From: Xanthomonas bonasiae
GTDB lineage: Bacteria > Pseudomonadota > Gammaproteobacteria > Xanthomonadales > Xanthomonadaceae
Direction of reading: 5' to 3'
Assembly (NCBI RefSeq): GCF_017163705.1
Contig: NZ_JAFIWB010000032.1
Coordinates: forward strand, 1-57,257
DNA: 57,257 nt
The translations under genes and the position numbers were made by a program. The notes below the pieces were generated by a model that saw only the letters and a program-made list of their open reading frames with translations, was not told the DNA's origin and searched no databases. Within the stretch, counting starts at the first letter, position 1. Every line of letters begins with the position of its first letter. Of the stretch, positions 1 through 57,257 are shown one piece after another.

Positions 1-19
1 ACGGCGCGGTGTGCTTTAG

Positions 20-42
20 CCCCTCTCCCACCGGGAGAGGGG
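20..42. terminator. Perfect 10-bp inverted repeat beyond thiL
   Basis: Arms cccctctccc and gggagagggg enclose a 3-nt loop, 40 to 60 bases past the thiL stop on the minus strand. There is no clear T-tract. The flanking gttggggtgaggg is typical of a repeat type that recurs in Xanthomonas intergenic DNA, so it may be both a dispersed repeat and the end of the rib-nusB-thiL transcript. The terminator role is inferred from position only. Confidence 0.4.
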
Positions 43-83
43 TTGGGGTGAGGGTCCGGCGCGAAGCGACTCGCGGATTTCCG

Positions 84-1061
84 CTAACCGGCGAAAAAAT
101 GCTCGTAGCCGCGCCGCGGCGGCTGCCACGGCTGACCGTGCGCGTCGCGCACGACGATGCCGCCGCCGGCGACGATGCGCCCGATCGGCGTCGCCTGCTC
201 GCCGATCGCCTGCAATGCCTGCACGATCGCCGCGCGTTGCGCCGGCGCGGCGGTGAAGCACAGCTCGTAGTCGTCGCCGCCGCCCAGTTGCCAGGCGTGC
301 ACCTGCGCGGCGCTCGCCTCCGCCGGCGCGGCGACCACCGGCAACGCGGCCAGCCACAGTTCGGCGCCGACGCCGCTGCGCGCGCAGATGTGGTCCAGGT
401 CGGCCAGCAGGCCGTCGGAAATGTCCACGCAGGCGTGCGCCAGGCCGCGCAGGCGCCGCCCGGCCTGCACTCGCGGCGACGGCCGCAACAGGCGCTGGCG
501 CAGATGCTCGTGGACGGGATCGGCGGCGGCACGGGCCACATCCAGGCGCCCGGCCTGCCACAGCGCCAACGCCGCGGCAGCCTCGCCCGGACGGCCGCTG
601 ACCCAGATCTCGTCGCCCGGCTGGGCGCCGTCGCGGCGCAGCGCCGCGCCGGGCGCCACGCTGCCGATCGCGGTGACCGACAGCGACAGCGGCCCGCGCG
701 TGGTGTCGCCGCCGGCCAGCACGATGCCGTGCGCATCGGCCAGCGCGAAGAAGCCGTCGGCGAAGGCGTCGATCCAGCGCGCATCCTCGTGCGGCAACGA
801 CAGCGACAGCGTGCACCAGCGCGGTTGCGCGCCCATCGCGGCGAGGTCGGACAGGTTCACCGCCAGCGTCTTCCAGCCGATGTCGGCAGGCGCGGTCTCA
901 AGCGGAAAGTGCACACCGGCGTTGAGCGTGTCGGTGGTGATCGCGAGCTGCTCGCCCGGCGGCGGCTGCAGCAGCGCCGCATCGTCGCCGATGCCCAACG
1001 GCACGTCCGCATGCGTCCCGATCCGGGCACGCAGGCGATCGATCAGATCGAATTCAGGCAT
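84..1061 (-). CDS. thiL: Thiamine-monophosphate kinase
   Basis: ThiL phosphorylates thiamine monophosphate to thiamine pyrophosphate in the cytoplasm, the last step of the pathway. The 325-residue protein begins MPEFDLIDRL and shows the N-terminal GIGDDAALL and ITTDTLNAGVHF segments that bind Mg-ATP and substrate, then NLSDLAAMGA, the internal AGGDTTRG stretch and DISDGLLADL, as in the AIR-synthase/PurM-like fold; the length is normal. An in-frame upstream extension exists, but it runs through an intergenic GGGATTGGGG repeat and reads as repeat-encoded peptide, so I chose the internal ATG. The gene is last in the rib-nusB-thiL series, separated from nusB by a repeat island, so its ribosome-binding region is partly repeat DNA. 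Confidence 0.93.
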   Translation of the reverse strand: MPEFDLIDRLRARIGTHADVPLGIGDDAALLQPPPGEQLAITTDTLNAGVHFPLETAPADIGWKTLAVNLSDLAAMGAQPRWCTLSLSLPHEDARWIDAFADGFFALADAHGIVLAGGDTTRGPLSLSVTAIGSVAPGAALRRDGAQPGDEIWVSGRPGEAAAALALWQAGRLDVARAAADPVHEHLRQRLLRPSPRVQAGRRLRGLAHACVDISDGLLADLDHICARSGVGAELWLAALPVVAAPAEASAAQVHAWQLGGGDDYELCFTAAPAQRAAIVQALQAIGEQATPIGRIVAGGGIVVRDAHGQPWQPPRRGYEHFFAG

Positions 1062-1070
1062 TTTGGGAGC

Positions 1071-1176
1071 CGGGATTGGGGATTCGGCATTGGGGATTGG
1101 CAACAGCCAGGCCACAGCCGTGGCTCGGGAGGGAATGCAGCTCCTGCGAATCCCCAATCCCAAATGCCCAATCCCG
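1071..1176. repeat. Composite inverted GGGATTGGGGATTC island between nusB and thiL
   Basis: The left arm (1071-1100) consists of gggattggggattc-type units. The right arm (1147-1176) is their inverted counterpart, cgaatccccaatccc and so on. About 46 bp of unrelated core separate them. The same arrangement occurs between glyA and nrdR (6658-6752). Transcribed, the arms could form a long hairpin. This is a dispersed intergenic repeat of the kind common in Xanthomonas genomes, not a gene. Confidence 0.8.
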
Positions 1177-1181
1177 CGCCG

Positions 1182-1658
1182 TTAGGCGCCCGCGCCACCC
1201 GACTCCACCGTGCGCCATTCCAGCGCGGCGCGGTCGAGCACGCCGTTGACGTAGGTGTGGCCGTGTTCGGAGCCGAAACGCTTGGCGGTCTCGATGGCTT
1301 CGTTGATCACCACGCGGTACGGCACGTCGTGGCGGTGCAGCAGTTCGTAAGCGGCCAGGCGCAGCACCGCGCGCTCGATCGCGTCCACTTCCTCGACGGT
1401 GCGGTCCAGGTAGCCGACCAGCGCCGCATCCAGTTCGGCGCGGTGCTTGAGCACGCCTTCGACCAGGTTCTCGAAGTAGACCAGGTCGGCGATCTCGTGC
1501 GCCTGCTCGTGCGCGAACTGCGCGATCACGTGCTGCGCGGTGCCGCCCGCGATCTGCCAGGCGTAGATCGCCTGCAGCGCACGCCGGCGCGCGCGCGAAC
1601 GCAGCACCGGATCGACGCCGTCGCGACGGACATGCTTGTGGCCAGCGGGCTTGTTCAT
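1182..1658 (-). CDS. nusB: Transcription antitermination factor NusB
   Basis: NusB binds boxA RNA with NusE (S10) and takes part in antitermination of rRNA transcription. The 158-residue, all-helical protein carries family hallmarks: [16 protein letters not shown] near the N-terminus, the [10 protein letters not shown] helix, [15 protein letters not shown] and the [19 protein letters not shown] signature, then YVNGVLDR. Its ATG overlaps the ribH stop in an ATGA arrangement, implying translational coupling to ribH. The ribH-nusB-thiL order is conserved in many gammaproteobacteria. The N-terminal tail ([14 protein letters not shown]) is a little longer and more basic than in E. coli. Confidence 0.95.
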
Positions 1659-2122
1659 GGCAGCAGCTCCAGGAGATTGACCATTTCCAGCGCGGTCAGC
1701 GCCGCTTCCTCGCCCTTGTTGCCATGGCTGCCGCCGGCGCGCGCCTCGGCGTCCTCGACCTGCTCCACCGCCAGCACGCCGTTGAGCACCGGGATGCGGA
1801 AGTCCAGCGACACCCGCAGCAGGCCTTCGGCGCAGCCATCGGCCACGTGTTCGTAGTGGCGGGTGTCGCCGCGGATCACGCAGCCCAGCGCGATGATCGC
1901 CGCGTGCTTGCCGGCGGCGGCCAGGCGCGCGGCGGCCAGCGGCAGTTCCCACGCGCCGGGCACGCGAATCACGTCCACCGCGTCGTCGGCGATGCCGTTG
2001 CCGGACAGGCTCGCGCGCGCGCCGGCGACCAGCACGTCGGTGATGCGCGCGTTCCAGCGGCTGGCGATGATCGCGAAACGGGCCGCTTCGGGAGCGCGGA
2101 GGTCGCCTTCGTAGTGGGTCAT
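1655..2122 (-). CDS. ribH: 6,7-dimethyl-8-ribityllumazine synthase
   Basis: RibH condenses 5-amino-6-ribitylaminouracil with 3,4-dihydroxy-2-butanone 4-phosphate, the penultimate step of riboflavin synthesis, usually as a 60-mer or decamer. The 155-residue protein has the substrate-pocket segments [39 protein letters not shown] (with the catalytic His of the RGDTxHxE motif) and [18 protein letters not shown], ending in [14 protein letters not shown]. All key residues are present. It lies about 100 bp downstream of ribBX and overlaps nusB by 4 bp. Confidence 0.96.
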
Positions 2123-2225
2123 GGCGGTGGCAGGTTCAGTGGGTGGGAGAGTTTAGCAGGCGGCGTGTTCCGGGCTCGGGCCCCGGAAGCGCTTGCAGCG
2201 CCGATAGCGAAGCAGCGTCAGGGAA

Positions 2226-3386
2226 TCAGCCTTTCCCGACTCCCGACTCCCGACTCCCCAATCCCGGCTCCAACTCCACATGCTCCACCACCTCCAGCCC
2301 GAACCCGGCCAGGCCGACCTGGCGGCGCGGCGTGCCCAGCACGCGCAGCTTGCCCAGGCCCAGGTCGGCCAGGATCTGGCTGCCGGCGCCGTTGCGCCGC
2401 CACTGCCCCACGTCCTTGCTGTTGGCGGCCACGTCGGGCTGCTTGCGCAGCCGCGCCAGCAGCGCCTGGCTGTCGCGCGGCGCCGACAGCACCACCATGA
2501 CCCCGCTGTCGGCCGCGGCGATCGCGCGCAGCGCGTCGCTGGCGGCCACGCCGAAATCGTCGCGCCGCCAGTGCAGCAGGTCGGCCAGCGGGTTCTCCAC
2601 CTGCACCCGCACCAGGGTCGGCGTTTCGGCGTCGGGAGTGCCGCGGACCAGCGCGAAATGCAGGTCGTGGGCGATGCGGTCGCGGTAGGTGACCAGGGAG
2701 AAGCTGCCGAACTCGGTCTCGATGGGGCGCTCGTCGATGCGCTCGACGGTGTGCTCGGTGGCCAGGCGGTAGGCGATCAGGTCGGCGATCGAGCCCATCT
2801 TCAGCCCGTGCAGGCGCGCGAATTCCTCCAACTGCGGGCGCCGCGCCATGCTGCCGTCGGGATTGAGCACTTCCACCAGCACCCCGGCCGGTTCCAGCCC
2901 CGCCAGCAGCGGCAGGTCGCCGGCCGCCTCGGTGTGGCCGGCGCGGGTCAGCACGCCGCCGGGCTGGGCGATCAACGGGAAGATGTGGCCCGGCTGGCTC
3001 AGGTCGTGCGGCTTGGCGTCGGGTTTGACCGCGGTGCGCACGGTATGCGCGCGGTCGTAGGCCGAGATGCCGGTGGTGACGCCCTCGGCGGCCTCGATGC
3101 TGACGGTGAAGTTGGTGTGGAACTGCGCGGTGTTGTGCTGGACCATCGGCGCCAGCCCGAGCTGCGCGCAGCGCTCGCGGGTCAGCGACAGGCACACCAG
3201 GCCGCGCGCATGGGTGACCATGAAATTGATGTCCGAGGGCTTGACCAGCTCGGCGGCCATGATCAGGTCGCCCTCGTTCTCGCGGTCCTCGTCGTCGACG
3301 ATGACCACCATGCGGCCGGCGCGGATTTCCTCCAGCAGCTCGGGGACGGGGGCGAAGTTCAGGCTAGGGGCGGTGGATGGCGACAT
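2226..3386 (-). CDS. ribB: 3,4-dihydroxy-2-butanone-4-phosphate synthase with degenerate GTP cyclohydrolase II-like domain (RibBX)
   Basis: The N-terminal domain (about residues 1-200) converts ribulose 5-phosphate to the four-carbon riboflavin precursor. It shows DDEDRENEGDL (metal and substrate acidic loop), THARGLVCL, the HTVRTAV segment and RAGHTEAA. The C-terminal domain (about 205-375) aligns in position with GTP cyclohydrolase II, but the three zinc-binding cysteines (CxxGxxxxxxxCxC) and the catalytic loop are missing; the matching stretch reads VQVENPLADLLHWRRDD. This is the RibBX architecture, so GTP cyclohydrolase activity must come from another ribA or folE-type gene outside the window. 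The ATG (MSPSTAPS) is preferred over an upstream TTG. The last 12 or so residues (GLGSRESGVGKG) are encoded by an intergenic repeat (2229-2268) that has run into the reading frame. Confidence 0.9.
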   Translation of the reverse strand: MSPSTAPSLNFAPVPELLEEIRAGRMVVIVDDEDRENEGDLIMAAELVKPSDINFMVTHARGLVCLSLTRERCAQLGLAPMVQHNTAQFHTNFTVSIEAAEGVTTGISAYDRAHTVRTAVKPDAKPHDLSQPGHIFPLIAQPGGVLTRAGHTEAAGDLPLLAGLEPAGVLVEVLNPDGSMARRPQLEEFARLHGLKMGSIADLIAYRLATEHTVERIDERPIETEFGSFSLVTYRDRIAHDLHFALVRGTPDAETPTLVRVQVENPLADLLHWRRDDFGVAASDALRAIAAADSGVMVVLSAPRDSQALLARLRKQPDVAANSKDVGQWRRNGAGSQILADLGLGKLRVLGTPRRQVGLAGFGLEVVEHVELEPGLGSRESGVGKG

Positions 3387-3467
3387 GAGGGACTCGCAGA
3401 AGACGGAAGGCGCCAAGCGCCGCCGCGGGCAGCGGCGACGGCACGGCAGACGACGGGAAGGCGCAGG

Positions 3468-4067
3468 TCAGTCCTGGCGGCCGTGCAGCAGGCGTTCGAC
3501 GTAGCGCGCGACCAGGTCGATTTCCAGGTTCACCGCCGATCCCACCGCGGTGTGCGCGAACGCGGTGTGCGCCACCGTGTGCGGGATCAGCGCCACCTCG
3601 AAGCCGGCATAGTCCACGTCGTTGACGGTCAGGCTGACCCCGTCCACGCAGATCGAGCCTTTCTTGGCGATGTAGCGCAGCAGCGCCGGCGGCGCGGCGA
3701 AGCGCCAGCGTTGCGCACGCGCGTCCTCGTGGATCGACCGCACGCTGCCGAGGCCATCGACATGGCCGCTGACCAGATGCCCGCCGAGCCGGTCGGTCGG
3801 ACGCATCGCCCGCTCCAGGTTCAGCGCCGCGCCTTCGGCGAGCGCGCCGAGCGTGGTCAGGGACAGGGTTTCGGTGGACGCATCGGCCTGGAACGACGCC
3901 GCGTCGAAGGCGACGACGGTCAGGCACACGCCGTTGACCGCGATGCTCTCGCCGAGCTGCACGTCGGCGAACGGCAGGCTGCCGGTGGCAAAGGTGAAGC
4001 GGATATCGCCGCCCTGCGGCTGGCGCGCGGCCAGGCGGCCGACGCCTTCGATGATTCCGGTGAACAT
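3468..4067 (-). CDS. ribE: Riboflavin synthase, alpha chain
   Basis: Riboflavin synthase dismutates two lumazine molecules into riboflavin and the pyrimidine that RibH reuses. The 199-residue protein contains the two lumazine-binding repeats. The first starts MFTGIIEGVG with NGVCLTV and the second has GHVDGLG, KGSICVDGVSLTVND and IPHTVAHTAF. MFTGIIEG is the canonical start, so the 15-residue upstream extension was dropped. It is the first gene after the FMN riboswitch and about 80 bp upstream of ribBX, so it is the most direct target of riboswitch control. Confidence 0.95.
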   Translation of the reverse strand: MFTGIIEGVGRLAARQPQGGDIRFTFATGSLPFADVQLGESIAVNGVCLTVVAFDAASFQADASTETLSLTTLGALAEGAALNLERAMRPTDRLGGHLVSGHVDGLGSVRSIHEDARAQRWRFAAPPALLRYIAKKGSICVDGVSLTVNDVDYAGFEVALIPHTVAHTAFAHTAVGSAVNLEIDLVARYVERLLHGRQD

Positions 4068-4121
4068 AAACGTTTCTCGCAAGCATGGTGAGCGAAAAAC
4101 GCCACAAGGCAAACAGGCACG

Positions 4122-4143
4122 CGCACAGCCGCAAGGCTGCGCG
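4122..4143 (-). promoter_or_regulatory. Hairpin between FMN aptamer and ribE (possible expression platform)
   Basis: On the minus strand a 9-bp stem (cgcgcagcc with ggctgtgcg, one G-T pair) with a ttgc loop follows the aptamer directly and precedes ribE by about 55 bases. It lacks an adjacent run of T, although gcgtttttcgc lies at 4090-4101. It could serve as an attenuator or as the switching partner of the aptamer; this is positional inference only. Confidence 0.35.
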
Positions 4144-4151
4144 AAGGCCGT

Positions 4152-4315
4152 CTTCTTTCATCCGGACTATACCGTCGGCTCCGGCATCGGACCGGATCTG
4201 CTGACCTTGCGTCCCCGAACCGCACCTGCGTGCCGGTCCGACGACCCAAGCGCTCGCGGGCTCGTGCGCGAACGCACCTACCGCCGGTGGGGAATCGCAC
4301 CCCGCCCTGAAGACG
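4152..4315 (-). ncRNA. FMN riboswitch (RFN element)
   Basis: Read on the minus strand, the leader begins with the conserved 5' stretch around ggcggggtgcgattcccc and accggcggtag. After two variable arms it closes with the universally conserved ccgacggtatagtccggatg near 4160-4180, followed by aaagaaga. These are the signature segments of the FMN aptamer. FMN binding normally lowers expression of riboflavin genes. The element sits between ribD and ribE, so it should control ribE-ribBX-ribH (and perhaps nusB-thiL) but not ribD, which lies upstream. Confidence 0.95.
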
Positions 4316-4472
4316 TTTGTGGTTGCCGGCGAACCGGCTCGCGCATTCTAGCAGGGCGCGGCATGACAGCCGCTGCGGCGGGACGGGCCACCGATGGGAC
4401 GTAGCGTCACGGCGGAGGCGGCAACCTTGCGCCATGGCGGCAGCGCGCCGGCGCAGCAGATGCCGGTTGCCG

Positions 4473-5621
4473 TTACCCGGCGCCCGTCGCCACCGGCCGC
4501 AGCAGCAGGCGCAGGTCGTCGCCGACCTGGCGCGTCTCCAGCAACTGCAGCGGCACGCGCTGCGCCATCGTGTCGATGCCCAGCCCGGCCAGCAGCGGGC
4601 GCGCGGCGTCGCCGAGCAGCAGCGGCGCCAGGTACAGCAGCAGCTCGTCGACCAGGCCGGCGCGCAGCAGCGCGCCGCTCAGGGTCGCGCCGGCCTCGAC
4701 CTGCACCTCGTTGATGCCGCGCGCGGCGAGCAACTGCAGCACCGCGCCCAGATCGAAGCGGCCGGCCTGCAGCGCGACCGCGGCGAACTCGACCCCGGGC
4801 AGCGATGGCGGCGCCACGCCCGGCGCATGCAGGTACAGGGTCGGCGCCGCGGAGTCGCGTACCTTGGCCTGCTGCAGCGTGCGCAGCTGCGCATCCAGCA
4901 CCACGCGCAGCGGCGGCACGACCTCGGCGCCGTCGTCCAGGCGCACGCTCAGCGACGGGTCGTCGGCCAGCACGGTGCCGGCGCCGGTGAGGATCGCCCC
5001 GGCGCGCGCGCGCCAATGCTGCACGTCCTGCCGCGCAGCCGCGCCGGTGATCCATTTCGATTCGCCGCTGGCCAGCGCGGTGCGCCCGTCCAGGCTGGCG
5101 CCGAGCTTGACCCGCAGCCACGGCCGGGCGCGTTCCACCCGCGACAGGAAGCCGCGATTCAGCGCGCGCGCCTGCGCTTCCATCAGCCCGAAGCGAACCT
5201 CGACGCCGGCCTCGCGCAGCAGCGCGAAACCGCCGCCGTTGACCTGCGGAAACGGATCGGCCATCGCCGCCACCACCCGCGTCACCCCGGCTTCGATCAG
5301 CGCCAGCGCGCACGGCGGGGTGCGCCCGTAGTGCGCGCACGGTTCCAGGGTCACGTAGGCGGTGGCGCCGCGCGCGCCCGCGCCGGCGGCGCGCAGCGCG
5401 AACACCTCCGCATGCGGGCCGCCGGCGCGCTGGTGGAAGCCCTCGCCCACCACGGCGCCGTCGCGCACGATCACGCAGCCGACCATCGGGTTGGGACGCG
5501 TGGTGTAGGCGCCGCGCTCGGCCAGGCGCAGCGCCTGCGCCATGTGCCGATGATCGTCGGCGGAAAAATCGCTCATGACGTCCGCGCTCATGACGTCCGC
5601 GCTCATGACGTCCGCGCTCAT
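4473..5621 (-). CDS. ribD: Bifunctional diaminohydroxyphosphoribosylaminopyrimidine deaminase / 5-amino-6-(5-phosphoribosylamino)uracil reductase
   Basis: RibD performs the second and third steps of the pyrimidine branch of riboflavin synthesis. The N-terminal cytidine-deaminase-like domain has the zinc ligands in PHAEVFAL and TLEPCAHYGRTPPC. The C-terminal NADPH reductase domain starts near VKLGASLDGRTA and includes SKWITG and EAGATLSGALL. The N-terminus is unusual: three perfect tandem 15-bp units plus a partial one give four in-frame ATGs (5621, 5606, 5591, 5576) and the peptide MSADV repeated before MSDFSADD. The outermost ATG overlaps the TGA of the preceding acetyltransferase (ATGA), favouring the 382-residue form given here; the innermost ATG would give 367 residues, nearer the expected N-terminus. 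None has an obvious Shine-Dalgarno sequence. Confidence 0.93.
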   Translation of the reverse strand: MSADVMSADVMSADVMSDFSADDHRHMAQALRLAERGAYTTRPNPMVGCVIVRDGAVVGEGFHQRAGGPHAEVFALRAAGAGARGATAYVTLEPCAHYGRTPPCALALIEAGVTRVVAAMADPFPQVNGGGFALLREAGVEVRFGLMEAQARALNRGFLSRVERARPWLRVKLGASLDGRTALASGESKWITGAAARQDVQHWRARAGAILTGAGTVLADDPSLSVRLDDGAEVVPPLRVVLDAQLRTLQQAKVRDSAAPTLYLHAPGVAPPSLPGVEFAAVALQAGRFDLGAVLQLLAARGINEVQVEAGATLSGALLRAGLVDELLLYLAPLLLGDAARPLLAGLGIDTMAQRVPLQLLETRQVGDDLRLLLRPVATGAG

Positions 5622-5630
5622 GCGGTCTGC
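5571..5630. repeat. 15-bp tandem repeat containing successive ribD start codons
   Basis: The unit gctcatgacgtccgc occurs three times without error (5571-5615), followed by a fourth, diverged copy (gctcatgcggtctgc). Each copy supplies an ATG in the ribD frame on the minus strand. The unit is a multiple of three, so copy-number changes add or remove start codons and MSADV pentapeptides without shifting the frame. Confidence 0.9.
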
Positions 5631-6109
5631 GCCGGTGCCGCCAACGCGCCGGCGTCGATGCGCATCACCGTCACCTGCAGCGGGCCCAGCGGCAGCTGCA
5701 CATGCGGCTGCCAGCCCAGGCCTTCGTAGTACGGCACCAGCCGCGGTTCGCAATACAGGTACAGATACCCCACCTGCAGCCGCGCTGCGGCCTGCACGCA
5801 ATGCGCGACCAGCCGCGCGCCGACGCCGCCGCTGCGCGCCTGCGGGCGCACATACAGCGTCGCCAGCCACGGCGAGAACTGGCGGATGCGCGCATCGTCG
5901 TTCTGCAGCAGGCTGACCGAACCGAGCCAGTCGTCGCCCTCGAGCGCGATCCAGCTGGTCGGGATGCGGCTGTCGCAGCGATGGCTGCGCAGGTCGGCCT
6001 CGGCCTCGACCACGTTCCACTCCGGCAGCATCTCGCCGAAGGCCTGCAGATGTTCGCGGGCCAATGCGGAAATATGCTGCGGCGCCTCGGCCAGGCAGAC
6101 GATGCGCAT
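5618..6109 (-). CDS. GNAT-family N-acetyltransferase
   Basis: A 163-residue protein with the GNAT fold: beta strands around WIALEGDDWLGSVSLL, then ATLYVRPQARSGGVGARLV, where R-x-x-G-x-G is the acetyl-CoA pyrophosphate-binding motif A, and a C-terminal YLYCEPRLVPYYEGLGW stretch that is the usual motif B. The substrate cannot be inferred. It sits between nrdR (8 bp away) and ribD (4-bp overlap), so it is co-transcribed with them; its presence inside the nrdR-ribD pair suggests it is a stable passenger of this operon rather than a riboflavin enzyme. Confidence 0.85.
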   Translation of the reverse strand: MRIVCLAEAPQHISALAREHLQAFGEMLPEWNVVEAEADLRSHRCDSRIPTSWIALEGDDWLGSVSLLQNDDARIRQFSPWLATLYVRPQARSGGVGARLVAHCVQAAARLQVGYLYLYCEPRLVPYYEGLGWQPHVQLPLGPLQVTVMRIDAGALAAPAQTA

Positions 6110-6116
6110 GCCGCCC

Positions 6117-6647
6117 TCAGCGCTTGCCGGACTTGTCGCCCGGCTTGTCGGCGCGGACCAGCTCCAGCAGCGGCAACTGCTCGCTGCCCACCGGCAGCTC
6201 GCGCTCGAGCTTCTCGATCTCCTCGCGGAAATCGGCCACGTCCTGGAAGCTGCGGTAGACCGAGGCGAAGCGCACGTAGCCGACGTGGTCGAGCTTGCGC
6301 AGCTCGGCCATCACGTACTCGCCGACGCGGATCGACGGCAATTCGCGCTCGCCGGACATGCGCAGCTGGTGCACCACCGCGCGCACCGCCGCCTCGATCT
6401 GTTCCTCGGCCACCGGCCGTTTCTGCAGCGCGCGATCGAAGCTGGTGCGCAGCTTGCGCGCATCGAAGGCCTCGCGGCCACCGTCGCTCTTGATCACCGT
6501 CGGCAGCTTCAGCTCGATCGTCTCCAGCGTGCTGAACCGTTCGCCGCACGCCTCGCACTCGCGGCGGCGACGGATCGTCGCGCCGTCCTCGGACACCCGC
6601 GAATCGATCACGCGGGTGTCGGTGTGCTGGCAGAAGGGGCAGTGCAT
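6117..6647 (-). CDS. nrdR: Transcriptional repressor NrdR
   Basis: NrdR senses ATP/dATP through an ATP-cone and represses ribonucleotide reductase genes by binding NrdR boxes. The 176-residue protein has an N-terminal zinc ribbon (CPFC and CEACGERF), the [15 protein letters not shown] linker and an ATP-cone of about 90 residues ([17 protein letters not shown] through [12 protein letters not shown]). The C-terminus (KPGDKSGKR) is about 20 residues longer than in E. coli, which is common in this order. Its target nrd genes are not in the window. Confidence 0.95.
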
Positions 6648-6657
6648 TCAGAGTGCC

Positions 6658-6752
6658 GGGATTGGGGATTGGAGATTGGGGATTCGGGAACGCGCGGGTC
6701 CACGGGAACGGCCGTTGGCCAATCCCGAATCCCCAATCCCGAATCCCCGCCG
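6658..6752. repeat. Composite inverted GGGATTGGGG island between glyA and nrdR
   Basis: Left arm 6658-6690 carries gggattggggattggag... units and right arm 6719-6752 carries their reverse complement, around a core of about 28 bp. It fills nearly the whole glyA-nrdR gap and has the same layout as the island at 1071-1176. The transcript would fold into a long imperfect hairpin that may separate glyA from nrdR expression. Confidence 0.8.
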
Positions 6753-6753
6753 C

Positions 6754-8007
6754 TCAGCCATACACCGGATACTTCCTGCACTGCGCGGTCACCGCGTCGC
6801 GCACGCGGGCGATGACCGCGGCGTCGGCCGGGGCGTCGAGCACGTCGGCGATCCAGTTGGCCAGGTCGATGCTGTCCTGCTCCAGGTAGCCGCGGGTGGT
6901 GATGGCCGGGGTGCCCAGGCGCAGGCCCGAGGTCACGAACGGCGAGCGCGGATCGTTGGGCACCGAGTTCTTGTTGACGGTGATGTGGGCCTTGCCCAGC
7001 GCCGCTTCCGCGTCCTTGCCGGACACGTCCTTGCCGATCATGTCGACCAGCATCAGATGGTTCTCGGTGCCACCGGAGACGATCTTGTAGCCGCGCGCGA
7101 TCAGGGTGTTGGCCATCGCCTGCGCGTTCTTCACCACCTGCTGCTGGTAGTCCTTGAACTCCGGCTCCAGCGCTTCCTTGAACGCCACCGCCTTGGCCGC
7201 GATCACGTGCATCAGCGGACCGCCCTGGATGCCCGGGAACACGATCGACTGCAGCTTCTTGACCAGGTCCTCGCTCGCGCCCTTGGCCAGGATGATGCCG
7301 CCGCGCGGGCCGCGCAGGGTCTTGTGGGTGGTCGAGGTGACCACGTGCGCATGCTCCAGCGGGCTCGGATACACGCCGGCGGCGACCAGGCCGGCCACGT
7401 GCGCCATGTCCACGAACAGCACCGCGCCGACCTTGTCGGCGATGGCACGGAAGCGCGCCCAGTCGATCTTCTGCGAATACGCGGAGAAGCCGGCCACGAC
7501 CATCTTCGGCTTGTGCTCCAGCGCCAGCCGCTCGACTTCGTCGTAGTCGATCAGGCCCTGCTCGTTCACGCCGTACTGCACCGCGTTGAACAGCTTGCCG
7601 GAGACGTTGACCTTGGCGCCGTGGGTCAGGTGGCCGCCGTGGGCCAGCGACATGCCCAGGATGGTGTCGCCGGGCTGCAGCAGCGCCAGGTACACCGCCT
7701 GGTTGGCCTGCGACCCCGAATGCGGCTGCACGTTCGCGTAGTCGGCGCCGAACAGCTGCTTGACCCGGTCGATCGCCAGTTGCTCGGCGATGTCGACGAA
7801 TTCGCAGCCGCCGTAGTAGCGCTTGCCCGGGTAACCCTCGGCGTACTTGTTGGTCAGCTGGCTGCCCTGGGCTTCCATCACCAGCGGGCTGCAGTAGTTC
7901 TCGCTGGCGATCAGCTCGACATGGTCTTCCTGGCGGCCGGCTTCGGCGGCGATGGCCTGGGCCAGTTCGGGATCGTAGGTTTCGATGCGGGCGGCACGCG
8001 GGAACAT
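6754..8007 (-). CDS. glyA: Serine hydroxymethyltransferase
   Basis: GlyA interconverts serine and glycine with tetrahydrofolate, the main entry to one-carbon metabolism, using pyridoxal phosphate. At 417 residues it is full length. Visible hallmarks are [19 protein letters not shown] at the N-terminus, [28 protein letters not shown], the PLP-contacting [12 protein letters not shown] and the catalytic-lysine segment [17 protein letters not shown]. It is first in the minus-strand block and is followed by a repeat island before nrdR, an arrangement conserved in gammaproteobacteria. Confidence 0.97.
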
Positions 8008-8082
8008 CGGGTCTCCAGGGGCATGGACAAAAGGCAGACCGCTAGTTTAAGCCCCGCGCAGGGCCGGCGGCGAACCAAAACG

Positions 8083-8110
8083 ACGACGGCCTCCCGAAGG
8101 AGGCCGTCGT
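8083..8110 (-). terminator. Rho-independent terminator of the RcnB-like gene
   Basis: A perfect 12-bp stem (acgacggcctcc with ggaggccgtcgt) closes on a cgaa tetraloop. On the minus strand it is followed by cgttttggtt, a short T-run. It lies 20 bp past the stop of the RcnB-like gene and about 75 bp before glyA, so it isolates glyA from the upstream gene. Confidence 0.85.
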
Positions 8111-8130
8111 GGCGTGCCGTGCGGCCAGGA

Positions 8131-8586
8131 TCAGCGGCCGTTGAGCACCAGGTCGGCGATGATGCCGCTGGCGATGGCGACCATCAGCAGGTTGCCGCGG
8201 TCGTCGCGCACCCAGCGGTAGCCGTACGGCGGGCGCCGCACCTGGTAGCGGTCGTAGTCGTAGACCACGTAGTTGGGACCGTAGTAGCGCTGGCCGCGCG
8301 CCCACGGCGGCGGACCCGGACGGTAGTAGACGACGTCAGGACGGCTGCGATACCCGTCGCGATAGCCCTGGCTGTAGTAGCGGCGGTCGTCGTGGCGTTC
8401 GCGTTCGCGCCAGTAGCGGTCGCGATCGCGGTCGCGCCGGTCGTAGTCGCGCCGGTCGTGATCGCGGTCGTGCCAGCCGCGCGGATCGCGGTCGTCCCAG
8501 CCGTCGCGGGCGAATGCGGCGGGCGCCATGAAACCCAGCGCCAGCAGGGACGAAAGGGCAAGGGTGGCAATGCGTTTGATGTTCAT
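8131..8586 (-). CDS. RcnB-family periplasmic protein
   Basis: A 151-residue secreted protein with a clear signal peptide (MNIKRIATLALSSLLALGFMAPAAFA). Then follows a low-complexity stretch (about residues 27-75) almost entirely of Asp, Arg, Tyr, His and Trp. The C-terminal module YQVRRPPYGYRWVRDDRGNLLMVAIASGIIADLV matches the RcnB domain of small periplasmic proteins, one of which helps nickel/cobalt homeostasis in E. coli. No metal exporter is adjacent, so the role is unknown. The start has a GGAG five bases upstream, and a catta-type -10 lies in the palindrome gcattaatgc (8617-8626). It is a monocistronic unit with its own terminator. Confidence 0.8.
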   Translation of the reverse strand: MNIKRIATLALSSLLALGFMAPAAFARDGWDDRDPRGWHDRDHDRRDYDRRDRDRDRYWRERERHDDRRYYSQGYRDGYRSRPDVVYYRPGPPPWARGQRYYGPNYVVYDYDRYQVRRPPYGYRWVRDDRGNLLMVAIASGIIADLVLNGR

Positions 8587-8677
8587 GGCTGCTCCGTCAC
8601 TTTTGGTGTCACGACTGCATTAATGCGCTTGTCGTCTGAACCGCTTCCTGCTGGAACCGGTTACGTATTCAGCTTTC

Positions 8678-8708
8678 CCGAAACGGGTAAGCGCGCATTA
8701 CGTTTCGG
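8678..8708. other. Inverted repeat in the RcnB-like/regulator gap
   Basis: The 253-bp gap between the RcnB-like gene and the XRE-type regulator contains the dyad cgaaacgggtaa...ttacgtttcg, with a ctcttttt run just to its right. No plus-strand gene precedes it, so termination in that direction makes no sense. It could be an operator, or the end of the regulator transcript. The rest of the gap shows only the RcnB promoter-like palindrome at 8617-8626. Confidence 0.3.
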
Positions 8709-8839
8709 CCCTCTTTTTCCTGTCCACAGCGGCGTTTCGACGTGATCGGCGCCACCGGCGCGGGCCTGTCCGCCGCAACCCGGCACGCAGCGCCGCCTGC
8801 GCCGTCCCAGGCCCCTGGTCCCGGACTGCGCACCTGCGC

Positions 8840-9778
8840 TCAGTGGCGATGGGCCGGCGCGGCGACCTCGGCCGACTGCGCATGCAGTTGCAGCAGCGCG
8901 ACCCGCGCCGCCTCGTCGGCAGGCAGGTACACCACCAGCCGATTGCCGTTGCGCGGCGCCGACCACCAGTTGACCTGCTGCAGGTGCAGTTCGCCCGCCT
9001 GCGGGTGGTGGAAGCGCTTGAGCTGGTTTTCCACTCCGCGCACCTCGCGCCGCTGCTGCCACAAGGCGTCGAACTCGGGCGAGGCGGCGCGGTAGCGCGC
9101 CAGCAGGCGCTCCCAGGCCGGCTCGCCCAGGTGCTCGCCCATGGCGGCGCGCAACAGCGCCACCATGTGCTGCAGGACGTTGTCCCGATCGGCCAGGCGG
9201 GCGCGCCAGTGCGGGTTGGTGAACGCCTGGTAGACGCAGTTGCGGTCGGCGTCCGGCAGATCCGCCAGGGTCACCCCCATCAGCCGCTCGAAGGCCGGAT
9301 TGGCGCCGAGGATGTCGAAACGCGGACTCTGCAGCATCGCCGGCCAGGGGCCGAGCTGGTCGAGCAGCATGCGCCCGGTGTCGGTCAACTGCTCGCACAG
9401 GGGCTGCAGCCGGGGCGCCGCATCGCCCAATCCGGCCAGCGCCAGCACGTGGCCGGTTTCCACCTCCGAGCACTGCAAGGCGCCGGCGATGGCGGTCAGC
9501 ACGCGTGCGGAGGCACGCACTGGCCGTCCCTGTTCGAGCCAGGTGTACCAGGTGACGCCGACGTCGGCGAGCGCGGCCACCTCCTCGCGGCGCAGGCCCG
9601 GCGTGCGGCGCCTGCCGGCACGCGGCAGGCCCAGCCGCGCCGGATCCAGGCTCTCGCGGCGCGCCCGCAGGAAGGCGCCGAGCGCGCGCGCGCGTTCGGC
9701 CGCCAGCGCAGTACCGTGCGCGGCAACGGCGCCACCGCCCGCCGCGTCGGTCATGGGATTCACCCGATCACTCAACAT
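8840..9778 (-). CDS. Helix-turn-helix regulator with MmyB-like ligand-binding domain
   Basis: About 312 residues. The N-terminal XRE-type helix-turn-helix (about 20-95) includes RRTPGLRREEVAALADVGVTWYTWLEQGR, the hallmark of the MmyB-type regulators of actinobacteria and proteobacteria. The rest is the MmyB-like PAS/ligand-binding domain (PRFDILGANPAFERLMG, NCVYQAFTNPHWRARL, ELHLQQVNWWSAP). The ATG at 9778 is chosen because GGGAGA lies 8 bases upstream; an internal ATG (MTDAAGG) at 9754 has no such site. It is divergent from an MFS exporter across 110 bp, so it probably controls that exporter and itself in response to a small molecule. Confidence 0.85.
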   Translation of the reverse strand: MLSDRVNPMTDAAGGGAVAAHGTALAAERARALGAFLRARRESLDPARLGLPRAGRRRTPGLRREEVAALADVGVTWYTWLEQGRPVRASARVLTAIAGALQCSEVETGHVLALAGLGDAAPRLQPLCEQLTDTGRMLLDQLGPWPAMLQSPRFDILGANPAFERLMGVTLADLPDADRNCVYQAFTNPHWRARLADRDNVLQHMVALLRAAMGEHLGEPAWERLLARYRAASPEFDALWQQRREVRGVENQLKRFHHPQAGELHLQQVNWWSAPRNGNRLVVYLPADEAARVALLQLHAQSAEVAAPAHRH

Positions 9779-9835
9779 CTTGCTGTTCTCCCTGCTCCAC
9801 CGCAGCGATCCCAGCCCCAGGCAGGAAGCGCCAAT

Positions 9836-9872
9836 ACCAGGATAAATAACTACTTGTACCAGTTTAAGCGGT
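9836..9872. promoter_or_regulatory. Divergent promoter/operator region
   Basis: This is an AT-rich patch inside the 110-bp gap between the regulator and the MFS gene. On the minus strand the hexamer ctggta occurs twice (in actggtac and cctggtatt), about 15 bp apart around ttatttatc. Such spaced repeats in the only AT-rich part of the gap are a plausible operator over both promoters. No defined -35/-10 pair could be assigned. Confidence 0.35.
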
Positions 9873-9888
9873 CCGGATACTGCGCGCC

Positions 9889-11382
9889 ATGACCACCTCC
9901 TCCGCCCCCTCCGCCACGCCCCATTCCCTCGATCGCCTCGACCGGCAGCCGCCCGCATGCGCCTGCCCCAGCGCCTCGCCGCCGACGCTGGGCACCTGGG
10001 GCCTGGCGATCCTGCTGCTCGGGCAGATGCTGCCGCTGATCGACTTTTCCATCATCAACGTCGCCCTGGGTTCCATCGCCCACACGCTGCACGCCTCGGC
10101 GACGGCGCTGGAACTGATCGTGGCGGTGTACGGCGTGGCGTTCGCGGTGGGCCTGGCCGCGGGCGGGCGGCTGGGCGACAACCTGGGCCGGCGCCGGGTG
10201 TTCGCCGCCGGCGTGCTGCTGTTCGCGGTGGCCTCGCTGCTGTGCGGACTGGCCGGCTCCGTGCCCGCCCTGCTCGCCGGCCGCGTGCTGCAGGGCCTGG
10301 GCGCGGCGCTGGCGGTGCCGCAGATCCTCGCCACCATCCACGTCAGCCTGCGCGGCGCGGCGCATGCGCGGGCGCTGGCGCTGTACGGCTCGCTGGGCGG
10401 AATCGCCTTCGTCATCGGCCAGGTGCTGGGCGGCACCCTGGTCACGGCCGACATCGCCGGTTCCGGCTGGCGCGCCATCTTCCTGATCAACCTGCCGTTC
10501 TGCGTGCTGGCGCTGGCGGGCCTGCGCGCGGTGCCGGAGACGCGCGCGGCGCGGCGGATGCCGCCCGACCTGGCCGGCGCCGGGTTGCTGGGGCTGTTCC
10601 TGGCCTGCCTGCTGCTGCCGCTGGCGCTCGGCCCCACCCTGCATTGGTCGGCGCCGTGCCTGGCGGTGCTGGCCGCGAGCGTGCCGTTGCTGGCGGCGCT
10701 GGCCCGCACCGAAGCCTGGCAGCAGCGCCGTGGCCGCGTGCCGCTGCTGCCGCCGGCGCTGCTGCGCCTGCCCAGCGTGCGCTTCGCGCTGCTGCTGGGC
10801 GGGGTGTTCTTCGCCTGCTGGAGCGGCTTCATGTTCGTGCTCGCGCTGACCTTGCAGTCCGGCGCCGGGCTGTCGCCGCTGCAGTCGGGCAATGCCTTCA
10901 TCGTGCTCGGCGCGGCGTACTTCTGCTCGGCGCTGGTCAGCGCGCGCGGAGTGGCCCGGTTCGGGCTGCTGCCGACGCTGCTGCTGGGCTGCATGGTGCA
11001 GATGCTGGGCCTGCTCGCGCTGGCGTGGACCTTGCACGCGGTGTGGCCGCATCCCGGCTGGCGCGCGCTGGCGCCGGCGACCGCGCTGATCGGCGCCGGA
11101 CAGGCGTGGATCGTGGCCTGCTTCTACCGCATCGGCCTGTCGCAGGTGCCGACCGAACATGCGGGTGCGGGCAGCGCCATGCTCTCCACCGTCCTGCAGG
11201 CGGCGATGGGCCTGGGCCCGGCGGCGCTGGGCGCGGTCTACGCGCACGCGCGCGGCGGCGGCAGCCTGGCGGCGATGCAGGCGGCACTGGGCAGCGAGTG
11301 GCTGGCGATGCTGCTGCTGGTGGCGTGCACGCTGGTCTACCGGCAGCGCCAGCGCCGCCAGGTGCAGGCCGCGGCCGCCTGA
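9889..11382 (+). CDS. MFS transporter, DHA2 (14-helix) type
   Basis: A 497-residue polytopic protein with about 14 hydrophobic segments. The first helix contains LPLIDFSIINVAL, which matches the DHA2 motif D1 (usually LDxTIVNVALP). Motif A appears as GGRLGDNLGRRRVF and motif C-like GSLGGIAFVIGQVLGGTL follows. It resembles EmrB/QacA-type drug or metabolite exporters driven by the proton gradient, but no membrane-fusion partner is adjacent. The divergent MmyB-type regulator suggests inducible export of a toxic or signalling compound. Confidence 0.88.
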   Translation: MTTSSAPSATPHSLDRLDRQPPACACPSASPPTLGTWGLAILLLGQMLPLIDFSIINVALGSIAHTLHASATALELIVAVYGVAFAVGLAAGGRLGDNLGRRRVFAAGVLLFAVASLLCGLAGSVPALLAGRVLQGLGAALAVPQILATIHVSLRGAAHARALALYGSLGGIAFVIGQVLGGTLVTADIAGSGWRAIFLINLPFCVLALAGLRAVPETRAARRMPPDLAGAGLLGLFLACLLLPLALGPTLHWSAPCLAVLAASVPLLAALARTEAWQQRRGRVPLLPPALLRLPSVRFALLLGGVFFACWSGFMFVLALTLQSGAGLSPLQSGNAFIVLGAAYFCSALVSARGVARFGLLPTLLLGCMVQMLGLLALAWTLHAVWPHPGWRALAPATALIGAGQAWIVACFYRIGLSQVPTEHAGAGSAMLSTVLQAAMGLGPAALGAVYAHARGGGSLAAMQAALGSEWLAMLLLVACTLVYRQRQRRQVQAAAA

Positions 11383-11456
11383 ACCCGACCGCGCCGGTAC
11401 CGCGTCGGTACGCGGCGCATGCGCGCCAGCCGCCGACGTGCCTGCGCCGGTGCCGC

Positions 11457-11462
11457 TATAAT
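11457..11462 (+). promoter_or_regulatory. -10 element upstream of ettA
   Basis: A perfect TATAAT hexamer stands out in very GC-rich sequence, 66 bp upstream of the ettA start. The region about 17 bp before it (around cgacgt) has no good -35. The expected start is near 11469, giving a leader of nearly 60 bases. It separates ettA from the preceding exporter gene. Confidence 0.55.
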
Positions 11463-11527
11463 CGCGGACATCCATTTCGCGCCTTCCGGCCCCGGCCGGC
11501 GGGCGTCCTGCGCCTTCCGGAGACCCC

Positions 11528-13189
<1,662 letters not shown>

Positions 13190-13220
13190 GCGAGCGCGGA
13201 ACGCGCAGATGCACCTTGCC

Positions 13221-13243
13221 ACGGCCCGCGCACAGCGGGCCGT
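13221..13243 (+). terminator. Terminator hairpin after ettA
   Basis: A 9-bp stem (acggcccgc with gcgggccgt) around a gcaca loop, 31 bp after the ettA stop. The T-tract is poor. Together with the long palindrome at 13282-13353 it separates ettA from the convergent def gene. Confidence 0.55.
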
Positions 13244-13281
13244 GTGCATTCCGGCACTCGGGTTCTCTCGGCCGCCTGGAC

Positions 13282-13353
13282 CTGTAGGAGCGGCTTCAGC
13301 CGCGACCGGGCATTACCGGTAACGCCCGGTCGCGGCTGAAGCCACTCCTACAG
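13282..13353. repeat. 72-bp palindromic REP-like element
   Basis: Two 30-bp arms (beginning ctgtaggagcggcttcag) pair with a single mismatch around a 12-nt loop, attaccggtaac. It lies between the convergent ettA and def genes and can act as a bidirectional terminator. A copy of the same length and sequence type lies at 44710-44781, and related elements are at 56116-56198 and 57131-57186. Confidence 0.9.
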
Positions 13354-13374
13354 GGGGAAACGCCGACCAAAGCG

Positions 13375-13890
13375 CTACAGCTCGTAGGACAGCACGTCCT
13401 CGAAGCCGAACTTGCCGAAGTCGCGGATCCGCGACGGGTACAGCCGGCCGATCAGATGATCGTGCTCGTGCTGCACCACCCGCGCATGGAAGCCTTCGGC
13501 CTCGCACACCACCGCGTTGCCGTCCGGGTCCAGGCCGCGGTAGCGGATCTGCCGGTAGCGCGGGATCACCGCGCGCAGCCCGGGAATGGACAGGCAGCCT
13601 TCCCAGCCATCCTCCAGTTCGTCGGACAGCGGCTCGATCTGCACGTTGGCCAGTGCGGTGCGCGGTACCGCCGGCGCATCGGGATAGCGCGCATTGCTGT
13701 CGAAGCCGAACACCATCAACTGCAGGTCCACTGCGATCTGCGGCGCGGCCAGGCCGACGCCGCGTGCGGCGTCCATGGTCTCGAACATGTCGGCGACCAA
13801 GGCGTGCAACTGCGCGCTGCCGAACGTATCGACCGGCTGCGCGATGCGCAGCAGGCGCTGGTCGCCCATGCGGATGATGTCGCGGATCAT
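13375..13890 (-). CDS. def: Peptide deformylase
   Basis: Removes the formyl group from the initiator methionine of nascent proteins. The 171-residue enzyme has all three metal-site motifs: GVGLAAPQI (44-52), EGCLSIP (97-103, with the Cys ligand) and QHEHDH (140-145, two His ligands and the catalytic Glu). It lacks the usual fmt partner next door, so it may be an additional copy beside a def-fmt pair elsewhere. It is transcribed alone. Confidence 0.95.
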
Positions 13891-14275
13891 GCCCTGCTCC
13901 TGTGCCCGAGTGCTGCGCCGATTATCCGCCGACTGGCGCGCGCTTGCAGCCTGGTCCGGTCAGCGTGACCGTGGGTGTTCGCGGCTGCGGATGGGGCCGG
14001 GGCCGAGGCCCCTCCCACACTGCACCCGGCCGACCCTTCGCAAGTCCTGTGCAGCAGCGGTGGCCGGTGGTGTCGGCCGCCGTGTGGCGGCCTTTCCCAG
14101 CCGGCGTGCTTGGCGCCTCATCGAGCGGGACGCGAGGCCGGCACCGCGCGCCACTGCGAAATCCACCCGCAGCGGCGCGTTTGCGGCGACCGTCGTCGCA
14201 TCGCGCATGCGGCGCGACGCGATTTTTCGTGGCGATGCTGTAGAACAACGACCTGGACTCCGCCGCGCGCAGGCA
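13891..14275. other. Intergenic stretch without a gene
   Basis: The 385-bp gap between def and the DUF4434 gene contains a degenerate copy (about 13980-14065) of the repeat that forms the array at 31419-31904, recognisable by gaggcccctcccacactgcacccggccgac. Reading frames through it are short or of repeat composition. An AT-richer patch (gatttttcgtggcgatgctgtagaac, 14221-14246) just before the next gene is the likely promoter zone. Confidence 0.5.
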
Positions 14276-15292
14276 ATGCACAACGATCGCCCTGGATCCT
14301 CTTTCTTCTCGCCGAGCCGGCGCGACCTGCTGCGGCTGGCCGTGCTGGCCCCGGCGGCGTTCGGACTGGGCCTGCTGCCGGGCTGTTCGAATCCGCCGCG
14401 TTTCGACGGCAGCTTCATCCAGCCGTGGCGCAGCCACCTGGACCTGGGCGCGCAGGACTGGCAACAGCACATGGCGCTCGCCCAGCGCCTGGGCTGCCGA
14501 CAGATCGTGGTGCAGTGGGCCGGGCTGTACGGCAGCGGCGGCGATGCGGACTGGACCCTGCCGGACAGCACGCTGCAGCTGATCTTCTCCACGGCCGCCG
14601 CCGCCGGCCTGCAGGTGCGGGTCGGCCTGCCGTATCACAGCGGCTGGTGGAAGGCGCTGCAGGCGCCGGACCTGGCCACGCTGGATGCGTTCCTGGCGCT
14701 GACCCTGGACAACGCGCGCGCCTATCTGCAGGCCGCGCCGTGGCGCAGGCAGGCCAACTTCGACGGCTGGTACCTGCCGTACGAACTGGAACAGTTCCAC
14801 TGGGCGCAGGACGCGCGGCAGCAGCGCCTGTGCAGCTGGTTGGCCGCGCTGTGCGCAGCGGCCAGCGCCGGCACCGAAAAGGTCACCGCGATCTCCACGT
14901 ATTTCAGCCGGCTGCAGACCAGCGGTTCGCTGACGCAGCTGTGGAACCGCATCCTCGACCAGGTGCCGCTGCGGCCGATGGTGCAGGACGGCGTCGGCGT
15001 CGCCGGGCTGGACAACCTGGACGGCGTGGATCCGCTGCTGGCGTCGCTGCGCGCGCGCCAGGTCGCCTTCGACGTGGTGGTCGAACTGTTCGAGGAACTG
15101 CCCAGCTCGGCGGCCGACGGCAGCCACTTCCAGGCGCAGACCGCCGATGCCGCACGCATCCAGAAGCAGCTGGCGTGGGCGCAGCGCAGCGGCGCCGCCG
15201 GCATCTTCGCGTTCGCGCTGGACCCGTGGCTGTCGCAGGACTCGCCGCGTGCGCAGGCGCTGCGCCGGCAGTGGCGCGCCGGACGCCAATAG
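14276..15292 (+). CDS. DUF4434-like TIM-barrel lipoprotein
   Basis: A 338-residue exported protein. The N-terminus has a twin-arginine pair (SRR, 15-16) before the hydrophobic stretch, followed by lipobox LLPGC with Cys37, so it is probably a Tat-exported lipoprotein. The mature part looks like a glycoside-hydrolase-type TIM barrel of the DUF4434 family: QIVVQWAGLYG, VRVGLPYHSGWW, FDGWYLPYELEQFHW (Glu pair near the end of a strand) and VAFDVVVELFEEL. Catalysis is unproven. It converges on the exopolysaccharide operon, with 18 bp between its stop and the acyl-CoA dehydrogenase stop; a role in processing one of the nearby polymers is only a guess. Longer upstream in-frame extensions run through non-coding repeat and were dropped. 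Confidence 0.72.
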   Translation: MHNDRPGSSFFSPSRRDLLRLAVLAPAAFGLGLLPGCSNPPRFDGSFIQPWRSHLDLGAQDWQQHMALAQRLGCRQIVVQWAGLYGSGGDADWTLPDSTLQLIFSTAAAAGLQVRVGLPYHSGWWKALQAPDLATLDAFLALTLDNARAYLQAAPWRRQANFDGWYLPYELEQFHWAQDARQQRLCSWLAALCAAASAGTEKVTAISTYFSRLQTSGSLTQLWNRILDQVPLRPMVQDGVGVAGLDNLDGVDPLLASLRARQVAFDVVVELFEELPSSAADGSHFQAQTADAARIQKQLAWAQRSGAAGIFAFALDPWLSQDSPRAQALRRQWRAGRQ

Positions 15293-15310
15293 CCGCCCGC
15301 CGCGCGCCTG

Positions 15311-16444
15311 CTACAGGGCGCGGCCGATGATGTCGCGCAGGATCTCGCTGGTGCCGCCGAAGATGCGCAGCGCGCGCGCATCGGCCCAGGCGCGGCCGAT
15401 GCCGTATTCGCTGCTGTAGCCGTACCCGCCGTGCAGCTGCAGCAGCGCGTCCAGCACCTGGCCCTGGATCTCGGTGGCGTTGAGCTTGGCCATCGCCGCG
15501 GTGGTCGCCTGCAGCCGGCCATGCATGTGCTCGCCCAGGCACTGGTCGAGGAAACTGCGCAGCATCGCCAGCCGCGACGCCGCGTCGGCGAGCACGAAAC
15601 GGGTGTTCTGGTGGTCGATCAGGTGGCGGCCGAACGCCTTGCGCTGGCGCACGTAGGCCAGGGTCTGGTCGAGCATGCCTTCGGCCGAGGCCGCGGCGCG
15701 CAGCGCGATCGCCAGGCGTTCGGCGGCCAGTTGTTCGCCGAGGTAATCGAAGCCGCGCTGTTCCGCGCCGAGCAGGTGCGAGACCGGCACCGCCACGTCC
15801 TGGAAGAACAGCTCGCTGGTGTCCTGCGCGTGCTGGCCGATCTTGGCCATCGGCGCGCCGCGGACGACACCGGGCAGTGCGGTGTCGACGCAGAACAGGC
15901 TCAAGCCGCGCGCGCCCAGTTCCGGCGCCACGGTCGCCACCACCACCGCCACGTCGGCATTGCTGCCGTTGGTGATCCAGGTCTTCTGGCCGTTGAGCAG
16001 GTAGTGCTCGCCGTGACGCACGGCGCGGGTGCGGATCGCCTTGAGATCGCTGCCGGCGCCGGGCTCGGTCATCGCGATCGCGCCGATCGCCTCGCCGCGC
16101 GCCATCTTCGGCAACCACGCGTCGCGCACCGCGTCGCTGCCGTACTGCATCAGGTACGGCGCGACCATGTCCGAATGGATCGAGAAGCCGATGCCGAGGA
16201 AATTCGCCCGCGCCAGTTCCTCGATCACGCAGGCGGCATGCCCGGCGTCGCCGCCCAGGCCGTAGGGTTCGGGCAGCTGGCAGTTGAGCAGGCCGGCCGC
16301 GCCGGCCGCACGCCACAGCGCGCGCGGGGTGATGCCGTCGCGCTCCCACTGCGCGTAGTGCGGGGCGATCTGGCTGTCGATGAAACGCCGCACCTGCGCA
16401 CGGAACAGCGTGTGGTCTTCGCGGAACACGGGGCGCTCGCGCAT
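15311..16444 (-). CDS. Acyl-CoA dehydrogenase-like flavoprotein at the end of the exopolysaccharide operon
   Basis: A 377-residue FAD enzyme of the acyl-CoA dehydrogenase family. FAD and substrate segments include AIAMTEPGAGSDLKAI, KTWITNGSNADV, YVRQRKAFGRHL, LQLHGGYGYSSEYGIGR and IFGGTSEILRDIIG. The usual C-terminal catalytic Glu is Gly (GGTSE). A Glu in AAERLAIAL is in the position used by isovaleryl-CoA and prolyl-carrier dehydrogenases (IVD, PltE). It starts 3 bp after the AlgF-like gene and is last of eleven tightly packed genes including a carrier protein and an adenylation enzyme. I infer that it oxidises the carrier-bound acyl or aminoacyl group before transfer to polysaccharide. Alternative: an ordinary fatty or branched-chain acyl-CoA dehydrogenase caught in the operon. 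Confidence 0.85.
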   Translation of the reverse strand: MRERPVFREDHTLFRAQVRRFIDSQIAPHYAQWERDGITPRALWRAAGAAGLLNCQLPEPYGLGGDAGHAACVIEELARANFLGIGFSIHSDMVAPYLMQYGSDAVRDAWLPKMARGEAIGAIAMTEPGAGSDLKAIRTRAVRHGEHYLLNGQKTWITNGSNADVAVVVATVAPELGARGLSLFCVDTALPGVVRGAPMAKIGQHAQDTSELFFQDVAVPVSHLLGAEQRGFDYLGEQLAAERLAIALRAAASAEGMLDQTLAYVRQRKAFGRHLIDHQNTRFVLADAASRLAMLRSFLDQCLGEHMHGRLQATTAAMAKLNATEIQGQVLDALLQLHGGYGYSSEYGIGRAWADARALRIFGGTSEILRDIIGRAL

Positions 16445-16447
16445 GGC

Positions 16448-17128
16448 TCAGCGTCCGAACGGATCGGTGCCGCTGAGCTGGCCCTGCAGCACCAGCGCAT
16501 TGCCGCTGCCGCTCAGGAACAGGCTGTAGTGGTCGCCGGGCTGCAGCGACGGCAGCGCCAGCGGCACGCTGTCCTTGCTGCCGCACGTGGCGACCAGGCG
16601 GGCCTTGACCGGGTTGATCGCGCGCGCGCTGCTGGCGCCCGCGGCGACGGCCGGGAATACCACCGCGCCGTTGTCGGCGATCGCCAGCCGCGCCTGGCCG
16701 CAGCCGCCGGCCAGGTTGTAGAAGCGGATCTCGGCCTTGAGCGCGTCGCTGCTGCCGCCGCCATCGGCCAGCACCGCCAGCGGCCGCGACGGCGCGGCCG
16801 GGTCCAGCACCAGCGTGGTGAAGCTGCCCGCGGCGACCTGGGCCTGCTCGCGCGCCTTGCCGGCCACGCGCAGCGCGAACGGCTTGCCGCCTTCGACGAT
16901 GGCGTAGCGGGTGGCGCGGGTGGCCGGACCGATGCGCTGTGCGGCGCCATTGCCGATGCCGACCTCGAGCGCGGCATCGCCCGGGTTGAGCACGCGCACG
17001 AACGCCGAACCGGCCGGCGGGCGCGCGGCGTACAGCTGCGCGAGGCGGCCTTCCGCGGCGCCCTGTTGGGCGGTGGCGGCCAGTGGCGCGAGCGCGGTGG
17101 CGGCAAGCAATGCGAGCATCAATTTCAT
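16448..17128 (-). CDS. AlgF-like periplasmic polysaccharide-modification protein
   Basis: A 226-residue exported protein with a signal peptide (MKLMLALLAATALAPLAATAQ). The mature part fits the AlgF family, periplasmic partners of alginate and cellulose O-acetylation: AGSAFVRVLNPGDAALEVGIG, RYAIVEGG, SFTTLVLD, AEIRFYNLAGGCGQARLAI and PGDHYSLFLSGSG. The start codon overlaps the stop of the adenylation enzyme by 4 bp (ATGA). With the MBOAT and two SGNH proteins upstream it completes an AlgF/AlgI/AlgJ/AlgX-like set. Probable role: receiving or presenting the acyl group in the periplasm. The family match is by overall pattern, so a search is needed to be certain. Confidence 0.75.
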   Translation of the reverse strand: MKLMLALLAATALAPLAATAQQGAAEGRLAQLYAARPPAGSAFVRVLNPGDAALEVGIGNGAAQRIGPATRATRYAIVEGGKPFALRVAGKAREQAQVAAGSFTTLVLDPAAPSRPLAVLADGGGSSDALKAEIRFYNLAGGCGQARLAIADNGAVVFPAVAAGASSARAINPVKARLVATCGSKDSVPLALPSLQPGDHYSLFLSGSGNALVLQGQLSGTDPFGR

Positions 17129-18600
17129 CGTGGCGTTTCCTGGCTGCGGAGCGTGCGCGCCATGGCATAGCGCTGCTCCAGTTGTTTGCGATCGACCTTG
17201 TCGCTGTTGCCGGTGGGCAACGCGTCCACGGCGATCAGTTCGGAGGGAATCATGTAGGCCGGCACGCGGCGAGCGAGTTGCTGCTTCCAGTCCCGCAGCG
17301 CATCCGGCAGCGGCTGTACCGCGCCGACGCCCGGCACCGACAGTTCGACGAAGCCGATCATCCGCACCAGGCTGCCATCGGGCCGGCGCAGCACCACGGC
17401 AGCACCGGCGACCACGCCGTCCAGGGTCGACAGCGCCGCATCCACTTCGGCCAGTTCGATGCGATAGCCGTTGAGCTTGATCTGGTCGTCCCTGCGGCCG
17501 CGGAAGTAGAGCCGGCCCTGCGCATCGACCTCGCCCAGGTCGCCGCTGCGGTAGGCACGCTTGCCGTTGTGCTCGAACAGCACGCCCTGGTCGAGGTCGG
17601 GGCGGTCCAGATAGCCGCGCATCACGTGGTCGCCGGCCATGCAGATCTCGCCGGCGTCGAGGAAAATCTCGGCATACGGCTTGGCTACGCCGATCGGAAA
17701 CGGGTTGGGTGCGGCCGCGCGCAGTGCGGCATCGATCTCCACCCAGGTGGTGGAACAGGTCGCTTCGGTCGGGCCGTAGGAGTTGACGATGCGCGCCTGC
17801 GGAAAGCGCGCCCACACCTCTTCGGCCACACGCGGGGTCAGCGACTCGGCGCCGAACACGAACACCTGCAGCGCGGGCAGGCGCTCGGCGCTGAAGCGCG
17901 GATTGAGCAGCTGCTGGCGCACGAACGAGGGCGTGGACGCCCACACCGCCACGTCGGACTGGCGCAGATGGTCGACGAAACGGTCGCTATCGGCGATCAC
18001 CTCGCGCGGGCACAGCACGCAGCACCCGCCCAGACCGAGCGCGCCGCACAGGTCGAACAGCGAGAAATCGAAGTTGAACAGCATCTGGTTGAGGAAGGCC
18101 GGCGCCGGCCCCAGCGCCAGGCAGTCGCGGATCCAGCCGGCGAACAGGGCCACGCTGTCGCGGCCGATCTGCACGCCTTTGGGATCGCCGGTGCTGCCGG
18201 AGGTGAACATGATGTAGGCCAGCTCCGGCACCGCCAGCGCGCGCGCGTCGTCGGCACCAGGGCCGAACGCATCGGTGGCGGCGTCGTAGACCGCGGCGGC
18301 ATGCACCAGCGCGACGATGCGCTGCAACCGCGCCGGCGGATTGATGGTGTCCACCGGCACATAGGTCACGCCCAGCTGCAGGCAGCCGAGCATGGCCACC
18401 ACGAAGGCGGACTGCTTGTGGCCCCAGATCACCAGCGCATGGCCCGGCTGCACGCCAGCGCGCTGCGCGCGGGCGGCCCACTCCTGCGTGGCCTGGTACA
18501 CCCCGGCCCAGTCCAGCACGCCGTCTGCATCGCGCAGCGCGGGCGCCTGCGCGGCGTGTTCGCGCTCGACGAAACGGCATCGCTCGAAATCAAAGCGCAT
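17125..18600 (-). CDS. DltA/PltF-like amino-acid adenylating enzyme
   Basis: A 491-residue stand-alone adenylation domain that should activate a carboxylic or amino acid as AMP ester and load it on the adjacent carrier protein. Core motifs: phosphate loop FTSGSTGDPKG (132-142), FNFDFS (175-180), YGPTE (275-279), RSGDLG (351-356), GRRDDQIKLNGYR, and a C-terminal PTGNSDKVDRK with the catalytic Lys. Overall it resembles D-alanine ligase DltA. The residue corresponding to the DltA Cys that favours D-alanine (motif FCGE) is Gly250 here (VFGAE), so another substrate is likely; the aligned pocket (Asp177, Phe178, Phe181) gives no clear match. An AGGAG lies 8 bases before the ATG. Product chemistry is inferred from neighbours: carrier protein 27 bp upstream, MBOAT next to it. 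Confidence 0.85.
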   Translation of the reverse strand: MRFDFERCRFVEREHAAQAPALRDADGVLDWAGVYQATQEWAARAQRAGVQPGHALVIWGHKQSAFVVAMLGCLQLGVTYVPVDTINPPARLQRIVALVHAAAVYDAATDAFGPGADDARALAVPELAYIMFTSGSTGDPKGVQIGRDSVALFAGWIRDCLALGPAPAFLNQMLFNFDFSLFDLCGALGLGGCCVLCPREVIADSDRFVDHLRQSDVAVWASTPSFVRQQLLNPRFSAERLPALQVFVFGAESLTPRVAEEVWARFPQARIVNSYGPTEATCSTTWVEIDAALRAAAPNPFPIGVAKPYAEIFLDAGEICMAGDHVMRGYLDRPDLDQGVLFEHNGKRAYRSGDLGEVDAQGRLYFRGRRDDQIKLNGYRIELAEVDAALSTLDGVVAGAAVVLRRPDGSLVRMIGFVELSVPGVGAVQPLPDALRDWKQQLARRVPAYMIPSELIAVDALPTGNSDKVDRKQLEQRYAMARTLRSQETPR

Positions 18601-18627
18601 GCATGCGGCTCCTGGCGCGGTCCGCGC

Positions 18628-18858
18628 TCAACGCCGGTGCGCGGCCACGTACTCGGCCAGCACCTGCACCGATTCGACCAGCGTGTCGATCTCGTCGATC
18701 GGCAGGGTCACGCCGAGACGGTCCTTGACCTCGACCATCAGCTGCACCTTGGACATCGAATCGAATAACGATTCCATGTATTCGTCGGGCTGCACGCGGG
18801 TGCCGATCACGCTCTCGACGATGTCGCTCAGCTGGGTCTGGAGGGTCTGCATGTCCAT
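18628..18858 (-). CDS. Acyl/aminoacyl carrier protein, DltC/PltL-like
   Basis: A 76-residue acidic carrier protein. Ser34 in LFDSMSKVQLMVEV is the expected phosphopantetheine attachment site, and the following KDRLGVTLPIDEID fits helix 2/3 of DltC- and PltL-type carriers. The ATG at 18858 has AAGGTG six bases upstream; a GTG at 18867 lies inside that site and was rejected. It starts 13 bp after the MBOAT gene and precedes the adenylation enzyme by 27 bp, as expected for a load-and-transfer module. It needs a phosphopantetheinyl transferase encoded elsewhere. Confidence 0.88.
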   Translation of the reverse strand: MDMQTLQTQLSDIVESVIGTRVQPDEYMESLFDSMSKVQLMVEVKDRLGVTLPIDEIDTLVESVQVLAEYVAAHRR

Positions 18859-18871
18859 GGGGTTCACCTTG

Positions 18872-20452
18872 TCAGAACTGGAAATAGAGGAAACGCGATG
18901 CCTTGTGCAGGCTCGACAGGCACAGCACGAGCAGCGACAGCATCGCCAGCAACCACGGCAGGTTGGGCTGCCAGCGCATCCACGCGCGCGGCGCCGGGTT
19001 CGGCTTGCTCAACGCGGGCGAGTACACGCCCATGATCTGGTGCGCGTTCGGCGCCAGCCATACAAGCGCCAGCAGCAGCGCGATGTACAGCAACTGCACG
19101 TGGTGGCCGATCAGCAGGCGCCAGGCATCGCCCAGGCCCATGCCGGCGATATGGCCGAGGCCGTGCAGGCTTTCCGCGCCGCGCAGGCCGGCCATGCCCT
19201 GCACCAACTTCCATGCATCGCCCACGCCATCGGCGCGGAAGAACGCCTGCGCCACCAGCACCGCAGCGAAGGTCAGCAACAGGTAACCGACATGCTGCAG
19301 CGGATTGAACGTGCGCAGCGCCGCCGGCGTGCGGCCGACGACGAAGATGCGCCAGGCATGGTTGATCGCCAGGTAGGCGGCATGCAGCAGACCGAAGATC
19401 AGGAACTGCAGGCCGGCGCCATGCCAGATGCCGGCCAGGCCCATCGCCCACACCGTGGGCAGCACGATCAACGACAGGAAGCCGCCCGCCGAGGCCACCG
19501 CGGCCGGGCCGCTGGCGCGCCCGTGGCGGCTGCGCCAGCGCGTCACCGCCATCGCCACCGGGTAGTACAGGTAGGCGGTGATGTAGCGGGTCAGGGTCAT
19601 GTGCCAGCGCGACCAGAAGTCGATCACGCTGGTCGCCTTGTACGGCGAATTGAAGTTGAGCGGGAAGCGGATGCCGAACATCCGCGCCAGCCCCAGCGCC
19701 ATGTCCGAGTAGCCGGAGAAATCGAAATACAGCTGCAGCGCGTAGCTCAACGCGGTGGCCCATGCGCCCCACAACTGCAGCTCGCCGGTGCTGGCGAAAC
19801 CGGCGTCGGCGTACGGCGCGATGCTGTCGGCCAGCAACACCTTCTTGGCCAGGCCGATCACGAACAGCATGCCGCCGACTGACAGGTTGTCGGCGTGGAA
19901 GCGGTAGGTCTCGCGCCTGCTGAACTGCGGCATCATTTCCTTGTGGTGGAGGATGGGGCCGGCGATCAGGTGCGGGAAGAAGGTCACGAACAGCACGTAG
20001 CTGAGCGGGCTGCGGTCGTTGACCAGGCCGGCGCGGCAGTCGAGCAGGTAGCCGATCTGGGTGAAGGTGAAGAAGGAAATGCCCAGCGGCAGGATCAACG
20101 CATCCATCGGGCCGATGTCGACGCCCAGGTCGTGCGCGAAGGTGACCATGGCCGCGACGTACTTGTAGTGCATCAGCAACGCCAGGTCGGCGACCACGCC
20201 CAGCGCGACCACCAGCAGTTGCAGCCGTGGCCGCTGGGCCAGCGCCAGCACGAGCAGGCTGACCAGGTAATTGAACACGATCGAGCCGAGCAGCAGCACC
20301 ACGAACTGCGGATTCCACCAGCCGTAGAACACGATCGAGGCCACGCACAGCCACAGCGCGGCCAGGCGCGGCTGCAGCGCACCGAGCAGGTAGTGCACGC
20401 CCAGCGCGATCGGCAGGAACAGCAGCAGGAACAGGAAGGAGTTGAACAGCAT
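18872..20452 (-). CDS. MBOAT O-acyltransferase, AlgI/DltB/WssH-like
   Basis: A 526-residue polytopic membrane protein starting MLFNSFLFLLLFLPIAL, the usual AlgI-type N-terminus. It has about 11 to 13 hydrophobic helices and the family motifs LPLGISFFTFTQIGYLLDC, FFPHLIAGPILHH, LYFDFSGYSDMALGLARMFGI, NFNSPYKATSVIDFWSRWHMTL and AGIWHGAGLQFLIFG, where His in WHG is the catalytic histidine. Such proteins move acyl groups from a cytoplasmic donor across the inner membrane onto a polysaccharide or teichoic acid. Its neighbours supply a donor (carrier protein plus adenylation enzyme, as in dlt) and periplasmic partners (two AlgX/J-like, one AlgF-like, as in alg and wss). That hybrid context is unusual. 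Confidence 0.93.
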   Translation of the reverse strand: MLFNSFLFLLLFLPIALGVHYLLGALQPRLAALWLCVASIVFYGWWNPQFVVLLLGSIVFNYLVSLLVLALAQRPRLQLLVVALGVVADLALLMHYKYVAAMVTFAHDLGVDIGPMDALILPLGISFFTFTQIGYLLDCRAGLVNDRSPLSYVLFVTFFPHLIAGPILHHKEMMPQFSRRETYRFHADNLSVGGMLFVIGLAKKVLLADSIAPYADAGFASTGELQLWGAWATALSYALQLYFDFSGYSDMALGLARMFGIRFPLNFNSPYKATSVIDFWSRWHMTLTRYITAYLYYPVAMAVTRWRSRHGRASGPAAVASAGGFLSLIVLPTVWAMGLAGIWHGAGLQFLIFGLLHAAYLAINHAWRIFVVGRTPAALRTFNPLQHVGYLLLTFAAVLVAQAFFRADGVGDAWKLVQGMAGLRGAESLHGLGHIAGMGLGDAWRLLIGHHVQLLYIALLLALVWLAPNAHQIMGVYSPALSKPNPAPRAWMRWQPNLPWLLAMLSLLVLCLSSLHKASRFLYFQF

Positions 20453-20465
20453 CGTCGGTCGGCGC

Positions 20466-21590
20466 TCAGTCGATCCCGGCCAATGCCGCCTGCTCGCCAT
20501 CGGTCAGCGGCAAGGACAGGGCCATTTCGGAGAATTCCCAGATCACCAGCTTCAGGCTCGGCGGCCATTGCGCGCGCTGCGGCCAGGCCGCCAGCAGCGC
20601 GCCGGAGAACTGGCCGCCGTCCAGGCTCTGGTTCCACACTTCGCGGCTCAGGGCATTGCCCAGGCGCTCGCCGAACAGGCTGCGACGCCCGTTGGAGCTG
20701 CCCAGCAGCAGCACCTCCACCGGCGGTGTGTCGTCGAGCAGACCGCCGCCGCGCAGCGGCGCGATGCTCTGCTCCGGTTCGCGATCCAGCGCCGGGCGCC
20801 AGGCCGGCGGCGCGTGCTCCAGGCCGGCCAGCACGATCAGGTCGCCCATCCGCGGCGTCGGCGCGCCGGGCGCGGCGACGGCGAAGGCCTGCCCGCCGCG
20901 CCCGCCGAGCAGCGGCAGCGCGGAGGCGGCTACCGCATCGGCCGCGCGCTGCGCGCCGATCCGGTTCATGTGCACGTCGGTGCGGAAGAACACCGGCACG
21001 TCGCCGGCCTGCAGCACCGGCAGCAGGTCGGTCGAGGCCACGCCCGCGGCGGCCAGCGCCTGTTGCCATTGCCCCAGCCGCGCGCGCATCGGCGCCGAAT
21101 AGCCCAGGCCGCAGGTGTGCGCCTGCTCGATCCGTGATTTGTCCGGCACCACCACCACCAACAGCTGCACACCCTGCGCCTGCAACTGCCGCGACCAATG
21201 CCGCATCAGCCGCACGCGCTGCGCGAACACCGCTTCGCCGGCCGCCGCCGGCGGACGCAGGCCATCGCGGTAGAACAACCAGCCCGGGCAACCCAGCGCG
21301 ACCTGCGGCCCCGCATCGCCGAGCAGCCGATAGCGCAACGCCGCGCCGACCAGATCGGCGCGCGCCTGCAACGGCAGCTGCAACGCCGCATCGATCGCAC
21401 GGCCGGCCGCGCCATCGCTCCAGCGCGCCGGCGCCAGCGACGCCGCCGGCAGCGGCGCGCAGCCAAGCAGCCAGCCGCCGCACGCCAGGCCGGCGAGCAG
21501 CAGCACCACCAGCACCGCGGCCGTGGCGAAGTGCGCACGCGCCGGCGCGGCCGGCGGCAGGGGCGCGGGCGCGCCGGGACGTGCAGGCAT
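20466..21590 (-). CDS. AlgJ-like SGNH acyltransferase, membrane-anchored
   Basis: A 374-residue protein with a cytoplasmic Pro/Ala-rich tail, one N-terminal membrane segment (ATAAVLVVLLLAGLACGGWLL) and a periplasmic domain of the AlgJ/AlgX SGNH type. Visible elements are GCPGWLFYRDGL (conserved dehydrated-loop GxxGWLF), QLLVVVVPDKSRIE, the Asp-x-x-His pair in FFRTDVHMNRIGAQ and the nucleophile region LLLGSSNG. This family finishes O-acylation of polysaccharide in the periplasm. It lies 3 bp after the other AlgX-like gene and 13 bp before the MBOAT gene. Two such proteins in one operon suggest division of labour, for example one catalytic and one polymer-binding, as for AlgJ and AlgX. Confidence 0.82.
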   Translation of the reverse strand: MPARPGAPAPLPPAAPARAHFATAAVLVVLLLAGLACGGWLLGCAPLPAASLAPARWSDGAAGRAIDAALQLPLQARADLVGAALRYRLLGDAGPQVALGCPGWLFYRDGLRPPAAAGEAVFAQRVRLMRHWSRQLQAQGVQLLVVVVPDKSRIEQAHTCGLGYSAPMRARLGQWQQALAAAGVASTDLLPVLQAGDVPVFFRTDVHMNRIGAQRAADAVAASALPLLGGRGGQAFAVAAPGAPTPRMGDLIVLAGLEHAPPAWRPALDREPEQSIAPLRGGGLLDDTPPVEVLLLGSSNGRRSLFGERLGNALSREVWNQSLDGGQFSGALLAAWPQRAQWPPSLKLVIWEFSEMALSLPLTDGEQAALAGID

Positions 21591-21593
21591 CGG

Positions 21594-22616
21594 CTACTTT
21601 CCCACGGCCTTGTGCAGGCGCGCCTGCCACTGCGCCGCGCTCATGATCGAGGCGTTGTCCCACTGCCCGCGCGCATCCGGGCCCTGCGCATAGGACGGCT
21701 CGAACATCTGCCACACCAGCACCTGCGGCCTGGCCTTCTGGAACTCGGGCGATTCCAGGTATTCCAGCAGCATCGCCCAGGGACCGACGTTGCCGGGCTT
21801 CCAGTTCACCGAGACCGGGCGATCCAGCAGGTTGGACAGTTTCTGCGGGAAGCCGAAATACGGCTGCACCATGCTGTGCCCGGTGACATGCAGCGGCGCC
21901 GGCGCATCGTCCAGCAGCGCCTGCTGCTCGGACTGGCGGCGCACGCTGAAGGTGTCGCGGCCGATCGCCTTGCGCTGCGCATCGGTCAGGAACAGTTCGG
22001 CCAGATCGCCGAAGCGGCGCTCGGTGATCTCGCTGCCCAGGGCCATGCCGGTGCCGTCCTGGCCCTGCAGCCGCGGCACGCGCTGGCGGACCTGCGCGGC
22101 CACCGCCACCGCCACCGCGTCGGCCGCCGGCTGGGTCCAGTGCTGGTCGCTGCGGTAGAACACCTCCTGCCCGCCCTGCTTGACCTGGCGCAGCACCTGC
22201 AGCGCATCCACCGCCGGCACCTGCGCCTTGCCCAGGCCATCGTGAATCAGCGCATAGCGCCCGCGCACCGCATCGCTCATGCGCTTGCCGTCGGGCAGCT
22301 TGTCCTCGTAGAACAGGGCCTTGTCCGGCAACACCAGCACGTCCAGCTCCACGCCGGCCGCGGCCAGCGCGGTACGGGCTTCGGCGATCAACGCGGTATT
22401 GCGCTCGATCGCCGCGCCATCGACCTCGGTCAGGCTGCCCCAGGCAGGGAACAACCAGCCGTCCTTGCCGACCAGCACGATCGAGGAATCCTGCGCGGCG
22501 GCGGCGGCCGGAGCCGGAGCCTGGGCCAGCGCCGGCACGGCGGCGAACGCGCACAGCAGGCCCAGCCACAGGGCACGCGTACGCATGGGAACAATCGGGG
22601 CGACAGCATCGGTCAT
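21594..22616 (-). CDS. AlgX/AlgJ-like SGNH periplasmic protein
   Basis: A 340-residue protein. The ATG at 22616 (MTDAVAPIVP) has GAAAGAA upstream; an internal ATG 30 bases later begins the signal peptide (MRTRALWLGLLCAFAAVPALAQ) directly. The mature domain shows VGKDGWLFPAWGSL, DVLVLPDKALFYED, FYRSDQHWTQPAADA (Asp/His catalytic pair) and VTGHSMVQPYFGFP (Ser nucleophile), then LVWQMFEPSY: the AlgX/AlgJ hydrolase core without the carbohydrate-binding extension of AlgX. It sits 20 bp after the NfrA-like gene. Together with its neighbour it probably transfers the acyl group to the exported polymer. Confidence 0.85.
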   Translation of the reverse strand: MTDAVAPIVPMRTRALWLGLLCAFAAVPALAQAPAPAAAAAQDSSIVLVGKDGWLFPAWGSLTEVDGAAIERNTALIAEARTALAAAGVELDVLVLPDKALFYEDKLPDGKRMSDAVRGRYALIHDGLGKAQVPAVDALQVLRQVKQGGQEVFYRSDQHWTQPAADAVAVAVAAQVRQRVPRLQGQDGTGMALGSEITERRFGDLAELFLTDAQRKAIGRDTFSVRRQSEQQALLDDAPAPLHVTGHSMVQPYFGFPQKLSNLLDRPVSVNWKPGNVGPWAMLLEYLESPEFQKARPQVLVWQMFEPSYAQGPDARGQWDNASIMSAAQWQARLHKAVGK

Positions 22617-22636
22617 GGCGGTTCTTTCGGCAGGTG

Positions 22637-25471
22637 TCAGTAGTTGAAGGTGGCGGTGGCGAACAGGCCCTTGGCCCGCTGGGAATCGCCGCCGCCGAAT
22701 GCGAAGCGGTACTGCACGCTCAGGTCCAGCGAGGAGCGCGCCGCGTTGTAACGGTCCTCGCGGAACCAGTAGCGCACGCCGAGGCCGGGGCCGGCGCCCA
22801 GGGACCAGCTGCGATCGGTGTCGGACAGGGCGAACGCCTGCTCGCCGATCAGCGGGTAGTCGATGCCGCTGACCCGCGAGCGCTGGTCGAGCCAGTCCGC
22901 GGCCACCACCAGATACGGATTGAGCACCCAGCGGGTCTGCTCGGCGCCGAACCGGTAGCTGCGGCCGGCACGCAGTTCCGCGGCGGCGAACGCTTGCGTG
23001 CGGTGCAGGCGGCCATCGGAGTCGAGCAGGGTTTCCACCGGCGCGCCGGTGGTGTCCAACCGATCCACGCTGAAGCGCGCGCGGTTGTCGTCCCAGCTGT
23101 AGCCGGCCTGCGCATAGCCGCTCAGCGTCCACCACTGGTTGACGTCGGTGCGCACGCCGGTGCCGTGATAGAAGCCGTAGGTCAGGTACGACATCCAGCC
23201 GCCGGCATGGTCGTCCAGGCGATAGCGCGCCAGCGTGTTGATCTGCTGCGGCTGGTTGGAATCGCGCTGGATGCGGCACTGGATCGCGGCCGCGTCCGGA
23301 TAGACGCCGCCGCTGCGGGTGCCGCTGCCGAGGAACTGGCGGCGCTCGATGCCGGCGCTCAGGCCGGTGCGACCGAACGCGTAGCGCACGCCGAACGATC
23401 CGACGGTGGAGGGCCAGCCGGCGCTGGAACGCGAGCGGCTCAAACGCTCGGCACGGGCGCGCGCGTCCTCGGTGGCTTCGCCGGTGCACGGGTCGACGGC
23501 GCGCACGGATTCGAACGTGCCGCCCTCGTCGTACAGCGTGTTGGCCGCGCGCGCATACGCTTCGAGCGTGCCATGGCGGTTGTTGAGCGCCGCGGGCCGC
23601 CAGAACGCCTCCAGCGTGCTGAACACCGAATCGCCGGGGGTGCTGATCGCCGTGCCGCCCAGGTTGCTCGCGGCCTGGCGCGCGCCGCGGTAGCCGGCCG
23701 AGGCGGTGATGCCCCACTCGCGCCCGAGGTTGGCGATCGAACTGCGCGTGTTGTAGCGCTGCGCCGTGTCCAGCGGCAACGCGCCCTGGTCGGCGCGGTC
23801 GATCGCGCTGCGCAGCAGCGCCACCGCCTGCGCGTTGTCGCCGTTGGCGGCGCTGGCATAGGCCTGGTCGAGCACCACGCTGGGCGGTGCCTTGCCGGTG
23901 GCCTCGGCCGCGCGGAAATCGTCGAGCGCCTGCGCCGGTTGCCCGTCGCGCTGCTGCAGGTAGCCGCGCTGCATCAGCAGCCCGGCATCGGCCGGGCGCT
24001 GGCCCAAGGCCCTGTCCAGGCGCTGCCGCGCCTGCGCGCGTTGCGCACGGTCGCCGGCGGCCAGCGCGGTGGTGAGCAGGTTCTGCAGACTGGCGTTGTC
24101 CGGGTTCTCCTGCAGCGCGCGCTGCGCTTCGCGGATGGCCTCCTGGTAATCGCGCCGTCCGTAGGCGGCGTAGGCGCGCTGCGCGGCGCTGCCGGTGCCC
24201 TGCAGGTCGGCCGGCGTCAGTTCGCACTGGGTGCCGTACGGCGTATCGCGGCATTGCTGGAACGGCGCCGGGTACGTCGCCAGGGTCAGCGACGGCGCCG
24301 GGCGCGCGCTGCGCAGCGCCTTCTCGCGCTGGGCGATGGCCTGGCCGAACTGCTTGCGCGCAGTCTCGTCCGCGCCGGCCAGCGGATCGGCCTGCAACGG
24401 CTGCAGCAGGCGCGCGCCACGTGCACGATCGCCCGCAGCGATCGCCGCATCCACCGCCAGCAGGCGCACGTTGCGCTGCTGCTGCGGATCCAGCCAGTCC
24501 TGGCGCAGGGCCGCGTCGAAATCGGCATTGGCCTGGTCGGTATGCAACTGGCGCTGGCGCAGATACGCGCGCATCACCAGCGCCACGGTGTCTTCGCTGT
24601 CGTTGTCCAGCGCCGCGTCGGCAGTGGCCTCGGCGGCGGGCAACTGCCCGTCCAGCAGTTGCGCGGTCATCAGCAGCAGGCGATGCGAGGCCACGTCCGG
24701 CGCATACGCCACCGCTTGCCGGGCGTACCCGGCGGCGGTGGCGAAGTCCTGTTCGATCAACGCCTGGTAGCCCTGCTGTGCCGGCTTGACCGCGCGCTGG
24801 CGGCCCAGCGCCACGCGCTTGGCCTGCAGGTCGGCGACATTCGGCGCGCCCAGCTGGATCGCCGCGGCGGCGGCGGCCTCGGCCTGTTCGAACTGCTGCC
24901 GGGCCTCCAGCGCGGCCACCCACAGCACCGCCCAGGCGCCCTGCTGCGGCTGCTGGCGGAAGGCCTGTTCGGCCTTGTCCGCGGCCTCGGCCATGCGATC
25001 GTTGTTGTAGGCGTCGTAAGCCTCGGTGGCGAGCGCGAACGCGCGCCGGTAGGCCTGCTCGGCCGGGCTCGGATGCGCGCTGGCGCGTGGCGCGGATGCA
25101 CCGCCGGCACGCGCAGCCGTCGCGGTGGCGGGTGCCGCGTTCGCGCTGGCCGCCAAGTGCGGCAATGCCGGATCCTGCAGCCCGTCGGCGAGCGCACGGC
25201 GCGCCTGCGCGCGCGCTTCGTCGCCGCGACCCAGCTTCTGCAGCGCGTAGATCTGCAACAGGCGCAGGCGCACCACGTCCGGGCGCAGCCGCGCCGCTTC
25301 GGCCGCCTGGCGATTGGCCTGCTGGTAATCGCCGCGGGCGTAGGACGCGTAGGCATCCTCGGCGATGCGATAGGCGGCGCCGGCCAACGGCAGTTGCTGC
25401 GCGTGCGCGGTGGCGCTACCCAGGCCGAGCAGGCTCAGGGCGATCACGCTGGAGAGCAGGCTGATTCTCAT
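22637..25471 (-). CDS. nfrA: NfrA-like TPR/beta-barrel outer-membrane exopolysaccharide exporter
   Basis: A 944-residue protein: signal peptide (MRISLLSSVIALSLLGLGSATAHAQ), many TPR-like helical repeats (about 30-530, for example AYASYARGDYQQANRQAAEAARLRP), then a C-terminal region (about 560-944) with the features of the phage N4 adsorption protein A C-terminal domain: ASAGYRGARQAASNLGGTAISTPGDSVFSTLEAFWRP, a run of amphipathic strands and a terminal aromatic residue (FATATFNY). In E. coli, NfrA is the outer-membrane component of the ManNAc exopolysaccharide (N4 glycan receptor) that phage N4 uses, working with NfrB. It overlaps the nfrB-like stop by 4 bp. It could equally be described as BcsC/PgaA-like in organisation, but the C-terminal part is not BcsC-like. 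Confidence 0.85.
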   Translation of the reverse strand: MRISLLSSVIALSLLGLGSATAHAQQLPLAGAAYRIAEDAYASYARGDYQQANRQAAEAARLRPDVVRLRLLQIYALQKLGRGDEARAQARRALADGLQDPALPHLAASANAAPATATAARAGGASAPRASAHPSPAEQAYRRAFALATEAYDAYNNDRMAEAADKAEQAFRQQPQQGAWAVLWVAALEARQQFEQAEAAAAAAIQLGAPNVADLQAKRVALGRQRAVKPAQQGYQALIEQDFATAAGYARQAVAYAPDVASHRLLLMTAQLLDGQLPAAEATADAALDNDSEDTVALVMRAYLRQRQLHTDQANADFDAALRQDWLDPQQQRNVRLLAVDAAIAAGDRARGARLLQPLQADPLAGADETARKQFGQAIAQREKALRSARPAPSLTLATYPAPFQQCRDTPYGTQCELTPADLQGTGSAAQRAYAAYGRRDYQEAIREAQRALQENPDNASLQNLLTTALAAGDRAQRAQARQRLDRALGQRPADAGLLMQRGYLQQRDGQPAQALDDFRAAEATGKAPPSVVLDQAYASAANGDNAQAVALLRSAIDRADQGALPLDTAQRYNTRSSIANLGREWGITASAGYRGARQAASNLGGTAISTPGDSVFSTLEAFWRPAALNNRHGTLEAYARAANTLYDEGGTFESVRAVDPCTGEATEDARARAERLSRSRSSAGWPSTVGSFGVRYAFGRTGLSAGIERRQFLGSGTRSGGVYPDAAAIQCRIQRDSNQPQQINTLARYRLDDHAGGWMSYLTYGFYHGTGVRTDVNQWWTLSGYAQAGYSWDDNRARFSVDRLDTTGAPVETLLDSDGRLHRTQAFAAAELRAGRSYRFGAEQTRWVLNPYLVVAADWLDQRSRVSGIDYPLIGEQAFALSDTDRSWSLGAGPGLGVRYWFREDRYNAARSSLDLSVQYRFAFGGGDSQRAKGLFATATFNY

Positions 25472-27612
25472 GCGCTCAGCTCTCCGCCGCTGCTGTACTG
25501 GGGGTTGGCCGCACGGCGATGCTGCTCGCGCACGGCGGCGGCGATCGCCGCCTGGGTGGCGACGCCGTGCTTGACCAGGTAGTCGCCGATGCGGCCGTCG
25601 CGTTGCGGCCTGTATTCGTCAAGCACGCGCTCGAACTGGTCGCGCGCGATCAGGCGCAGTTCCACCAGCAGATCGCCCAGCAGCGGCACCGCGTCGACGC
25701 GGTAGCTTTCGCCGCTGATCAGGCGCAGGCCGGCGTTGATTTCGCTTTCGCGCGCGATCGCCTGTCGCAGCACGCTCGCGTCCAGGTCGTGCAGCAACCG
25801 TTGCTGCTCCTCTTCGGACAATGCGTTGGAGACCGCGACCGCCACTTCGCCGGGCACGTCCGACGGCAGCGGCAGCAGCCGCCATTGCACGCAGGCCTGC
25901 ACCGACAACGGGAACTGCCCGGCCTGCAGATACGCCACGTCGATCGCCGCGCGCGGCAGATCGCCCTGGAAGGCGATGGCTTCGGCCAGGGTTTCGTCGT
26001 CCAGCCAGCCCTGCGCCACCAGGATCCGTCCCAGCGGTTGCTGGCGTCCGCCCTCCTGCTGGCGCAGCGCCTGCACCAGGCGCTCGGGCTCGACCGCTTC
26101 CCAGGTTGTCAGCAGTTCGCCCAGGCGCCTGCGGGTATGCACCAGCTGCGCGGCGCTGGGGAAATCGTGCATGGTCTTGTCCCACACCATGCGCTTGCCG
26201 AACAGCAGGTACAGCAGGAACAGGCGCCAGGCGCGCGCGGTGGCCATGAAGTTGATCATGTTGCCGACCACCATGCGCGGGATCGACATCAGCGCATGTT
26301 CCCAGCCGTACAGGCGGTTGACGAAGTAGAAGCGCTGCGCCACGCGCGTGGCCAGCGCGGCGGTGGTCAGCAGCGCCACGTTCATCTGCCAGGTGCCGCG
26401 CTGGAAGATGGTCGGGAACTGGGTCTCCCACGCGCCGGCGACCTTGAGCAGCCAGAACAGCAGCAACTGCAGGAAGATCAGATAGGCGAACACGCTGACG
26501 AACGAGGTGACGATGCCCTTGCGGTCGCGCGCGAGCAGGTACTTGGTCGCCAGCGAACCGCGCCAGCCCAGCGTTTCCCAGCTCTGCAGGCCGATGCCCA
26601 GCACCCAGCGCGCCTTCTGCCGGTACGAGGCGCGGAAGTTGTCGGGGAAGTATTCGCGCACGCACAGCGCCATGTGCAGGGTGCGCTCGCGCACCGGGCC
26701 CCAGCCGAACCACGACGGGCGGCGCACGCGGAACTGCACCGGGAAGCGCGCGAAGATCGAGTGCATGCCCATCGCCGCCAGGCGTGCGCCGACGTCGTAG
26801 TCCTCGGTCAGGCTGTCGGTGTTGAACGGCTGGTTGTCGCTGGCCTCGCTCAGCGCCAGCAGCGCCTTGCGCGAGAAACAGGTGCCGACGCCGGCCGACG
26901 GCACCATGCCGGACACGCTTTCGCGCACCACCAGGTCCTTGGCGTGCCATTCGGCGAATTCGTCCATGTACACGCCGGCCACCAGCTCGTACCACTCGCG
27001 GTCCAGCGAGGTCACCGGCAACTGGATCATGTCCTTGCGCGGCAGCAGGTAGTTGAAGAAGCGCAGCTCCATCGGGTGCAGCACGTCCTCGCTGTCGTGC
27101 AGGACCACGCCGGCGAACTCAATGTCGTTCTGCTTCTCGTACTCGAAGATCGCCAGGACCAGCCAGTTCAGGCAGTCGGCCTTGCTGGTCGGGCCGTCGT
27201 GCGGCACCTCGATGCGGCGCATGCGCTTGTAGCGGCGGCGCATGCGTTCCACTTCGGCGATGGTCTGCGCGTCGTTGGGATAGGTGCCGACGAAGACCAC
27301 GTAGTCGTGGTAATCGAGCACGTCGATCATGTTCTCGACCATCTGCCCGATCACGTCGAACTCGGCCCAGGCCGGCACCATGATCGCCAGCGTCTGTTCC
27401 GGCCGCTGCAGCAGGTCCTGCTGGGTCAGCGGCCGGTATTCGCTGCGCTGCTTGAGGATCACGCTGCGCCAGATTTCGCGCGCCCAATACCAGGCATCGA
27501 TGAACAGGTCGTCGAGGCTGGAGATCAGGATCACCACCGCGACCACCACGGCCGCCGTCTCCAGGAAGGCGTAGTAGTTGGCCAGGTAGATGTTCCAGTA
27601 CAGACCGTCCAC
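25468..27612 (-). CDS. nfrB: NfrB-like c-di-GMP-responsive glycosyltransferase
   Basis: A 714-residue inner-membrane GT2 synthase. Membrane helices flank a catalytic core with HDSED (172-176), TEDYD (269-273) and QKARW (332-336), the D-D-D-QxxRW set of processive synthases. The C-terminal 220 residues hold MshEN-type c-di-GMP motifs: 24-residue units starting RLGELL (496) and PLGRIL (526) separated by six residues, and a second pair starting at residues 644 and 674 (RIGDYLVKHG). In E. coli, NfrB makes a ManNAc polymer from UDP-ManNAc supplied by WecB and is activated by c-di-GMP. It starts with GTG 6 bp after the bcsB-like stop, without a good Shine-Dalgarno sequence. Confidence 0.9.
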   Translation of the reverse strand: MDGLYWNIYLANYYAFLETAAVVVAVVILISSLDDLFIDAWYWAREIWRSVILKQRSEYRPLTQQDLLQRPEQTLAIMVPAWAEFDVIGQMVENMIDVLDYHDYVVFVGTYPNDAQTIAEVERMRRRYKRMRRIEVPHDGPTSKADCLNWLVLAIFEYEKQNDIEFAGVVLHDSEDVLHPMELRFFNYLLPRKDMIQLPVTSLDREWYELVAGVYMDEFAEWHAKDLVVRESVSGMVPSAGVGTCFSRKALLALSEASDNQPFNTDSLTEDYDVGARLAAMGMHSIFARFPVQFRVRRPSWFGWGPVRERTLHMALCVREYFPDNFRASYRQKARWVLGIGLQSWETLGWRGSLATKYLLARDRKGIVTSFVSVFAYLIFLQLLLFWLLKVAGAWETQFPTIFQRGTWQMNVALLTTAALATRVAQRFYFVNRLYGWEHALMSIPRMVVGNMINFMATARAWRLFLLYLLFGKRMVWDKTMHDFPSAAQLVHTRRRLGELLTTWEAVEPERLVQALRQQEGGRQQPLGRILVAQGWLDDETLAEAIAFQGDLPRAAIDVAYLQAGQFPLSVQACVQWRLLPLPSDVPGEVAVAVSNALSEEEQQRLLHDLDASVLRQAIARESEINAGLRLISGESYRVDAVPLLGDLLVELRLIARDQFERVLDEYRPQRDGRIGDYLVKHGVATQAAIAAAVREQHRRAANPQYSSGGELSA

Positions 27613-27618
27613 AGGCGA

Positions 27619-29841
27619 TCAGTGCCCGTTGGTCTGCGCGGACTTGCGGCGGCGACGCACCTGCACCACCCGCGCGGCCAGCAGCATGAACACGATCACG
27701 CCCACCAGCACCACCAGCCACACCATGTGCTGCTGCCACAGCGGCTGCGGGTTGCTCTGCTCGGCCATGCGCGCGCCGGTAGGGTCCTGACCGTCGAAGT
27801 CCTGCACCACGCCGTCGGCATCCAGCAGCGCCAGATTGCCGCGGATCAGCCGGAACGGTTCGGCGATCTGCGGCCCCTGCGTGCCCAGCTCGCGGTAGAT
27901 CACCCCGGTGTGGGCGCCGCTGCCGACCACTTCGACCAGCGCGGCGCGATCGAGTCCGGCCAGGTCCAGCAGCACCTGCTTGCCCGGGCCGGACACCACC
28001 AGCTTGCCGTCGCGCACCGCCCCGCTCTGCGCCAGCCCCTGCGGCGCCAGCACGAAGCTGAGGTAGGCACCGGTCGGCGCGATCGCGGTCCCGGCATCGC
28101 CGACCTTCAGCACCGCCTGCATCGGCGAGGCGCCGGTCGCGCCGGCGAGATGGATCACCTTGGCCAGCGAAGCCGGCGCGTCCTGCAGCCAGCTACTGGG
28201 CACGAACACCTCGTGCGCGCCGGCCAGCTGCGAGGCCGCGCCGACGAAATCGGCGGCGAGGCTGCGATCGGCCAGACGGATGTGGCTGCTGGGCAGCACC
28301 GACACCGGATAGCCGGTGGCCGGATCATGGCAGTACGGACGCGCCGGCTGGCGCAGGAAGCTGATCCGCACCTGGTTGCGCGCGGCCAGCGCGAAGCTCG
28401 GCACCTTGGCGACCAGGCGCTGCGGCTTGCCGTCGGCATCGAGCACCTTGGCGCCCAGCAGGTAGTCGTTGAAGAAGATCGAGGCGACCGCGCCCTGCCC
28501 GGCCGGGTTCGGCGCCGCGCTGACGTCGACCACCACTTCGCTGGGCAGGCGTCCTTCGCTGGACAGCGCGCCCAGGTCGAAGTTCGCGGTGCGGTCGCCG
28601 CGCGAGACGATGTCCTGGGTCCCGGCCATGTCGCCGAGGCGGCCGAGCAGCACCACGTCCTTGTCGGCCGGCGGCAGCAGCGCGGTGCTCACCAGCAGCG
28701 CACGGCCCTGCGCATAGCCGCGCCATTGTTGGGTCAGCAGGCCGGCGACCTTGGCGCCGGCGCCGCTGGCGACCAGCAGGGTCGGATGCCCGCCGACCAG
28801 CGCCACCTGCACCGACGCGGTGCCGGCCGGCTGTTCGAACCCGGCCATGTCGGCCTTGCGCCACGCGGCGAACGCGCCAGCCGCGTCCGGCGCGGCGCTG
28901 GCGACCTGGGCGCCCAAGGCATCCAGCGCGGCGCGCACGCCGGCGCGCAACGGATCGCTCAGCACCGCCACGTCGACCGCCAGCGGACCGCCATCGCCGA
29001 GCGACAGCAGCGCGCCGACTTCGGCCAGGCTGCCGATGCGGTGGCTGGCGCTGCCGTCGGCCAACGCCGCGTAGGCGGGGATGCCGGCCAGGCTGGCCGG
29101 GATCGCCAGCCCGCGCAGGTCCACGCTCGCGCCCACCGCCGGCAGCGCGACCACGTCGACGCGCTTGCCGCCGTTCTCCAGCGCCGTGCCCACGCGCCAC
29201 GCGGTGTCGTAGCTTTGCACGCTGGTGGCGCGGCCTTCCACCAGCAGCCGCACCGTGGCCGGCAACGCGCCCCAGGCCTTGGCCACGGTGTCGATCGCGC
29301 GGCCGTCGAAGCGGTAGCTGAAGCGCGAATCCGGCGACAGCCGCAGCACGTTGGCCGGTGCGCTCTGATCGGCGCACTGGTATTCGGAGACCACCGACCA
29401 CCAGCCCACGCCGAAGCGCACGAAGCCGTTGGGGCGGGCGAAACCGTCGATGCCGATCAGCTGGCTGACGTCGCCCTGGGCATCGGTGATCGAACGCGCC
29501 GACACCGGGTCGCCGTCGATCGACAGCAGGCTGGAGGTGCGCCCGGTATGCCCACGCACGTAGCGCGCATCGACCTGCAACTGCGCATCGCGGGTCGGCA
29601 CGCCGGCCGGCACCGGCAGGTAGATGTCGCGCTGGCTTTCCTGGCCGCTGAGCACCAGCGGCTGCTTGAAGCCCAGCTCACGCAGGGTCATCGAGCGGGT
29701 GACCGTGGTGGCGCCGGCCCACTCGCCGAACTGGCCGGCGACGGAATCGGCGGCAGCGGCAGGAGTCAGCGCGGTCGACAGGACCAAGGCCAGCGGCAGA
29801 CCCTGGGGGAAACGGGCGGTGGAACGGCGGGTCTGGGTCAT
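27619..29841 (-). CDS. BcsB-like periplasmic, membrane-anchored synthase partner
   Basis: A 740-residue exported protein: signal peptide (ends near LTPAAAA), two jelly-roll/flavodoxin-like halves as in BcsB (RDIYLPVPAGVPTRDAQLQVDARY, SIFFNDYLLGAKVLDADGKPQ, AARNQVRISFLRQ) and one C-terminal membrane helix (WLVVLVGVIVFMLLAARVV) followed by a basic tail. It is clearly distinct from the bcsB of the cellulose operon (37608-39923), to which it is only distantly similar. Located between wecB (ATGA overlap) and the nfrB-like gene, it should guide the nascent polymer through the periplasm. E. coli nfrAB has no such partner, as far as I know. Confidence 0.82.
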   Translation of the reverse strand: MTQTRRSTARFPQGLPLALVLSTALTPAAAADSVAGQFGEWAGATTVTRSMTLRELGFKQPLVLSGQESQRDIYLPVPAGVPTRDAQLQVDARYVRGHTGRTSSLLSIDGDPVSARSITDAQGDVSQLIGIDGFARPNGFVRFGVGWWSVVSEYQCADQSAPANVLRLSPDSRFSYRFDGRAIDTVAKAWGALPATVRLLVEGRATSVQSYDTAWRVGTALENGGKRVDVVALPAVGASVDLRGLAIPASLAGIPAYAALADGSASHRIGSLAEVGALLSLGDGGPLAVDVAVLSDPLRAGVRAALDALGAQVASAAPDAAGAFAAWRKADMAGFEQPAGTASVQVALVGGHPTLLVASGAGAKVAGLLTQQWRGYAQGRALLVSTALLPPADKDVVLLGRLGDMAGTQDIVSRGDRTANFDLGALSSEGRLPSEVVVDVSAAPNPAGQGAVASIFFNDYLLGAKVLDADGKPQRLVAKVPSFALAARNQVRISFLRQPARPYCHDPATGYPVSVLPSSHIRLADRSLAADFVGAASQLAGAHEVFVPSSWLQDAPASLAKVIHLAGATGASPMQAVLKVGDAGTAIAPTGAYLSFVLAPQGLAQSGAVRDGKLVVSGPGKQVLLDLAGLDRAALVEVVGSGAHTGVIYRELGTQGPQIAEPFRLIRGNLALLDADGVVQDFDGQDPTGARMAEQSNPQPLWQQHMVWLVVLVGVIVFMLLAARVVQVRRRRKSAQTNGH

Positions 29842-31022
29842 GGCGTCGATTCTGAAAAAAGAGGGAGGTGGGACACCGGCGCGGCGCGGCCGGGCACGAA
29901 ACTGTCGAAGGACTGGCCGCGCAGCGCGGCCACGATCCGCGCCGAGGCGCGGCCATCGCCGTAGGGGCTGGCGTGGGGCAGGAACCGCGCGGGCCGCGCC
30001 GGCAACTCGCAGGCCGCCGCGACCGCGGCCACGATCCGCGCCGGATCGGTGCCGACCAGGGTCACCACCCCGGCCTGGACCGCCTCGGGGCGTTCGGTGA
30101 CGTCGCGCATCACCAGTACCGGCTTGCCCAGTGCCGGCGCTTCTTCCTGCACGCCGCCGGAATCGGTCAGCACCACGTGCGCGTGCTGCATCAGCCGCAC
30201 GAAGGCGAGGTAGTCCTGCGGCGCGATCAGGTGCACGTTGTCCAGCCCGCCCAGCTGCGCGCGGACCGGGCCCTGCACGTTCGGATTCAAATGCACCGGG
30301 TAGACGATCTGCAGGTCCTTGCGCTGCGCCAGTTCGGCCAGCGCGCGGCAGATGTTGGCGAAGCCGTCGCCGAAACTTTCGCGGCGATGCCCGGTGACCA
30401 GCAGCAACTTGCGCTGCGCATCCAGGAACGGGAACTGCGCATCCACCGTGGTGCGCAGCACGGCATCGCGCTCGAGCCGCTCGACGGTCAGTTGCAGCGC
30501 ATCGATCACGGTGTTGCCGGTGACGCTGATGCGGCCGGACAGGTTTTCCTGCCGCAGGTTGTCGCGCGCGCTGGCGGTGGGCGCGAACAGATGGTCGGCG
30601 ACCACGTCGATCACCCGCCGGTTCATTTCTTCCGGCCACGGCTGCTGCAGATTGCCGGTGCGCAGGCCCGCTTCGACGTGGCCGACCGGAATGCGCCGAT
30701 GGAAGGCGGCCAGCGCGGCGGTCATCGCGGTACTGGTATCGCCGTGCACCAACACGCGGTCCGGCTGCACCTGCGCATACAGGGCATCGAGCCTGGCGAA
30801 CAAGCGCGAACACAGGCCGTTGAGGGTCTGGTCGGCCACCATCACATCGAGGTCGTGATCGGGCTGGATCGCGAACAACGCCATCACCTGATCCAGCATC
30901 GCCCGATGCTGTCCGGTGATGCAGACCAGGGAGTCGATCTCCGGCGCGGCGTGCAGCGCGCGGACCAGCGGCCCCATCTTGATCGCCTCGGGGCGCGTAC
31001 CAAAAACGCAAAGAACCTTCAC
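29838..31022 (-). CDS. wecB: UDP-N-acetylglucosamine 2-epimerase (non-hydrolysing)
   Basis: Converts UDP-GlcNAc to UDP-ManNAc in the cytoplasm, here most likely to feed the NfrB-like synthase. Family hallmarks across 394 residues: KVLCVFGTRPEAIKMGPLV, TGQHRAMLDQV, VHGDTSTAMTAALAAF, GHVEAGLRTGN, PEEMNRRVIDVVADHLFAPT, TGHRRESFG, PVHLNPNV and LTDSGGVQEEAPALGKPVLVMRD. The GTG start is preferred because GGAG lies six bases upstream; an ATG 12 bases earlier (MEWW) overlaps that site. It is the first gene of the eleven-gene operon, and no other enterobacterial-common-antigen genes are nearby, so it is a dedicated copy. Confidence 0.93.
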   Translation of the reverse strand: MKVLCVFGTRPEAIKMGPLVRALHAAPEIDSLVCITGQHRAMLDQVMALFAIQPDHDLDVMVADQTLNGLCSRLFARLDALYAQVQPDRVLVHGDTSTAMTAALAAFHRRIPVGHVEAGLRTGNLQQPWPEEMNRRVIDVVADHLFAPTASARDNLRQENLSGRISVTGNTVIDALQLTVERLERDAVLRTTVDAQFPFLDAQRKLLLVTGHRRESFGDGFANICRALAELAQRKDLQIVYPVHLNPNVQGPVRAQLGGLDNVHLIAPQDYLAFVRLMQHAHVVLTDSGGVQEEAPALGKPVLVMRDVTERPEAVQAGVVTLVGTDPARIVAAVAAACELPARPARFLPHASPYGDGRASARIVAALRGQSFDSFVPGRAAPVSHLPLFSESTP

Positions 31023-31048
31023 CCACCACTCCATTGGCCACAAACAAC

Positions 31049-31064
31049 AGTGACCATCGTCACA
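31049..31064. promoter_or_regulatory. Candidate Clp/CRP-binding site upstream of wecB
   Basis: AGTGA-N6-TCACA matches the CRP-type consensus TGTGA-N6-TCACA at 9 of 10 informative positions, centred 34 bp upstream of the wecB GTG. Xanthomonas Clp is a CRP homologue that recognises this type of site and loses DNA binding when it binds c-di-GMP. The operon encodes a c-di-GMP-activated synthase, so a Clp site here would link transcription and enzyme control. I could not place the promoter, so activation versus repression is open. Confidence 0.5.
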
Positions 31065-31418
31065 CAAAATGTGCGAACTGATGTGTACAAATCGTGCGGA
31101 TCGCAGGGGGATGCCCGCGGTCGCCGCTAGCATCGGCACGCGCGCCGCGGCTTTGCGCCGTCGTCCCGAGGGGCTGAAAGCTTGAATTTGCAAGGCGGTC
31201 GGCCAGTCACGGCCGGGCGTCGCACAGGCACATGCGCCGCCAGGCGCGGCGCTTGCCCGCGGTCAGACGCTGGCGGTAGATCGGCTGGGATGGTGCACTG
31301 CAACGACGTCGGTCCCGGGCATCGCCGAGGCCGAGGCCGATGCCGACCCCCGCGTCGAAGCGGGCGGTTGCGCTTCGAGGCGCTCAGGCGATGCCGCGAC
31401 GCGAACGGTGTCGGGGTC
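31065..31418. other. Upstream half of the wecB-bcsC spacer
   Basis: No gene is visible. The stretch nearest wecB (31065-31100) is AT-rich and should hold its promoter (a TTGTAC is present on the minus strand). Further out, the sequence is GC-rich and includes a short inverted pattern around ccgaggccgaggcc. Confidence 0.45.
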
Positions 31419-31904
31419 GAAGCCCCTCCTGCAGTGCACCCGGCCCCGCCATCCGCGAGTCCGCGGGAAGCGACTTCGGTCGCGACGAGCGAAGCCGCGG
31501 ACCGGATCGCGTCGGGGCTGAAGCCCCTCCCACAAGTGCACCCAGCCGACATTCGCAAGCCCCCCTGTGGGAGCGACTTCAGTCGCGACGAGCGACGCCG
31601 CAGACCTGACGGCGCCAGACCGGGGCGGGTGCCGAAGCTCCTCCACAGTGCACCCAGCCGACATTCACAAGCCCCTTTGTGGGAGCGACTTCAGTCGCGA
31701 CGAGCGACGCCGCGCGCCTGACGGCGCCGGACCGGGTCAGGGGCCGACGCCCCTCCCTCAGTGCACCCAGCCCGCCATCCGCAAGCCCCCTGTGGGAGCG
31801 GCGACTTCAGTCGCGACGAGCGACGCCGCGGGCCTGACGGCGCCGGGCCGCATCGGGGCCGAAGCCCCTCCTGCGGTGCGCCCAGCCCGCCAAACGCGAG
31901 CGCC
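31419..31904. repeat. Tandem array of about 112-bp repeats between two exopolysaccharide operons
   Basis: Units begin gaagcccctcc...gtgcacccagcc and start at 31419, 31520, 31634, 31746 and 31861, giving four full copies and a partial fifth, with spacing 101, 114, 112 and 115 bp. Inside each unit is tgtgggagcgacttcagtcgcgacgagcgacgcc, which includes a small dyad (gcgact/agtcgc). Related single copies occur near 13980-14065 and 44597-44709. No spacers of unrelated sequence are present, so it is not a CRISPR. It lies at the end of the bcs operon and may terminate or insulate transcription. Confidence 0.88.
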
Positions 31905-31918
31905 CTACGTGCCCCCGC

Positions 31919-34900
31919 TTACTCGCCCACGTACGGCGAGGCCAGCACCTGCGGGCGGCGGCCAAGGCCGGCGCCGAGCCGGTCGAGCACGAAGCGCACG
32001 TAGAGGTTGGTGCTGAACTGGTTGTAGTCGCGGGCGTTGTTGAAGATCAGCCGCCCGCCCAGGAACAACTGCGGAGCCAGCTGCCACTCGGCGGCGCCGG
32101 CGACGTTGTAGGACACGCCGGTCTTGCTCTGCCCGGCGTAGACCGGCGCGGTGTAGGTGTCCACCAGGCCCAGCAGCGCGGCCAGCGATGCGGCGTCGTA
32201 GGCGTCCTGTTGCATCTGCGCGCTGGTCGGGAAGTAGTTGCTGTCGTCGCTGCGGAAATGCTGCACGCCGACGCTGGCGTCCACGCTCCAGTTGACCTTG
32301 CGCCCGGCCGAACGCCCGCTCCAGTGCACCGGGAAGCCGAGGTCGACATAGTCCTGCGGGCTGAAGTAGCCGCCCTGGCCGTAGGTGTAGCCGCTCAGGT
32401 TCTTGTCGTACTGCATCGCGGTCAGGTTGAGGCCGGCGGTCAGCGACTGGTTCTCGGTCTCCAGCGCGTGCACGTACACGCCCAGGTCCACCTGGCGGTG
32501 GTCGTTGTCGGCGACGTTGTGGCCGACCAGGCGATCGGCGGTCAGGTTGGCGTAGCCGCCGAGCAGGCCGTTGTCGAGCGTGGCCGACAGGCGCACGCCG
32601 TTGCTGGTCACGCCGCCCCAGCGCAGCCCGGCGCGGCCGTCGTCGACGCCGGCGAAGGACAGCAGGCTGTCGCTGACCGCGCGCCGGAACGCCTGGCCCG
32701 AATAGGTCAGGTTTTCGCCGATCTGGCCGCGGTAGCCGACGCCGCCGACGATGCGCTGCTCGGGGAAGCCCACCGGCGTGCTGCCGAGGTCGGCCGCGAA
32801 GCCGCCGCGCTTGTACTTCACCGACACGCCGACGCCGCTGGCGTCCTGGTCCATGCGCCGCGAGGCCGAGCCGTTGGCGGCCATCGTGTACAGCGCCTGG
32901 CTGAAGCCGGCCGGGGTCAGGCTGGCCGCGGTGGTGTTGGCCGCCAGCGCCTGGAAGCGGGCGATGTCGGCGGCGCTGAGATCGGCGCTGCGCGAGGCAT
33001 CGCCGAGGATCGCGCTGGCCAGGGTGCTGATCGACACGTCCGCGGCGATGTTGCCGAGCAGGAACGCCGACAGCGGCTCGGCATACAGCGCCTGCAGCGC
33101 CGCGGCCTCGCGCTGCGCGTTGGTCAAGGTGGCGTCGGTGTCGTTGTACAGCTCGTTGTACAGGCCGGTGTTGACCGCATAGGTGCGCAACGCGTTGCGG
33201 GTGGCGTTGGTGTCGCCCTCGGTGAGCAGCAACTGGTACAGGTCGCTGCCGACCAGGTCGTCGATCGGGGTGCGGTCGGCGGCCAGCGCATCGCCCATCG
33301 CCGCGCTCGGGCCGGCGCCGAACCGGCTGGCGGTGGAATAGGCGGTGTCGAGCGTGCCGGCATCGAGCAGGGTCGGGGTGACATCGACGCTGAGCTTGCC
33401 TTCGCCGACCGCGAATTCGCCGTGCAGCGGCACTTCCAGATCGTTCAACTTGCCCAGCCCGGCCTCGCCGTCGCGGGCGCGGTAGGTGGCGCCGGCGGCC
33501 AGGCTGTCGCTGTTTTCCGACTGCACTTCGCGCAGTTCGTCGAGCACGGTGCCGGTGCGCGCCGGGGTGGCCAGCGCCTGCGCCTGGCGCGCGCTGCCGG
33601 TGGTGGCGACACGGTCGTCGGGATAGTAGGACGGGGCCAGGCTGGCCGCGGCCGGCGCGCGCTGGCCCGGCACCGGCAGCGCCGCCAGCTGCACGCCGCC
33701 GGCAGCGCCGGCGCTGGCCGGCGGCGGCAGGTCGTCGCCGCCGCTGGCATAGGCCGCGGCAGCCGCGGCCGGCATTGACGGGTATTGGCCCGCGCCGGCC
33801 GCGGCCGGCATCGCCGGGAGCGCGGCCTGGCCGGCCGCGGCATAGGCCGGCGCCGAATAGCCGCCACCGAGGCTGTCGGAGACCACCGCCGGGCTGCGCG
33901 GCATGCGCCCGCTCATGCCGGCGAACGGGTTCAACGGGCGCCCGGCGCCGGCGAAGGAGGCCGGACCGTTGGCGGCCGGCAGGCCGTTGTCGTGCTGGCC
34001 GGCCTCGCGCGCCTGCGCCGCCAGCGCGGCGCGGAAATAGCTCTCGGCCTTGCGGTTCTTGCCGGCGCTGCGGTACACGCGGCCGGCCGCGCTCAGCACC
34101 GCGGGCGAATCCGGCGCCTGCGCCAGCGCGCGCTGCAGATAGTCCTCGGCGCTGTCCAGGTCGCGCAGCGCGGCGGCGGTATTGGCCGCGGCGATCAGCG
34201 TGTCCAGGTCGTTGGGCGATTGCTGCAGCTGCTGCTGGTACAGCACCAGCGCCTGGCGCTGGTCGCCGGCGGCGGCGTACAGCCGCGCCAGCGCGGCCAC
34301 CGCCTTGGGATCCTGGTTCTGCTGCGCCAGCAGCGGCGCCAGCGCGTCGTAGGCCGCTTCCAGGTTGCCCAGCTCGCGCAGCGCATCCACCTGGCGCAGC
34401 GTGTAGCCGCTGCGCAGCGCCTGGTAGCGGCGCTGTTGCTCGGCGGTCATGTCGGTATCGCGCAACTGGCGCAGCGTGGCCGCCAGTTCGGCGTCCTGCT
34501 GCGCGCGCAGCAGCACGCTGGCGTACTGCAGCCGCGCCTCGGTGCTCGGGTTCTGCGCGACCAGGCGCTGCGCCAGGGTCAGCGCGCGCTGGTTGCTGCC
34601 GATGTCGGCATAGGCGCCGGCCATCGACGCCAGCAGCGCCGGCTGTTCCAGCGCGCCGCCGAGCGCGGCCTCGGTGCGCGCCAGCAGCAGCTGCGCCTCG
34701 CCGGCGCGGCCCTGCTGTTGCAGCAGCCGCGCCTGCGCGGCCTGCTGCTCGACCCAGGCGGTGTTGCGCAGCGCGCTCATTTCCGCGGTCCGCGCCGCGC
34801 TGGGGATGCGTTCCAGGCTGGCGTAGGCACTGGCCCAGTCGCCGCGTTCCTGCGCCAGCAGCGCATTGGCGTACAGCGCCTCGGGCATGTCGCCGTGCAC

Positions 34901-36460
34901 CGCGAGCAGGCCGTCCATCACGCTGCGCGCCTGGTCCGGACGCCCGGCCTGCTGGTACAGCCGCGCCAGGTCCAGCCGCACCCACGGATCGCCGGGACGC
35001 TCGACCATCGCCGCTTCCAGTTCGCTCTGCGCCGAGACCGTGTCGCCGGCCTCCAGCGCCTGCTTGGCGCGGGCGCGCTGCACGTTGGAGCGCAGCGTGG
35101 CTTCGCCGCCGGCCTTCTCGCGCTGCGCCGGGCTGAGCCTGGCGAACAGCGCGCTGGCCTCGTCGGCGCGGCCCTGGCGGCTGTACAGGCCGATCAGGCC
35201 CTGCAGCGCGCCGGCATTGTCGGCGCTCAGCGCCAGCGCCTGGCGATAGCTGCGTTCGGCCGCGGCCGCGTCGCTGGCCGATTGCAGATCGCCGAGCAAC
35301 ACGTAGCCGGTGGCTTCGTTGGGCTGCAATTTGAGCGACTGCTGGGTCAGGCGCAGCGCTTCGTCGCTGTCGCCGCGGCCGCGCGCGGCCTGCGCCTGCT
35401 GCAGTTGCAGCCAGTAGCGCGCGCTGTCCAGCGCCGAACGCCACTTGCCGTTGCCGGCCGCGGCCGGACGCAGCAGTTCCTGCGCTTCGCCGAAGCGCTG
35501 CTGGCGCAGGCGCACCGAGCCCAGGCCGCCGAGCGCGTCGGCATCGCGCGGGCGCGCGCGCAGCACCTGGGTGAAGCGCTGCTCGGCCACGGCCAGGTTG
35601 CCGGCGTTGAGCGCCTTGAACGCCTCGCCGAGTTGTTCGCCGGCCGGATCGCCGGCCTGCGCGGCACGCTGTTCGCCCAGCTTGGTGGCCTTGGCGGCGA
35701 CCTCGGCATCGTTCGGATTGGCCGCCAGGAACGCCTGGTACAGCGGCGCATCGGCGTTGCCGGCATTGAGCCACAGCAGCGCCTGGCGCCAGGCGGCGCG
35801 CGCCGGGCCGCCGACGTCGGGACGCTTGCTCATCGCGCCGAGCTGGGCGATGCCTTCGCGCCGCGACGGCTCGCGGTAGGTCAGCACCTGCGCCAGCGCC
35901 AGCGCCGCGGCGCCGTTGTTGGGCTGCGCGGCGACCAGCCGGCGCAGGCCGTCGCGGGCGCCGTCCCAGCCCTGCGGGGTGCCGGCCAGGGCCTGGTAGT
36001 ACTCCAGCGCCAGGTGGTCCGGCGGCGCCTTGCCGTCGAACAGCGCCTGGTACTCGCGCACCGCTTCCACGTAGCGGCCGGCCGAGGCGGCGCGGCGCGC
36101 GTTGCGCAGGTTGACGCTGTCGCCGCTGCCGCCGATCGCCTGGCTCAGCCGCTGCGTCTGCGGCGCCTGCGGATGGGTCTTCTGCAACTGCTGCAGGCGC
36201 TTGCGCGCCTCGCCCTGGCGGCCTTGCGCCAGGTCGATCTGGGCCAGGCCGAGCAGCGCATCGGGCTGGTTCGGGTCGACCCGCAGCAGCTTGCGCCAGG
36301 TGTCGGCGGCGAGATCGTCGCGGCCCTGGTCGTGCCAGTAGTTGCCCTGGCTGACCAGTTGCTGGGTGGCGTTGCCGGCCTGCGCGTGCGCGTTGCCGGC
36401 GAGCAGGCACAGGTCGATCATGCCGGCCAGATAGAGAGGCTTGAGTTTCATGCGGAACAT
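31919..36460 (-). CDS. bcsC: Cellulose synthase outer-membrane subunit BcsC
   Basis: BcsC spans periplasm and outer membrane and exports cellulose. The 1513-residue protein has a signal peptide (ends GNAHAQ), about 19 TPR-like repeats (30-830), an Ala/Pro/Gly-rich linker (about 840-1000, including GQYPSMPAAAAAAY and DDLPPPASAGAAGG) and a C-terminal porin domain of the BcsC type (about 1040-1513; for example YKRGGFAADLGSTPVGFP, EQRIVGGVGYRG, NLTAMQYDKNLSGYTYGQGGYFSPQDY). GGAGAA sits six bases before the ATG, inside the end of bcsZ, with which it overlaps by 13 bp. The chain ends LASPYVGE, not with the usual terminal aromatic residue of barrels. Last gene of the operon. Confidence 0.93.
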   Translation of the reverse strand: MFRMKLKPLYLAGMIDLCLLAGNAHAQAGNATQQLVSQGNYWHDQGRDDLAADTWRKLLRVDPNQPDALLGLAQIDLAQGRQGEARKRLQQLQKTHPQAPQTQRLSQAIGGSGDSVNLRNARRAASAGRYVEAVREYQALFDGKAPPDHLALEYYQALAGTPQGWDGARDGLRRLVAAQPNNGAAALALAQVLTYREPSRREGIAQLGAMSKRPDVGGPARAAWRQALLWLNAGNADAPLYQAFLAANPNDAEVAAKATKLGEQRAAQAGDPAGEQLGEAFKALNAGNLAVAEQRFTQVLRARPRDADALGGLGSVRLRQQRFGEAQELLRPAAAGNGKWRSALDSARYWLQLQQAQAARGRGDSDEALRLTQQSLKLQPNEATGYVLLGDLQSASDAAAAERSYRQALALSADNAGALQGLIGLYSRQGRADEASALFARLSPAQREKAGGEATLRSNVQRARAKQALEAGDTVSAQSELEAAMVERPGDPWVRLDLARLYQQAGRPDQARSVMDGLLAVHGDMPEALYANALLAQERGDWASAYASLERIPSAARTAEMSALRNTAWVEQQAAQARLLQQQGRAGEAQLLLARTEAALGGALEQPALLASMAGAYADIGSNQRALTLAQRLVAQNPSTEARLQYASVLLRAQQDAELAATLRQLRDTDMTAEQQRRYQALRSGYTLRQVDALRELGNLEAAYDALAPLLAQQNQDPKAVAALARLYAAAGDQRQALVLYQQQLQQSPNDLDTLIAAANTAAALRDLDSAEDYLQRALAQAPDSPAVLSAAGRVYRSAGKNRKAESYFRAALAAQAREAGQHDNGLPAANGPASFAGAGRPLNPFAGMSGRMPRSPAVVSDSLGGGYSAPAYAAAGQAALPAMPAAAGAGQYPSMPAAAAAAYASGGDDLPPPASAGAAGGVQLAALPVPGQRAPAAASLAPSYYPDDRVATTGSARQAQALATPARTGTVLDELREVQSENSDSLAAGATYRARDGEAGLGKLNDLEVPLHGEFAVGEGKLSVDVTPTLLDAGTLDTAYSTASRFGAGPSAAMGDALAADRTPIDDLVGSDLYQLLLTEGDTNATRNALRTYAVNTGLYNELYNDTDATLTNAQREAAALQALYAEPLSAFLLGNIAADVSISTLASAILGDASRSADLSAADIARFQALAANTTAASLTPAGFSQALYTMAANGSASRRMDQDASGVGVSVKYKRGGFAADLGSTPVGFPEQRIVGGVGYRGQIGENLTYSGQAFRRAVSDSLLSFAGVDDGRAGLRWGGVTSNGVRLSATLDNGLLGGYANLTADRLVGHNVADNDHRQVDLGVYVHALETENQSLTAGLNLTAMQYDKNLSGYTYGQGGYFSPQDYVDLGFPVHWSGRSAGRKVNWSVDASVGVQHFRSDDSNYFPTSAQMQQDAYDAASLAALLGLVDTYTAPVYAGQSKTGVSYNVAGAAEWQLAPQLFLGGRLIFNNARDYNQFSTNLYVRFVLDRLGAGLGRRPQVLASPYVGE

Positions 36461-37611
36461 TGGGTTCTCCAGGCGGGCTGCAGCAGGCCGTCTGCGGAAA
36501 AGCGATAGCGGTTATCGAGCCAGCCGCGCCCGAACAGGACCAGCACCCGATCGTAATAGGGAAGTTTCGCCGCGGCGGCGTCGCCGGGCGCGGGAATCTG
36601 TTGCGCCTGCGCCTTCAGCAGCAGCGGTTGGCGCAGCGCGCTGAGGTACGGCAGCAGCGCGGCGGCGAAGCCGGGCGGCGCGGTGCCGCTGCCGACGCCC
36701 AACCGCGTGTCCACCTTCTCGCTGAAATGGCCCTGCGCCTGCAATTGCTGCAGCGGACCGGACAGGTCCTCGAGCAGCGCCTTGCGCAGCGGCTCGCCGG
36801 CATCGAGCATGCCGGCCCACAGGTACACGCGGACCGCGTCGTAGCTGCCCAGCGCGCCCTTGTCCGGATCGACCGCGAACGCGCGGCCGTCCCAGCCGAT
36901 CCAGTCCGGGGCGAAGCCGACCGGCGCGCTGTCGCGCAGCAGGCGTGCGCTGCGCTGCGCCAGCCCGGCCCACGGTCCTTTCGGATCGGCGGCGGCGAAA
37001 CGGCGCAGCAGCTGGATCGGCAGGTAGCTGGGATTGAGCGTCCAGCGCGGCGGCTTGGCGAAGCCCTTCACCGCCGGCAGCAGCATGCCGCCGAACCCGG
37101 GCAAGTCGGCCAGTTCCTGGCGTCGCACCAGCGCCAGCGTCTGCATGCCGGCCTGGGTGTAGCCGGGCCGCTTCCACAGGCGCCCGGCCTCCAGCAATGC
37201 GTAGGCGATCCACAGGTCGGCGTCGCTGGCGGTGTTGTCGTCGAGCACGCGCCAGCTGCCGTCGTCGGCGCGGCCCCACAGCCAGGCCGGCAGCACCTGT
37301 TGCGGGCGGCCGCCGCTGAGGTTGTGCCGGGTCCAGCCGAGCAGCCGGTCGAACAGCACCTGGTCGTTGGCCACCAGCGCGAAGAACAGCGCGTAGGACT
37401 GGCCTTCGGAGGTGCTGCGCTGATCGGCATTGCTGAAATCGATCACCCGCCCGCTGTCGTCGATATGCTTGGCGACGAAGCCGGTCCACTCGCGCCACGG
37501 CGCGCAGGCGGCCGCGGCGGCGGTGGCCGGCAGCGACGGCAGCAGCGCCGCCGCGCCCGCGGCGAGCGCGCCGCCGAGCACGCGGCGGCGCTGTCGCGCG
37601 TGCGGGGTCAT
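36448..37611 (-). CDS. bcsZ: Periplasmic endo-1,4-beta-glucanase BcsZ (GH8)
   Basis: BcsZ trims cellulose chains in the periplasm and is required for proper export in many species. The 387-residue protein has a Tat-like signal (HARQRRRVLGGALAAGAAALLPSLPATA) and a GH8 alpha/alpha barrel. The catalytic Glu is in QRSTSEGQSYALF and the second acid in SDADLWIAYALLEAG; RWTLNPSYLP and GSYDAVRVYLWAGM are further family segments. It overlaps bcsB by 4 bp and bcsC by 13 bp. Confidence 0.94.
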   Translation of the reverse strand: MTPHARQRRRVLGGALAAGAAALLPSLPATAAAAACAPWREWTGFVAKHIDDSGRVIDFSNADQRSTSEGQSYALFFALVANDQVLFDRLLGWTRHNLSGGRPQQVLPAWLWGRADDGSWRVLDDNTASDADLWIAYALLEAGRLWKRPGYTQAGMQTLALVRRQELADLPGFGGMLLPAVKGFAKPPRWTLNPSYLPIQLLRRFAAADPKGPWAGLAQRSARLLRDSAPVGFAPDWIGWDGRAFAVDPDKGALGSYDAVRVYLWAGMLDAGEPLRKALLEDLSGPLQQLQAQGHFSEKVDTRLGVGSGTAPPGFAAALLPYLSALRQPLLLKAQAQQIPAPGDAAAAKLPYYDRVLVLFGRGWLDNRYRFSADGLLQPAWRTQCSA

Positions 37612-39923
37612 TGCCCTTCCCGCAACCGTTGCGCCGAATGCCGGCGCAGCACCACGCGCGCGGCCAGCGCCAGCAGCAGGCTCAGCAGCACCACCGCCAG
37701 GCCGAGCAGCAGCGGATGCTGCGAAAAGTACCAGCGCGCCCAGGTCGGCAGCGGCAGGTGGCCGACGTAATAGGACTGGTTGCCGGCCAGGCTGCGGATC
37801 TTGCCCTGCTGCAGCAGCACCACGCTGCCCTGGAAATCCTTCAGCGTGGCCGGCTCGAACCAGGCGTCGAACAGCTGGCCGACGCTGGCCGGATCCTCGG
37901 CCAGCAGCGCGACCACGCTGCGCCCGGGCTTGAGCGGCGACTCGAAGCCCATCAGCACCACGTCGCCCGGGGCCGGCTTCACCGCCACTTCGGCGGTGGT
38001 CGGCAGGTCGGTGCGGCGCGCATCGAAGGACAGGAAGCCGGGCAGCTTGTCCATCACCCAGTCGGTCATCGAGAAGCGCCGGCCGGTGGCGCCGTCGCCG
38101 ATCGGCAGGTGCTCGCTCCAGCGCTGGAACAGCGGCTGCGAGCGCGAGGAGCCGAACACCAGCAGGTCGCTGTCGGCGTGCTGCTCCACTTCGCCGGCAT
38201 GGATCAGGGTGGCGCGCAACGCCGGATAGCCGGTGGAGGCGCCGAGCTTGCCGAGCAGGGTCAGCAGGTTGGACACGTCCTGGTTGCTGGCTTCGTCCGG
38301 CACCACGATGGTGGATTCGGACAGGTCGGCCAGGCGCGTGAACGGATAGCCGGCATTGCCGAACGCCGCCAGGTTCGGCATCGCCATGTAGTGGTGGAAC
38401 GAACTCAGGTCCACGCTCGAATCGGCGTCGATCGCGCCGGACACGTCGGGGAAGGTGTTCTTGCATTCGCCGGCCTGCGGGCGGTCGAAGAAGAAGTGGA
38501 AGCGCAGCTGGCTGTTGGCCGAGAACGGGCCGGTCGGCAGCAGCAGTTTCTGCTCCACCGGCATCGCGCCCTTGGCCTTGAGGTCGTGCCACCACTGCAG
38601 CGGCAGCGATTCGGCGTACGGGCGCCCGCTCAGCGGCAGCGTGGTGACGAAGGCATCGTTGATGCTGACGTTGAGCGCGGACTTGTTGCGCACGTCCGGC
38701 ACCGTGTAGCGGTAGCGCAGATTGACCGGGATGCCGTCGCGCTGCCACACGAACAGGTCCGGCGGCAGCTGCAGGCCGACCCGGATCAGGTCCGGGTGGT
38801 AGCCAGTGACATTGAGCTGCGAGGTCTGTGCGACCAGGTCGGCGAAGCGCACCGGGCCGTCGCTGGAAATCCAGTTCGGCGCGTCGTAGGGCTTGCGCGG
38901 CTGCGCCTGCTTGAGTTCGCCGATCCTGGCCACGGCGCCGTTGAACGGCGTGCCCAGCGCCAGCGCGGTGGCCGCCTGCTGCAGGTCGTTGTCGTTGCGG
39001 CCGAGCACCAGCAGCAGCTTGCCGGCCGGATCGCGCGGATTGGTGACCACCGCCAGGGTCGGGCCGGCGATCTCGCCCAGGCCGTTCTCGGCGGTCGCCA
39101 GTTCGGCCGGCAGCGTGTTCGGTGTGGCGAACAGCACCGCGTTGCCGGTCGCCGGCACGTCGCCGATGGAGACGTTGAACACCGCGCCGCGGTAACCGGC
39201 CTGCGCGCCGAACCACGAGGACACGATGCCGGCGCTGCGCAGCGTGGCCAGGTCCGGCCGCTGCGGGAACACGAACGGCAGTTCCAGCCGGCGCGTGTCG
39301 CGCTTGTCGTAGAACGGCACCGGCAGCAGCGCCAGGTCGTTGGCCAGCACCAGCGGCGTGGTGCTCAGCGACAGCCGCGTGGCCGGGTCGATGTTGGCCC
39401 ACAGGCTGGTGTGGTCGGGATCCTCGCATTCGCGGGTGTAGTGCCCGATCAGCTGCAGGTTGAGCTGGTTGTAGTCGCTGACCAGGCGCGGATCGATCGG
39501 CACGTCGGTCTGCTGCAGCTTGCCGGCGTTCTCGCGGGTCACCGGCAGGGTCGCCACGGTGACGCCGTTGACGGTGACCTTCAGGTGCGACAGCTCCGGC
39601 AGCAGCGCCGGCGAGTAGCTGTAGCTCAGGTGCAGCGTCGCCGCCTCGACCACTTCGTCGGTGCGCGCGCTGAACGCCACGCCGGCGCTGCCCTGGATGC
39701 CGCGCAGGGTGATTTCGTAGTCCATGCCGAGCTGCTTCAGCGTCGCCGAGCGCTCCTGCACGCCCAGGGTCGGTGCGGCGGGCGCCGGCGCGGCCGGTTC
39801 TTGCACCGCGGCCGTCGCGGAGGCGGCGGGCGCCGCCGGAGTGGCGGGAAGCGTCGGTTCCTGCGCCAGCGCCAGGCCGGACAGGATGGTGAGACAGCAC
39901 GCGGCCAAGGCAGGTAGGCGCAT
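37608..39923 (-). CDS. bcsB: Cellulose synthase periplasmic subunit BcsB
   Basis: BcsB completes the catalytic core with BcsA, its C-terminal helix packing against the synthase. The 771-residue protein has a signal peptide (MRLPALAACCLTILSGLALAQ), an Ala/Pro-rich spacer, and alternating carbohydrate-binding jelly-roll and flavodoxin-like domains: LGMDYEITLRGIQGSAGVAFSAR, HYTRECEDPDHTSLWANI, GYHPDLIRVGLQLPPDLFVW and LNVSINDAFV. The C-terminal membrane segment (LLLGLAVVLLSLLLALAARVVL) is followed by a basic tail. The start is well placed at the signal peptide, though the Shine-Dalgarno sequence is poor. It lies 47 bp after bcsA. Confidence 0.93.
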   Translation of the reverse strand: MRLPALAACCLTILSGLALAQEPTLPATPAAPAASATAAVQEPAAPAPAAPTLGVQERSATLKQLGMDYEITLRGIQGSAGVAFSARTDEVVEAATLHLSYSYSPALLPELSHLKVTVNGVTVATLPVTRENAGKLQQTDVPIDPRLVSDYNQLNLQLIGHYTRECEDPDHTSLWANIDPATRLSLSTTPLVLANDLALLPVPFYDKRDTRRLELPFVFPQRPDLATLRSAGIVSSWFGAQAGYRGAVFNVSIGDVPATGNAVLFATPNTLPAELATAENGLGEIAGPTLAVVTNPRDPAGKLLLVLGRNDNDLQQAATALALGTPFNGAVARIGELKQAQPRKPYDAPNWISSDGPVRFADLVAQTSQLNVTGYHPDLIRVGLQLPPDLFVWQRDGIPVNLRYRYTVPDVRNKSALNVSINDAFVTTLPLSGRPYAESLPLQWWHDLKAKGAMPVEQKLLLPTGPFSANSQLRFHFFFDRPQAGECKNTFPDVSGAIDADSSVDLSSFHHYMAMPNLAAFGNAGYPFTRLADLSESTIVVPDEASNQDVSNLLTLLGKLGASTGYPALRATLIHAGEVEQHADSDLLVFGSSRSQPLFQRWSEHLPIGDGATGRRFSMTDWVMDKLPGFLSFDARRTDLPTTAEVAVKPAPGDVVLMGFESPLKPGRSVVALLAEDPASVGQLFDAWFEPATLKDFQGSVVLLQQGKIRSLAGNQSYYVGHLPLPTWARWYFSQHPLLLGLAVVLLSLLLALAARVVLRRHSAQRLREGQ

Positions 39924-39970
39924 CGAGGGCAACCGGAAGAAAGAGGAAAGGAAAGACGGGGGAACGCGGC

Positions 39971-42121
39971 TCACGGCGCGGATTCCTCGCCAGCCGGACG
40001 CGAACGGAAGCCGCCGCGCACGCTGTCGCCGACATGCTGGCCCAGGCGCTGGAAGCCGCGCATGCTCGCCGCGAACACCTGGCCCATCGATTTCCAGAAA
40101 TTGTCGCGGTCGTGGCGGCCCCACTGCGACACCCAGATGTCGGCGCGGGCGAAGGTGCAGGCGACCAGCCAGCGCTCCTGTTCGATCGACATGGCGCGGA
40201 ACTGCACGCTGATGTGTCCGTCGCGGTCGTGGCGCACGATCGCCGGCAGGCGCCGTTCGACATTGCGGTGCGACAGGCCCACGTCGACCAGCGTATCCGG
40301 CTCCACCGGCGCCGTCTCGACCAGGTTCAGGGCCATGCCGCCGGTGGAGAAGTTGACCGTGCGGCAGGCCAGCTCCTGGCCATCGGGCAGGTACAGCGTG
40401 GCCGGGATGTCCAGCGGCACGCGGTGCGAGCGGCGCACCTGGCGCATTTCGCTGGCGGTGGCGATGGTGGCGCCGAGCAGCAGCACGTTGTAGACGGTCC
40501 AGGCCAGGTTGAACCAGATCGTCTGCGCTTCGCCGGTGGCGTCGGTGTAGACCAGGCGCATCGCGCCGGCGGCCAGGCCGGCCAGGTTCAGCACCAGCAG
40601 GAACAGGTAGGGCTTGGCGATCTGCCGGTCGAAATAGCTGCGCGTGACCAGGCCGCCCTTGGGGGTGACGTTGAACTTGCCGAGCTTGGGATTGAACAGC
40701 GCCACCAGGGTCGGGCGCAGGATGTACCAGGCCAGCGTGGTCTCGTAGACCTCGTTCCACAGCAGATGGCGGAACTTGCCCTGGGTGCGCAGGTTGGTCA
40801 GGTTGGCCTGCATGATGTGCGGCAACGCGTAGGCCAGGATCATCAGCGCCGACGCGTGGATCACGTGCGCGCCGAAGAACAGGAAGGCCAGCGGCGCGGT
40901 CAGGTAGATGATGCGCGGCAGCCCGTAGAAGAAGTGCAGCATCGCGTTGGCGTAGCACAGCCGCTGCGACAGGCGCAGGCCCTTGCCGAGCAGCGGGTTG
41001 TCCAGCCGCGCGATCTGCGCCATGCCGCGCGCCCAGCGGATGCGCTGGGCGACGTGGCCGGACAGGCTCTCGGTGGCCAGGCCGGCGGCCTGCGGCACGG
41101 TGATGTAGGCGCTGCGGTAACCGCGCCGGTGCAGCTTCAGCGCGGTGTGCGCATCCTCGGTGACCGTCTCCACCGCCACCCCGCCGACTTCCTCCAGCGG
41201 CTTGCGCTTGATCACCGCGCACGAGCCGCAGAAGAAGGTCGCGTCCCACTGGTCGTTGCCGTCCTGCAGCAGGCCGTAGAACAGCTCGCCCTCGTTGGGC
41301 ACCTTGCCGTGGTTGCCGAGGTTGCGCTCGAACGGATCGGCGGAGAAGAAGTAATGCGGCATCTGCACCACCGCGAGCATGCGGTCGCGCAGGAACCAGC
41401 CCATCGCCACCTGCAGGAACGAGCGGGTCGGGATGTGGTCGCAGTCGAAGATCGCCACGTACTCGCCGCTGGACTTCTTCAGCGCGGCGTTGATGTTGCC
41501 GGCCTTGGCGTGGAAGTTGTTGGTGCGGGTGACGTAGTGGATGCCGGCCTGCACGCAGAACTCGCGGAACTCGTCGCGGCGGCCGTCGTCGAGCAGATAG
41601 ATGTTGAGCTTGTCCGCCGGCCAGTCCATCACGCTGGCGGCCAGGATGGTGGAGCGCACCACCGACAGCGGCTCGTTGTAGGTGGGAATGAACAGGTCCA
41701 CCGTCGGCCACTGGCTCTGGTCGGCAGGCAGCGGCACCGGGCGCCGGTTCAGCGGCCACAGCACCTGGAAATAGCCCAGCACCAGGATCGTGAAGGCATA
41801 TACCTCGGCCAGCAGCAGGCCCAGGCCGAGGCTCAGATCGACCGCGCTGCTCACGCCCATGGTCTGGGTGATGCGCCACCAGATGTAGCGCGAGGACACC
41901 GCCAGCGACAGCGCCATCATGATCAGCACGGCGAGCCGACTGCCGCTGCGGCGCAGCAGCATCGCCGCGGCGAACACCACCAGCGAGAACAGCAGCTGCT
42001 GCGGCACGTCCATCGGAATGGCGACCACGAACACCAACAACAAGGCGCCCAGCGCCCACAGCGACCAGGTGGCCAGTGTGTGCATGGGTTGACCGGTACG
42101 CGATGCGGACGCAGCGCTCAT
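39971..42121 (-). CDS. bcsA: Cellulose synthase catalytic subunit BcsA (PilZ-containing)
   Basis: BcsA polymerises UDP-glucose into beta-1,4-glucan in the inner membrane and is activated by c-di-GMP. Of 716 residues, the GT2 core has DDG (178-180), DCDH (226-229), FFCGSCAVIKRKPLEEVGG, TED (321-323) and QRIRW (359-363), all intact. The PilZ domain has the two c-di-GMP motifs R-x-x-x-R (563-567) and N-x-S-x-x-G (590-595). About eight membrane helices flank the core, and a C-terminal amphipathic tail follows PilZ. AGGA is found 8 bases before the ATG. It is third in the operon after bcsD and bcsP. Confidence 0.96.
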   Translation of the reverse strand: MSAASASRTGQPMHTLATWSLWALGALLLVFVVAIPMDVPQQLLFSLVVFAAAMLLRRSGSRLAVLIMMALSLAVSSRYIWWRITQTMGVSSAVDLSLGLGLLLAEVYAFTILVLGYFQVLWPLNRRPVPLPADQSQWPTVDLFIPTYNEPLSVVRSTILAASVMDWPADKLNIYLLDDGRRDEFREFCVQAGIHYVTRTNNFHAKAGNINAALKKSSGEYVAIFDCDHIPTRSFLQVAMGWFLRDRMLAVVQMPHYFFSADPFERNLGNHGKVPNEGELFYGLLQDGNDQWDATFFCGSCAVIKRKPLEEVGGVAVETVTEDAHTALKLHRRGYRSAYITVPQAAGLATESLSGHVAQRIRWARGMAQIARLDNPLLGKGLRLSQRLCYANAMLHFFYGLPRIIYLTAPLAFLFFGAHVIHASALMILAYALPHIMQANLTNLRTQGKFRHLLWNEVYETTLAWYILRPTLVALFNPKLGKFNVTPKGGLVTRSYFDRQIAKPYLFLLVLNLAGLAAGAMRLVYTDATGEAQTIWFNLAWTVYNVLLLGATIATASEMRQVRRSHRVPLDIPATLYLPDGQELACRTVNFSTGGMALNLVETAPVEPDTLVDVGLSHRNVERRLPAIVRHDRDGHISVQFRAMSIEQERWLVACTFARADIWVSQWGRHDRDNFWKSMGQVFAASMRGFQRLGQHVGDSVRGGFRSRPAGEESAP

Positions 42122-42217
42122 CAGCGATTCCTAACGAAGGGGGCGAAGCCGGCGCGCGTTTTTCCCCTCCGCGCGGCGACAGGACGACGATGCGCGGCAG
42201 CAACGGCCGCGCGCGGG

Positions 42218-42640
42218 TCAGCGGTTCTGGAAACGCTTGAGCGGGCTATCGGGCGCCGGCACGCGCGCGCGGTCGCTGTCGAGCAGGCGCTGGAACAACC
42301 GGGTCAGCGGCGTGGCCGTGCTGGCCGGTGCCGGCTCGGGCAGCGCGGGCCTGGCCTGCGACGCGCGCACCGGCTCGGTCGCGACCGTCCGGGCGGCGGG
42401 CGGCGCCACCGCCAGCCTGGGCTCGGCCGGCGCACGCACCACCGACAGCGTCGGCGCCGGTGCCGCGGCAGGCGGCAGCGGTGCCGCCGCCGGCGGTTCG
42501 GCGGCGGCAGGCTCCGGCGCGCTCAGCCGCGCCCCGGAAAAATCCTGGTACGCGCTGGCGCCCTGGCTGCCGAGCTTGGCGAACAGGCTGGAAATGTCGT
42601 CGGCCGCATCGGCGCCCGCATGGTCGGTCTTGTTGGACAT
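42218..42640 (-). CDS. bcsP: BcsP-like proline-rich cellulose biosynthesis protein
   Basis: A 140-residue cytoplasmic protein without signal or membrane segment. The N-terminal DDISSLFAKLGSQGASAYQDF matches the short motif of BcsR/BcsP-type proteins. A Pro/Ala-rich middle (about 40-115) and a C-terminal PLTRLFQRLLDSD...PLKRF helix follow. BcsP-type proteins occur in type I bcs operons and are thought to help localise or assemble the synthase. A strong Shine-Dalgarno (AGGGGG) precedes the ATG. Assignment rests on the N-terminal motif, composition and position between bcsD and bcsA. Confidence 0.75.
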   Translation of the reverse strand: MSNKTDHAGADAADDISSLFAKLGSQGASAYQDFSGARLSAPEPAAAEPPAAAPLPPAAAPAPTLSVVRAPAEPRLAVAPPAARTVATEPVRASQARPALPEPAPASTATPLTRLFQRLLDSDRARVPAPDSPLKRFQNR

Positions 42641-42690
42641 CGATCACCCCCTAAGATGATTTTTGTAGCCGGTGGAATCGGATGGCCCGC

Positions 42691-43149
42691 TCAGGCGACC
42701 CGGCACAGCACGAAACGACGGACATCCTCCTCGACGGCCGGCACCGCGCGGATCCCCAGACCCGCCAACATGCCGGCCTGCTCGAACCAGGCGTGGTACA
42801 CCCCTTCCAGGAATCCATCCGCCCCGGCCGTCTCCCCGGCCAGGGCGATCTGCAACGGCGAGCCGACGTGGGCCAGGTCGACCCGGTCGGCCTGCTCCTC
42901 GAAGCGCGCATAGCCCCACTCCATCCCCTCCCAGACCCGGTTGACCCCGGCCTGCACCTCGTCCAGCGTCGCGCAGGCCCCGATCGGATGCTCGCCGGCG
43001 AAACGGCGCCCGATCCGCGCCATCAGCAGCGCCAGGTCCTCCGTCGACAGCTCCGCCGCGAACTCCTGGGCCAACGCGCGCAGGAAACCGCGCCACTGCC
43101 GCGAACAGGCCTGGGTGCGGAAATGCGTCTGCAGCTCGGGAGAGCTCAT
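42691..43149 (-). CDS. bcsD: Cellulose synthase subunit D
   Basis: BcsD forms octameric rings that align the export complexes and promote crystalline cellulose in Komagataeibacter. The 152-residue protein starts MSSPELQTHFRTQACSRQWRGFLRALAQEF, matching the BcsD N-terminal helix, with ATLDEVQAGVNRVWEGMEWGYARFEE, SPLQIALAG, FLEGVYHAWFEQAG and a C-terminal LCRVA. An upstream in-frame extension was rejected because the ATG has AGAGG upstream and matches the family start. First gene of the bcs operon, 50 bp before bcsP. Its presence marks a type I bcs cluster. Confidence 0.88.
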   Translation of the reverse strand: MSSPELQTHFRTQACSRQWRGFLRALAQEFAAELSTEDLALLMARIGRRFAGEHPIGACATLDEVQAGVNRVWEGMEWGYARFEEQADRVDLAHVGSPLQIALAGETAGADGFLEGVYHAWFEQAGMLAGLGIRAVPAVEEDVRRFVLCRVA

Positions 43150-43240
43150 CGGTGCTGCCTCTGATGGAAAAATGGCACGGCGAGTGCCTCGCAAGGGTAT
43201 CCAGCAAGCGCGATGCCAATATGGCGAACATTGCCACTAA

Positions 43241-43256
43241 TGCGACACAGTTCTCA
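43241..43256. promoter_or_regulatory. Weak Clp/CRP-like dyad upstream of bcsD
   Basis: TGCGA-N6-TCTCA matches 8 of 10 positions of the CRP-type consensus, with symmetrical mismatches, about 100 bp before bcsD in a 216-bp gap that is unusually AT-rich for this genome. It may be the bcs promoter region. The match is weak and could be chance. Confidence 0.3.
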
Positions 43257-43365
43257 CTTTCACCGCCAATGGTAGCCCACTGCTGCGCCACAGCAAAGTC
43301 CCTCCCAGCCCAATCTCCCGCCATTTTCGTCGCAACCGTCCCGAGGCAGGCAGGCACACGTCCCA

Positions 43366-44547
43366 CTATGGGTGATCGGCGGCCACGTCAAAGACCTGAC
43401 GCAGATAGGCCAGGTACGCCGGGTCGTCGCACAGGTTCTTGCCCGGCGAGTCGCTGAACTTGGCCACCGGCTGGCCGTTGCAGCGGACCATCTTGATCAC
43501 GATCTGCAGCGGGGTCGGCCCCAGGTCGTTGGTGAGGTTGGTGCCGACGCCGAAGGCGAGCATGCAGCGACCGTGGAAATGCGCGTACAGCCGCATCACC
43601 TTGTCGATGTCCAGGCCGTCGCTGAACACCAGGACCTTGCCGCGCGGGTCCACCCGGTGCCGCTGCAGATGCGCCAGCACCCGCTCGCCCCACTCGAACG
43701 GGTCGCCGGAATCGTGGCGCATGCCGTCGAACAGCTTGCAGAAGTACGCGTCGAAATCGCGCAGGAAGGCGTCCAGCCCGACCACGTCGGACAGGGCGAT
43801 GCCGAGGTCGCCGCGGTATTCGCGCGCCCACGATTCCAGCGCCGCGGCCTGCGAATCGCGCAGCCGCGGACCCAGCGCCTGGAACGCCTGCAGGTATTCG
43901 TGGGCCATCGTGCCCAGCGGGGTCAGCCCGTAGCGATGCGCGAAATACACGTTGCTGGTGCCGACGAACTGCGCGCCCAGGGTCTGCTGCAGCACCGGCA
44001 ACAGCTCGCCGTGCCAGGCCCGCGAATAGCGGCGGCGGGTGCCGTAGTCGGCGATCGCGCAGCCGCCGTAGCCGCTGCTGTCGCGCAACAGCGCGATCTT
44101 GGCCCGCAGCCGGCGCAGGCCCTCGTCGTGGTGGTCGCCGCCGGTGTTGCGGAACCAGACCTCGTTGACGATCGCCAGCAGCGGCACTTCGAACAGGATG
44201 GTGTGCAGCCACGGCCCGCGGATGCTGAGCTCGATCTCGCCCGGCACCGTGGCCGAGGCCTGCAGCTGCAGGTACTTGCGGTCCAGATGGAACAGCCCGA
44301 GGAAATCGGCGAAGTCCGGCTTGATGAAGCGCAGGCCGCGCAGGTAGTCCAGCTCCTCGGCGCGGAAGCGCAGCGCGCACAGCGCGTCGATCTCGTCGGA
44401 GATCTGCCCGATGAACTGCGCCAGGTCGATGCCCGGCGTACGGCACTTGAAGCGGTACTCCACCTGCGCGCCGGGATGCTGATGCAGCACCGCCTGCATC
44501 ATCGTGAACTTGTAGAGGTCGGTGTCGAGCAGCGAATCGATGATCAT
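43366..44547 (-). CDS. pncB: Nicotinate phosphoribosyltransferase
   Basis: PncB makes nicotinate mononucleotide from nicotinate, PRPP and ATP for NAD salvage. The 393-residue protein begins [25 protein letters not shown], with VEYRFKCR, the [25 protein letters not shown] segment containing the phosphorylated His region, [31 protein letters not shown] and [16 protein letters not shown]. Length and motifs match the enterobacterial type. It stands alone between the bcs operon (216 bp away) and a repeat island. Confidence 0.96.
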
Positions 44548-44596
44548 CGCGCGATTATGCGCCCAGCGTGTTGCCGGCTCCCGCCTTTTCCTTCCC

Positions 44597-44781
44597 TTGC
44601 AGCAGCGGCTTCAGCCGCGACGAACGAAGCAGGGAATCCCACCCGCTTCGGAAACTGTCGGGGCTCAAGCCCCTCCCACAGTGCACCCAGCCAGCACGCC
44701 GCTAGCCCCCTGTAGGAGCGGCTTCAGCCGCGACCGGGCGTTACCGGCAAGTCTCGGTCGCGGCTGAAGCCGCTCCTACAG
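44597..44781. repeat. Repeat island ending in a 72-bp REP-like palindrome
   Basis: 44597-44709 is one diverged copy of the array unit at 31419-31904 (tcaagcccctcccacagtgcacccagcc). 44710-44781 is a palindrome with about 27 paired bases per arm (ctgtaggagcggcttcagccgcgac...), nearly identical to that at 13282-13353. It fills the gap between the hydrolase-like lipoprotein gene and pncB. Confidence 0.88.
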
Positions 44782-44787
44782 GAAGCG

Positions 44788-45777
44788 TCAGTGCGCAGCG
44801 CTGCGCGCCAGCACCGCCTGCGCCGGCTTGTGCTGCACGGTGAAATCGCTGTCGTGCGCGCCGCCGGCATCCGGATCGGTATACCAGCACCACAGCGCGA
44901 TGCCGGCGATGCGTTGCTCGCCCAACACCCGGCGCCAGTCCTGCAGCACCTGCGCCTGCAAGGCGGTGTCCACCGCGGCGCTGCGTTGCTCGGGACTCTC
45001 CCAGGGCGCGGCCAGGCTGCCGCGCGCCGAGCGCAGCCCCAGTTCCGCCACCCACACCGGGCGTCCGCTGCGCGTGCCCAGCGCCTGCACCCGCGCGGCC
45101 GCCGCGCGCATCTGCGTCAAGCGCTGCGCCGGCACCGCCGACAACGCCGGATACAGGCTGGTGCCGACGAAATCGAAGCGCTCCCAGTAGCCGAACCGCT
45201 CGGCCTGCTCCAGGCCGTCGGCCACATAGCCGAGCGGACCGCGGTAGACCTGGCGCACCGCCGCGACCAGCTCGGGCCATTGCGGCGCGTCCTGCAGGCC
45301 GCGCAATTCGGTGCCGACGATCAAGGCCTCGGCCCGCTCGTCGGCGGCGACCTGCGCCAGCTGCAGCAGCGCGCGCCGGTAGGCGCCGAACCAGGCCGCG
45401 CGATCGGCCGGCGCGGCGTCGCCGGCCCAATGGCCGGGGATCCACAGATGCACCTTCAGCACCGGCTGCAGGCCGGCCGCGCGCATCTGCCGCAGCCCGG
45501 CGCGCACCTGTTCCATGCTGCTGTCGCTGCCCAGCACCGGATCGTCGGACTGCGGCGTGGCCTGCCAGACGAAGGCGACCAGCAGCGCGCGCTGCGCGCC
45601 GGCATCGGCCAACTGCTGCAGCGAGCGCTGCGCCGCGTCGCTGCCCCACGGCGCCTGCGCCGACACCTTGACGTTGGCGCCCATCCACGGCGCGGCCGCG
45701 GGCGTGGCCGCGCCGCAGCCGCACACGCTCATCGCGAACAACATGCCCAGCAGCCACCTCAAGGCGATCGACGCCAT
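44788..45777 (-). CDS. TIM-barrel glycoside-hydrolase-like lipoprotein
   Basis: A 329-residue exported protein; the N-terminal MASIALRWLLGMLFAMSVCGCG has a lipobox-like end, so it is probably a lipoprotein. The mature part looks like a clan-A TIM barrel: GANVKVSAQAPWG, QRALLVAFVWQ, PVLKVHLWIPGHW, ALIVGTELRGL (candidate acid/base Glu), FDFVGTSLYPAL and PVWVAELGLRS (candidate nucleophile Glu), then GIALWCWYTDPDAGGAHDSDF. This suggests activity on a beta-linked glycan. It overlaps the upstream membrane-protein gene by 19 bp and is the last gene of the third glycan locus, so it may trim that locus's product, as BcsZ does for cellulose. Confidence 0.75.
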   Translation of the reverse strand: MASIALRWLLGMLFAMSVCGCGAATPAAAPWMGANVKVSAQAPWGSDAAQRSLQQLADAGAQRALLVAFVWQATPQSDDPVLGSDSSMEQVRAGLRQMRAAGLQPVLKVHLWIPGHWAGDAAPADRAAWFGAYRRALLQLAQVAADERAEALIVGTELRGLQDAPQWPELVAAVRQVYRGPLGYVADGLEQAERFGYWERFDFVGTSLYPALSAVPAQRLTQMRAAAARVQALGTRSGRPVWVAELGLRSARGSLAAPWESPEQRSAAVDTALQAQVLQDWRRVLGEQRIAGIALWCWYTDPDAGGAHDSDFTVQHKPAQAVLARSAAH

Positions 45778-47273
45778 ACCCGGTAGGACCCTTGTCGGTA
45801 GACCAGACTGTAGCCCGGCAGGCCCTGTCGCCACAGCTGCGGCAGGCGCCGGTTGACGCTGTCCAGGACCCCGGCCTGGCTTGCCGGGTCGGCCACCACC
45901 ACCTGCGCCGGCATCTGCCGCGGGTCGTCCAGCGCGCGCTTGAAGCGCGGGTCGAACGGCAGGATCAGGCCTTGCGCATCGCCGCGCGCCACGATCACCG
46001 CGTAGCCGGCGCGATCGTCGAGCAGGGTCGGCAGCCGCGCCTCGGCCAGCCAGGCGCCCAGCCGCGCTTCGTCCGGGTGCCGCGGCGGCACCGGCGCGCG
46101 CAGGGCCGTCGCCCAGTCGCGGGTGGTCGACGCGGCGGTCTGCGCGATGACCCAGCCGCTGGCGACGGCGCCCAGCAGCAGCAGCGCCAACGCCGGCCAG
46201 CGCAACTCGCGGCGCAGGTCGCCCAGCACCAGCGCCGCCGGCACCACCATCAGCGCCAGGAAATCCAGCGGCTGCGCGCTGAAGCGCGCCCATGCCGCCA
46301 GCGTGCCGGCGCCGATCACGGTGACCGTCGCCACCAGCACCCAGCGCCAGGTGTTGCTCAGGCGCGTGCGCCGCACCAGCAACAGCAGCGGCGTGGTGAC
46401 CAGGCCGGCCAGCGCCAGGTACAGCGGCGGCCACCACGGCCGCGCCATGGCCTGCTGCAGCCACGGCTGCAGCGCGGCCTGCGCGTAGCTGCCGCGGAAC
46501 GCCGAATGCTGGTCGCGCACGAACAGCAGCGCATCGCCGAAGAACAGATAGTTGAGGTACATCCAGGTCGCGACCGCGAACAGGAACGGCAGGTAGCACA
46601 CCAGGTAGAACGACAGCGGCGCGCGCCGCAGCATGCCCTGCGGCGCGATCACGCCCAGCCACGGCGCCATCGCCACGGCCAGGAAGCAGGCGCGTTCGTC
46701 GACGAAGAACAGCAGGCACAGGCCCAGCGCCAGGCGCAGGTAGGCGAAGGCTTCCGGATCGTCGCGGAAATGGCGCAGCGCGCGGCAGGTCAGGTAGAAC
46801 ACCAGCAGGCCCAGGCCCTGGTTGTTGCCCGACAGCGTCGGCCACAGGAAGAACGGCTGCAGCACCAGCGCCGCGCACAGGCCCCAGGCCCAGGCGCGGC
46901 CCAGGCCCGCGGCGAGGTCGCGCCACAGCAGGGTCACCATCGCCGCGCCGGCCAGCACGTCGGCCAGGTACGGCAGCAACGGCGTGGACAGCCCCGGCAC
47001 GCCGCCGATCACCAGGCCCAGGTACAGCGAGGCCTGCGCGTACAGGAAGCCCAGGTATTCGGTGCGGAAACCGGCCGCGTCGCGCAACAGCAGCAGCTTG
47101 GCGTACTGCGCCATCGCGTCGTCGCTCATGTAGCCGTGCGCCAGCAAGCGCTGGCACAGCAGCGCCAGCAGCGCGGCGGTGACCACGAACACCGCGACGC
47201 CGCGCGGGCGCCGCGGCGTCTCAGTCGTCGAGTGCGGCGCGGCGCTCTTCGGCCATGTGCTTGCTGATGCCAT
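45759..47273 (-). CDS. Polytopic membrane protein of a glycan locus
   Basis: A 504-residue protein with about ten hydrophobic helices (residues about 25-385) and a soluble C-terminal domain (about 400-504). A short HGYMSDDAMAQYAKLLLLRD loop after the first helix, with its acidic pair, and the LSGNNQGLG/VDERAC segments resemble GT-C fold glycosyltransferases, but no family can be named. It starts 53 bp inside the end of the MshEN-GT2 gene; the ATG has GGGAAAAG upstream. Since it lies between a GT2 synthase and a hydrolase-like lipoprotein, it probably takes part in making or modifying the same glycan. Confidence 0.6.
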   Translation of the reverse strand: MASASTWPKSAAPHSTTETPRRPRGVAVFVVTAALLALLCQRLLAHGYMSDDAMAQYAKLLLLRDAAGFRTEYLGFLYAQASLYLGLVIGGVPGLSTPLLPYLADVLAGAAMVTLLWRDLAAGLGRAWAWGLCAALVLQPFFLWPTLSGNNQGLGLLVFYLTCRALRHFRDDPEAFAYLRLALGLCLLFFVDERACFLAVAMAPWLGVIAPQGMLRRAPLSFYLVCYLPFLFAVATWMYLNYLFFGDALLFVRDQHSAFRGSYAQAALQPWLQQAMARPWWPPLYLALAGLVTTPLLLLVRRTRLSNTWRWVLVATVTVIGAGTLAAWARFSAQPLDFLALMVVPAALVLGDLRRELRWPALALLLLGAVASGWVIAQTAASTTRDWATALRAPVPPRHPDEARLGAWLAEARLPTLLDDRAGYAVIVARGDAQGLILPFDPRFKRALDDPRQMPAQVVVADPASQAGVLDSVNRRLPQLWRQGLPGYSLVYRQGSYRVWRRSP

Positions 47274-49158
47274 GGGTGGTCTTTTCCCAGTAGAACGGAT
47301 TGTGGATGAGCTGCCACAGGCCCTTGTAGGCGGCGACCGATTGCAGCAGCCAGTACAGCGGCACGGTCAGCGCGTACGGCGCCAGCCGGAAGTAGTCGCG
47401 CTTGAACGCCGCCAGCAAGGTCATGTAGATCAGGAAGCCGTTGCCCAGCAGCAGGTTGAGCAGGCTCAGGTACAGCAGCGCGGGCGGGAAGAACGGATTG
47501 AACGCATGCGTGTCGGTCAGCGCCCAGATCCCGTAGATCAGCCACATCGGCGGGGCGATCAGCGCGGTGAAGAAGGTGCCGCCGACGAAGAACTGGAAAC
47601 CCCAGAAGCCGCGGAAGCCGACCGAGCGGTACAGCTGCACCGGATCGCGCATGTGCACCAGCCAGGTCTGCATGTAGCCCTTGAGCCAGCGCGAACGCTG
47701 CCGGATCCAGTTGGGAATGCTGACGTTGGCTTCCTCGAACGTGGTCGAGTTGACCACGCTGACCCGGTAGCCCTGCTGGGTCAGGCGCACGCCCAGGTCG
47801 GCGTCCTCGGTGACGTTGTACGGGTCCCAGGCGCGCACCTTGCGCAGGATGTCCAGGCGGAAGTGGTTGGAGGTGCCGCCCAGCGGGATCGGGATGCGCA
47901 GGGTTTCCAGCGCCGGCAGGTAGAAGTCGAACCACAGCGTGTATTCCAGCGTGAACATGCGCGTGAGCCAGTTCTCGTCGGCGTTGTAGTAGTTCAGCCG
48001 CGCCTGGATGCAGGCCACGTCGGCCGGCGACTTGCGGAACGCGGCGACCGCGCGCTTGAGCTGGTCCGGCTCCGGCTTGTCCTCGGCGTCGTAGATGGTG
48101 AGCATCTGCCCGCGCGCGAACTGCAGCGCGTAGTTGCACGCCTTCGGCTTGGTCTTGGGCTGCGACGGCGGCACCCGGATGATCTCGAAGAACGCCTCCA
48201 GGCCCAGCGCCTTGGCCGCCTCGATGGTCTCGGTGTCGTCGGCCTCCAGCACCAGCTTCACGTCCAGCTTGGAGGTCGGGTAGTCGAGCCGGCGCAGCGC
48301 GTTGGCCAGGATCGGCAACACGTCCGGCTCCTTGTACATCGGCACCAGCACCGTATACACCGGCAGGTCCTCGTCGCTGAGCGCGGCCACTTCCGCGTCG
48401 GTGACCTTGATCTCGATGCGGCGCCGCGCGCCCAGCCAGGCCAGCGCGAACTTCAGCGCGAACGTGGCCACGAAGGCGATCCCGACCACGCTGTTGATCG
48501 CGATCAGGCTCGGCACCGGCCAGATCGCCAGCGCCAGCAGCAACAGCGCCGCCACCGTGCACAGCGACACCACCTGCTTGCGGGTCACCACCTGCTTGGC
48601 CGAATGCTCCGGTGCGTGTTCGGCGAGCAGGTTCAGCGCATCGTGGGTGAGCTGCGCATCGGCCTGCTGCTGCAGGCCCCAGACCACATCGAACTTGGAG
48701 GTACCGACGAAGCGCACGTCCGCGCCGTACTGGCTGCGCGCCCAGGCGAAGGTCTCCGGGCCGGGATCGGCCACCGCCAGCACCAGCCGGCCCTCTTCCA
48801 TCCGCCACGGCAGCACCAGGCGTTGCGCATAGTCGGCCAGGCGCTCCGGCTCGAACAGGGCGGAGTCGATCGGCTGCTGCAGCAGGTTGACGAAGTTCAG
48901 CCCGAAATGCGCCGACAGCACCGTGTAGAAGCGCAGCGCGGTGACCCCGCGCTGGGCCAGCACCACGTCACCCAGGCGCGAACGCCAACGCGCCTGCAAC
49001 GCCAGCGCGTCCTGCAGCTGCGCCGCATCGATGACCCCGGCTTCGACCAGCGCGGTGCCGATCGGGGTCTGCCAGCCGCGCGGCTCGGGCACGCTGCCGA
49101 GCGGGCCGATCGCGTCGCCGGCGGTGCGGCTCGTCGCCGGATGGTTCACCGCGGCCAC
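47221..49158 (-). CDS. Glycosyltransferase 2 with N-terminal MshEN-type c-di-GMP-binding motifs
   Basis: A 645-residue protein. The N-terminus carries an MshEN-like tandem: PIGTALVEAGVIDAAQLQ... (32-55), five residues, then RLGDVVLAQRG... (61-84). Two membrane helices follow (about 195-243), then a GT2 core with DAED (357-360), TED (450-452) and QRSRW (487-491), and further helices. The module order is the reverse of the NfrB-like protein, which has MshEN at the C-terminus. The start is uncertain: the GTG given is 1 base after the outer-membrane gene's stop; an upstream GTG at 49194 (657 residues) and one at 49149 are possible. Product unknown; its neighbours indicate an exported glycan. Confidence 0.85.
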   Translation of the reverse strand: MAAVNHPATSRTAGDAIGPLGSVPEPRGWQTPIGTALVEAGVIDAAQLQDALALQARWRSRLGDVVLAQRGVTALRFYTVLSAHFGLNFVNLLQQPIDSALFEPERLADYAQRLVLPWRMEEGRLVLAVADPGPETFAWARSQYGADVRFVGTSKFDVVWGLQQQADAQLTHDALNLLAEHAPEHSAKQVVTRKQVVSLCTVAALLLLALAIWPVPSLIAINSVVGIAFVATFALKFALAWLGARRRIEIKVTDAEVAALSDEDLPVYTVLVPMYKEPDVLPILANALRRLDYPTSKLDVKLVLEADDTETIEAAKALGLEAFFEIIRVPPSQPKTKPKACNYALQFARGQMLTIYDAEDKPEPDQLKRAVAAFRKSPADVACIQARLNYYNADENWLTRMFTLEYTLWFDFYLPALETLRIPIPLGGTSNHFRLDILRKVRAWDPYNVTEDADLGVRLTQQGYRVSVVNSTTFEEANVSIPNWIRQRSRWLKGYMQTWLVHMRDPVQLYRSVGFRGFWGFQFFVGGTFFTALIAPPMWLIYGIWALTDTHAFNPFFPPALLYLSLLNLLLGNGFLIYMTLLAAFKRDYFRLAPYALTVPLYWLLQSVAAYKGLWQLIHNPFYWEKTTHGISKHMAEERRAALDD

Positions 49159-49159
49159 G

Positions 49160-50128
49160 TCAGAACCGCCACCAGGCGGCGACGAACGGGCCACCCGCGC
49201 CGCCGGTGTTGCGCCCGGCCACCGGCTGCTGGTAGCCGAGCTGCACCTGGGTGCCGCCGGGCAGCGTGTGCAGCAGCGAGGCCTGCAGCTTGGTCAGGTC
49301 GTAGTTGTTGCCGCGGATCGGGGTGCCGGGCGCGTAGACCGGATTGGGGCCGTTGCCGTTGCCCAGGCCCTGGATCACGTTGAGTTCGCCGATCAGCATC
49401 CAGCGCGGCGCCAGCGCCAGGCCGCTGCTGATGTCCAGGCGCGCCTCGTCGGCGGAGTCGCCGCCGCGCAGGCGCACCGCCGCGCCGAGGTCCACGTAGC
49501 CGTCGTGGTTGCCGGCCCGATAGCCGCGGCCGACGCTGTAGCGCAGTTCGGCGCCGTAGTCGCCCTGCCCCAGCGCCGGATGGTCGCGATCGTCGGCGCC
49601 CTGGCGGCTGTAGCCGGGGATCAGCGCCAGCACCTGCAGCGCGCCCTGCCACGGTCCGTCGCGGCCGTCCGGATCCAGGCGGTAGCGCAGGCCGATTTCC
49701 TGGTCGGCCCAGCCGGTGGTGTGCTGGTTGCCGTAGCCGCTGTCGTTGCGATAGCCGACCTTGCTGAAATAGAAGTTGCCGACCAGGGTCAGGTCCGCGC
49801 TCAGCCCGTACTCGGCATAGAGATTCAGCTGGTCCTGGCGGCTGCGCCCGGCATCGGGGAAATTCTGGTCCTGGCCGTGGCTGTTGTAGACCGCGCCGCC
49901 GTCGCTATGGCTGGCCTTGAGGATCGCCAGCGCGGCGCCGTCGTCCTGCACCCAGGCCCCGGCGAAACACGGTCCGGTCGCCAGTGCGGCCAGGCCCAGC
50001 GCCAGCGTCAACAGCCTGCGTGCGCGCCGGTCAGGTCGGTGCCGGGCGCGGCCATCGCCGGCCACGGAAGAGGGAGTCGCGCATACGCGCGACCACGAGC
50101 GCGGGCGCTCGCCGTACGACTGGTTCAT
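49160..50128 (-). CDS. Outer-membrane beta-barrel protein of a glycan locus
   Basis: A 322-residue protein with an Arg-rich N-terminal extension of about 38 residues, then a signal-type hydrophobic segment (LLTLALGLAALATGPCFAGA). Alternating amphipathic strands follow (LNLYAEYGLSADLTLVGNFYFSKVGY, GDYGAELRYSVGRGY, DLGAAVRLRGG) and it ends with the aromatic signature AAWWRF. It looks like a 12- to 14-strand porin-type barrel. AGGAAA lies 8 bases before the ATG. As first gene before the MshEN-GT2, it is a candidate export channel, though it has no TPR region, unlike BcsC and NfrA. Confidence 0.72.
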   Translation of the reverse strand: MNQSYGERPRSWSRVCATPSSVAGDGRARHRPDRRARRLLTLALGLAALATGPCFAGAWVQDDGAALAILKASHSDGGAVYNSHGQDQNFPDAGRSRQDQLNLYAEYGLSADLTLVGNFYFSKVGYRNDSGYGNQHTTGWADQEIGLRYRLDPDGRDGPWQGALQVLALIPGYSRQGADDRDHPALGQGDYGAELRYSVGRGYRAGNHDGYVDLGAAVRLRGGDSADEARLDISSGLALAPRWMLIGELNVIQGLGNGNGPNPVYAPGTPIRGNNYDLTKLQASLLHTLPGGTQVQLGYQQPVAGRNTGGAGGPFVAAWWRF

Positions 50129-50300
50129 CGCAATTGTTTCCTGGAGGGGGGGCCCCTGGAACAGGGAGCAGGAAACGATTCCGTAGCGGAACCGCGACAG
50201 GAACGTAGCACCTTTCCTGTGTGATTCAAATCACGCGATAAATGAATTGCTCATCACGCATACAGCCTGCGGCAGCGCACGCACCAGCCTGGTGCTGCGT

Positions 50301-51146
50301 TCAGCCAGGTCGGCGCCAACACAGCCTGGCGAAGGTCACCCAGGCGTGCAGCCAGATCACCGCCCACACCGCCGCACGCACCGGCGCGGTGCGCGCCGGC
50401 GCCTCGAACTTGCGGAAATAGCGCCACAGCCCGCGGTGCTTGTGCCATTCCACGAACCAGGGCCGCTTGCGGCTGGAAACGCCGCGCACGTGCAGCACGC
50501 GCAGGCGGTTGCACACCGCCACGGTGGCCCCGGCCTGGCGCGCGCGGCGGCACAGGTCCAGATCCTCGGCATGCAGGCGGTAGCCGGCGTCCCAGCCGCC
50601 GATGCGGTCGAACAGCGCGCGCGGCAGCAGCATCAGCGCGCCGGAGATCGCGTCCACGCGCTGCAACGGCTGCGCCGGATCGGCCGCCAGCGCCAACCGC
50701 GAACCGGCCAGCGGATGCCGCAGCATCGCCGCGAAGTCCGGATCGCGGCGGCGCACCGCGGCGTCGGCGCGGCCGTGTTCGTCGACCTGCTCGACCCCGA
50801 GCAGCGCGTCGCCGAGCGCGGCGACCTGCGCGCGCAGCAGCGCCAGCGTGTCGGCCTCCACCATCAGGTCCGGATTGACGAACGCCAGCCACGGCGCATC
50901 GCTGGCCGCCGCGCCCTGGTTGCAGGCGCTGGCGAACCCGGGATTGTCGGGGTTGGCGATGAAGCGCACGCGCCGATCCTCCAGCGCGTGGCGCTGCACG
51001 ATCGCCAGGGTGTCGTCGCGCGAGGCGTTGTCGACCACGCGGATCTGGGCGACGTCCGCCGCCGCGCGCAGCCGCTGCAGACAGGCGTCGATGGTGCTGC
51101 CGCTCTCGTAGGTCACCACCACCACGGCCATCTGCTGTTCGCTCAT
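50301..51146 (-). CDS. GT2 glycosyltransferase, rhamnosyltransferase-like
   Basis: A 281-residue cytoplasmic GT2. MAVVVVTYESGSTIDACLQRLR begins the fold, IRVVDNASRDDT and NPGFASACNQGAAASDAPWLAFVNPDL form the nucleotide-sugar site, and SGALMLLPRALFDRIGGWDAGYRLHAEDLDLCRRAR carries the acceptor-site acidic residues typical of WbbL-type rhamnosyltransferases. The internal ATG (MSEQQ) was chosen; the longer frame runs into non-coding sequence. It lies about 170 bp upstream of the outer-membrane gene in the same direction and could belong to that locus or to O-antigen/core synthesis. Confidence 0.85.
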   Translation of the reverse strand: MSEQQMAVVVVTYESGSTIDACLQRLRAAADVAQIRVVDNASRDDTLAIVQRHALEDRRVRFIANPDNPGFASACNQGAAASDAPWLAFVNPDLMVEADTLALLRAQVAALGDALLGVEQVDEHGRADAAVRRRDPDFAAMLRHPLAGSRLALAADPAQPLQRVDAISGALMLLPRALFDRIGGWDAGYRLHAEDLDLCRRARQAGATVAVCNRLRVLHVRGVSSRKRPWFVEWHKHRGLWRYFRKFEAPARTAPVRAAVWAVIWLHAWVTFARLCWRRPG

Positions 51147-51245
51147 GCGCCGATTATCCGGGCAAAGCCGCGCGCGCAGAAGGCGTCGCACCTGGCCGGC
51201 GTTCGCGCGCGGCGATTCGGCGGCGTGGGCGCCGCGCCGACGCGG

Positions 51246-51515
51246 TAGAATCTCCGGTTCCATGCCTTGCGCGGTGTAGATGACGGCTAGCGCCCACTAC
51301 CGCGCGCTGCCGCCAGGATCGAGATGCATCGGCCGCCCAGTTCGCTGGCGGCCGTGCATGCCGATGGCCCGGCAGCGTCGCCGCTTTTCGACCGATGTCA
51401 CCGTCGGCCGCAGCCGCAAACCTCCGCATCACTGGTCTAGACCAACGCCCGAAAGGCGCGAAGCGCCGCGCCATTGCGACGCCACGCCTGCGTTCCCGCC
51501 GCCGGGACAGGCCCG
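51246..51515 (+). promoter_or_regulatory. Long leader with hairpin and 12-bp palindrome before the kinase-like gene
   Basis: A TAGAAT at 51246-51251 is a good -10. It would leave a leader of about 255 nt before the ATG at 51516. The leader holds a strong hairpin at 51324-51359 (7-bp ggccgcc/ggcggcc stem extended by atgca/tgcat) and a perfect palindrome TGGTCTAGACCA at 51433-51444. Neither a TPP nor a cobalamin riboswitch motif could be recognised. The rest of the 369-bp gap has no gene. Confidence 0.45.
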
Positions 51516-52664
51516 ATGAGCGCGCACCAGATCCACGGCATGAGCCTGGCCCCGGCCGCGGCGGACTGGCCGCCCCTGCGCAGCGACGAGGTCGACGCGC
51601 TGTTGCGGCACATGGGCTTGCCCGACGCGGTCCACGCCTTGCGCTGGCACAGCCCGCGCCCGTTCTCCGCCGCGGCCGAGGTCGAGACTTCCGTGGGCAC
51701 CCTGTTCGTCAAGCGCCATCACCGCAGGCTGCGCGATACGCGCACGCTGGACGAGGAGCACCGTTTCATCGAGCACCTGCGCGCACGCGGCATGCCGGTG
51801 CCGGGACTGCTGCGCGCGCCCGACGGCACCAGCGCGATCGCGCTCGGCGACTGGACCTACGAAGTGCAGCGCGCCGCCGCGGGCGAAGACCTGTACCGCG
51901 ACACGGCGTCGTGGCGGCCGTTCGCCGACACCGCCCATGCGCAGGCCGCCGGGCGCGCACTCGCGCTGCTGCACCAGGCCGCCGCCGGCTACACGGCGCC
52001 GCCGCGCAGCACCACCCAGTTGGTCGCCAACCTGCGCCTGTTCGGCGGCGCCGATCCGCTGCAGGCGCTGCAGCAGGACCTGCGCGCGCGGCCGGCGCTG
52101 GCCGCCTGGCTGCAGCGGCGCGACTGGCGCGGCGACCTGCGCCGGCATCTGCTGCCCTGGCACGCGCGCGCCTGGCCGCTGCTGCGAACGCCAGCGCCGC
52201 CGCTGTGGACGCATGGCGACTGGCACGCCTCCAACCTGCTGTGGCGCGGCCACGGCGCGGCGAGCGAGGTCAGCGCGGTGTTCGATTTCGGCCTGGCCGA
52301 CCGCAACTTCGCGCTGTTCGACCTGGCCACCGCGATCGAACGCAACCTGGTGCCGTGGCTGGACCTGGACATCGGCGGCCGCGCGCCCGCCGATCTCGAC
52401 CAGCTCGGCGCGCTGCTGCACGGCTACGCGCAGCTGCTGCCGCTGGACGCGGCGCAGCTGCGCCTGCTGGCCGCGCTGTTGCCGATCGCGCATGCCGACT
52501 TCGCGCTCGCCGAGATCGACTATTTCGCCGGCATCACCGGCTCCGACGCGAACGCCGAGATCGCCTATCGCCGCTACCTGCTCGGCCATGCCGACTGGTT
52601 CGGCGGCGAGGAAGGCCAGCGCCTGCTGCGGCAATTGCAGCGGCACGCGGACGCCGCGCGATGA
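51516..52664 (+). CDS. Aminoglycoside-phosphotransferase/choline-kinase-like kinase
   Basis: A 382-residue cytoplasmic kinase of the APH fold. GTLFVKRHHRRL is the ATP-binding lysine strand. The catalytic and metal motifs are WTHGDWHASNLLW (Brenner-type HGDxxxxN) and AVFDFGLADRNFALFDLA (DFG-like). It precedes a TonB receptor and PnuC in the same direction. As PnuC-type carriers trap substrates by phosphorylation, this kinase may phosphorylate the imported compound (for example thiamine or a nucleoside). That is inference; typical NadR-type kinase domains look different. Confidence 0.75.
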   Translation: MSAHQIHGMSLAPAAADWPPLRSDEVDALLRHMGLPDAVHALRWHSPRPFSAAAEVETSVGTLFVKRHHRRLRDTRTLDEEHRFIEHLRARGMPVPGLLRAPDGTSAIALGDWTYEVQRAAAGEDLYRDTASWRPFADTAHAQAAGRALALLHQAAAGYTAPPRSTTQLVANLRLFGGADPLQALQQDLRARPALAAWLQRRDWRGDLRRHLLPWHARAWPLLRTPAPPLWTHGDWHASNLLWRGHGAASEVSAVFDFGLADRNFALFDLATAIERNLVPWLDLDIGGRAPADLDQLGALLHGYAQLLPLDAAQLRLLAALLPIAHADFALAEIDYFAGITGSDANAEIAYRRYLLGHADWFGGEEGQRLLRQLQRHADAAR

Positions 52665-52817
52665 GCGTTTCGCGTTCGCTGCCGCGCGCGCCGGCGCGCC
52701 CGGTGCGCGCGCATGCCGCGCCGCGCTGCCGGCAGCGCGCCCGCCCACGTTTCCGCCGTTGCCCGCGCGCAGCGGCATCCGTCCTTTCCGTTCCGTCTCC
52801 CGCTTAGAGGTTCTCCC

Positions 52818-54980
52818 ATGTCCCATGCCTTCCCCGCACTCGCGCCGCTCGCCCTGGCCTTGGCGCTGGCCGCGACCGCCGCACCGGCGCGCGCCGCCGA
52901 TGCGGACACGCAGACGCCGGTCGAACTGGACGCGGTCAATGTGCAGGGCGAGCAGCCGCGCAACCGCTCCACGCTGGGCGGCTACGGCGACGCCGCGCTG
53001 CTGGACACGCCCGCCTCGATCGGGGTGATCGACCGCACGCAGCTGGACGACCGCCAGGTGCGCGTGCTCAGCGAGGTGCTGCGCGCCGACGCCTCGGTCG
53101 GCGACAGCTATGCGCCGATCGGCTACTACGAGAACTTCGTGGTGCGCGGCTATTCGCTCAACGCCGCCAACAGCTACCGCATCAACGGCCTGACCGTCAC
53201 CGGCGAGCAGAACGTGGCGCTGGAGAACAAGCAGCAGGTGCAGGTGCTCAAGGGCCTGTCCGGGCTGCAGTCCGGCCTCACCGAGCCGGCCGGGGTGATC
53301 GACTACACGACCAAGCGCCCGCAGCAGGTGCGCACGCTGACGCTCGGTACCGACGACGACGGCGGCCGCTACGCCGCGCTGGACCTGGGCGACTGGTTCG
53401 GCCGCGACCGCCAGTTCGGGCTGCGCGTCAACGCCGCGCACGAGGACATCCGCAGCTACGTCGAGCATGCCGACGGCCACCGCAATTTCCTGTCGCTGGC
53501 CGCGGACTGGAACATCGATCCGCAATCGGCGCTGCAGCTGGACGTGGAATACCAGGACCGGCAACAGCGCTCGGTGCCCGGCTATCAACTGCTCGGCGGC
53601 GAGCGCGTGCCCGGCGACGTGTCGGTGCACCGGCTGCTGGCCTACCAGCCCTGGTCCAAGCCGGTCGGCATCGACTCGCTCAACGCGCAACTGCGCTATC
53701 ACTACCGCTTCAACGACGCCTGGCGCGCGCAGTTGGCGGCAGCGCACAGCCGCGCGGTGATCGACGACTATTCCAGCTTCGCCTGGGGCTGCTACGGCGC
53801 GGCCAGCTGCGCCAGCGACGCGATCCCCAACTACTTCAGCCGCGAAGGCGACTACGACCTCTACGACTACCGCAGCCCCGACGACACGCGCCGCAACGAC
53901 CAGGTGCAGGCGACCGTGTCCGGCACGTTCGCCACCGGCGCGCTGCAGCACCAGCTCAACATCGGCGTGGACTACCTGCAGCGCACCATCGACCAGCACG
54001 GCTCGATCAACGAATGGATCGGCAGCGGCACTATCGACGCCGATCCGCCGCTGCTGGCCCAGGCCGACGCCGAACTCGGCCCCAAGCGCCGGCGCCTGGA
54101 CAGCACCCAGCAGTCGCTGCTGGCCAGCGACCGCATCGGCATCGGCGAGGCCTGGCAGTTGCTGCTGGGTGCGCGCCAGGTGCGCTACGACGAGCGCGCC
54201 TGGGATCGCGACGGCGCGCTGACCCGCCACACCCGCCGTTCGGAATTGCTGCCGCAGGCGGCGCTGCTGTTCAAGCCGCGGGACACGCTGTCGCTGTACG
54301 CCAGCTTCGCCAAGGGCCTGGCGCCGGGCGGCACCGCGTCGTGGTTCGCCAGCAACGCCGATGCGATCCTCGCCCCGACCAGCGCCTACCAGACCGAAGC
54401 CGGCCTGAAATACGAGCGCGACGGCCTGGCGCTGGGTGCGGCCGTGTTCGACATCCGCCAGGCCTATCAGTATGCGCAGCCGCAGGCCGACGGCAGCTTC
54501 CTGTATGTGCAGCAGGGCCGCCTGCACAACCGCGGCATCGAACTGTCGGCCGACGGCGCGATCGGCGAGCGGCTGCACCTGCAGGCCAGCGTCGCCGGCA
54601 TCCGCGCGCGCGCCGAAGACACCGGCACGCCGGCCTACGAAGGCCACCAGGCCTTGAACGTGCCCAGGCTGCGCGCCAGCGCCCAGGCCAGTTGGGACGT
54701 GCCCGGGGCGAGCGGCCTGGCGCTGCTGGGCGGCGCGCAGTACAGCGGCGCCAAGTACGCCGACCGCAGCGGCCGCGTCGCCGTCGGCGGCTACACCGTC
54801 TACACCCTGGGCGCGCGCTACGCGACGCGGCTGGGCACGCTGCCGACCACGCTGCGGCTAAGCGTGGACAACCTCACCGACAAGCGCTACTGGCGCGACG
54901 TCGGCGACTACATGGGCGACGACTATCTGTTCCTGGGCGCGCCGCGCACGGCGCGGCTGGCGCTGCAGTTCGATTTTTGA
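52818..54980 (+). CDS. TonB-dependent outer-membrane receptor
   Basis: A 720-residue receptor with signal peptide (ends PARA), a short TonB-box-like stretch (TPVELDAVNVQGE), plug domain (TPASIGVIDRTQLDDRQVRVLSEVLR through EPAGVIDYTTKRP) and a 22-strand barrel, with the C-terminal RLSVDNLTDKRYWRDVGDY and terminal FDF. It resembles the siderophore-receptor subfamily. Next to PnuC and a kinase-like gene it more likely takes up a vitamin or nucleoside; nothing in the sequence shows a substrate. It starts 153 bp after the kinase gene, without a close Shine-Dalgarno sequence (agaggttctccc). Confidence 0.88.
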   Translation: MSHAFPALAPLALALALAATAAPARAADADTQTPVELDAVNVQGEQPRNRSTLGGYGDAALLDTPASIGVIDRTQLDDRQVRVLSEVLRADASVGDSYAPIGYYENFVVRGYSLNAANSYRINGLTVTGEQNVALENKQQVQVLKGLSGLQSGLTEPAGVIDYTTKRPQQVRTLTLGTDDDGGRYAALDLGDWFGRDRQFGLRVNAAHEDIRSYVEHADGHRNFLSLAADWNIDPQSALQLDVEYQDRQQRSVPGYQLLGGERVPGDVSVHRLLAYQPWSKPVGIDSLNAQLRYHYRFNDAWRAQLAAAHSRAVIDDYSSFAWGCYGAASCASDAIPNYFSREGDYDLYDYRSPDDTRRNDQVQATVSGTFATGALQHQLNIGVDYLQRTIDQHGSINEWIGSGTIDADPPLLAQADAELGPKRRRLDSTQQSLLASDRIGIGEAWQLLLGARQVRYDERAWDRDGALTRHTRRSELLPQAALLFKPRDTLSLYASFAKGLAPGGTASWFASNADAILAPTSAYQTEAGLKYERDGLALGAAVFDIRQAYQYAQPQADGSFLYVQQGRLHNRGIELSADGAIGERLHLQASVAGIRARAEDTGTPAYEGHQALNVPRLRASAQASWDVPGASGLALLGGAQYSGAKYADRSGRVAVGGYTVYTLGARYATRLGTLPTTLRLSVDNLTDKRYWRDVGDYMGDDYLFLGAPRTARLALQFDF

Positions 54981-55320
54981 GGGCCGGGAGTGGGGATGCG
55001 GGATTGGGGATTCGTAAAGGCCGGGAGCAGAACACGAATCGTCGCTGTCGCAGCAGCGGCTCTAGCCGCTACCCGACTTCCCTGGAATGCCTGTCGCGGC
55101 TGAAGCCGCTCCCACAAGGGCCGGGAGTGGGGAATCGGGATTGGGGATTCGTAAAAGCCAAGCGCAGGACACGGAGCGTCACTGTCTTAAGAGCGGCCTT
55201 GGCCGCGACAGGACTTCCTGGAAAGCCCGTCGCGGTTGAAGCGCTCCCACAAACGAGCGCATTGTTTCGCGCTCGCGGAACCTCTCCAATCCCTAATCTC
55301 CAATCCCCAATCCCGGCCTT
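54981..55320. repeat. Duplicated 137-bp composite repeat between the receptor gene and pnuC
   Basis: Two direct copies start at 54981 and 55118. Each consists of a gggattggggattcgtaaa island followed by a half of the ggctgaagcgctcccac type. A third, inverted island (ccaatccctaatctccaatcccc) closes the region at 55287-55320. It is thus a tandem duplication of a fusion of two repeat families. No gene lies in it; the two genes are probably separate transcription units or are joined through this structured spacer. Confidence 0.85.
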
Positions 55321-55326
55321 CCAACA

Positions 55327-55908
55327 ATGTCCCCTCTCGAACTCCTCGCTGTGCTGGTCAACGTGCTCGGCGTCTGGCTGACCGCACGCCGGGTGCGCTG
55401 GTGCTGGCCGGTCAACGTCGTCGCGGTGCTGCTGTACGCGTGGCTGTTCTACCAATGGAAGCTGTACTCGGACATGCTGCTGCAGGGCGTCTACGTGTTC
55501 CTGCAGGGCTACGGCTGGTGGCGCTGGAGCCAGGGCCGGCTGGAGCACGGCAAGGTCCAGGTCGGCCCGCTGCCGCGGCGCGAAGCGGCGCTGTCGCTGC
55601 TGGCGGGCGCCGCCGGCGCGCTGTCGCTGGGCTGGCTGATGCATCGCCATACCGATGCCGCGCTGCCCTGGCTGGACGCGGCGCTGTCCGCCTTCAGCCT
55701 GGTCGCCAGCTTCTGGGCGGCGCGCAAGCGCATCGCCAACTGGACCCTGTGGATCGTGCTGGACTGCGTCTACGTCGGCGTCTTCGTCTACAAGGGGCTG
55801 TATCCCACCGCGGCGCTGTACGCCGGTTTCGTGGTGCTGGCGATCTACGGCCTGCGGCTGTGGCGGGCGGACCTGCGGCGCGCCGTCGCCGCGCAGCCGT
55901 TGCCATGA
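55327..55908 (+). CDS. pnuC: PnuC-family vitamin/nucleoside transporter
   Basis: A 193-residue membrane protein with seven hydrophobic helices. Family patterns are NVLGVWLTARRVRWCWPVNVVAVLLY, LQGVYVFLQGYGWWRW (conserved Q-x-x-Y and Trp cluster that lines the substrate site) and ANWTLWIVLDCVYVGVFVYKGLYPTAALY. PnuC moves nicotinamide riboside by facilitated diffusion; close relatives (PnuT) move thiamine. With the receptor and a kinase-like gene upstream it makes a plausible uptake-and-trap set. pncB at 43366-44547 belongs to NAD salvage too but is in a different operon. Confidence 0.9.
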   Translation: MSPLELLAVLVNVLGVWLTARRVRWCWPVNVVAVLLYAWLFYQWKLYSDMLLQGVYVFLQGYGWWRWSQGRLEHGKVQVGPLPRREAALSLLAGAAGALSLGWLMHRHTDAALPWLDAALSAFSLVASFWAARKRIANWTLWIVLDCVYVGVFVYKGLYPTAALYAGFVVLAIYGLRLWRADLRRAVAAQPLP

Positions 55909-56255
55909 GCCGGCGCATCCGCATGCGCTGCGATCCACGCAGGCCGGTGTCGGCGTGCAGGCCGGGACGATCGTCGTGACCGGCGCGCAAGAAGCGCAGA
56001 CGATGCACGTCAGCCTGCCTTAGCCCGGCGTGCCGGTCGCGCCGCAGTGCCACGAGCGCGCGCGGCATCGCTATGCTGGAGCCTCTCGACTCTGCATTGC
56101 AGTGAGCGGAGCGTTGTGGGAGCGGCTGCGGATGGCCCGGGTCGTCCGCCGCGACGGGCTTTGCAAGCGAGGCCTGTCGAGACCGCAGCCGCTCCCACCA
56201 GCATCGTTGCCTGCGACCATGGGCAAGAACAGTGCAGCACCGCCACGGAGACCCC
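55909..56255. other. Intergenic stretch before the GntR-type gene
   Basis: The 347-bp gap has no convincing gene; a 24-codon frame that overlaps the pnuC stop (ATGA) is Arg-rich and unremarkable. 56116-56198 is a palindromic repeat (separate entry). GGAG lies 5 bases before the start of the regulator. Confidence 0.5.
56116..56198. repeat. Palindromic REP-like element
   Basis: Perfect 16-bp arms (gtgggagcggctgcgg and its complement) enclose about 50 bp that itself has the cgcgacgggctttgcaagcga core seen in other copies. It belongs to the same family as 13282-13353 and 57131-57186. Confidence 0.85.
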
Positions 56256-56993
56256 ATGCCCACGCCGTTGAATCCCGCCGCCGGCTTCGGCCAGCGCATC
56301 GTCGATGCACTGCTCGCGCGCATCGTCGGCGGCGAATGGGCCGCGGACCAGCGCCTGCCGGTGGAACGCGAACTGGCCGCGCTGTTCGGCTGCACCCGCA
56401 TCACCTTGCGCGAGGCGCTGCAGCAACTGGAATCGGAAGGCTACATCTACCGCGAGAACCGGCGTGGCTGGTTCGTCAGCGCAGCGCGCGTGCGCCACGA
56501 TCCCACCAGCATCGCCGGCTTCATGCAGTACGTCGCCGCGCAAGGCGGCACGCCGCGTACCGAACTGCTCGGCGCGCGCCGCCAGCCGGCCGGCGCGACG
56601 CTGGCGCGGCACCTGGAACTGGACGATGCCGGGGCCGAGGTATTCGTGCTGCAGCGCCGGCGCTGGATCGGCCGCCGCGCGGTGCTGCTGGAGACCAATG
56701 CGATTCTCGCCGCATGGGCGCCGACCCTGCTCGATCACGACCTGGCCGGCTCGCTCAGCGCGGTGCTGGGACAACGGCTCGGGTTGCGCCAGGCGCGCAG
56801 CCGGCTGTCGATGTACCCGGCCACGCTGGTCGCCGAGCAGGCCGCGCTGCTGCAGTCCACCGCCGGCACGCCGTGCTTCCGGCTGCAGCGGGTGAGCTAC
56901 GCCGCCGACGGCCGCGCGGTGGAATTCGACATCGAGTCCTGGCGCCACGACGTGCTGGAAGTGACAGTGGACGTGCAGGCCCCGCCTGAGTGA
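56256..56993 (+). CDS. GntR-family (HutC/UTRA) transcriptional regulator
   Basis: A 245-residue regulator. The N-terminal winged helix-turn-helix (about 10-70) has GEWAADQRLPVERELAALFGCTRITLREALQQLESEGYIYRENRRGWFV, a classical GntR reader. The C-terminal UTRA domain (about 90-240) binds a small ligand (VFVLQRRRWIGRRAVLLETNAILAAW, GTPCFRLQRVSYAADGRAVEFDIESW). UTRA regulators sense sugars, amino sugars, phosphonates or histidine derivatives; the target here is not in the window. The start MPTPLN has a good ribosome site and agrees with the expected domain start. Confidence 0.9.
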   Translation: MPTPLNPAAGFGQRIVDALLARIVGGEWAADQRLPVERELAALFGCTRITLREALQQLESEGYIYRENRRGWFVSAARVRHDPTSIAGFMQYVAAQGGTPRTELLGARRQPAGATLARHLELDDAGAEVFVLQRRRWIGRRAVLLETNAILAAWAPTLLDHDLAGSLSAVLGQRLGLRQARSRLSMYPATLVAEQAALLQSTAGTPCFRLQRVSYAADGRAVEFDIESWRHDVLEVTVDVQAPPE

Positions 56994-57130
56994 GGCCGGC
57001 GCGCGTCCGGCGGTGGCGGGCGGTTGCGGCCGCGTCCGCCCGCTCCGGCAATGGCATCGCGAATGCGCCGATCAAGCCGCGCGCGGCGGGTGTGCCCAAG
57101 CCAACGACCATTACGGACCTCTTGCACCTT

Positions 57131-57186
57131 GTGGGAGCGACTTCAGTCGCGACGGGCTTTACCGGTAGAGCCCGTCGCGACTGAAG
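57131..57186. repeat. Palindromic REP-like element near the window end
   Basis: Perfect 18-bp arms (cttcagtcgcgacgggct and complement) close on a ttaccggtag loop, preceded by gtgggagcga. It follows the GntR-type gene by about 140 bp and can act as its terminator. The last 70 bases of the window contain no recognisable gene. Confidence 0.88.
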
Positions 57187-57257
57187 GGCACCTCGAACAA
57201 CCGGTCAGATCATCGCGATGGCCTCTCAGCATCCGGCGCCCCAGTCTGAGAGCAGCA

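Follow-up and report, generated by a model that had tools for sequence, protein, structure and literature searches.

What does a stand-alone carrier protein, together with an adenylation enzyme, do in an operon for exopolysaccharide synthesis? The question is raised by eleven genes, all on the minus strand, at 15311-31022 of a 57,257-nt stretch of Xanthomonas bonasiae DNA (the window, that is, the whole stretch analysed). They run 5′ to 3′ in the order wecB, BcsB-like, nfrB, nfrA, AlgX-like, AlgJ-like, MBOAT, carrier, adenylation enzyme, AlgF-like and acyl-CoA dehydrogenase, with spacings from 4-bp overlaps up to 27 bp, the widest lying between the carrier and the adenylation enzyme. Family models and coordinates agree with the original prediction on this layout, which had described eleven minus-strand genes separated by at most 27 bp or overlapping. 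Judged from the genes, we assign a probability of about 0.7 to the reading that the operon encodes a c-di-GMP-gated machine for a ManNAc-type exopolysaccharide with built-in, carrier-fed esterification, in which the attached group would be a non-D-alanine amino acid that, as a rule, the dehydrogenase has oxidised.

The genes that lead the operon point to the polymer. The first, wecB (29838-31022), encodes a UDP-GlcNAc 2-epimerase for UDP-ManNAc synthesis (TIGR00236, 453 bits, cut-off 210), from which we infer a polymer of the ManNAc type. Of the 22 loci tested, 21 have a match to wecB immediately upstream of the operon, with internal stops in two of the 21; locus L066 has no adjacent wecB. The BcsB-like periplasmic co-polymerase subunit, with its C-terminal membrane helix (27619-29841), matches its family weakly by sequence (PF03170, 24.4 bits, cut-off 21; 8/13 aligned members match), and its predicted fold aligns with that of solved BcsB (Foldseek, E = 5.4e-23). 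The nfrB product is a processive GT2 glycosyltransferase with an MshE-type c-di-GMP motif (25468-27612; NF012033, 1143 bits; NF053729, 72 bits, cut-off 38); it is 43% identical to E. coli NfrB, and its D-D, TED and Q..RW motifs are kept in 50/50 loci. NfrA (22637-25471; PF13283 NfrA_C, 76 bits) combines TPRs with an outer-membrane beta-barrel exporter.

Convergent with the operon, on the plus strand, a YbcH-type protein of the DUF4434 family is encoded at 14276-15292 (PF14488, 187 bits), with a twin-arginine-like signal and a lipobox as judged by eye. This gene was not in the original list of eleven. It is present in 44 of the 45 loci with enough sequence, and E. coli YbcH matches the same family (235 bits) at 28% identity to the window protein. 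Because the two proteins resemble each other, the window holds a complete NfrB-NfrA-YbcH-WecB set, including the c-di-GMP motif of NfrB, like that of the E. coli NGR glycan, the phage N4 receptor. The E. coli nfrBA-ybcH operon, in contrast, itself has no BcsB, carrier, adenylation enzyme, MBOAT, SGNH protein, AlgF or dehydrogenase.

The periplasmic transferases resemble those of alginate. An AlgX-like SGNH acyltransferase (21594-22616; PF16822 (ALGX), 238 bits) and an AlgJ-like one, a second ALGX-family copy (20466-21590; PF16822, 213 bits), precede the MBOAT (18872-20452; PF03062, 67 bits), and an AlgF-like periplasmic accessory protein lies further downstream (16448-17128; PF11182, 68 bits, cut-off 34). 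The acyl-shuttle motif, FLYFQF, is fused to the C-terminus of the MBOAT, as in PatA, whose acyl-tyrosine is reported to have been trapped. The window has no separate-shuttle arrangement, the motif being on the MBOAT itself and the SGNH partners being PF16822 proteins, not DltD; among dlt-type loci of other Pseudomonadota, a DltX-like microprotein ORF was present in 7/7 examined and DltD in 2/2 scanned. Catalytic residues are kept in all five operon enzymes checked: Asp and His of AlgX-like proteins in 48/48 and Ser in 47/48, Asp and His of AlgJ-like proteins and the second Ser of their GSS motif in 46/46, and the MBOAT His in 49/50 and 50/50, with the shuttle Tyr in 49/50 (the exception is L080).

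This alginate-type set, AlgX, AlgJ, AlgF and a fused-shuttle MBOAT, would also suit plain O-acetylation: the MBOAT would draw on acetyl-CoA, as it does for alginate, and the other three proteins (carrier, adenylation enzyme and dehydrogenase) would serve to make an unrelated product, such as a small metabolite. Acetylation is assumed in the 2021 papers on nfr clusters (PMC8669472, PMC8669469), and fused-shuttle pathways are said to use acyl-CoA without a carrier protein (PMC12148441). However, the carrier and adenylation genes sit inside the operon, between the MBOAT and algF. In a family sample of 289 genomes anchored on nfrB, nine neighbourhoods contain this MBOAT; eight of them also include an adenylation enzyme, and the remaining one is truncated where its contig ends, whereas in 20 other, ordinary fused-shuttle MBOAT neighbourhoods that served as a control, none matched the adenylation enzyme, the carrier or nfrB beyond chance (E 0.2 or worse). 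We consider plain O-acetylation unlikely, and favour carrier-fed esterification.

Which group might the carrier receive? The stand-alone carrier protein (18628-18867; PF00550 (PP-binding), 25 bits) bears its phosphopantetheine serine in the sequence DSMSK; this Asp-Ser is present in 45/45 loci read, and DltC models score below cut-off on the window protein. The stand-alone adenylation enzyme (17125-18600; AMP-binding, 182 bits) has a DltA-like fold, and the pocket DFFAVGSCSK. Every one of the 48 operon-type rows in the comparison retains the amine-binding Asp, and for that reason an aminoacyl group is favoured over an acyl group. When 47 enzymes of the operon type were set against 34 of the D-Ala type, 10 of 210 columns showed a near-fixed difference (>95% on each side), and six of these ten fall on the nine specificity positions in range (P = 1.5e-7). 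A search for plasmid-borne copies gave three records, AMP-binding proteins from enterobacteria at 41%.

A Gram-negative dlt pathway acting on exopolysaccharide, that is, D-alanylation, is suggested by the closest solved structures to the adenylation enzyme, which are DltA, and by relatives: a D-Ala-type enzyme replaces the new type in some Burkholderiales nfr operons, and five relatives have a DltA-type pocket beside nfr genes (L127, L128, G401, L208, L210). The window enzyme, however, scores 333 bits with the DltA model, below the cut-off of 560, and its pocket departs from the D-Ala type at six of nine positions. Of the Asp, Leu, Met and Cys of the D-Ala pocket it keeps Asp and has Phe, Phe and Gly at the other sites, which were located by their spacing (+1, +4 and +72 from Asp) and by aligning the enzyme with relatives of the D-Ala type; the replaced cysteine is the residue that selects D-Ala, according to two studies (PMC8972799, PMC4176424). 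In addition, Achromobacter pestifer LMG 3431 has both this operon (L073) and a distinct dlt-type locus (L100). D-Alanylation thus appears very unlikely in the window. The original prediction, of an aminoacyl or acyl group, is best narrowed to its aminoacyl half, and the D-alanine of dlt systems does not carry over: the pocket does not look like a D-alanine pocket, and an alpha-amino acid other than D-alanine is the favoured substrate. An aromatic or branched amino acid would be a guess, and we do not claim it.

The last gene encodes a flavoenzyme of the acyl-CoA dehydrogenase fold (15311-16444; three Acyl-CoA_dh domains). Its glutamate E242 is kept in 39/39, 13 operon copies form a clade of their own with 100/100 support, and the nearest paralogue within the genome of the window is 38% identical. 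Among nfr loci, the dehydrogenase accompanies the new pocket in 42/49 cases and the DltA-type pocket in 0/5. The seven new-pocket loci that are missing it belong to five Pandoraea, Stenotrophomonas daejeonensis and one Alcaligenaceae MAG; consequently, it is not required for loading and transfer. A search of the nine genomes without it beside the operon gave best matches of only 36-37% in eight (L059, the five Pandoraea, L127 and L128), and the Alcaligenaceae MAG of L091 has a 54% fragment of a dehydrogenase on a different contig, at its edge. In two module-less members of the genus (G134 and G592), the best match genome-wide is 38-39%. Alpha,beta-dehydrogenated primary amino acids are normally unstable, which casts doubt over the oxidation step.

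The combination of adenylation enzyme, carrier and dehydrogenase led us to suspect a proline cassette, in which a prolyl-carrier is oxidised to a pyrrole-2-carboxyl-carrier and the polymer would receive pyrrole esters. Prolyl/pyrrolyl cassettes (PltF-PltL-PltE, RedM-RedO-RedW) follow the same logic, with a stand-alone adenylation enzyme, a carrier and an acyl-CoA-dehydrogenase-type oxidase, and, among the common amino acids, proline alone is known to give a stable product when dehydrogenated on the carrier. The RedW model NF045652 does match the window dehydrogenase at 197 bits, but this is far under its cut-off of 650. A RedW family search in 398 genomes gave one sub-threshold relative, and the adjoining adenylation enzyme of this control locus (L137) has the pocket DLLYNALV-K, which we take to be a proline code. 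The window pocket is unlike it, and we dropped proline as the leading reading for that reason; the operon dehydrogenases also form a separate clade, and the operon, unlike these cassettes, includes polymer transferases. We retain a pyrrole ester as a rival, and a highly improbable one. Least probable is a carboxylic acid lacking the alpha-amino group (fatty, hydroxy or aryl), loaded by the adenylation enzyme and afterwards desaturated by the dehydrogenase: this family normally acts so on simple acyl thioesters, and the best matches of the window dehydrogenase are acyl-CoA enzymes, but all the operon-type rows compared retain the amine-binding aspartate.

Returning to a non-D-alanine amino acid on a ManNAc-type polymer, we examined how constantly the genes occur together. 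The block was found in Xanthomonas, Stenotrophomonas, Pseudomonas, Bordetella, Achromobacter and other Burkholderiales. In 48/48 sufficiently long loci, nfrB, nfrA, algX, algJ and the MBOAT all lie no more than 20 kb from an adenylation enzyme of this type, and algF is near it in 49/50. Together with the upstream wecB, this constancy indicates that the grouping is not due to chance, and with the kept motifs it favours the proposal of one machine that joins an NfrB/NfrA/WecB-type polymer to a carrier-loaded acyl group passed to the MBOAT. Absence of the modification genes beside nfrAB in related genomes, with unrelated phylogeny, had been named as evidence against that proposal; we found that they accompany nfrAB in genus after genus and that their distances co-vary, although this comparison has no species-tree control and is confounded by common descent and block transfer. 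Likewise without such control, NfrA co-varies with AlgX, AlgF, the MBOAT and the adenylation enzyme beyond NfrB (partial r from 0.60 to 0.86), and NfrB tracks the dehydrogenase once NfrA is accounted for (partial r = 0.53). Block transfer of neighbouring genes may also yield such co-variation, which counts against our explanation. Two of the eight nfrB-bearing genomes of the genus are without any modification genes, and one has decayed remnants; decoration is therefore optional.

According to the proposed mechanism, WecB would supply UDP-ManNAc, and c-di-GMP-gated NfrB, with BcsB-like help, would polymerise and extrude the chain, which would cross the outer membrane via NfrA, with the convergent YbcH-type protein as the usual accessory; these assignments follow the homologies of the genes. 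The adenylation enzyme, given its amine-binding Asp and the carrier Ser, would activate an alpha-amino acid other than D-alanine and load it onto the carrier. In most species the loaded group may then be oxidised by the dehydrogenase, likeliest in the alpha-beta position while on the carrier. As their motifs suggest, the MBOAT would accept the group from the carrier and shift it to the Tyr of its own FLYFQF tail; from there AlgJ and AlgX, together with AlgF, would place it on polymer hydroxyls.

By its gene content, the predicted machine is a hybrid, Dlt-like up to the carrier and alginate/PatAB-like afterwards. Carrier loading is best known from Gram-positive cell walls. With Dlt (DltA, B, C, D and X) the operon shares a DltA-like enzyme, a carrier, an MBOAT, an SGNH transferase and a tyrosine shuttle motif, but it differs in its MBOAT-fused shuttle, in AlgX/AlgJ in place of DltD, in AlgF, pocket and dehydrogenase, and in its target, probably an exopolysaccharide. 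With alginate and PatAB O-acetylation it shares the fused shuttle, SGNH partner(s) and AlgF, whereas those systems are described with an acyl-CoA donor and no carrier protein (PMC12148441). Clusters of nfr genes with such transferases were in print by 2021: in Achromobacter xylosoxidans, nfrA, nfrB and wecB stand together with BcsB and homologues of periplasmic O-acetyltransferases (PMC8669472), and in Simplicispira suum nfr genes occur with alginate-type acetyltransferase genes (PMC8669469). The available parts of both accounts describe acetylation, where we read a carrier-fed pathway, and we found in them no mention of carrier, adenylation or dehydrogenase genes. The original statement that no such system had been described consequently falls for the linkage of nfr, BcsB and O-acetyltransferase, and stands for the carrier pathway, of which we found no report in the open-access literature among the matches listed.

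For the acylation of surface polymers two kinds of mechanism have been described: one is carrier-fed with a separate shuttle protein (Dlt), and in the other, known for PatAB and inferred for alginate, acyl-CoA is the donor and the shuttle is fused. The operon unites a carrier with a fused shuttle, and it occurs in many common genera of both Gammaproteobacteria and Burkholderiales, opportunists and plant-associated bacteria among them. We tentatively suggest, as a possibility that we would not yet bet on, a third MBOAT-SGNH class, in which an amino acid, oxidised on the carrier by a dedicated flavoenzyme, passes by the MBOAT-fused Tyr to a c-di-GMP-controlled ManNAc-type exopolysaccharide as an ester of an oxidised or aromatised amino acid, on a chassis re-tooled by exchange of the adenylation enzyme (D-alanine in some Burkholderiales, a new residue in other bacteria, and no decoration where the module was lost or was never present). 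The exchangeable adenylation enzyme offers a natural series for the choice of decoration: none, D-Ala type, new type, and new type with dehydrogenase. Esters are lost under alkaline extraction. If our reading is true, Gram-negative exopolysaccharides would carry aminoacyl esters overlooked by acetyl-centred analyses, and the charge, adhesion and phage recognition of the NGR-type glycan would be altered.

Eleven minus-strand genes fill positions 15311 to 31022 in the order wecB, BcsB-like, nfrB, nfrA, AlgX-like, AlgJ-like, MBOAT, carrier, adenylation enzyme, AlgF-like and acyl-CoA dehydrogenase, and the largest gap is 27 bp. The original prediction of an eleven-gene operon was confirmed, as every gene is present and family searches back each name. 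The weakest match is that of the BcsB-like protein (24.4 bits; cut-off 21); with its predicted structure (mean pLDDT 75.7), the 22 best Foldseek matches are BcsB or cellulose synthase complex chains (best E 5.4e-23). The window's NfrB shares 43% identity with its E. coli counterpart across 583 columns, and a c-di-GMP motif model scores it above the cut-off. The gene list had overlooked a convergent plus-strand DUF4434 gene at 14276 to 15292, a member of the family to which YbcH, encoded third in the E. coli nfrBA-ybcH operon, also belongs.

A minus-strand cellulose operon (31919 to 43194) adjoins the nfr operon on its upstream side, with a BcsC-like gene (31919 to 36460), a BcsA-like gene with PilZ (39971 to 42121) and a BcsD-like gene (42691 to 43194); other members of the genus also have the BcsC-like gene, or pieces of it, beside nfr. 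Upstream of wecB, positions 31050 to 31900 hold about 800 bp of one kind of repeated element, gaagtcgctcccaca and neighbours, as judged by eye. A second c-di-GMP-type glycosyltransferase block occupies 45759 to 50128 on the minus strand, where the product of the central gene (47221 to 49194) combines an MshEN domain at its N terminus with a GT2 domain, and a Pfam search of its neighbours (45759 to 47273 and 49160 to 50128) returned no match. The block is possibly another uncharacterised polysaccharide synthase.

The operon's families recur together elsewhere. A search of 84,980 genomes for relatives of the adenylation enzyme found 193; we kept 80, and 45 of these 80 loci carry an nfr/Alg-type set, counting two (L070, L092) on contigs too short to show nfrB. 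They come from Xanthomonas, Stenotrophomonas, Pseudomonas, Bordetella, Pandoraea, Achromobacter, Delftia, Burkholderia, Cupriavidus, Trinickia, Diaphorobacter, Oxalicibacterium and an Alcaligenaceae MAG. We pooled 50 operon-type loci (the window, genomes G596, G597 and G111, the 43 loci L055 to L097, and L207, L211 and L213), leaving out L212 (same contig as L097), G186 (= L055) and G390 (= L082). In all 48 loci with at least 8.5 kb upstream, nfrB, nfrA, algX, algJ and MBOAT lie within 20 kb. The algF gene is found in 49 of 50, the sequence of L092 ending too early, and YbcH in 44 of the 45 whose downstream sequence reaches 5 kb or more, the exception being L091. Judged from coordinates, a wecB match stands directly upstream in 21 of 22 loci (not L066), two of these matches (L086, L089) containing internal stops; wecB-BcsB-nfrB is contiguous in all 10 stretches examined. 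The Stenotrophomonas daejeonensis locus L059 has algF between nfrA and algX, a strongly diverged nfrA and no dehydrogenase.

The predicted esterification module combines features of two described pathways. As excerpted from a 2025 study (PMC12148441), the Dlt pathway is carrier-fed with its shuttle tyrosine on the microprotein DltX, whereas other MBOAT-SGNH pathways have no carrier, evidently use acyl-CoA and carry FxYxxF fused to the MBOAT. The operon would be carrier-fed like Dlt, but its shuttle motif is on the MBOAT; it shares the fused motif with the other pathways, but has the carrier gene described as absent there. The window's MBOAT ends in FLYFQF; the motif is present in 44 of 45 loci and the tyrosine in 49 of 50, the exception to both being L080, whose reading frame shifts inside the gene. 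A carrier with its serine directly follows the MBOAT in 45 of 45 loci. As a control, we took 20 other fused-shuttle MBOAT neighbourhoods from 31 non-window places in 369 genomes; all 20 have the motif, and comparison with the adenylation enzymes, two carriers, nfrB and the dehydrogenase gave nothing better than E 0.2, a search that a very divergent carrier could escape. Gram-negative dlt-type loci occur in Alcaligenaceae (30 loci, L098 to L126 and L129) and enterobacteria (five, L130 to L134), with no nfr matches at any of them and DltD in both scanned (L101, L130). All seven dlt-type loci examined have a small DltX-like ORF that ends in FxYxxF and immediately precedes the MBOAT, and the MBOAT ends of two such loci do not contain FxYxxF. 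In Achromobacter pestifer LMG 3431, a dlt-type locus (L100) coexists with an operon of the nfr type (L073).

Residues that we take to be catalytic are kept in AlgJ (Asp, His and the second Ser of GSS, 46/46) and AlgX (Asp and His 48/48, Ser 47/48). MBOAT His positions are kept in 49/50 and 50/50, and NfrB motifs in 50/50. Our verdict is that the operon would encode an exopolysaccharide system of the NfrB type whose esterification module is carrier-fed, has a fused shuttle and shows a new amino-acid specificity; the predicted single machine with carrier-fed decoration is partly supported, and sharpened.

Whether synthesis and decoration evolve together was approached through pairwise distances, which correlate among nine operon genes (r 0.62 to 0.96), as shared ancestry alone is expected to produce. 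With NfrB allowed for, NfrA tracks AlgX, AlgF, MBOAT and the adenylation enzyme (partial r 0.86, 0.80, 0.60 and 0.62), whereas with NfrA allowed for, NfrB gives -0.18, 0.04, 0.21 and 0.15; for the dehydrogenase the contrast is unclear (0.68 for NfrA, 0.53 for NfrB). Compared with the window, the undecorated genomes G134 and G592 are 72-76% identical in NfrA and 88-93% in NfrB. The pattern fits an NfrA exporter adapted to a decorated or a bare chain, and block transfer of adjacent genes could also generate it.

The operon dehydrogenase is a dedicated subfamily: the 13 operon copies in the tree form one clade (100/100 support), and the window's genome has no closer paralogue than one of 38% identity. 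Its glutamate, presumably the isovaleryl/long-chain-type catalytic base, is kept in 39/39. Among nfr loci the gene accompanies the new adenylation pocket in 42 of 49 pooled loci with at least 2.5 kb downstream (absent beside the operon in L059, L068, L069, L071, L083, L090 and L091) and the D-alanine-type pocket in none of five (Fisher P 2.5e-4, with rows that are not independent). Elsewhere in nine genomes without an operon-side copy, eight have nothing above 36-37% identity, and the ninth (the L091 MAG) has a 54% fragment at the edge of a contig. With NfrB allowed for, the dehydrogenase still follows the adenylation enzyme in its distances (partial r 0.80). An adenylation enzyme, a carrier and an acyl-CoA dehydrogenase also form the logic that turns proline into pyrrole-carboxyl on a carrier, but it is very improbable that the operon trio does so: the RedW model gives the dehydrogenase 197 of 650 bits and the adenylation pocket at a RedW-like control locus is not the same, so we assign the trio no product. 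At locus L137, a RedW-like dehydrogenase adjoins a carrier-like ORF and an adenylation enzyme whose pocket is proline-like.

The linkage of nfr, BcsB and O-acetyltransferase genes is already in print. Excerpts place nfrA, nfrB and wecB of A. xylosoxidans together with homologues of BcsB and of periplasmic O-acetyltransferases (Sellner et al. 2021, PMC8669472), and describe nfr of S. suum as accompanied by a cluster of alginate-type acetyltransferase genes (Junkermeier and Hengge 2021, PMC8669469); these excerpts do not mention a carrier, adenylation enzyme or dehydrogenase, and the literature matches listed gave nothing further on a carrier-fed version. An N4-like Achromobacter phage is reported to have LPS as its receptor (PMC5862860), so a phage role for the glycan would be hypothetical.

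Within Xanthomonas, 8 of 20 genomes have nfrB, and five of the eight have all eleven genes (the window, G596, G597, G111 and G186). G134 and G592 have wecB-BcsB-nfrB-nfrA only, the modification genes being absent from the 32 kb scanned. G590 (loci L029/L030) has a decayed copy, in which the nfr core stands beside a match to algF while algX, the adenylation enzyme and the dehydrogenase persist only as pieces and MBOAT, carrier and algJ were not found; this suggests loss of decoration in one relative. Few genomes of the family carry the adenylation enzyme, 3 of 198 at E 1e-80 counting the window's own.

Loci chosen through the adenylation enzyme cannot reveal nfr systems that lack it. We therefore anchored a second sample on nfrB, found in 16 of 289 genomes of the family of genome G390, at 17 places that were all examined, G390 and G401 among them. 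The complete set, dehydrogenase included, occurs at five (G390, L207, L211, L212, L213); three have decorating genes with a D-alanine-type enzyme and no dehydrogenase (G401, L208, L210); four have no decorating genes within reach (L203, L205, L215, L216); L209 has algF-like and algX-like matches and no MBOAT; at L206 the contig stops after algF, and contig ends truncate three more (L202, L204, L214). The adenylation enzyme is present at eight of the nine MBOAT-bearing places, the ninth being uninformative. Because these places vary from the full set to a D-alanine-type set to none, the predicted decoration is an optional, exchangeable module of nfr systems. A D-alanine-type adenylation enzyme stands in the nfr operons of L127, L128, L208, L210 and the G401 stretch, its gene on the opposite strand in G401, L208 and L210. 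At these five loci, the module is predicted to yield a D-alanylated exopolysaccharide.
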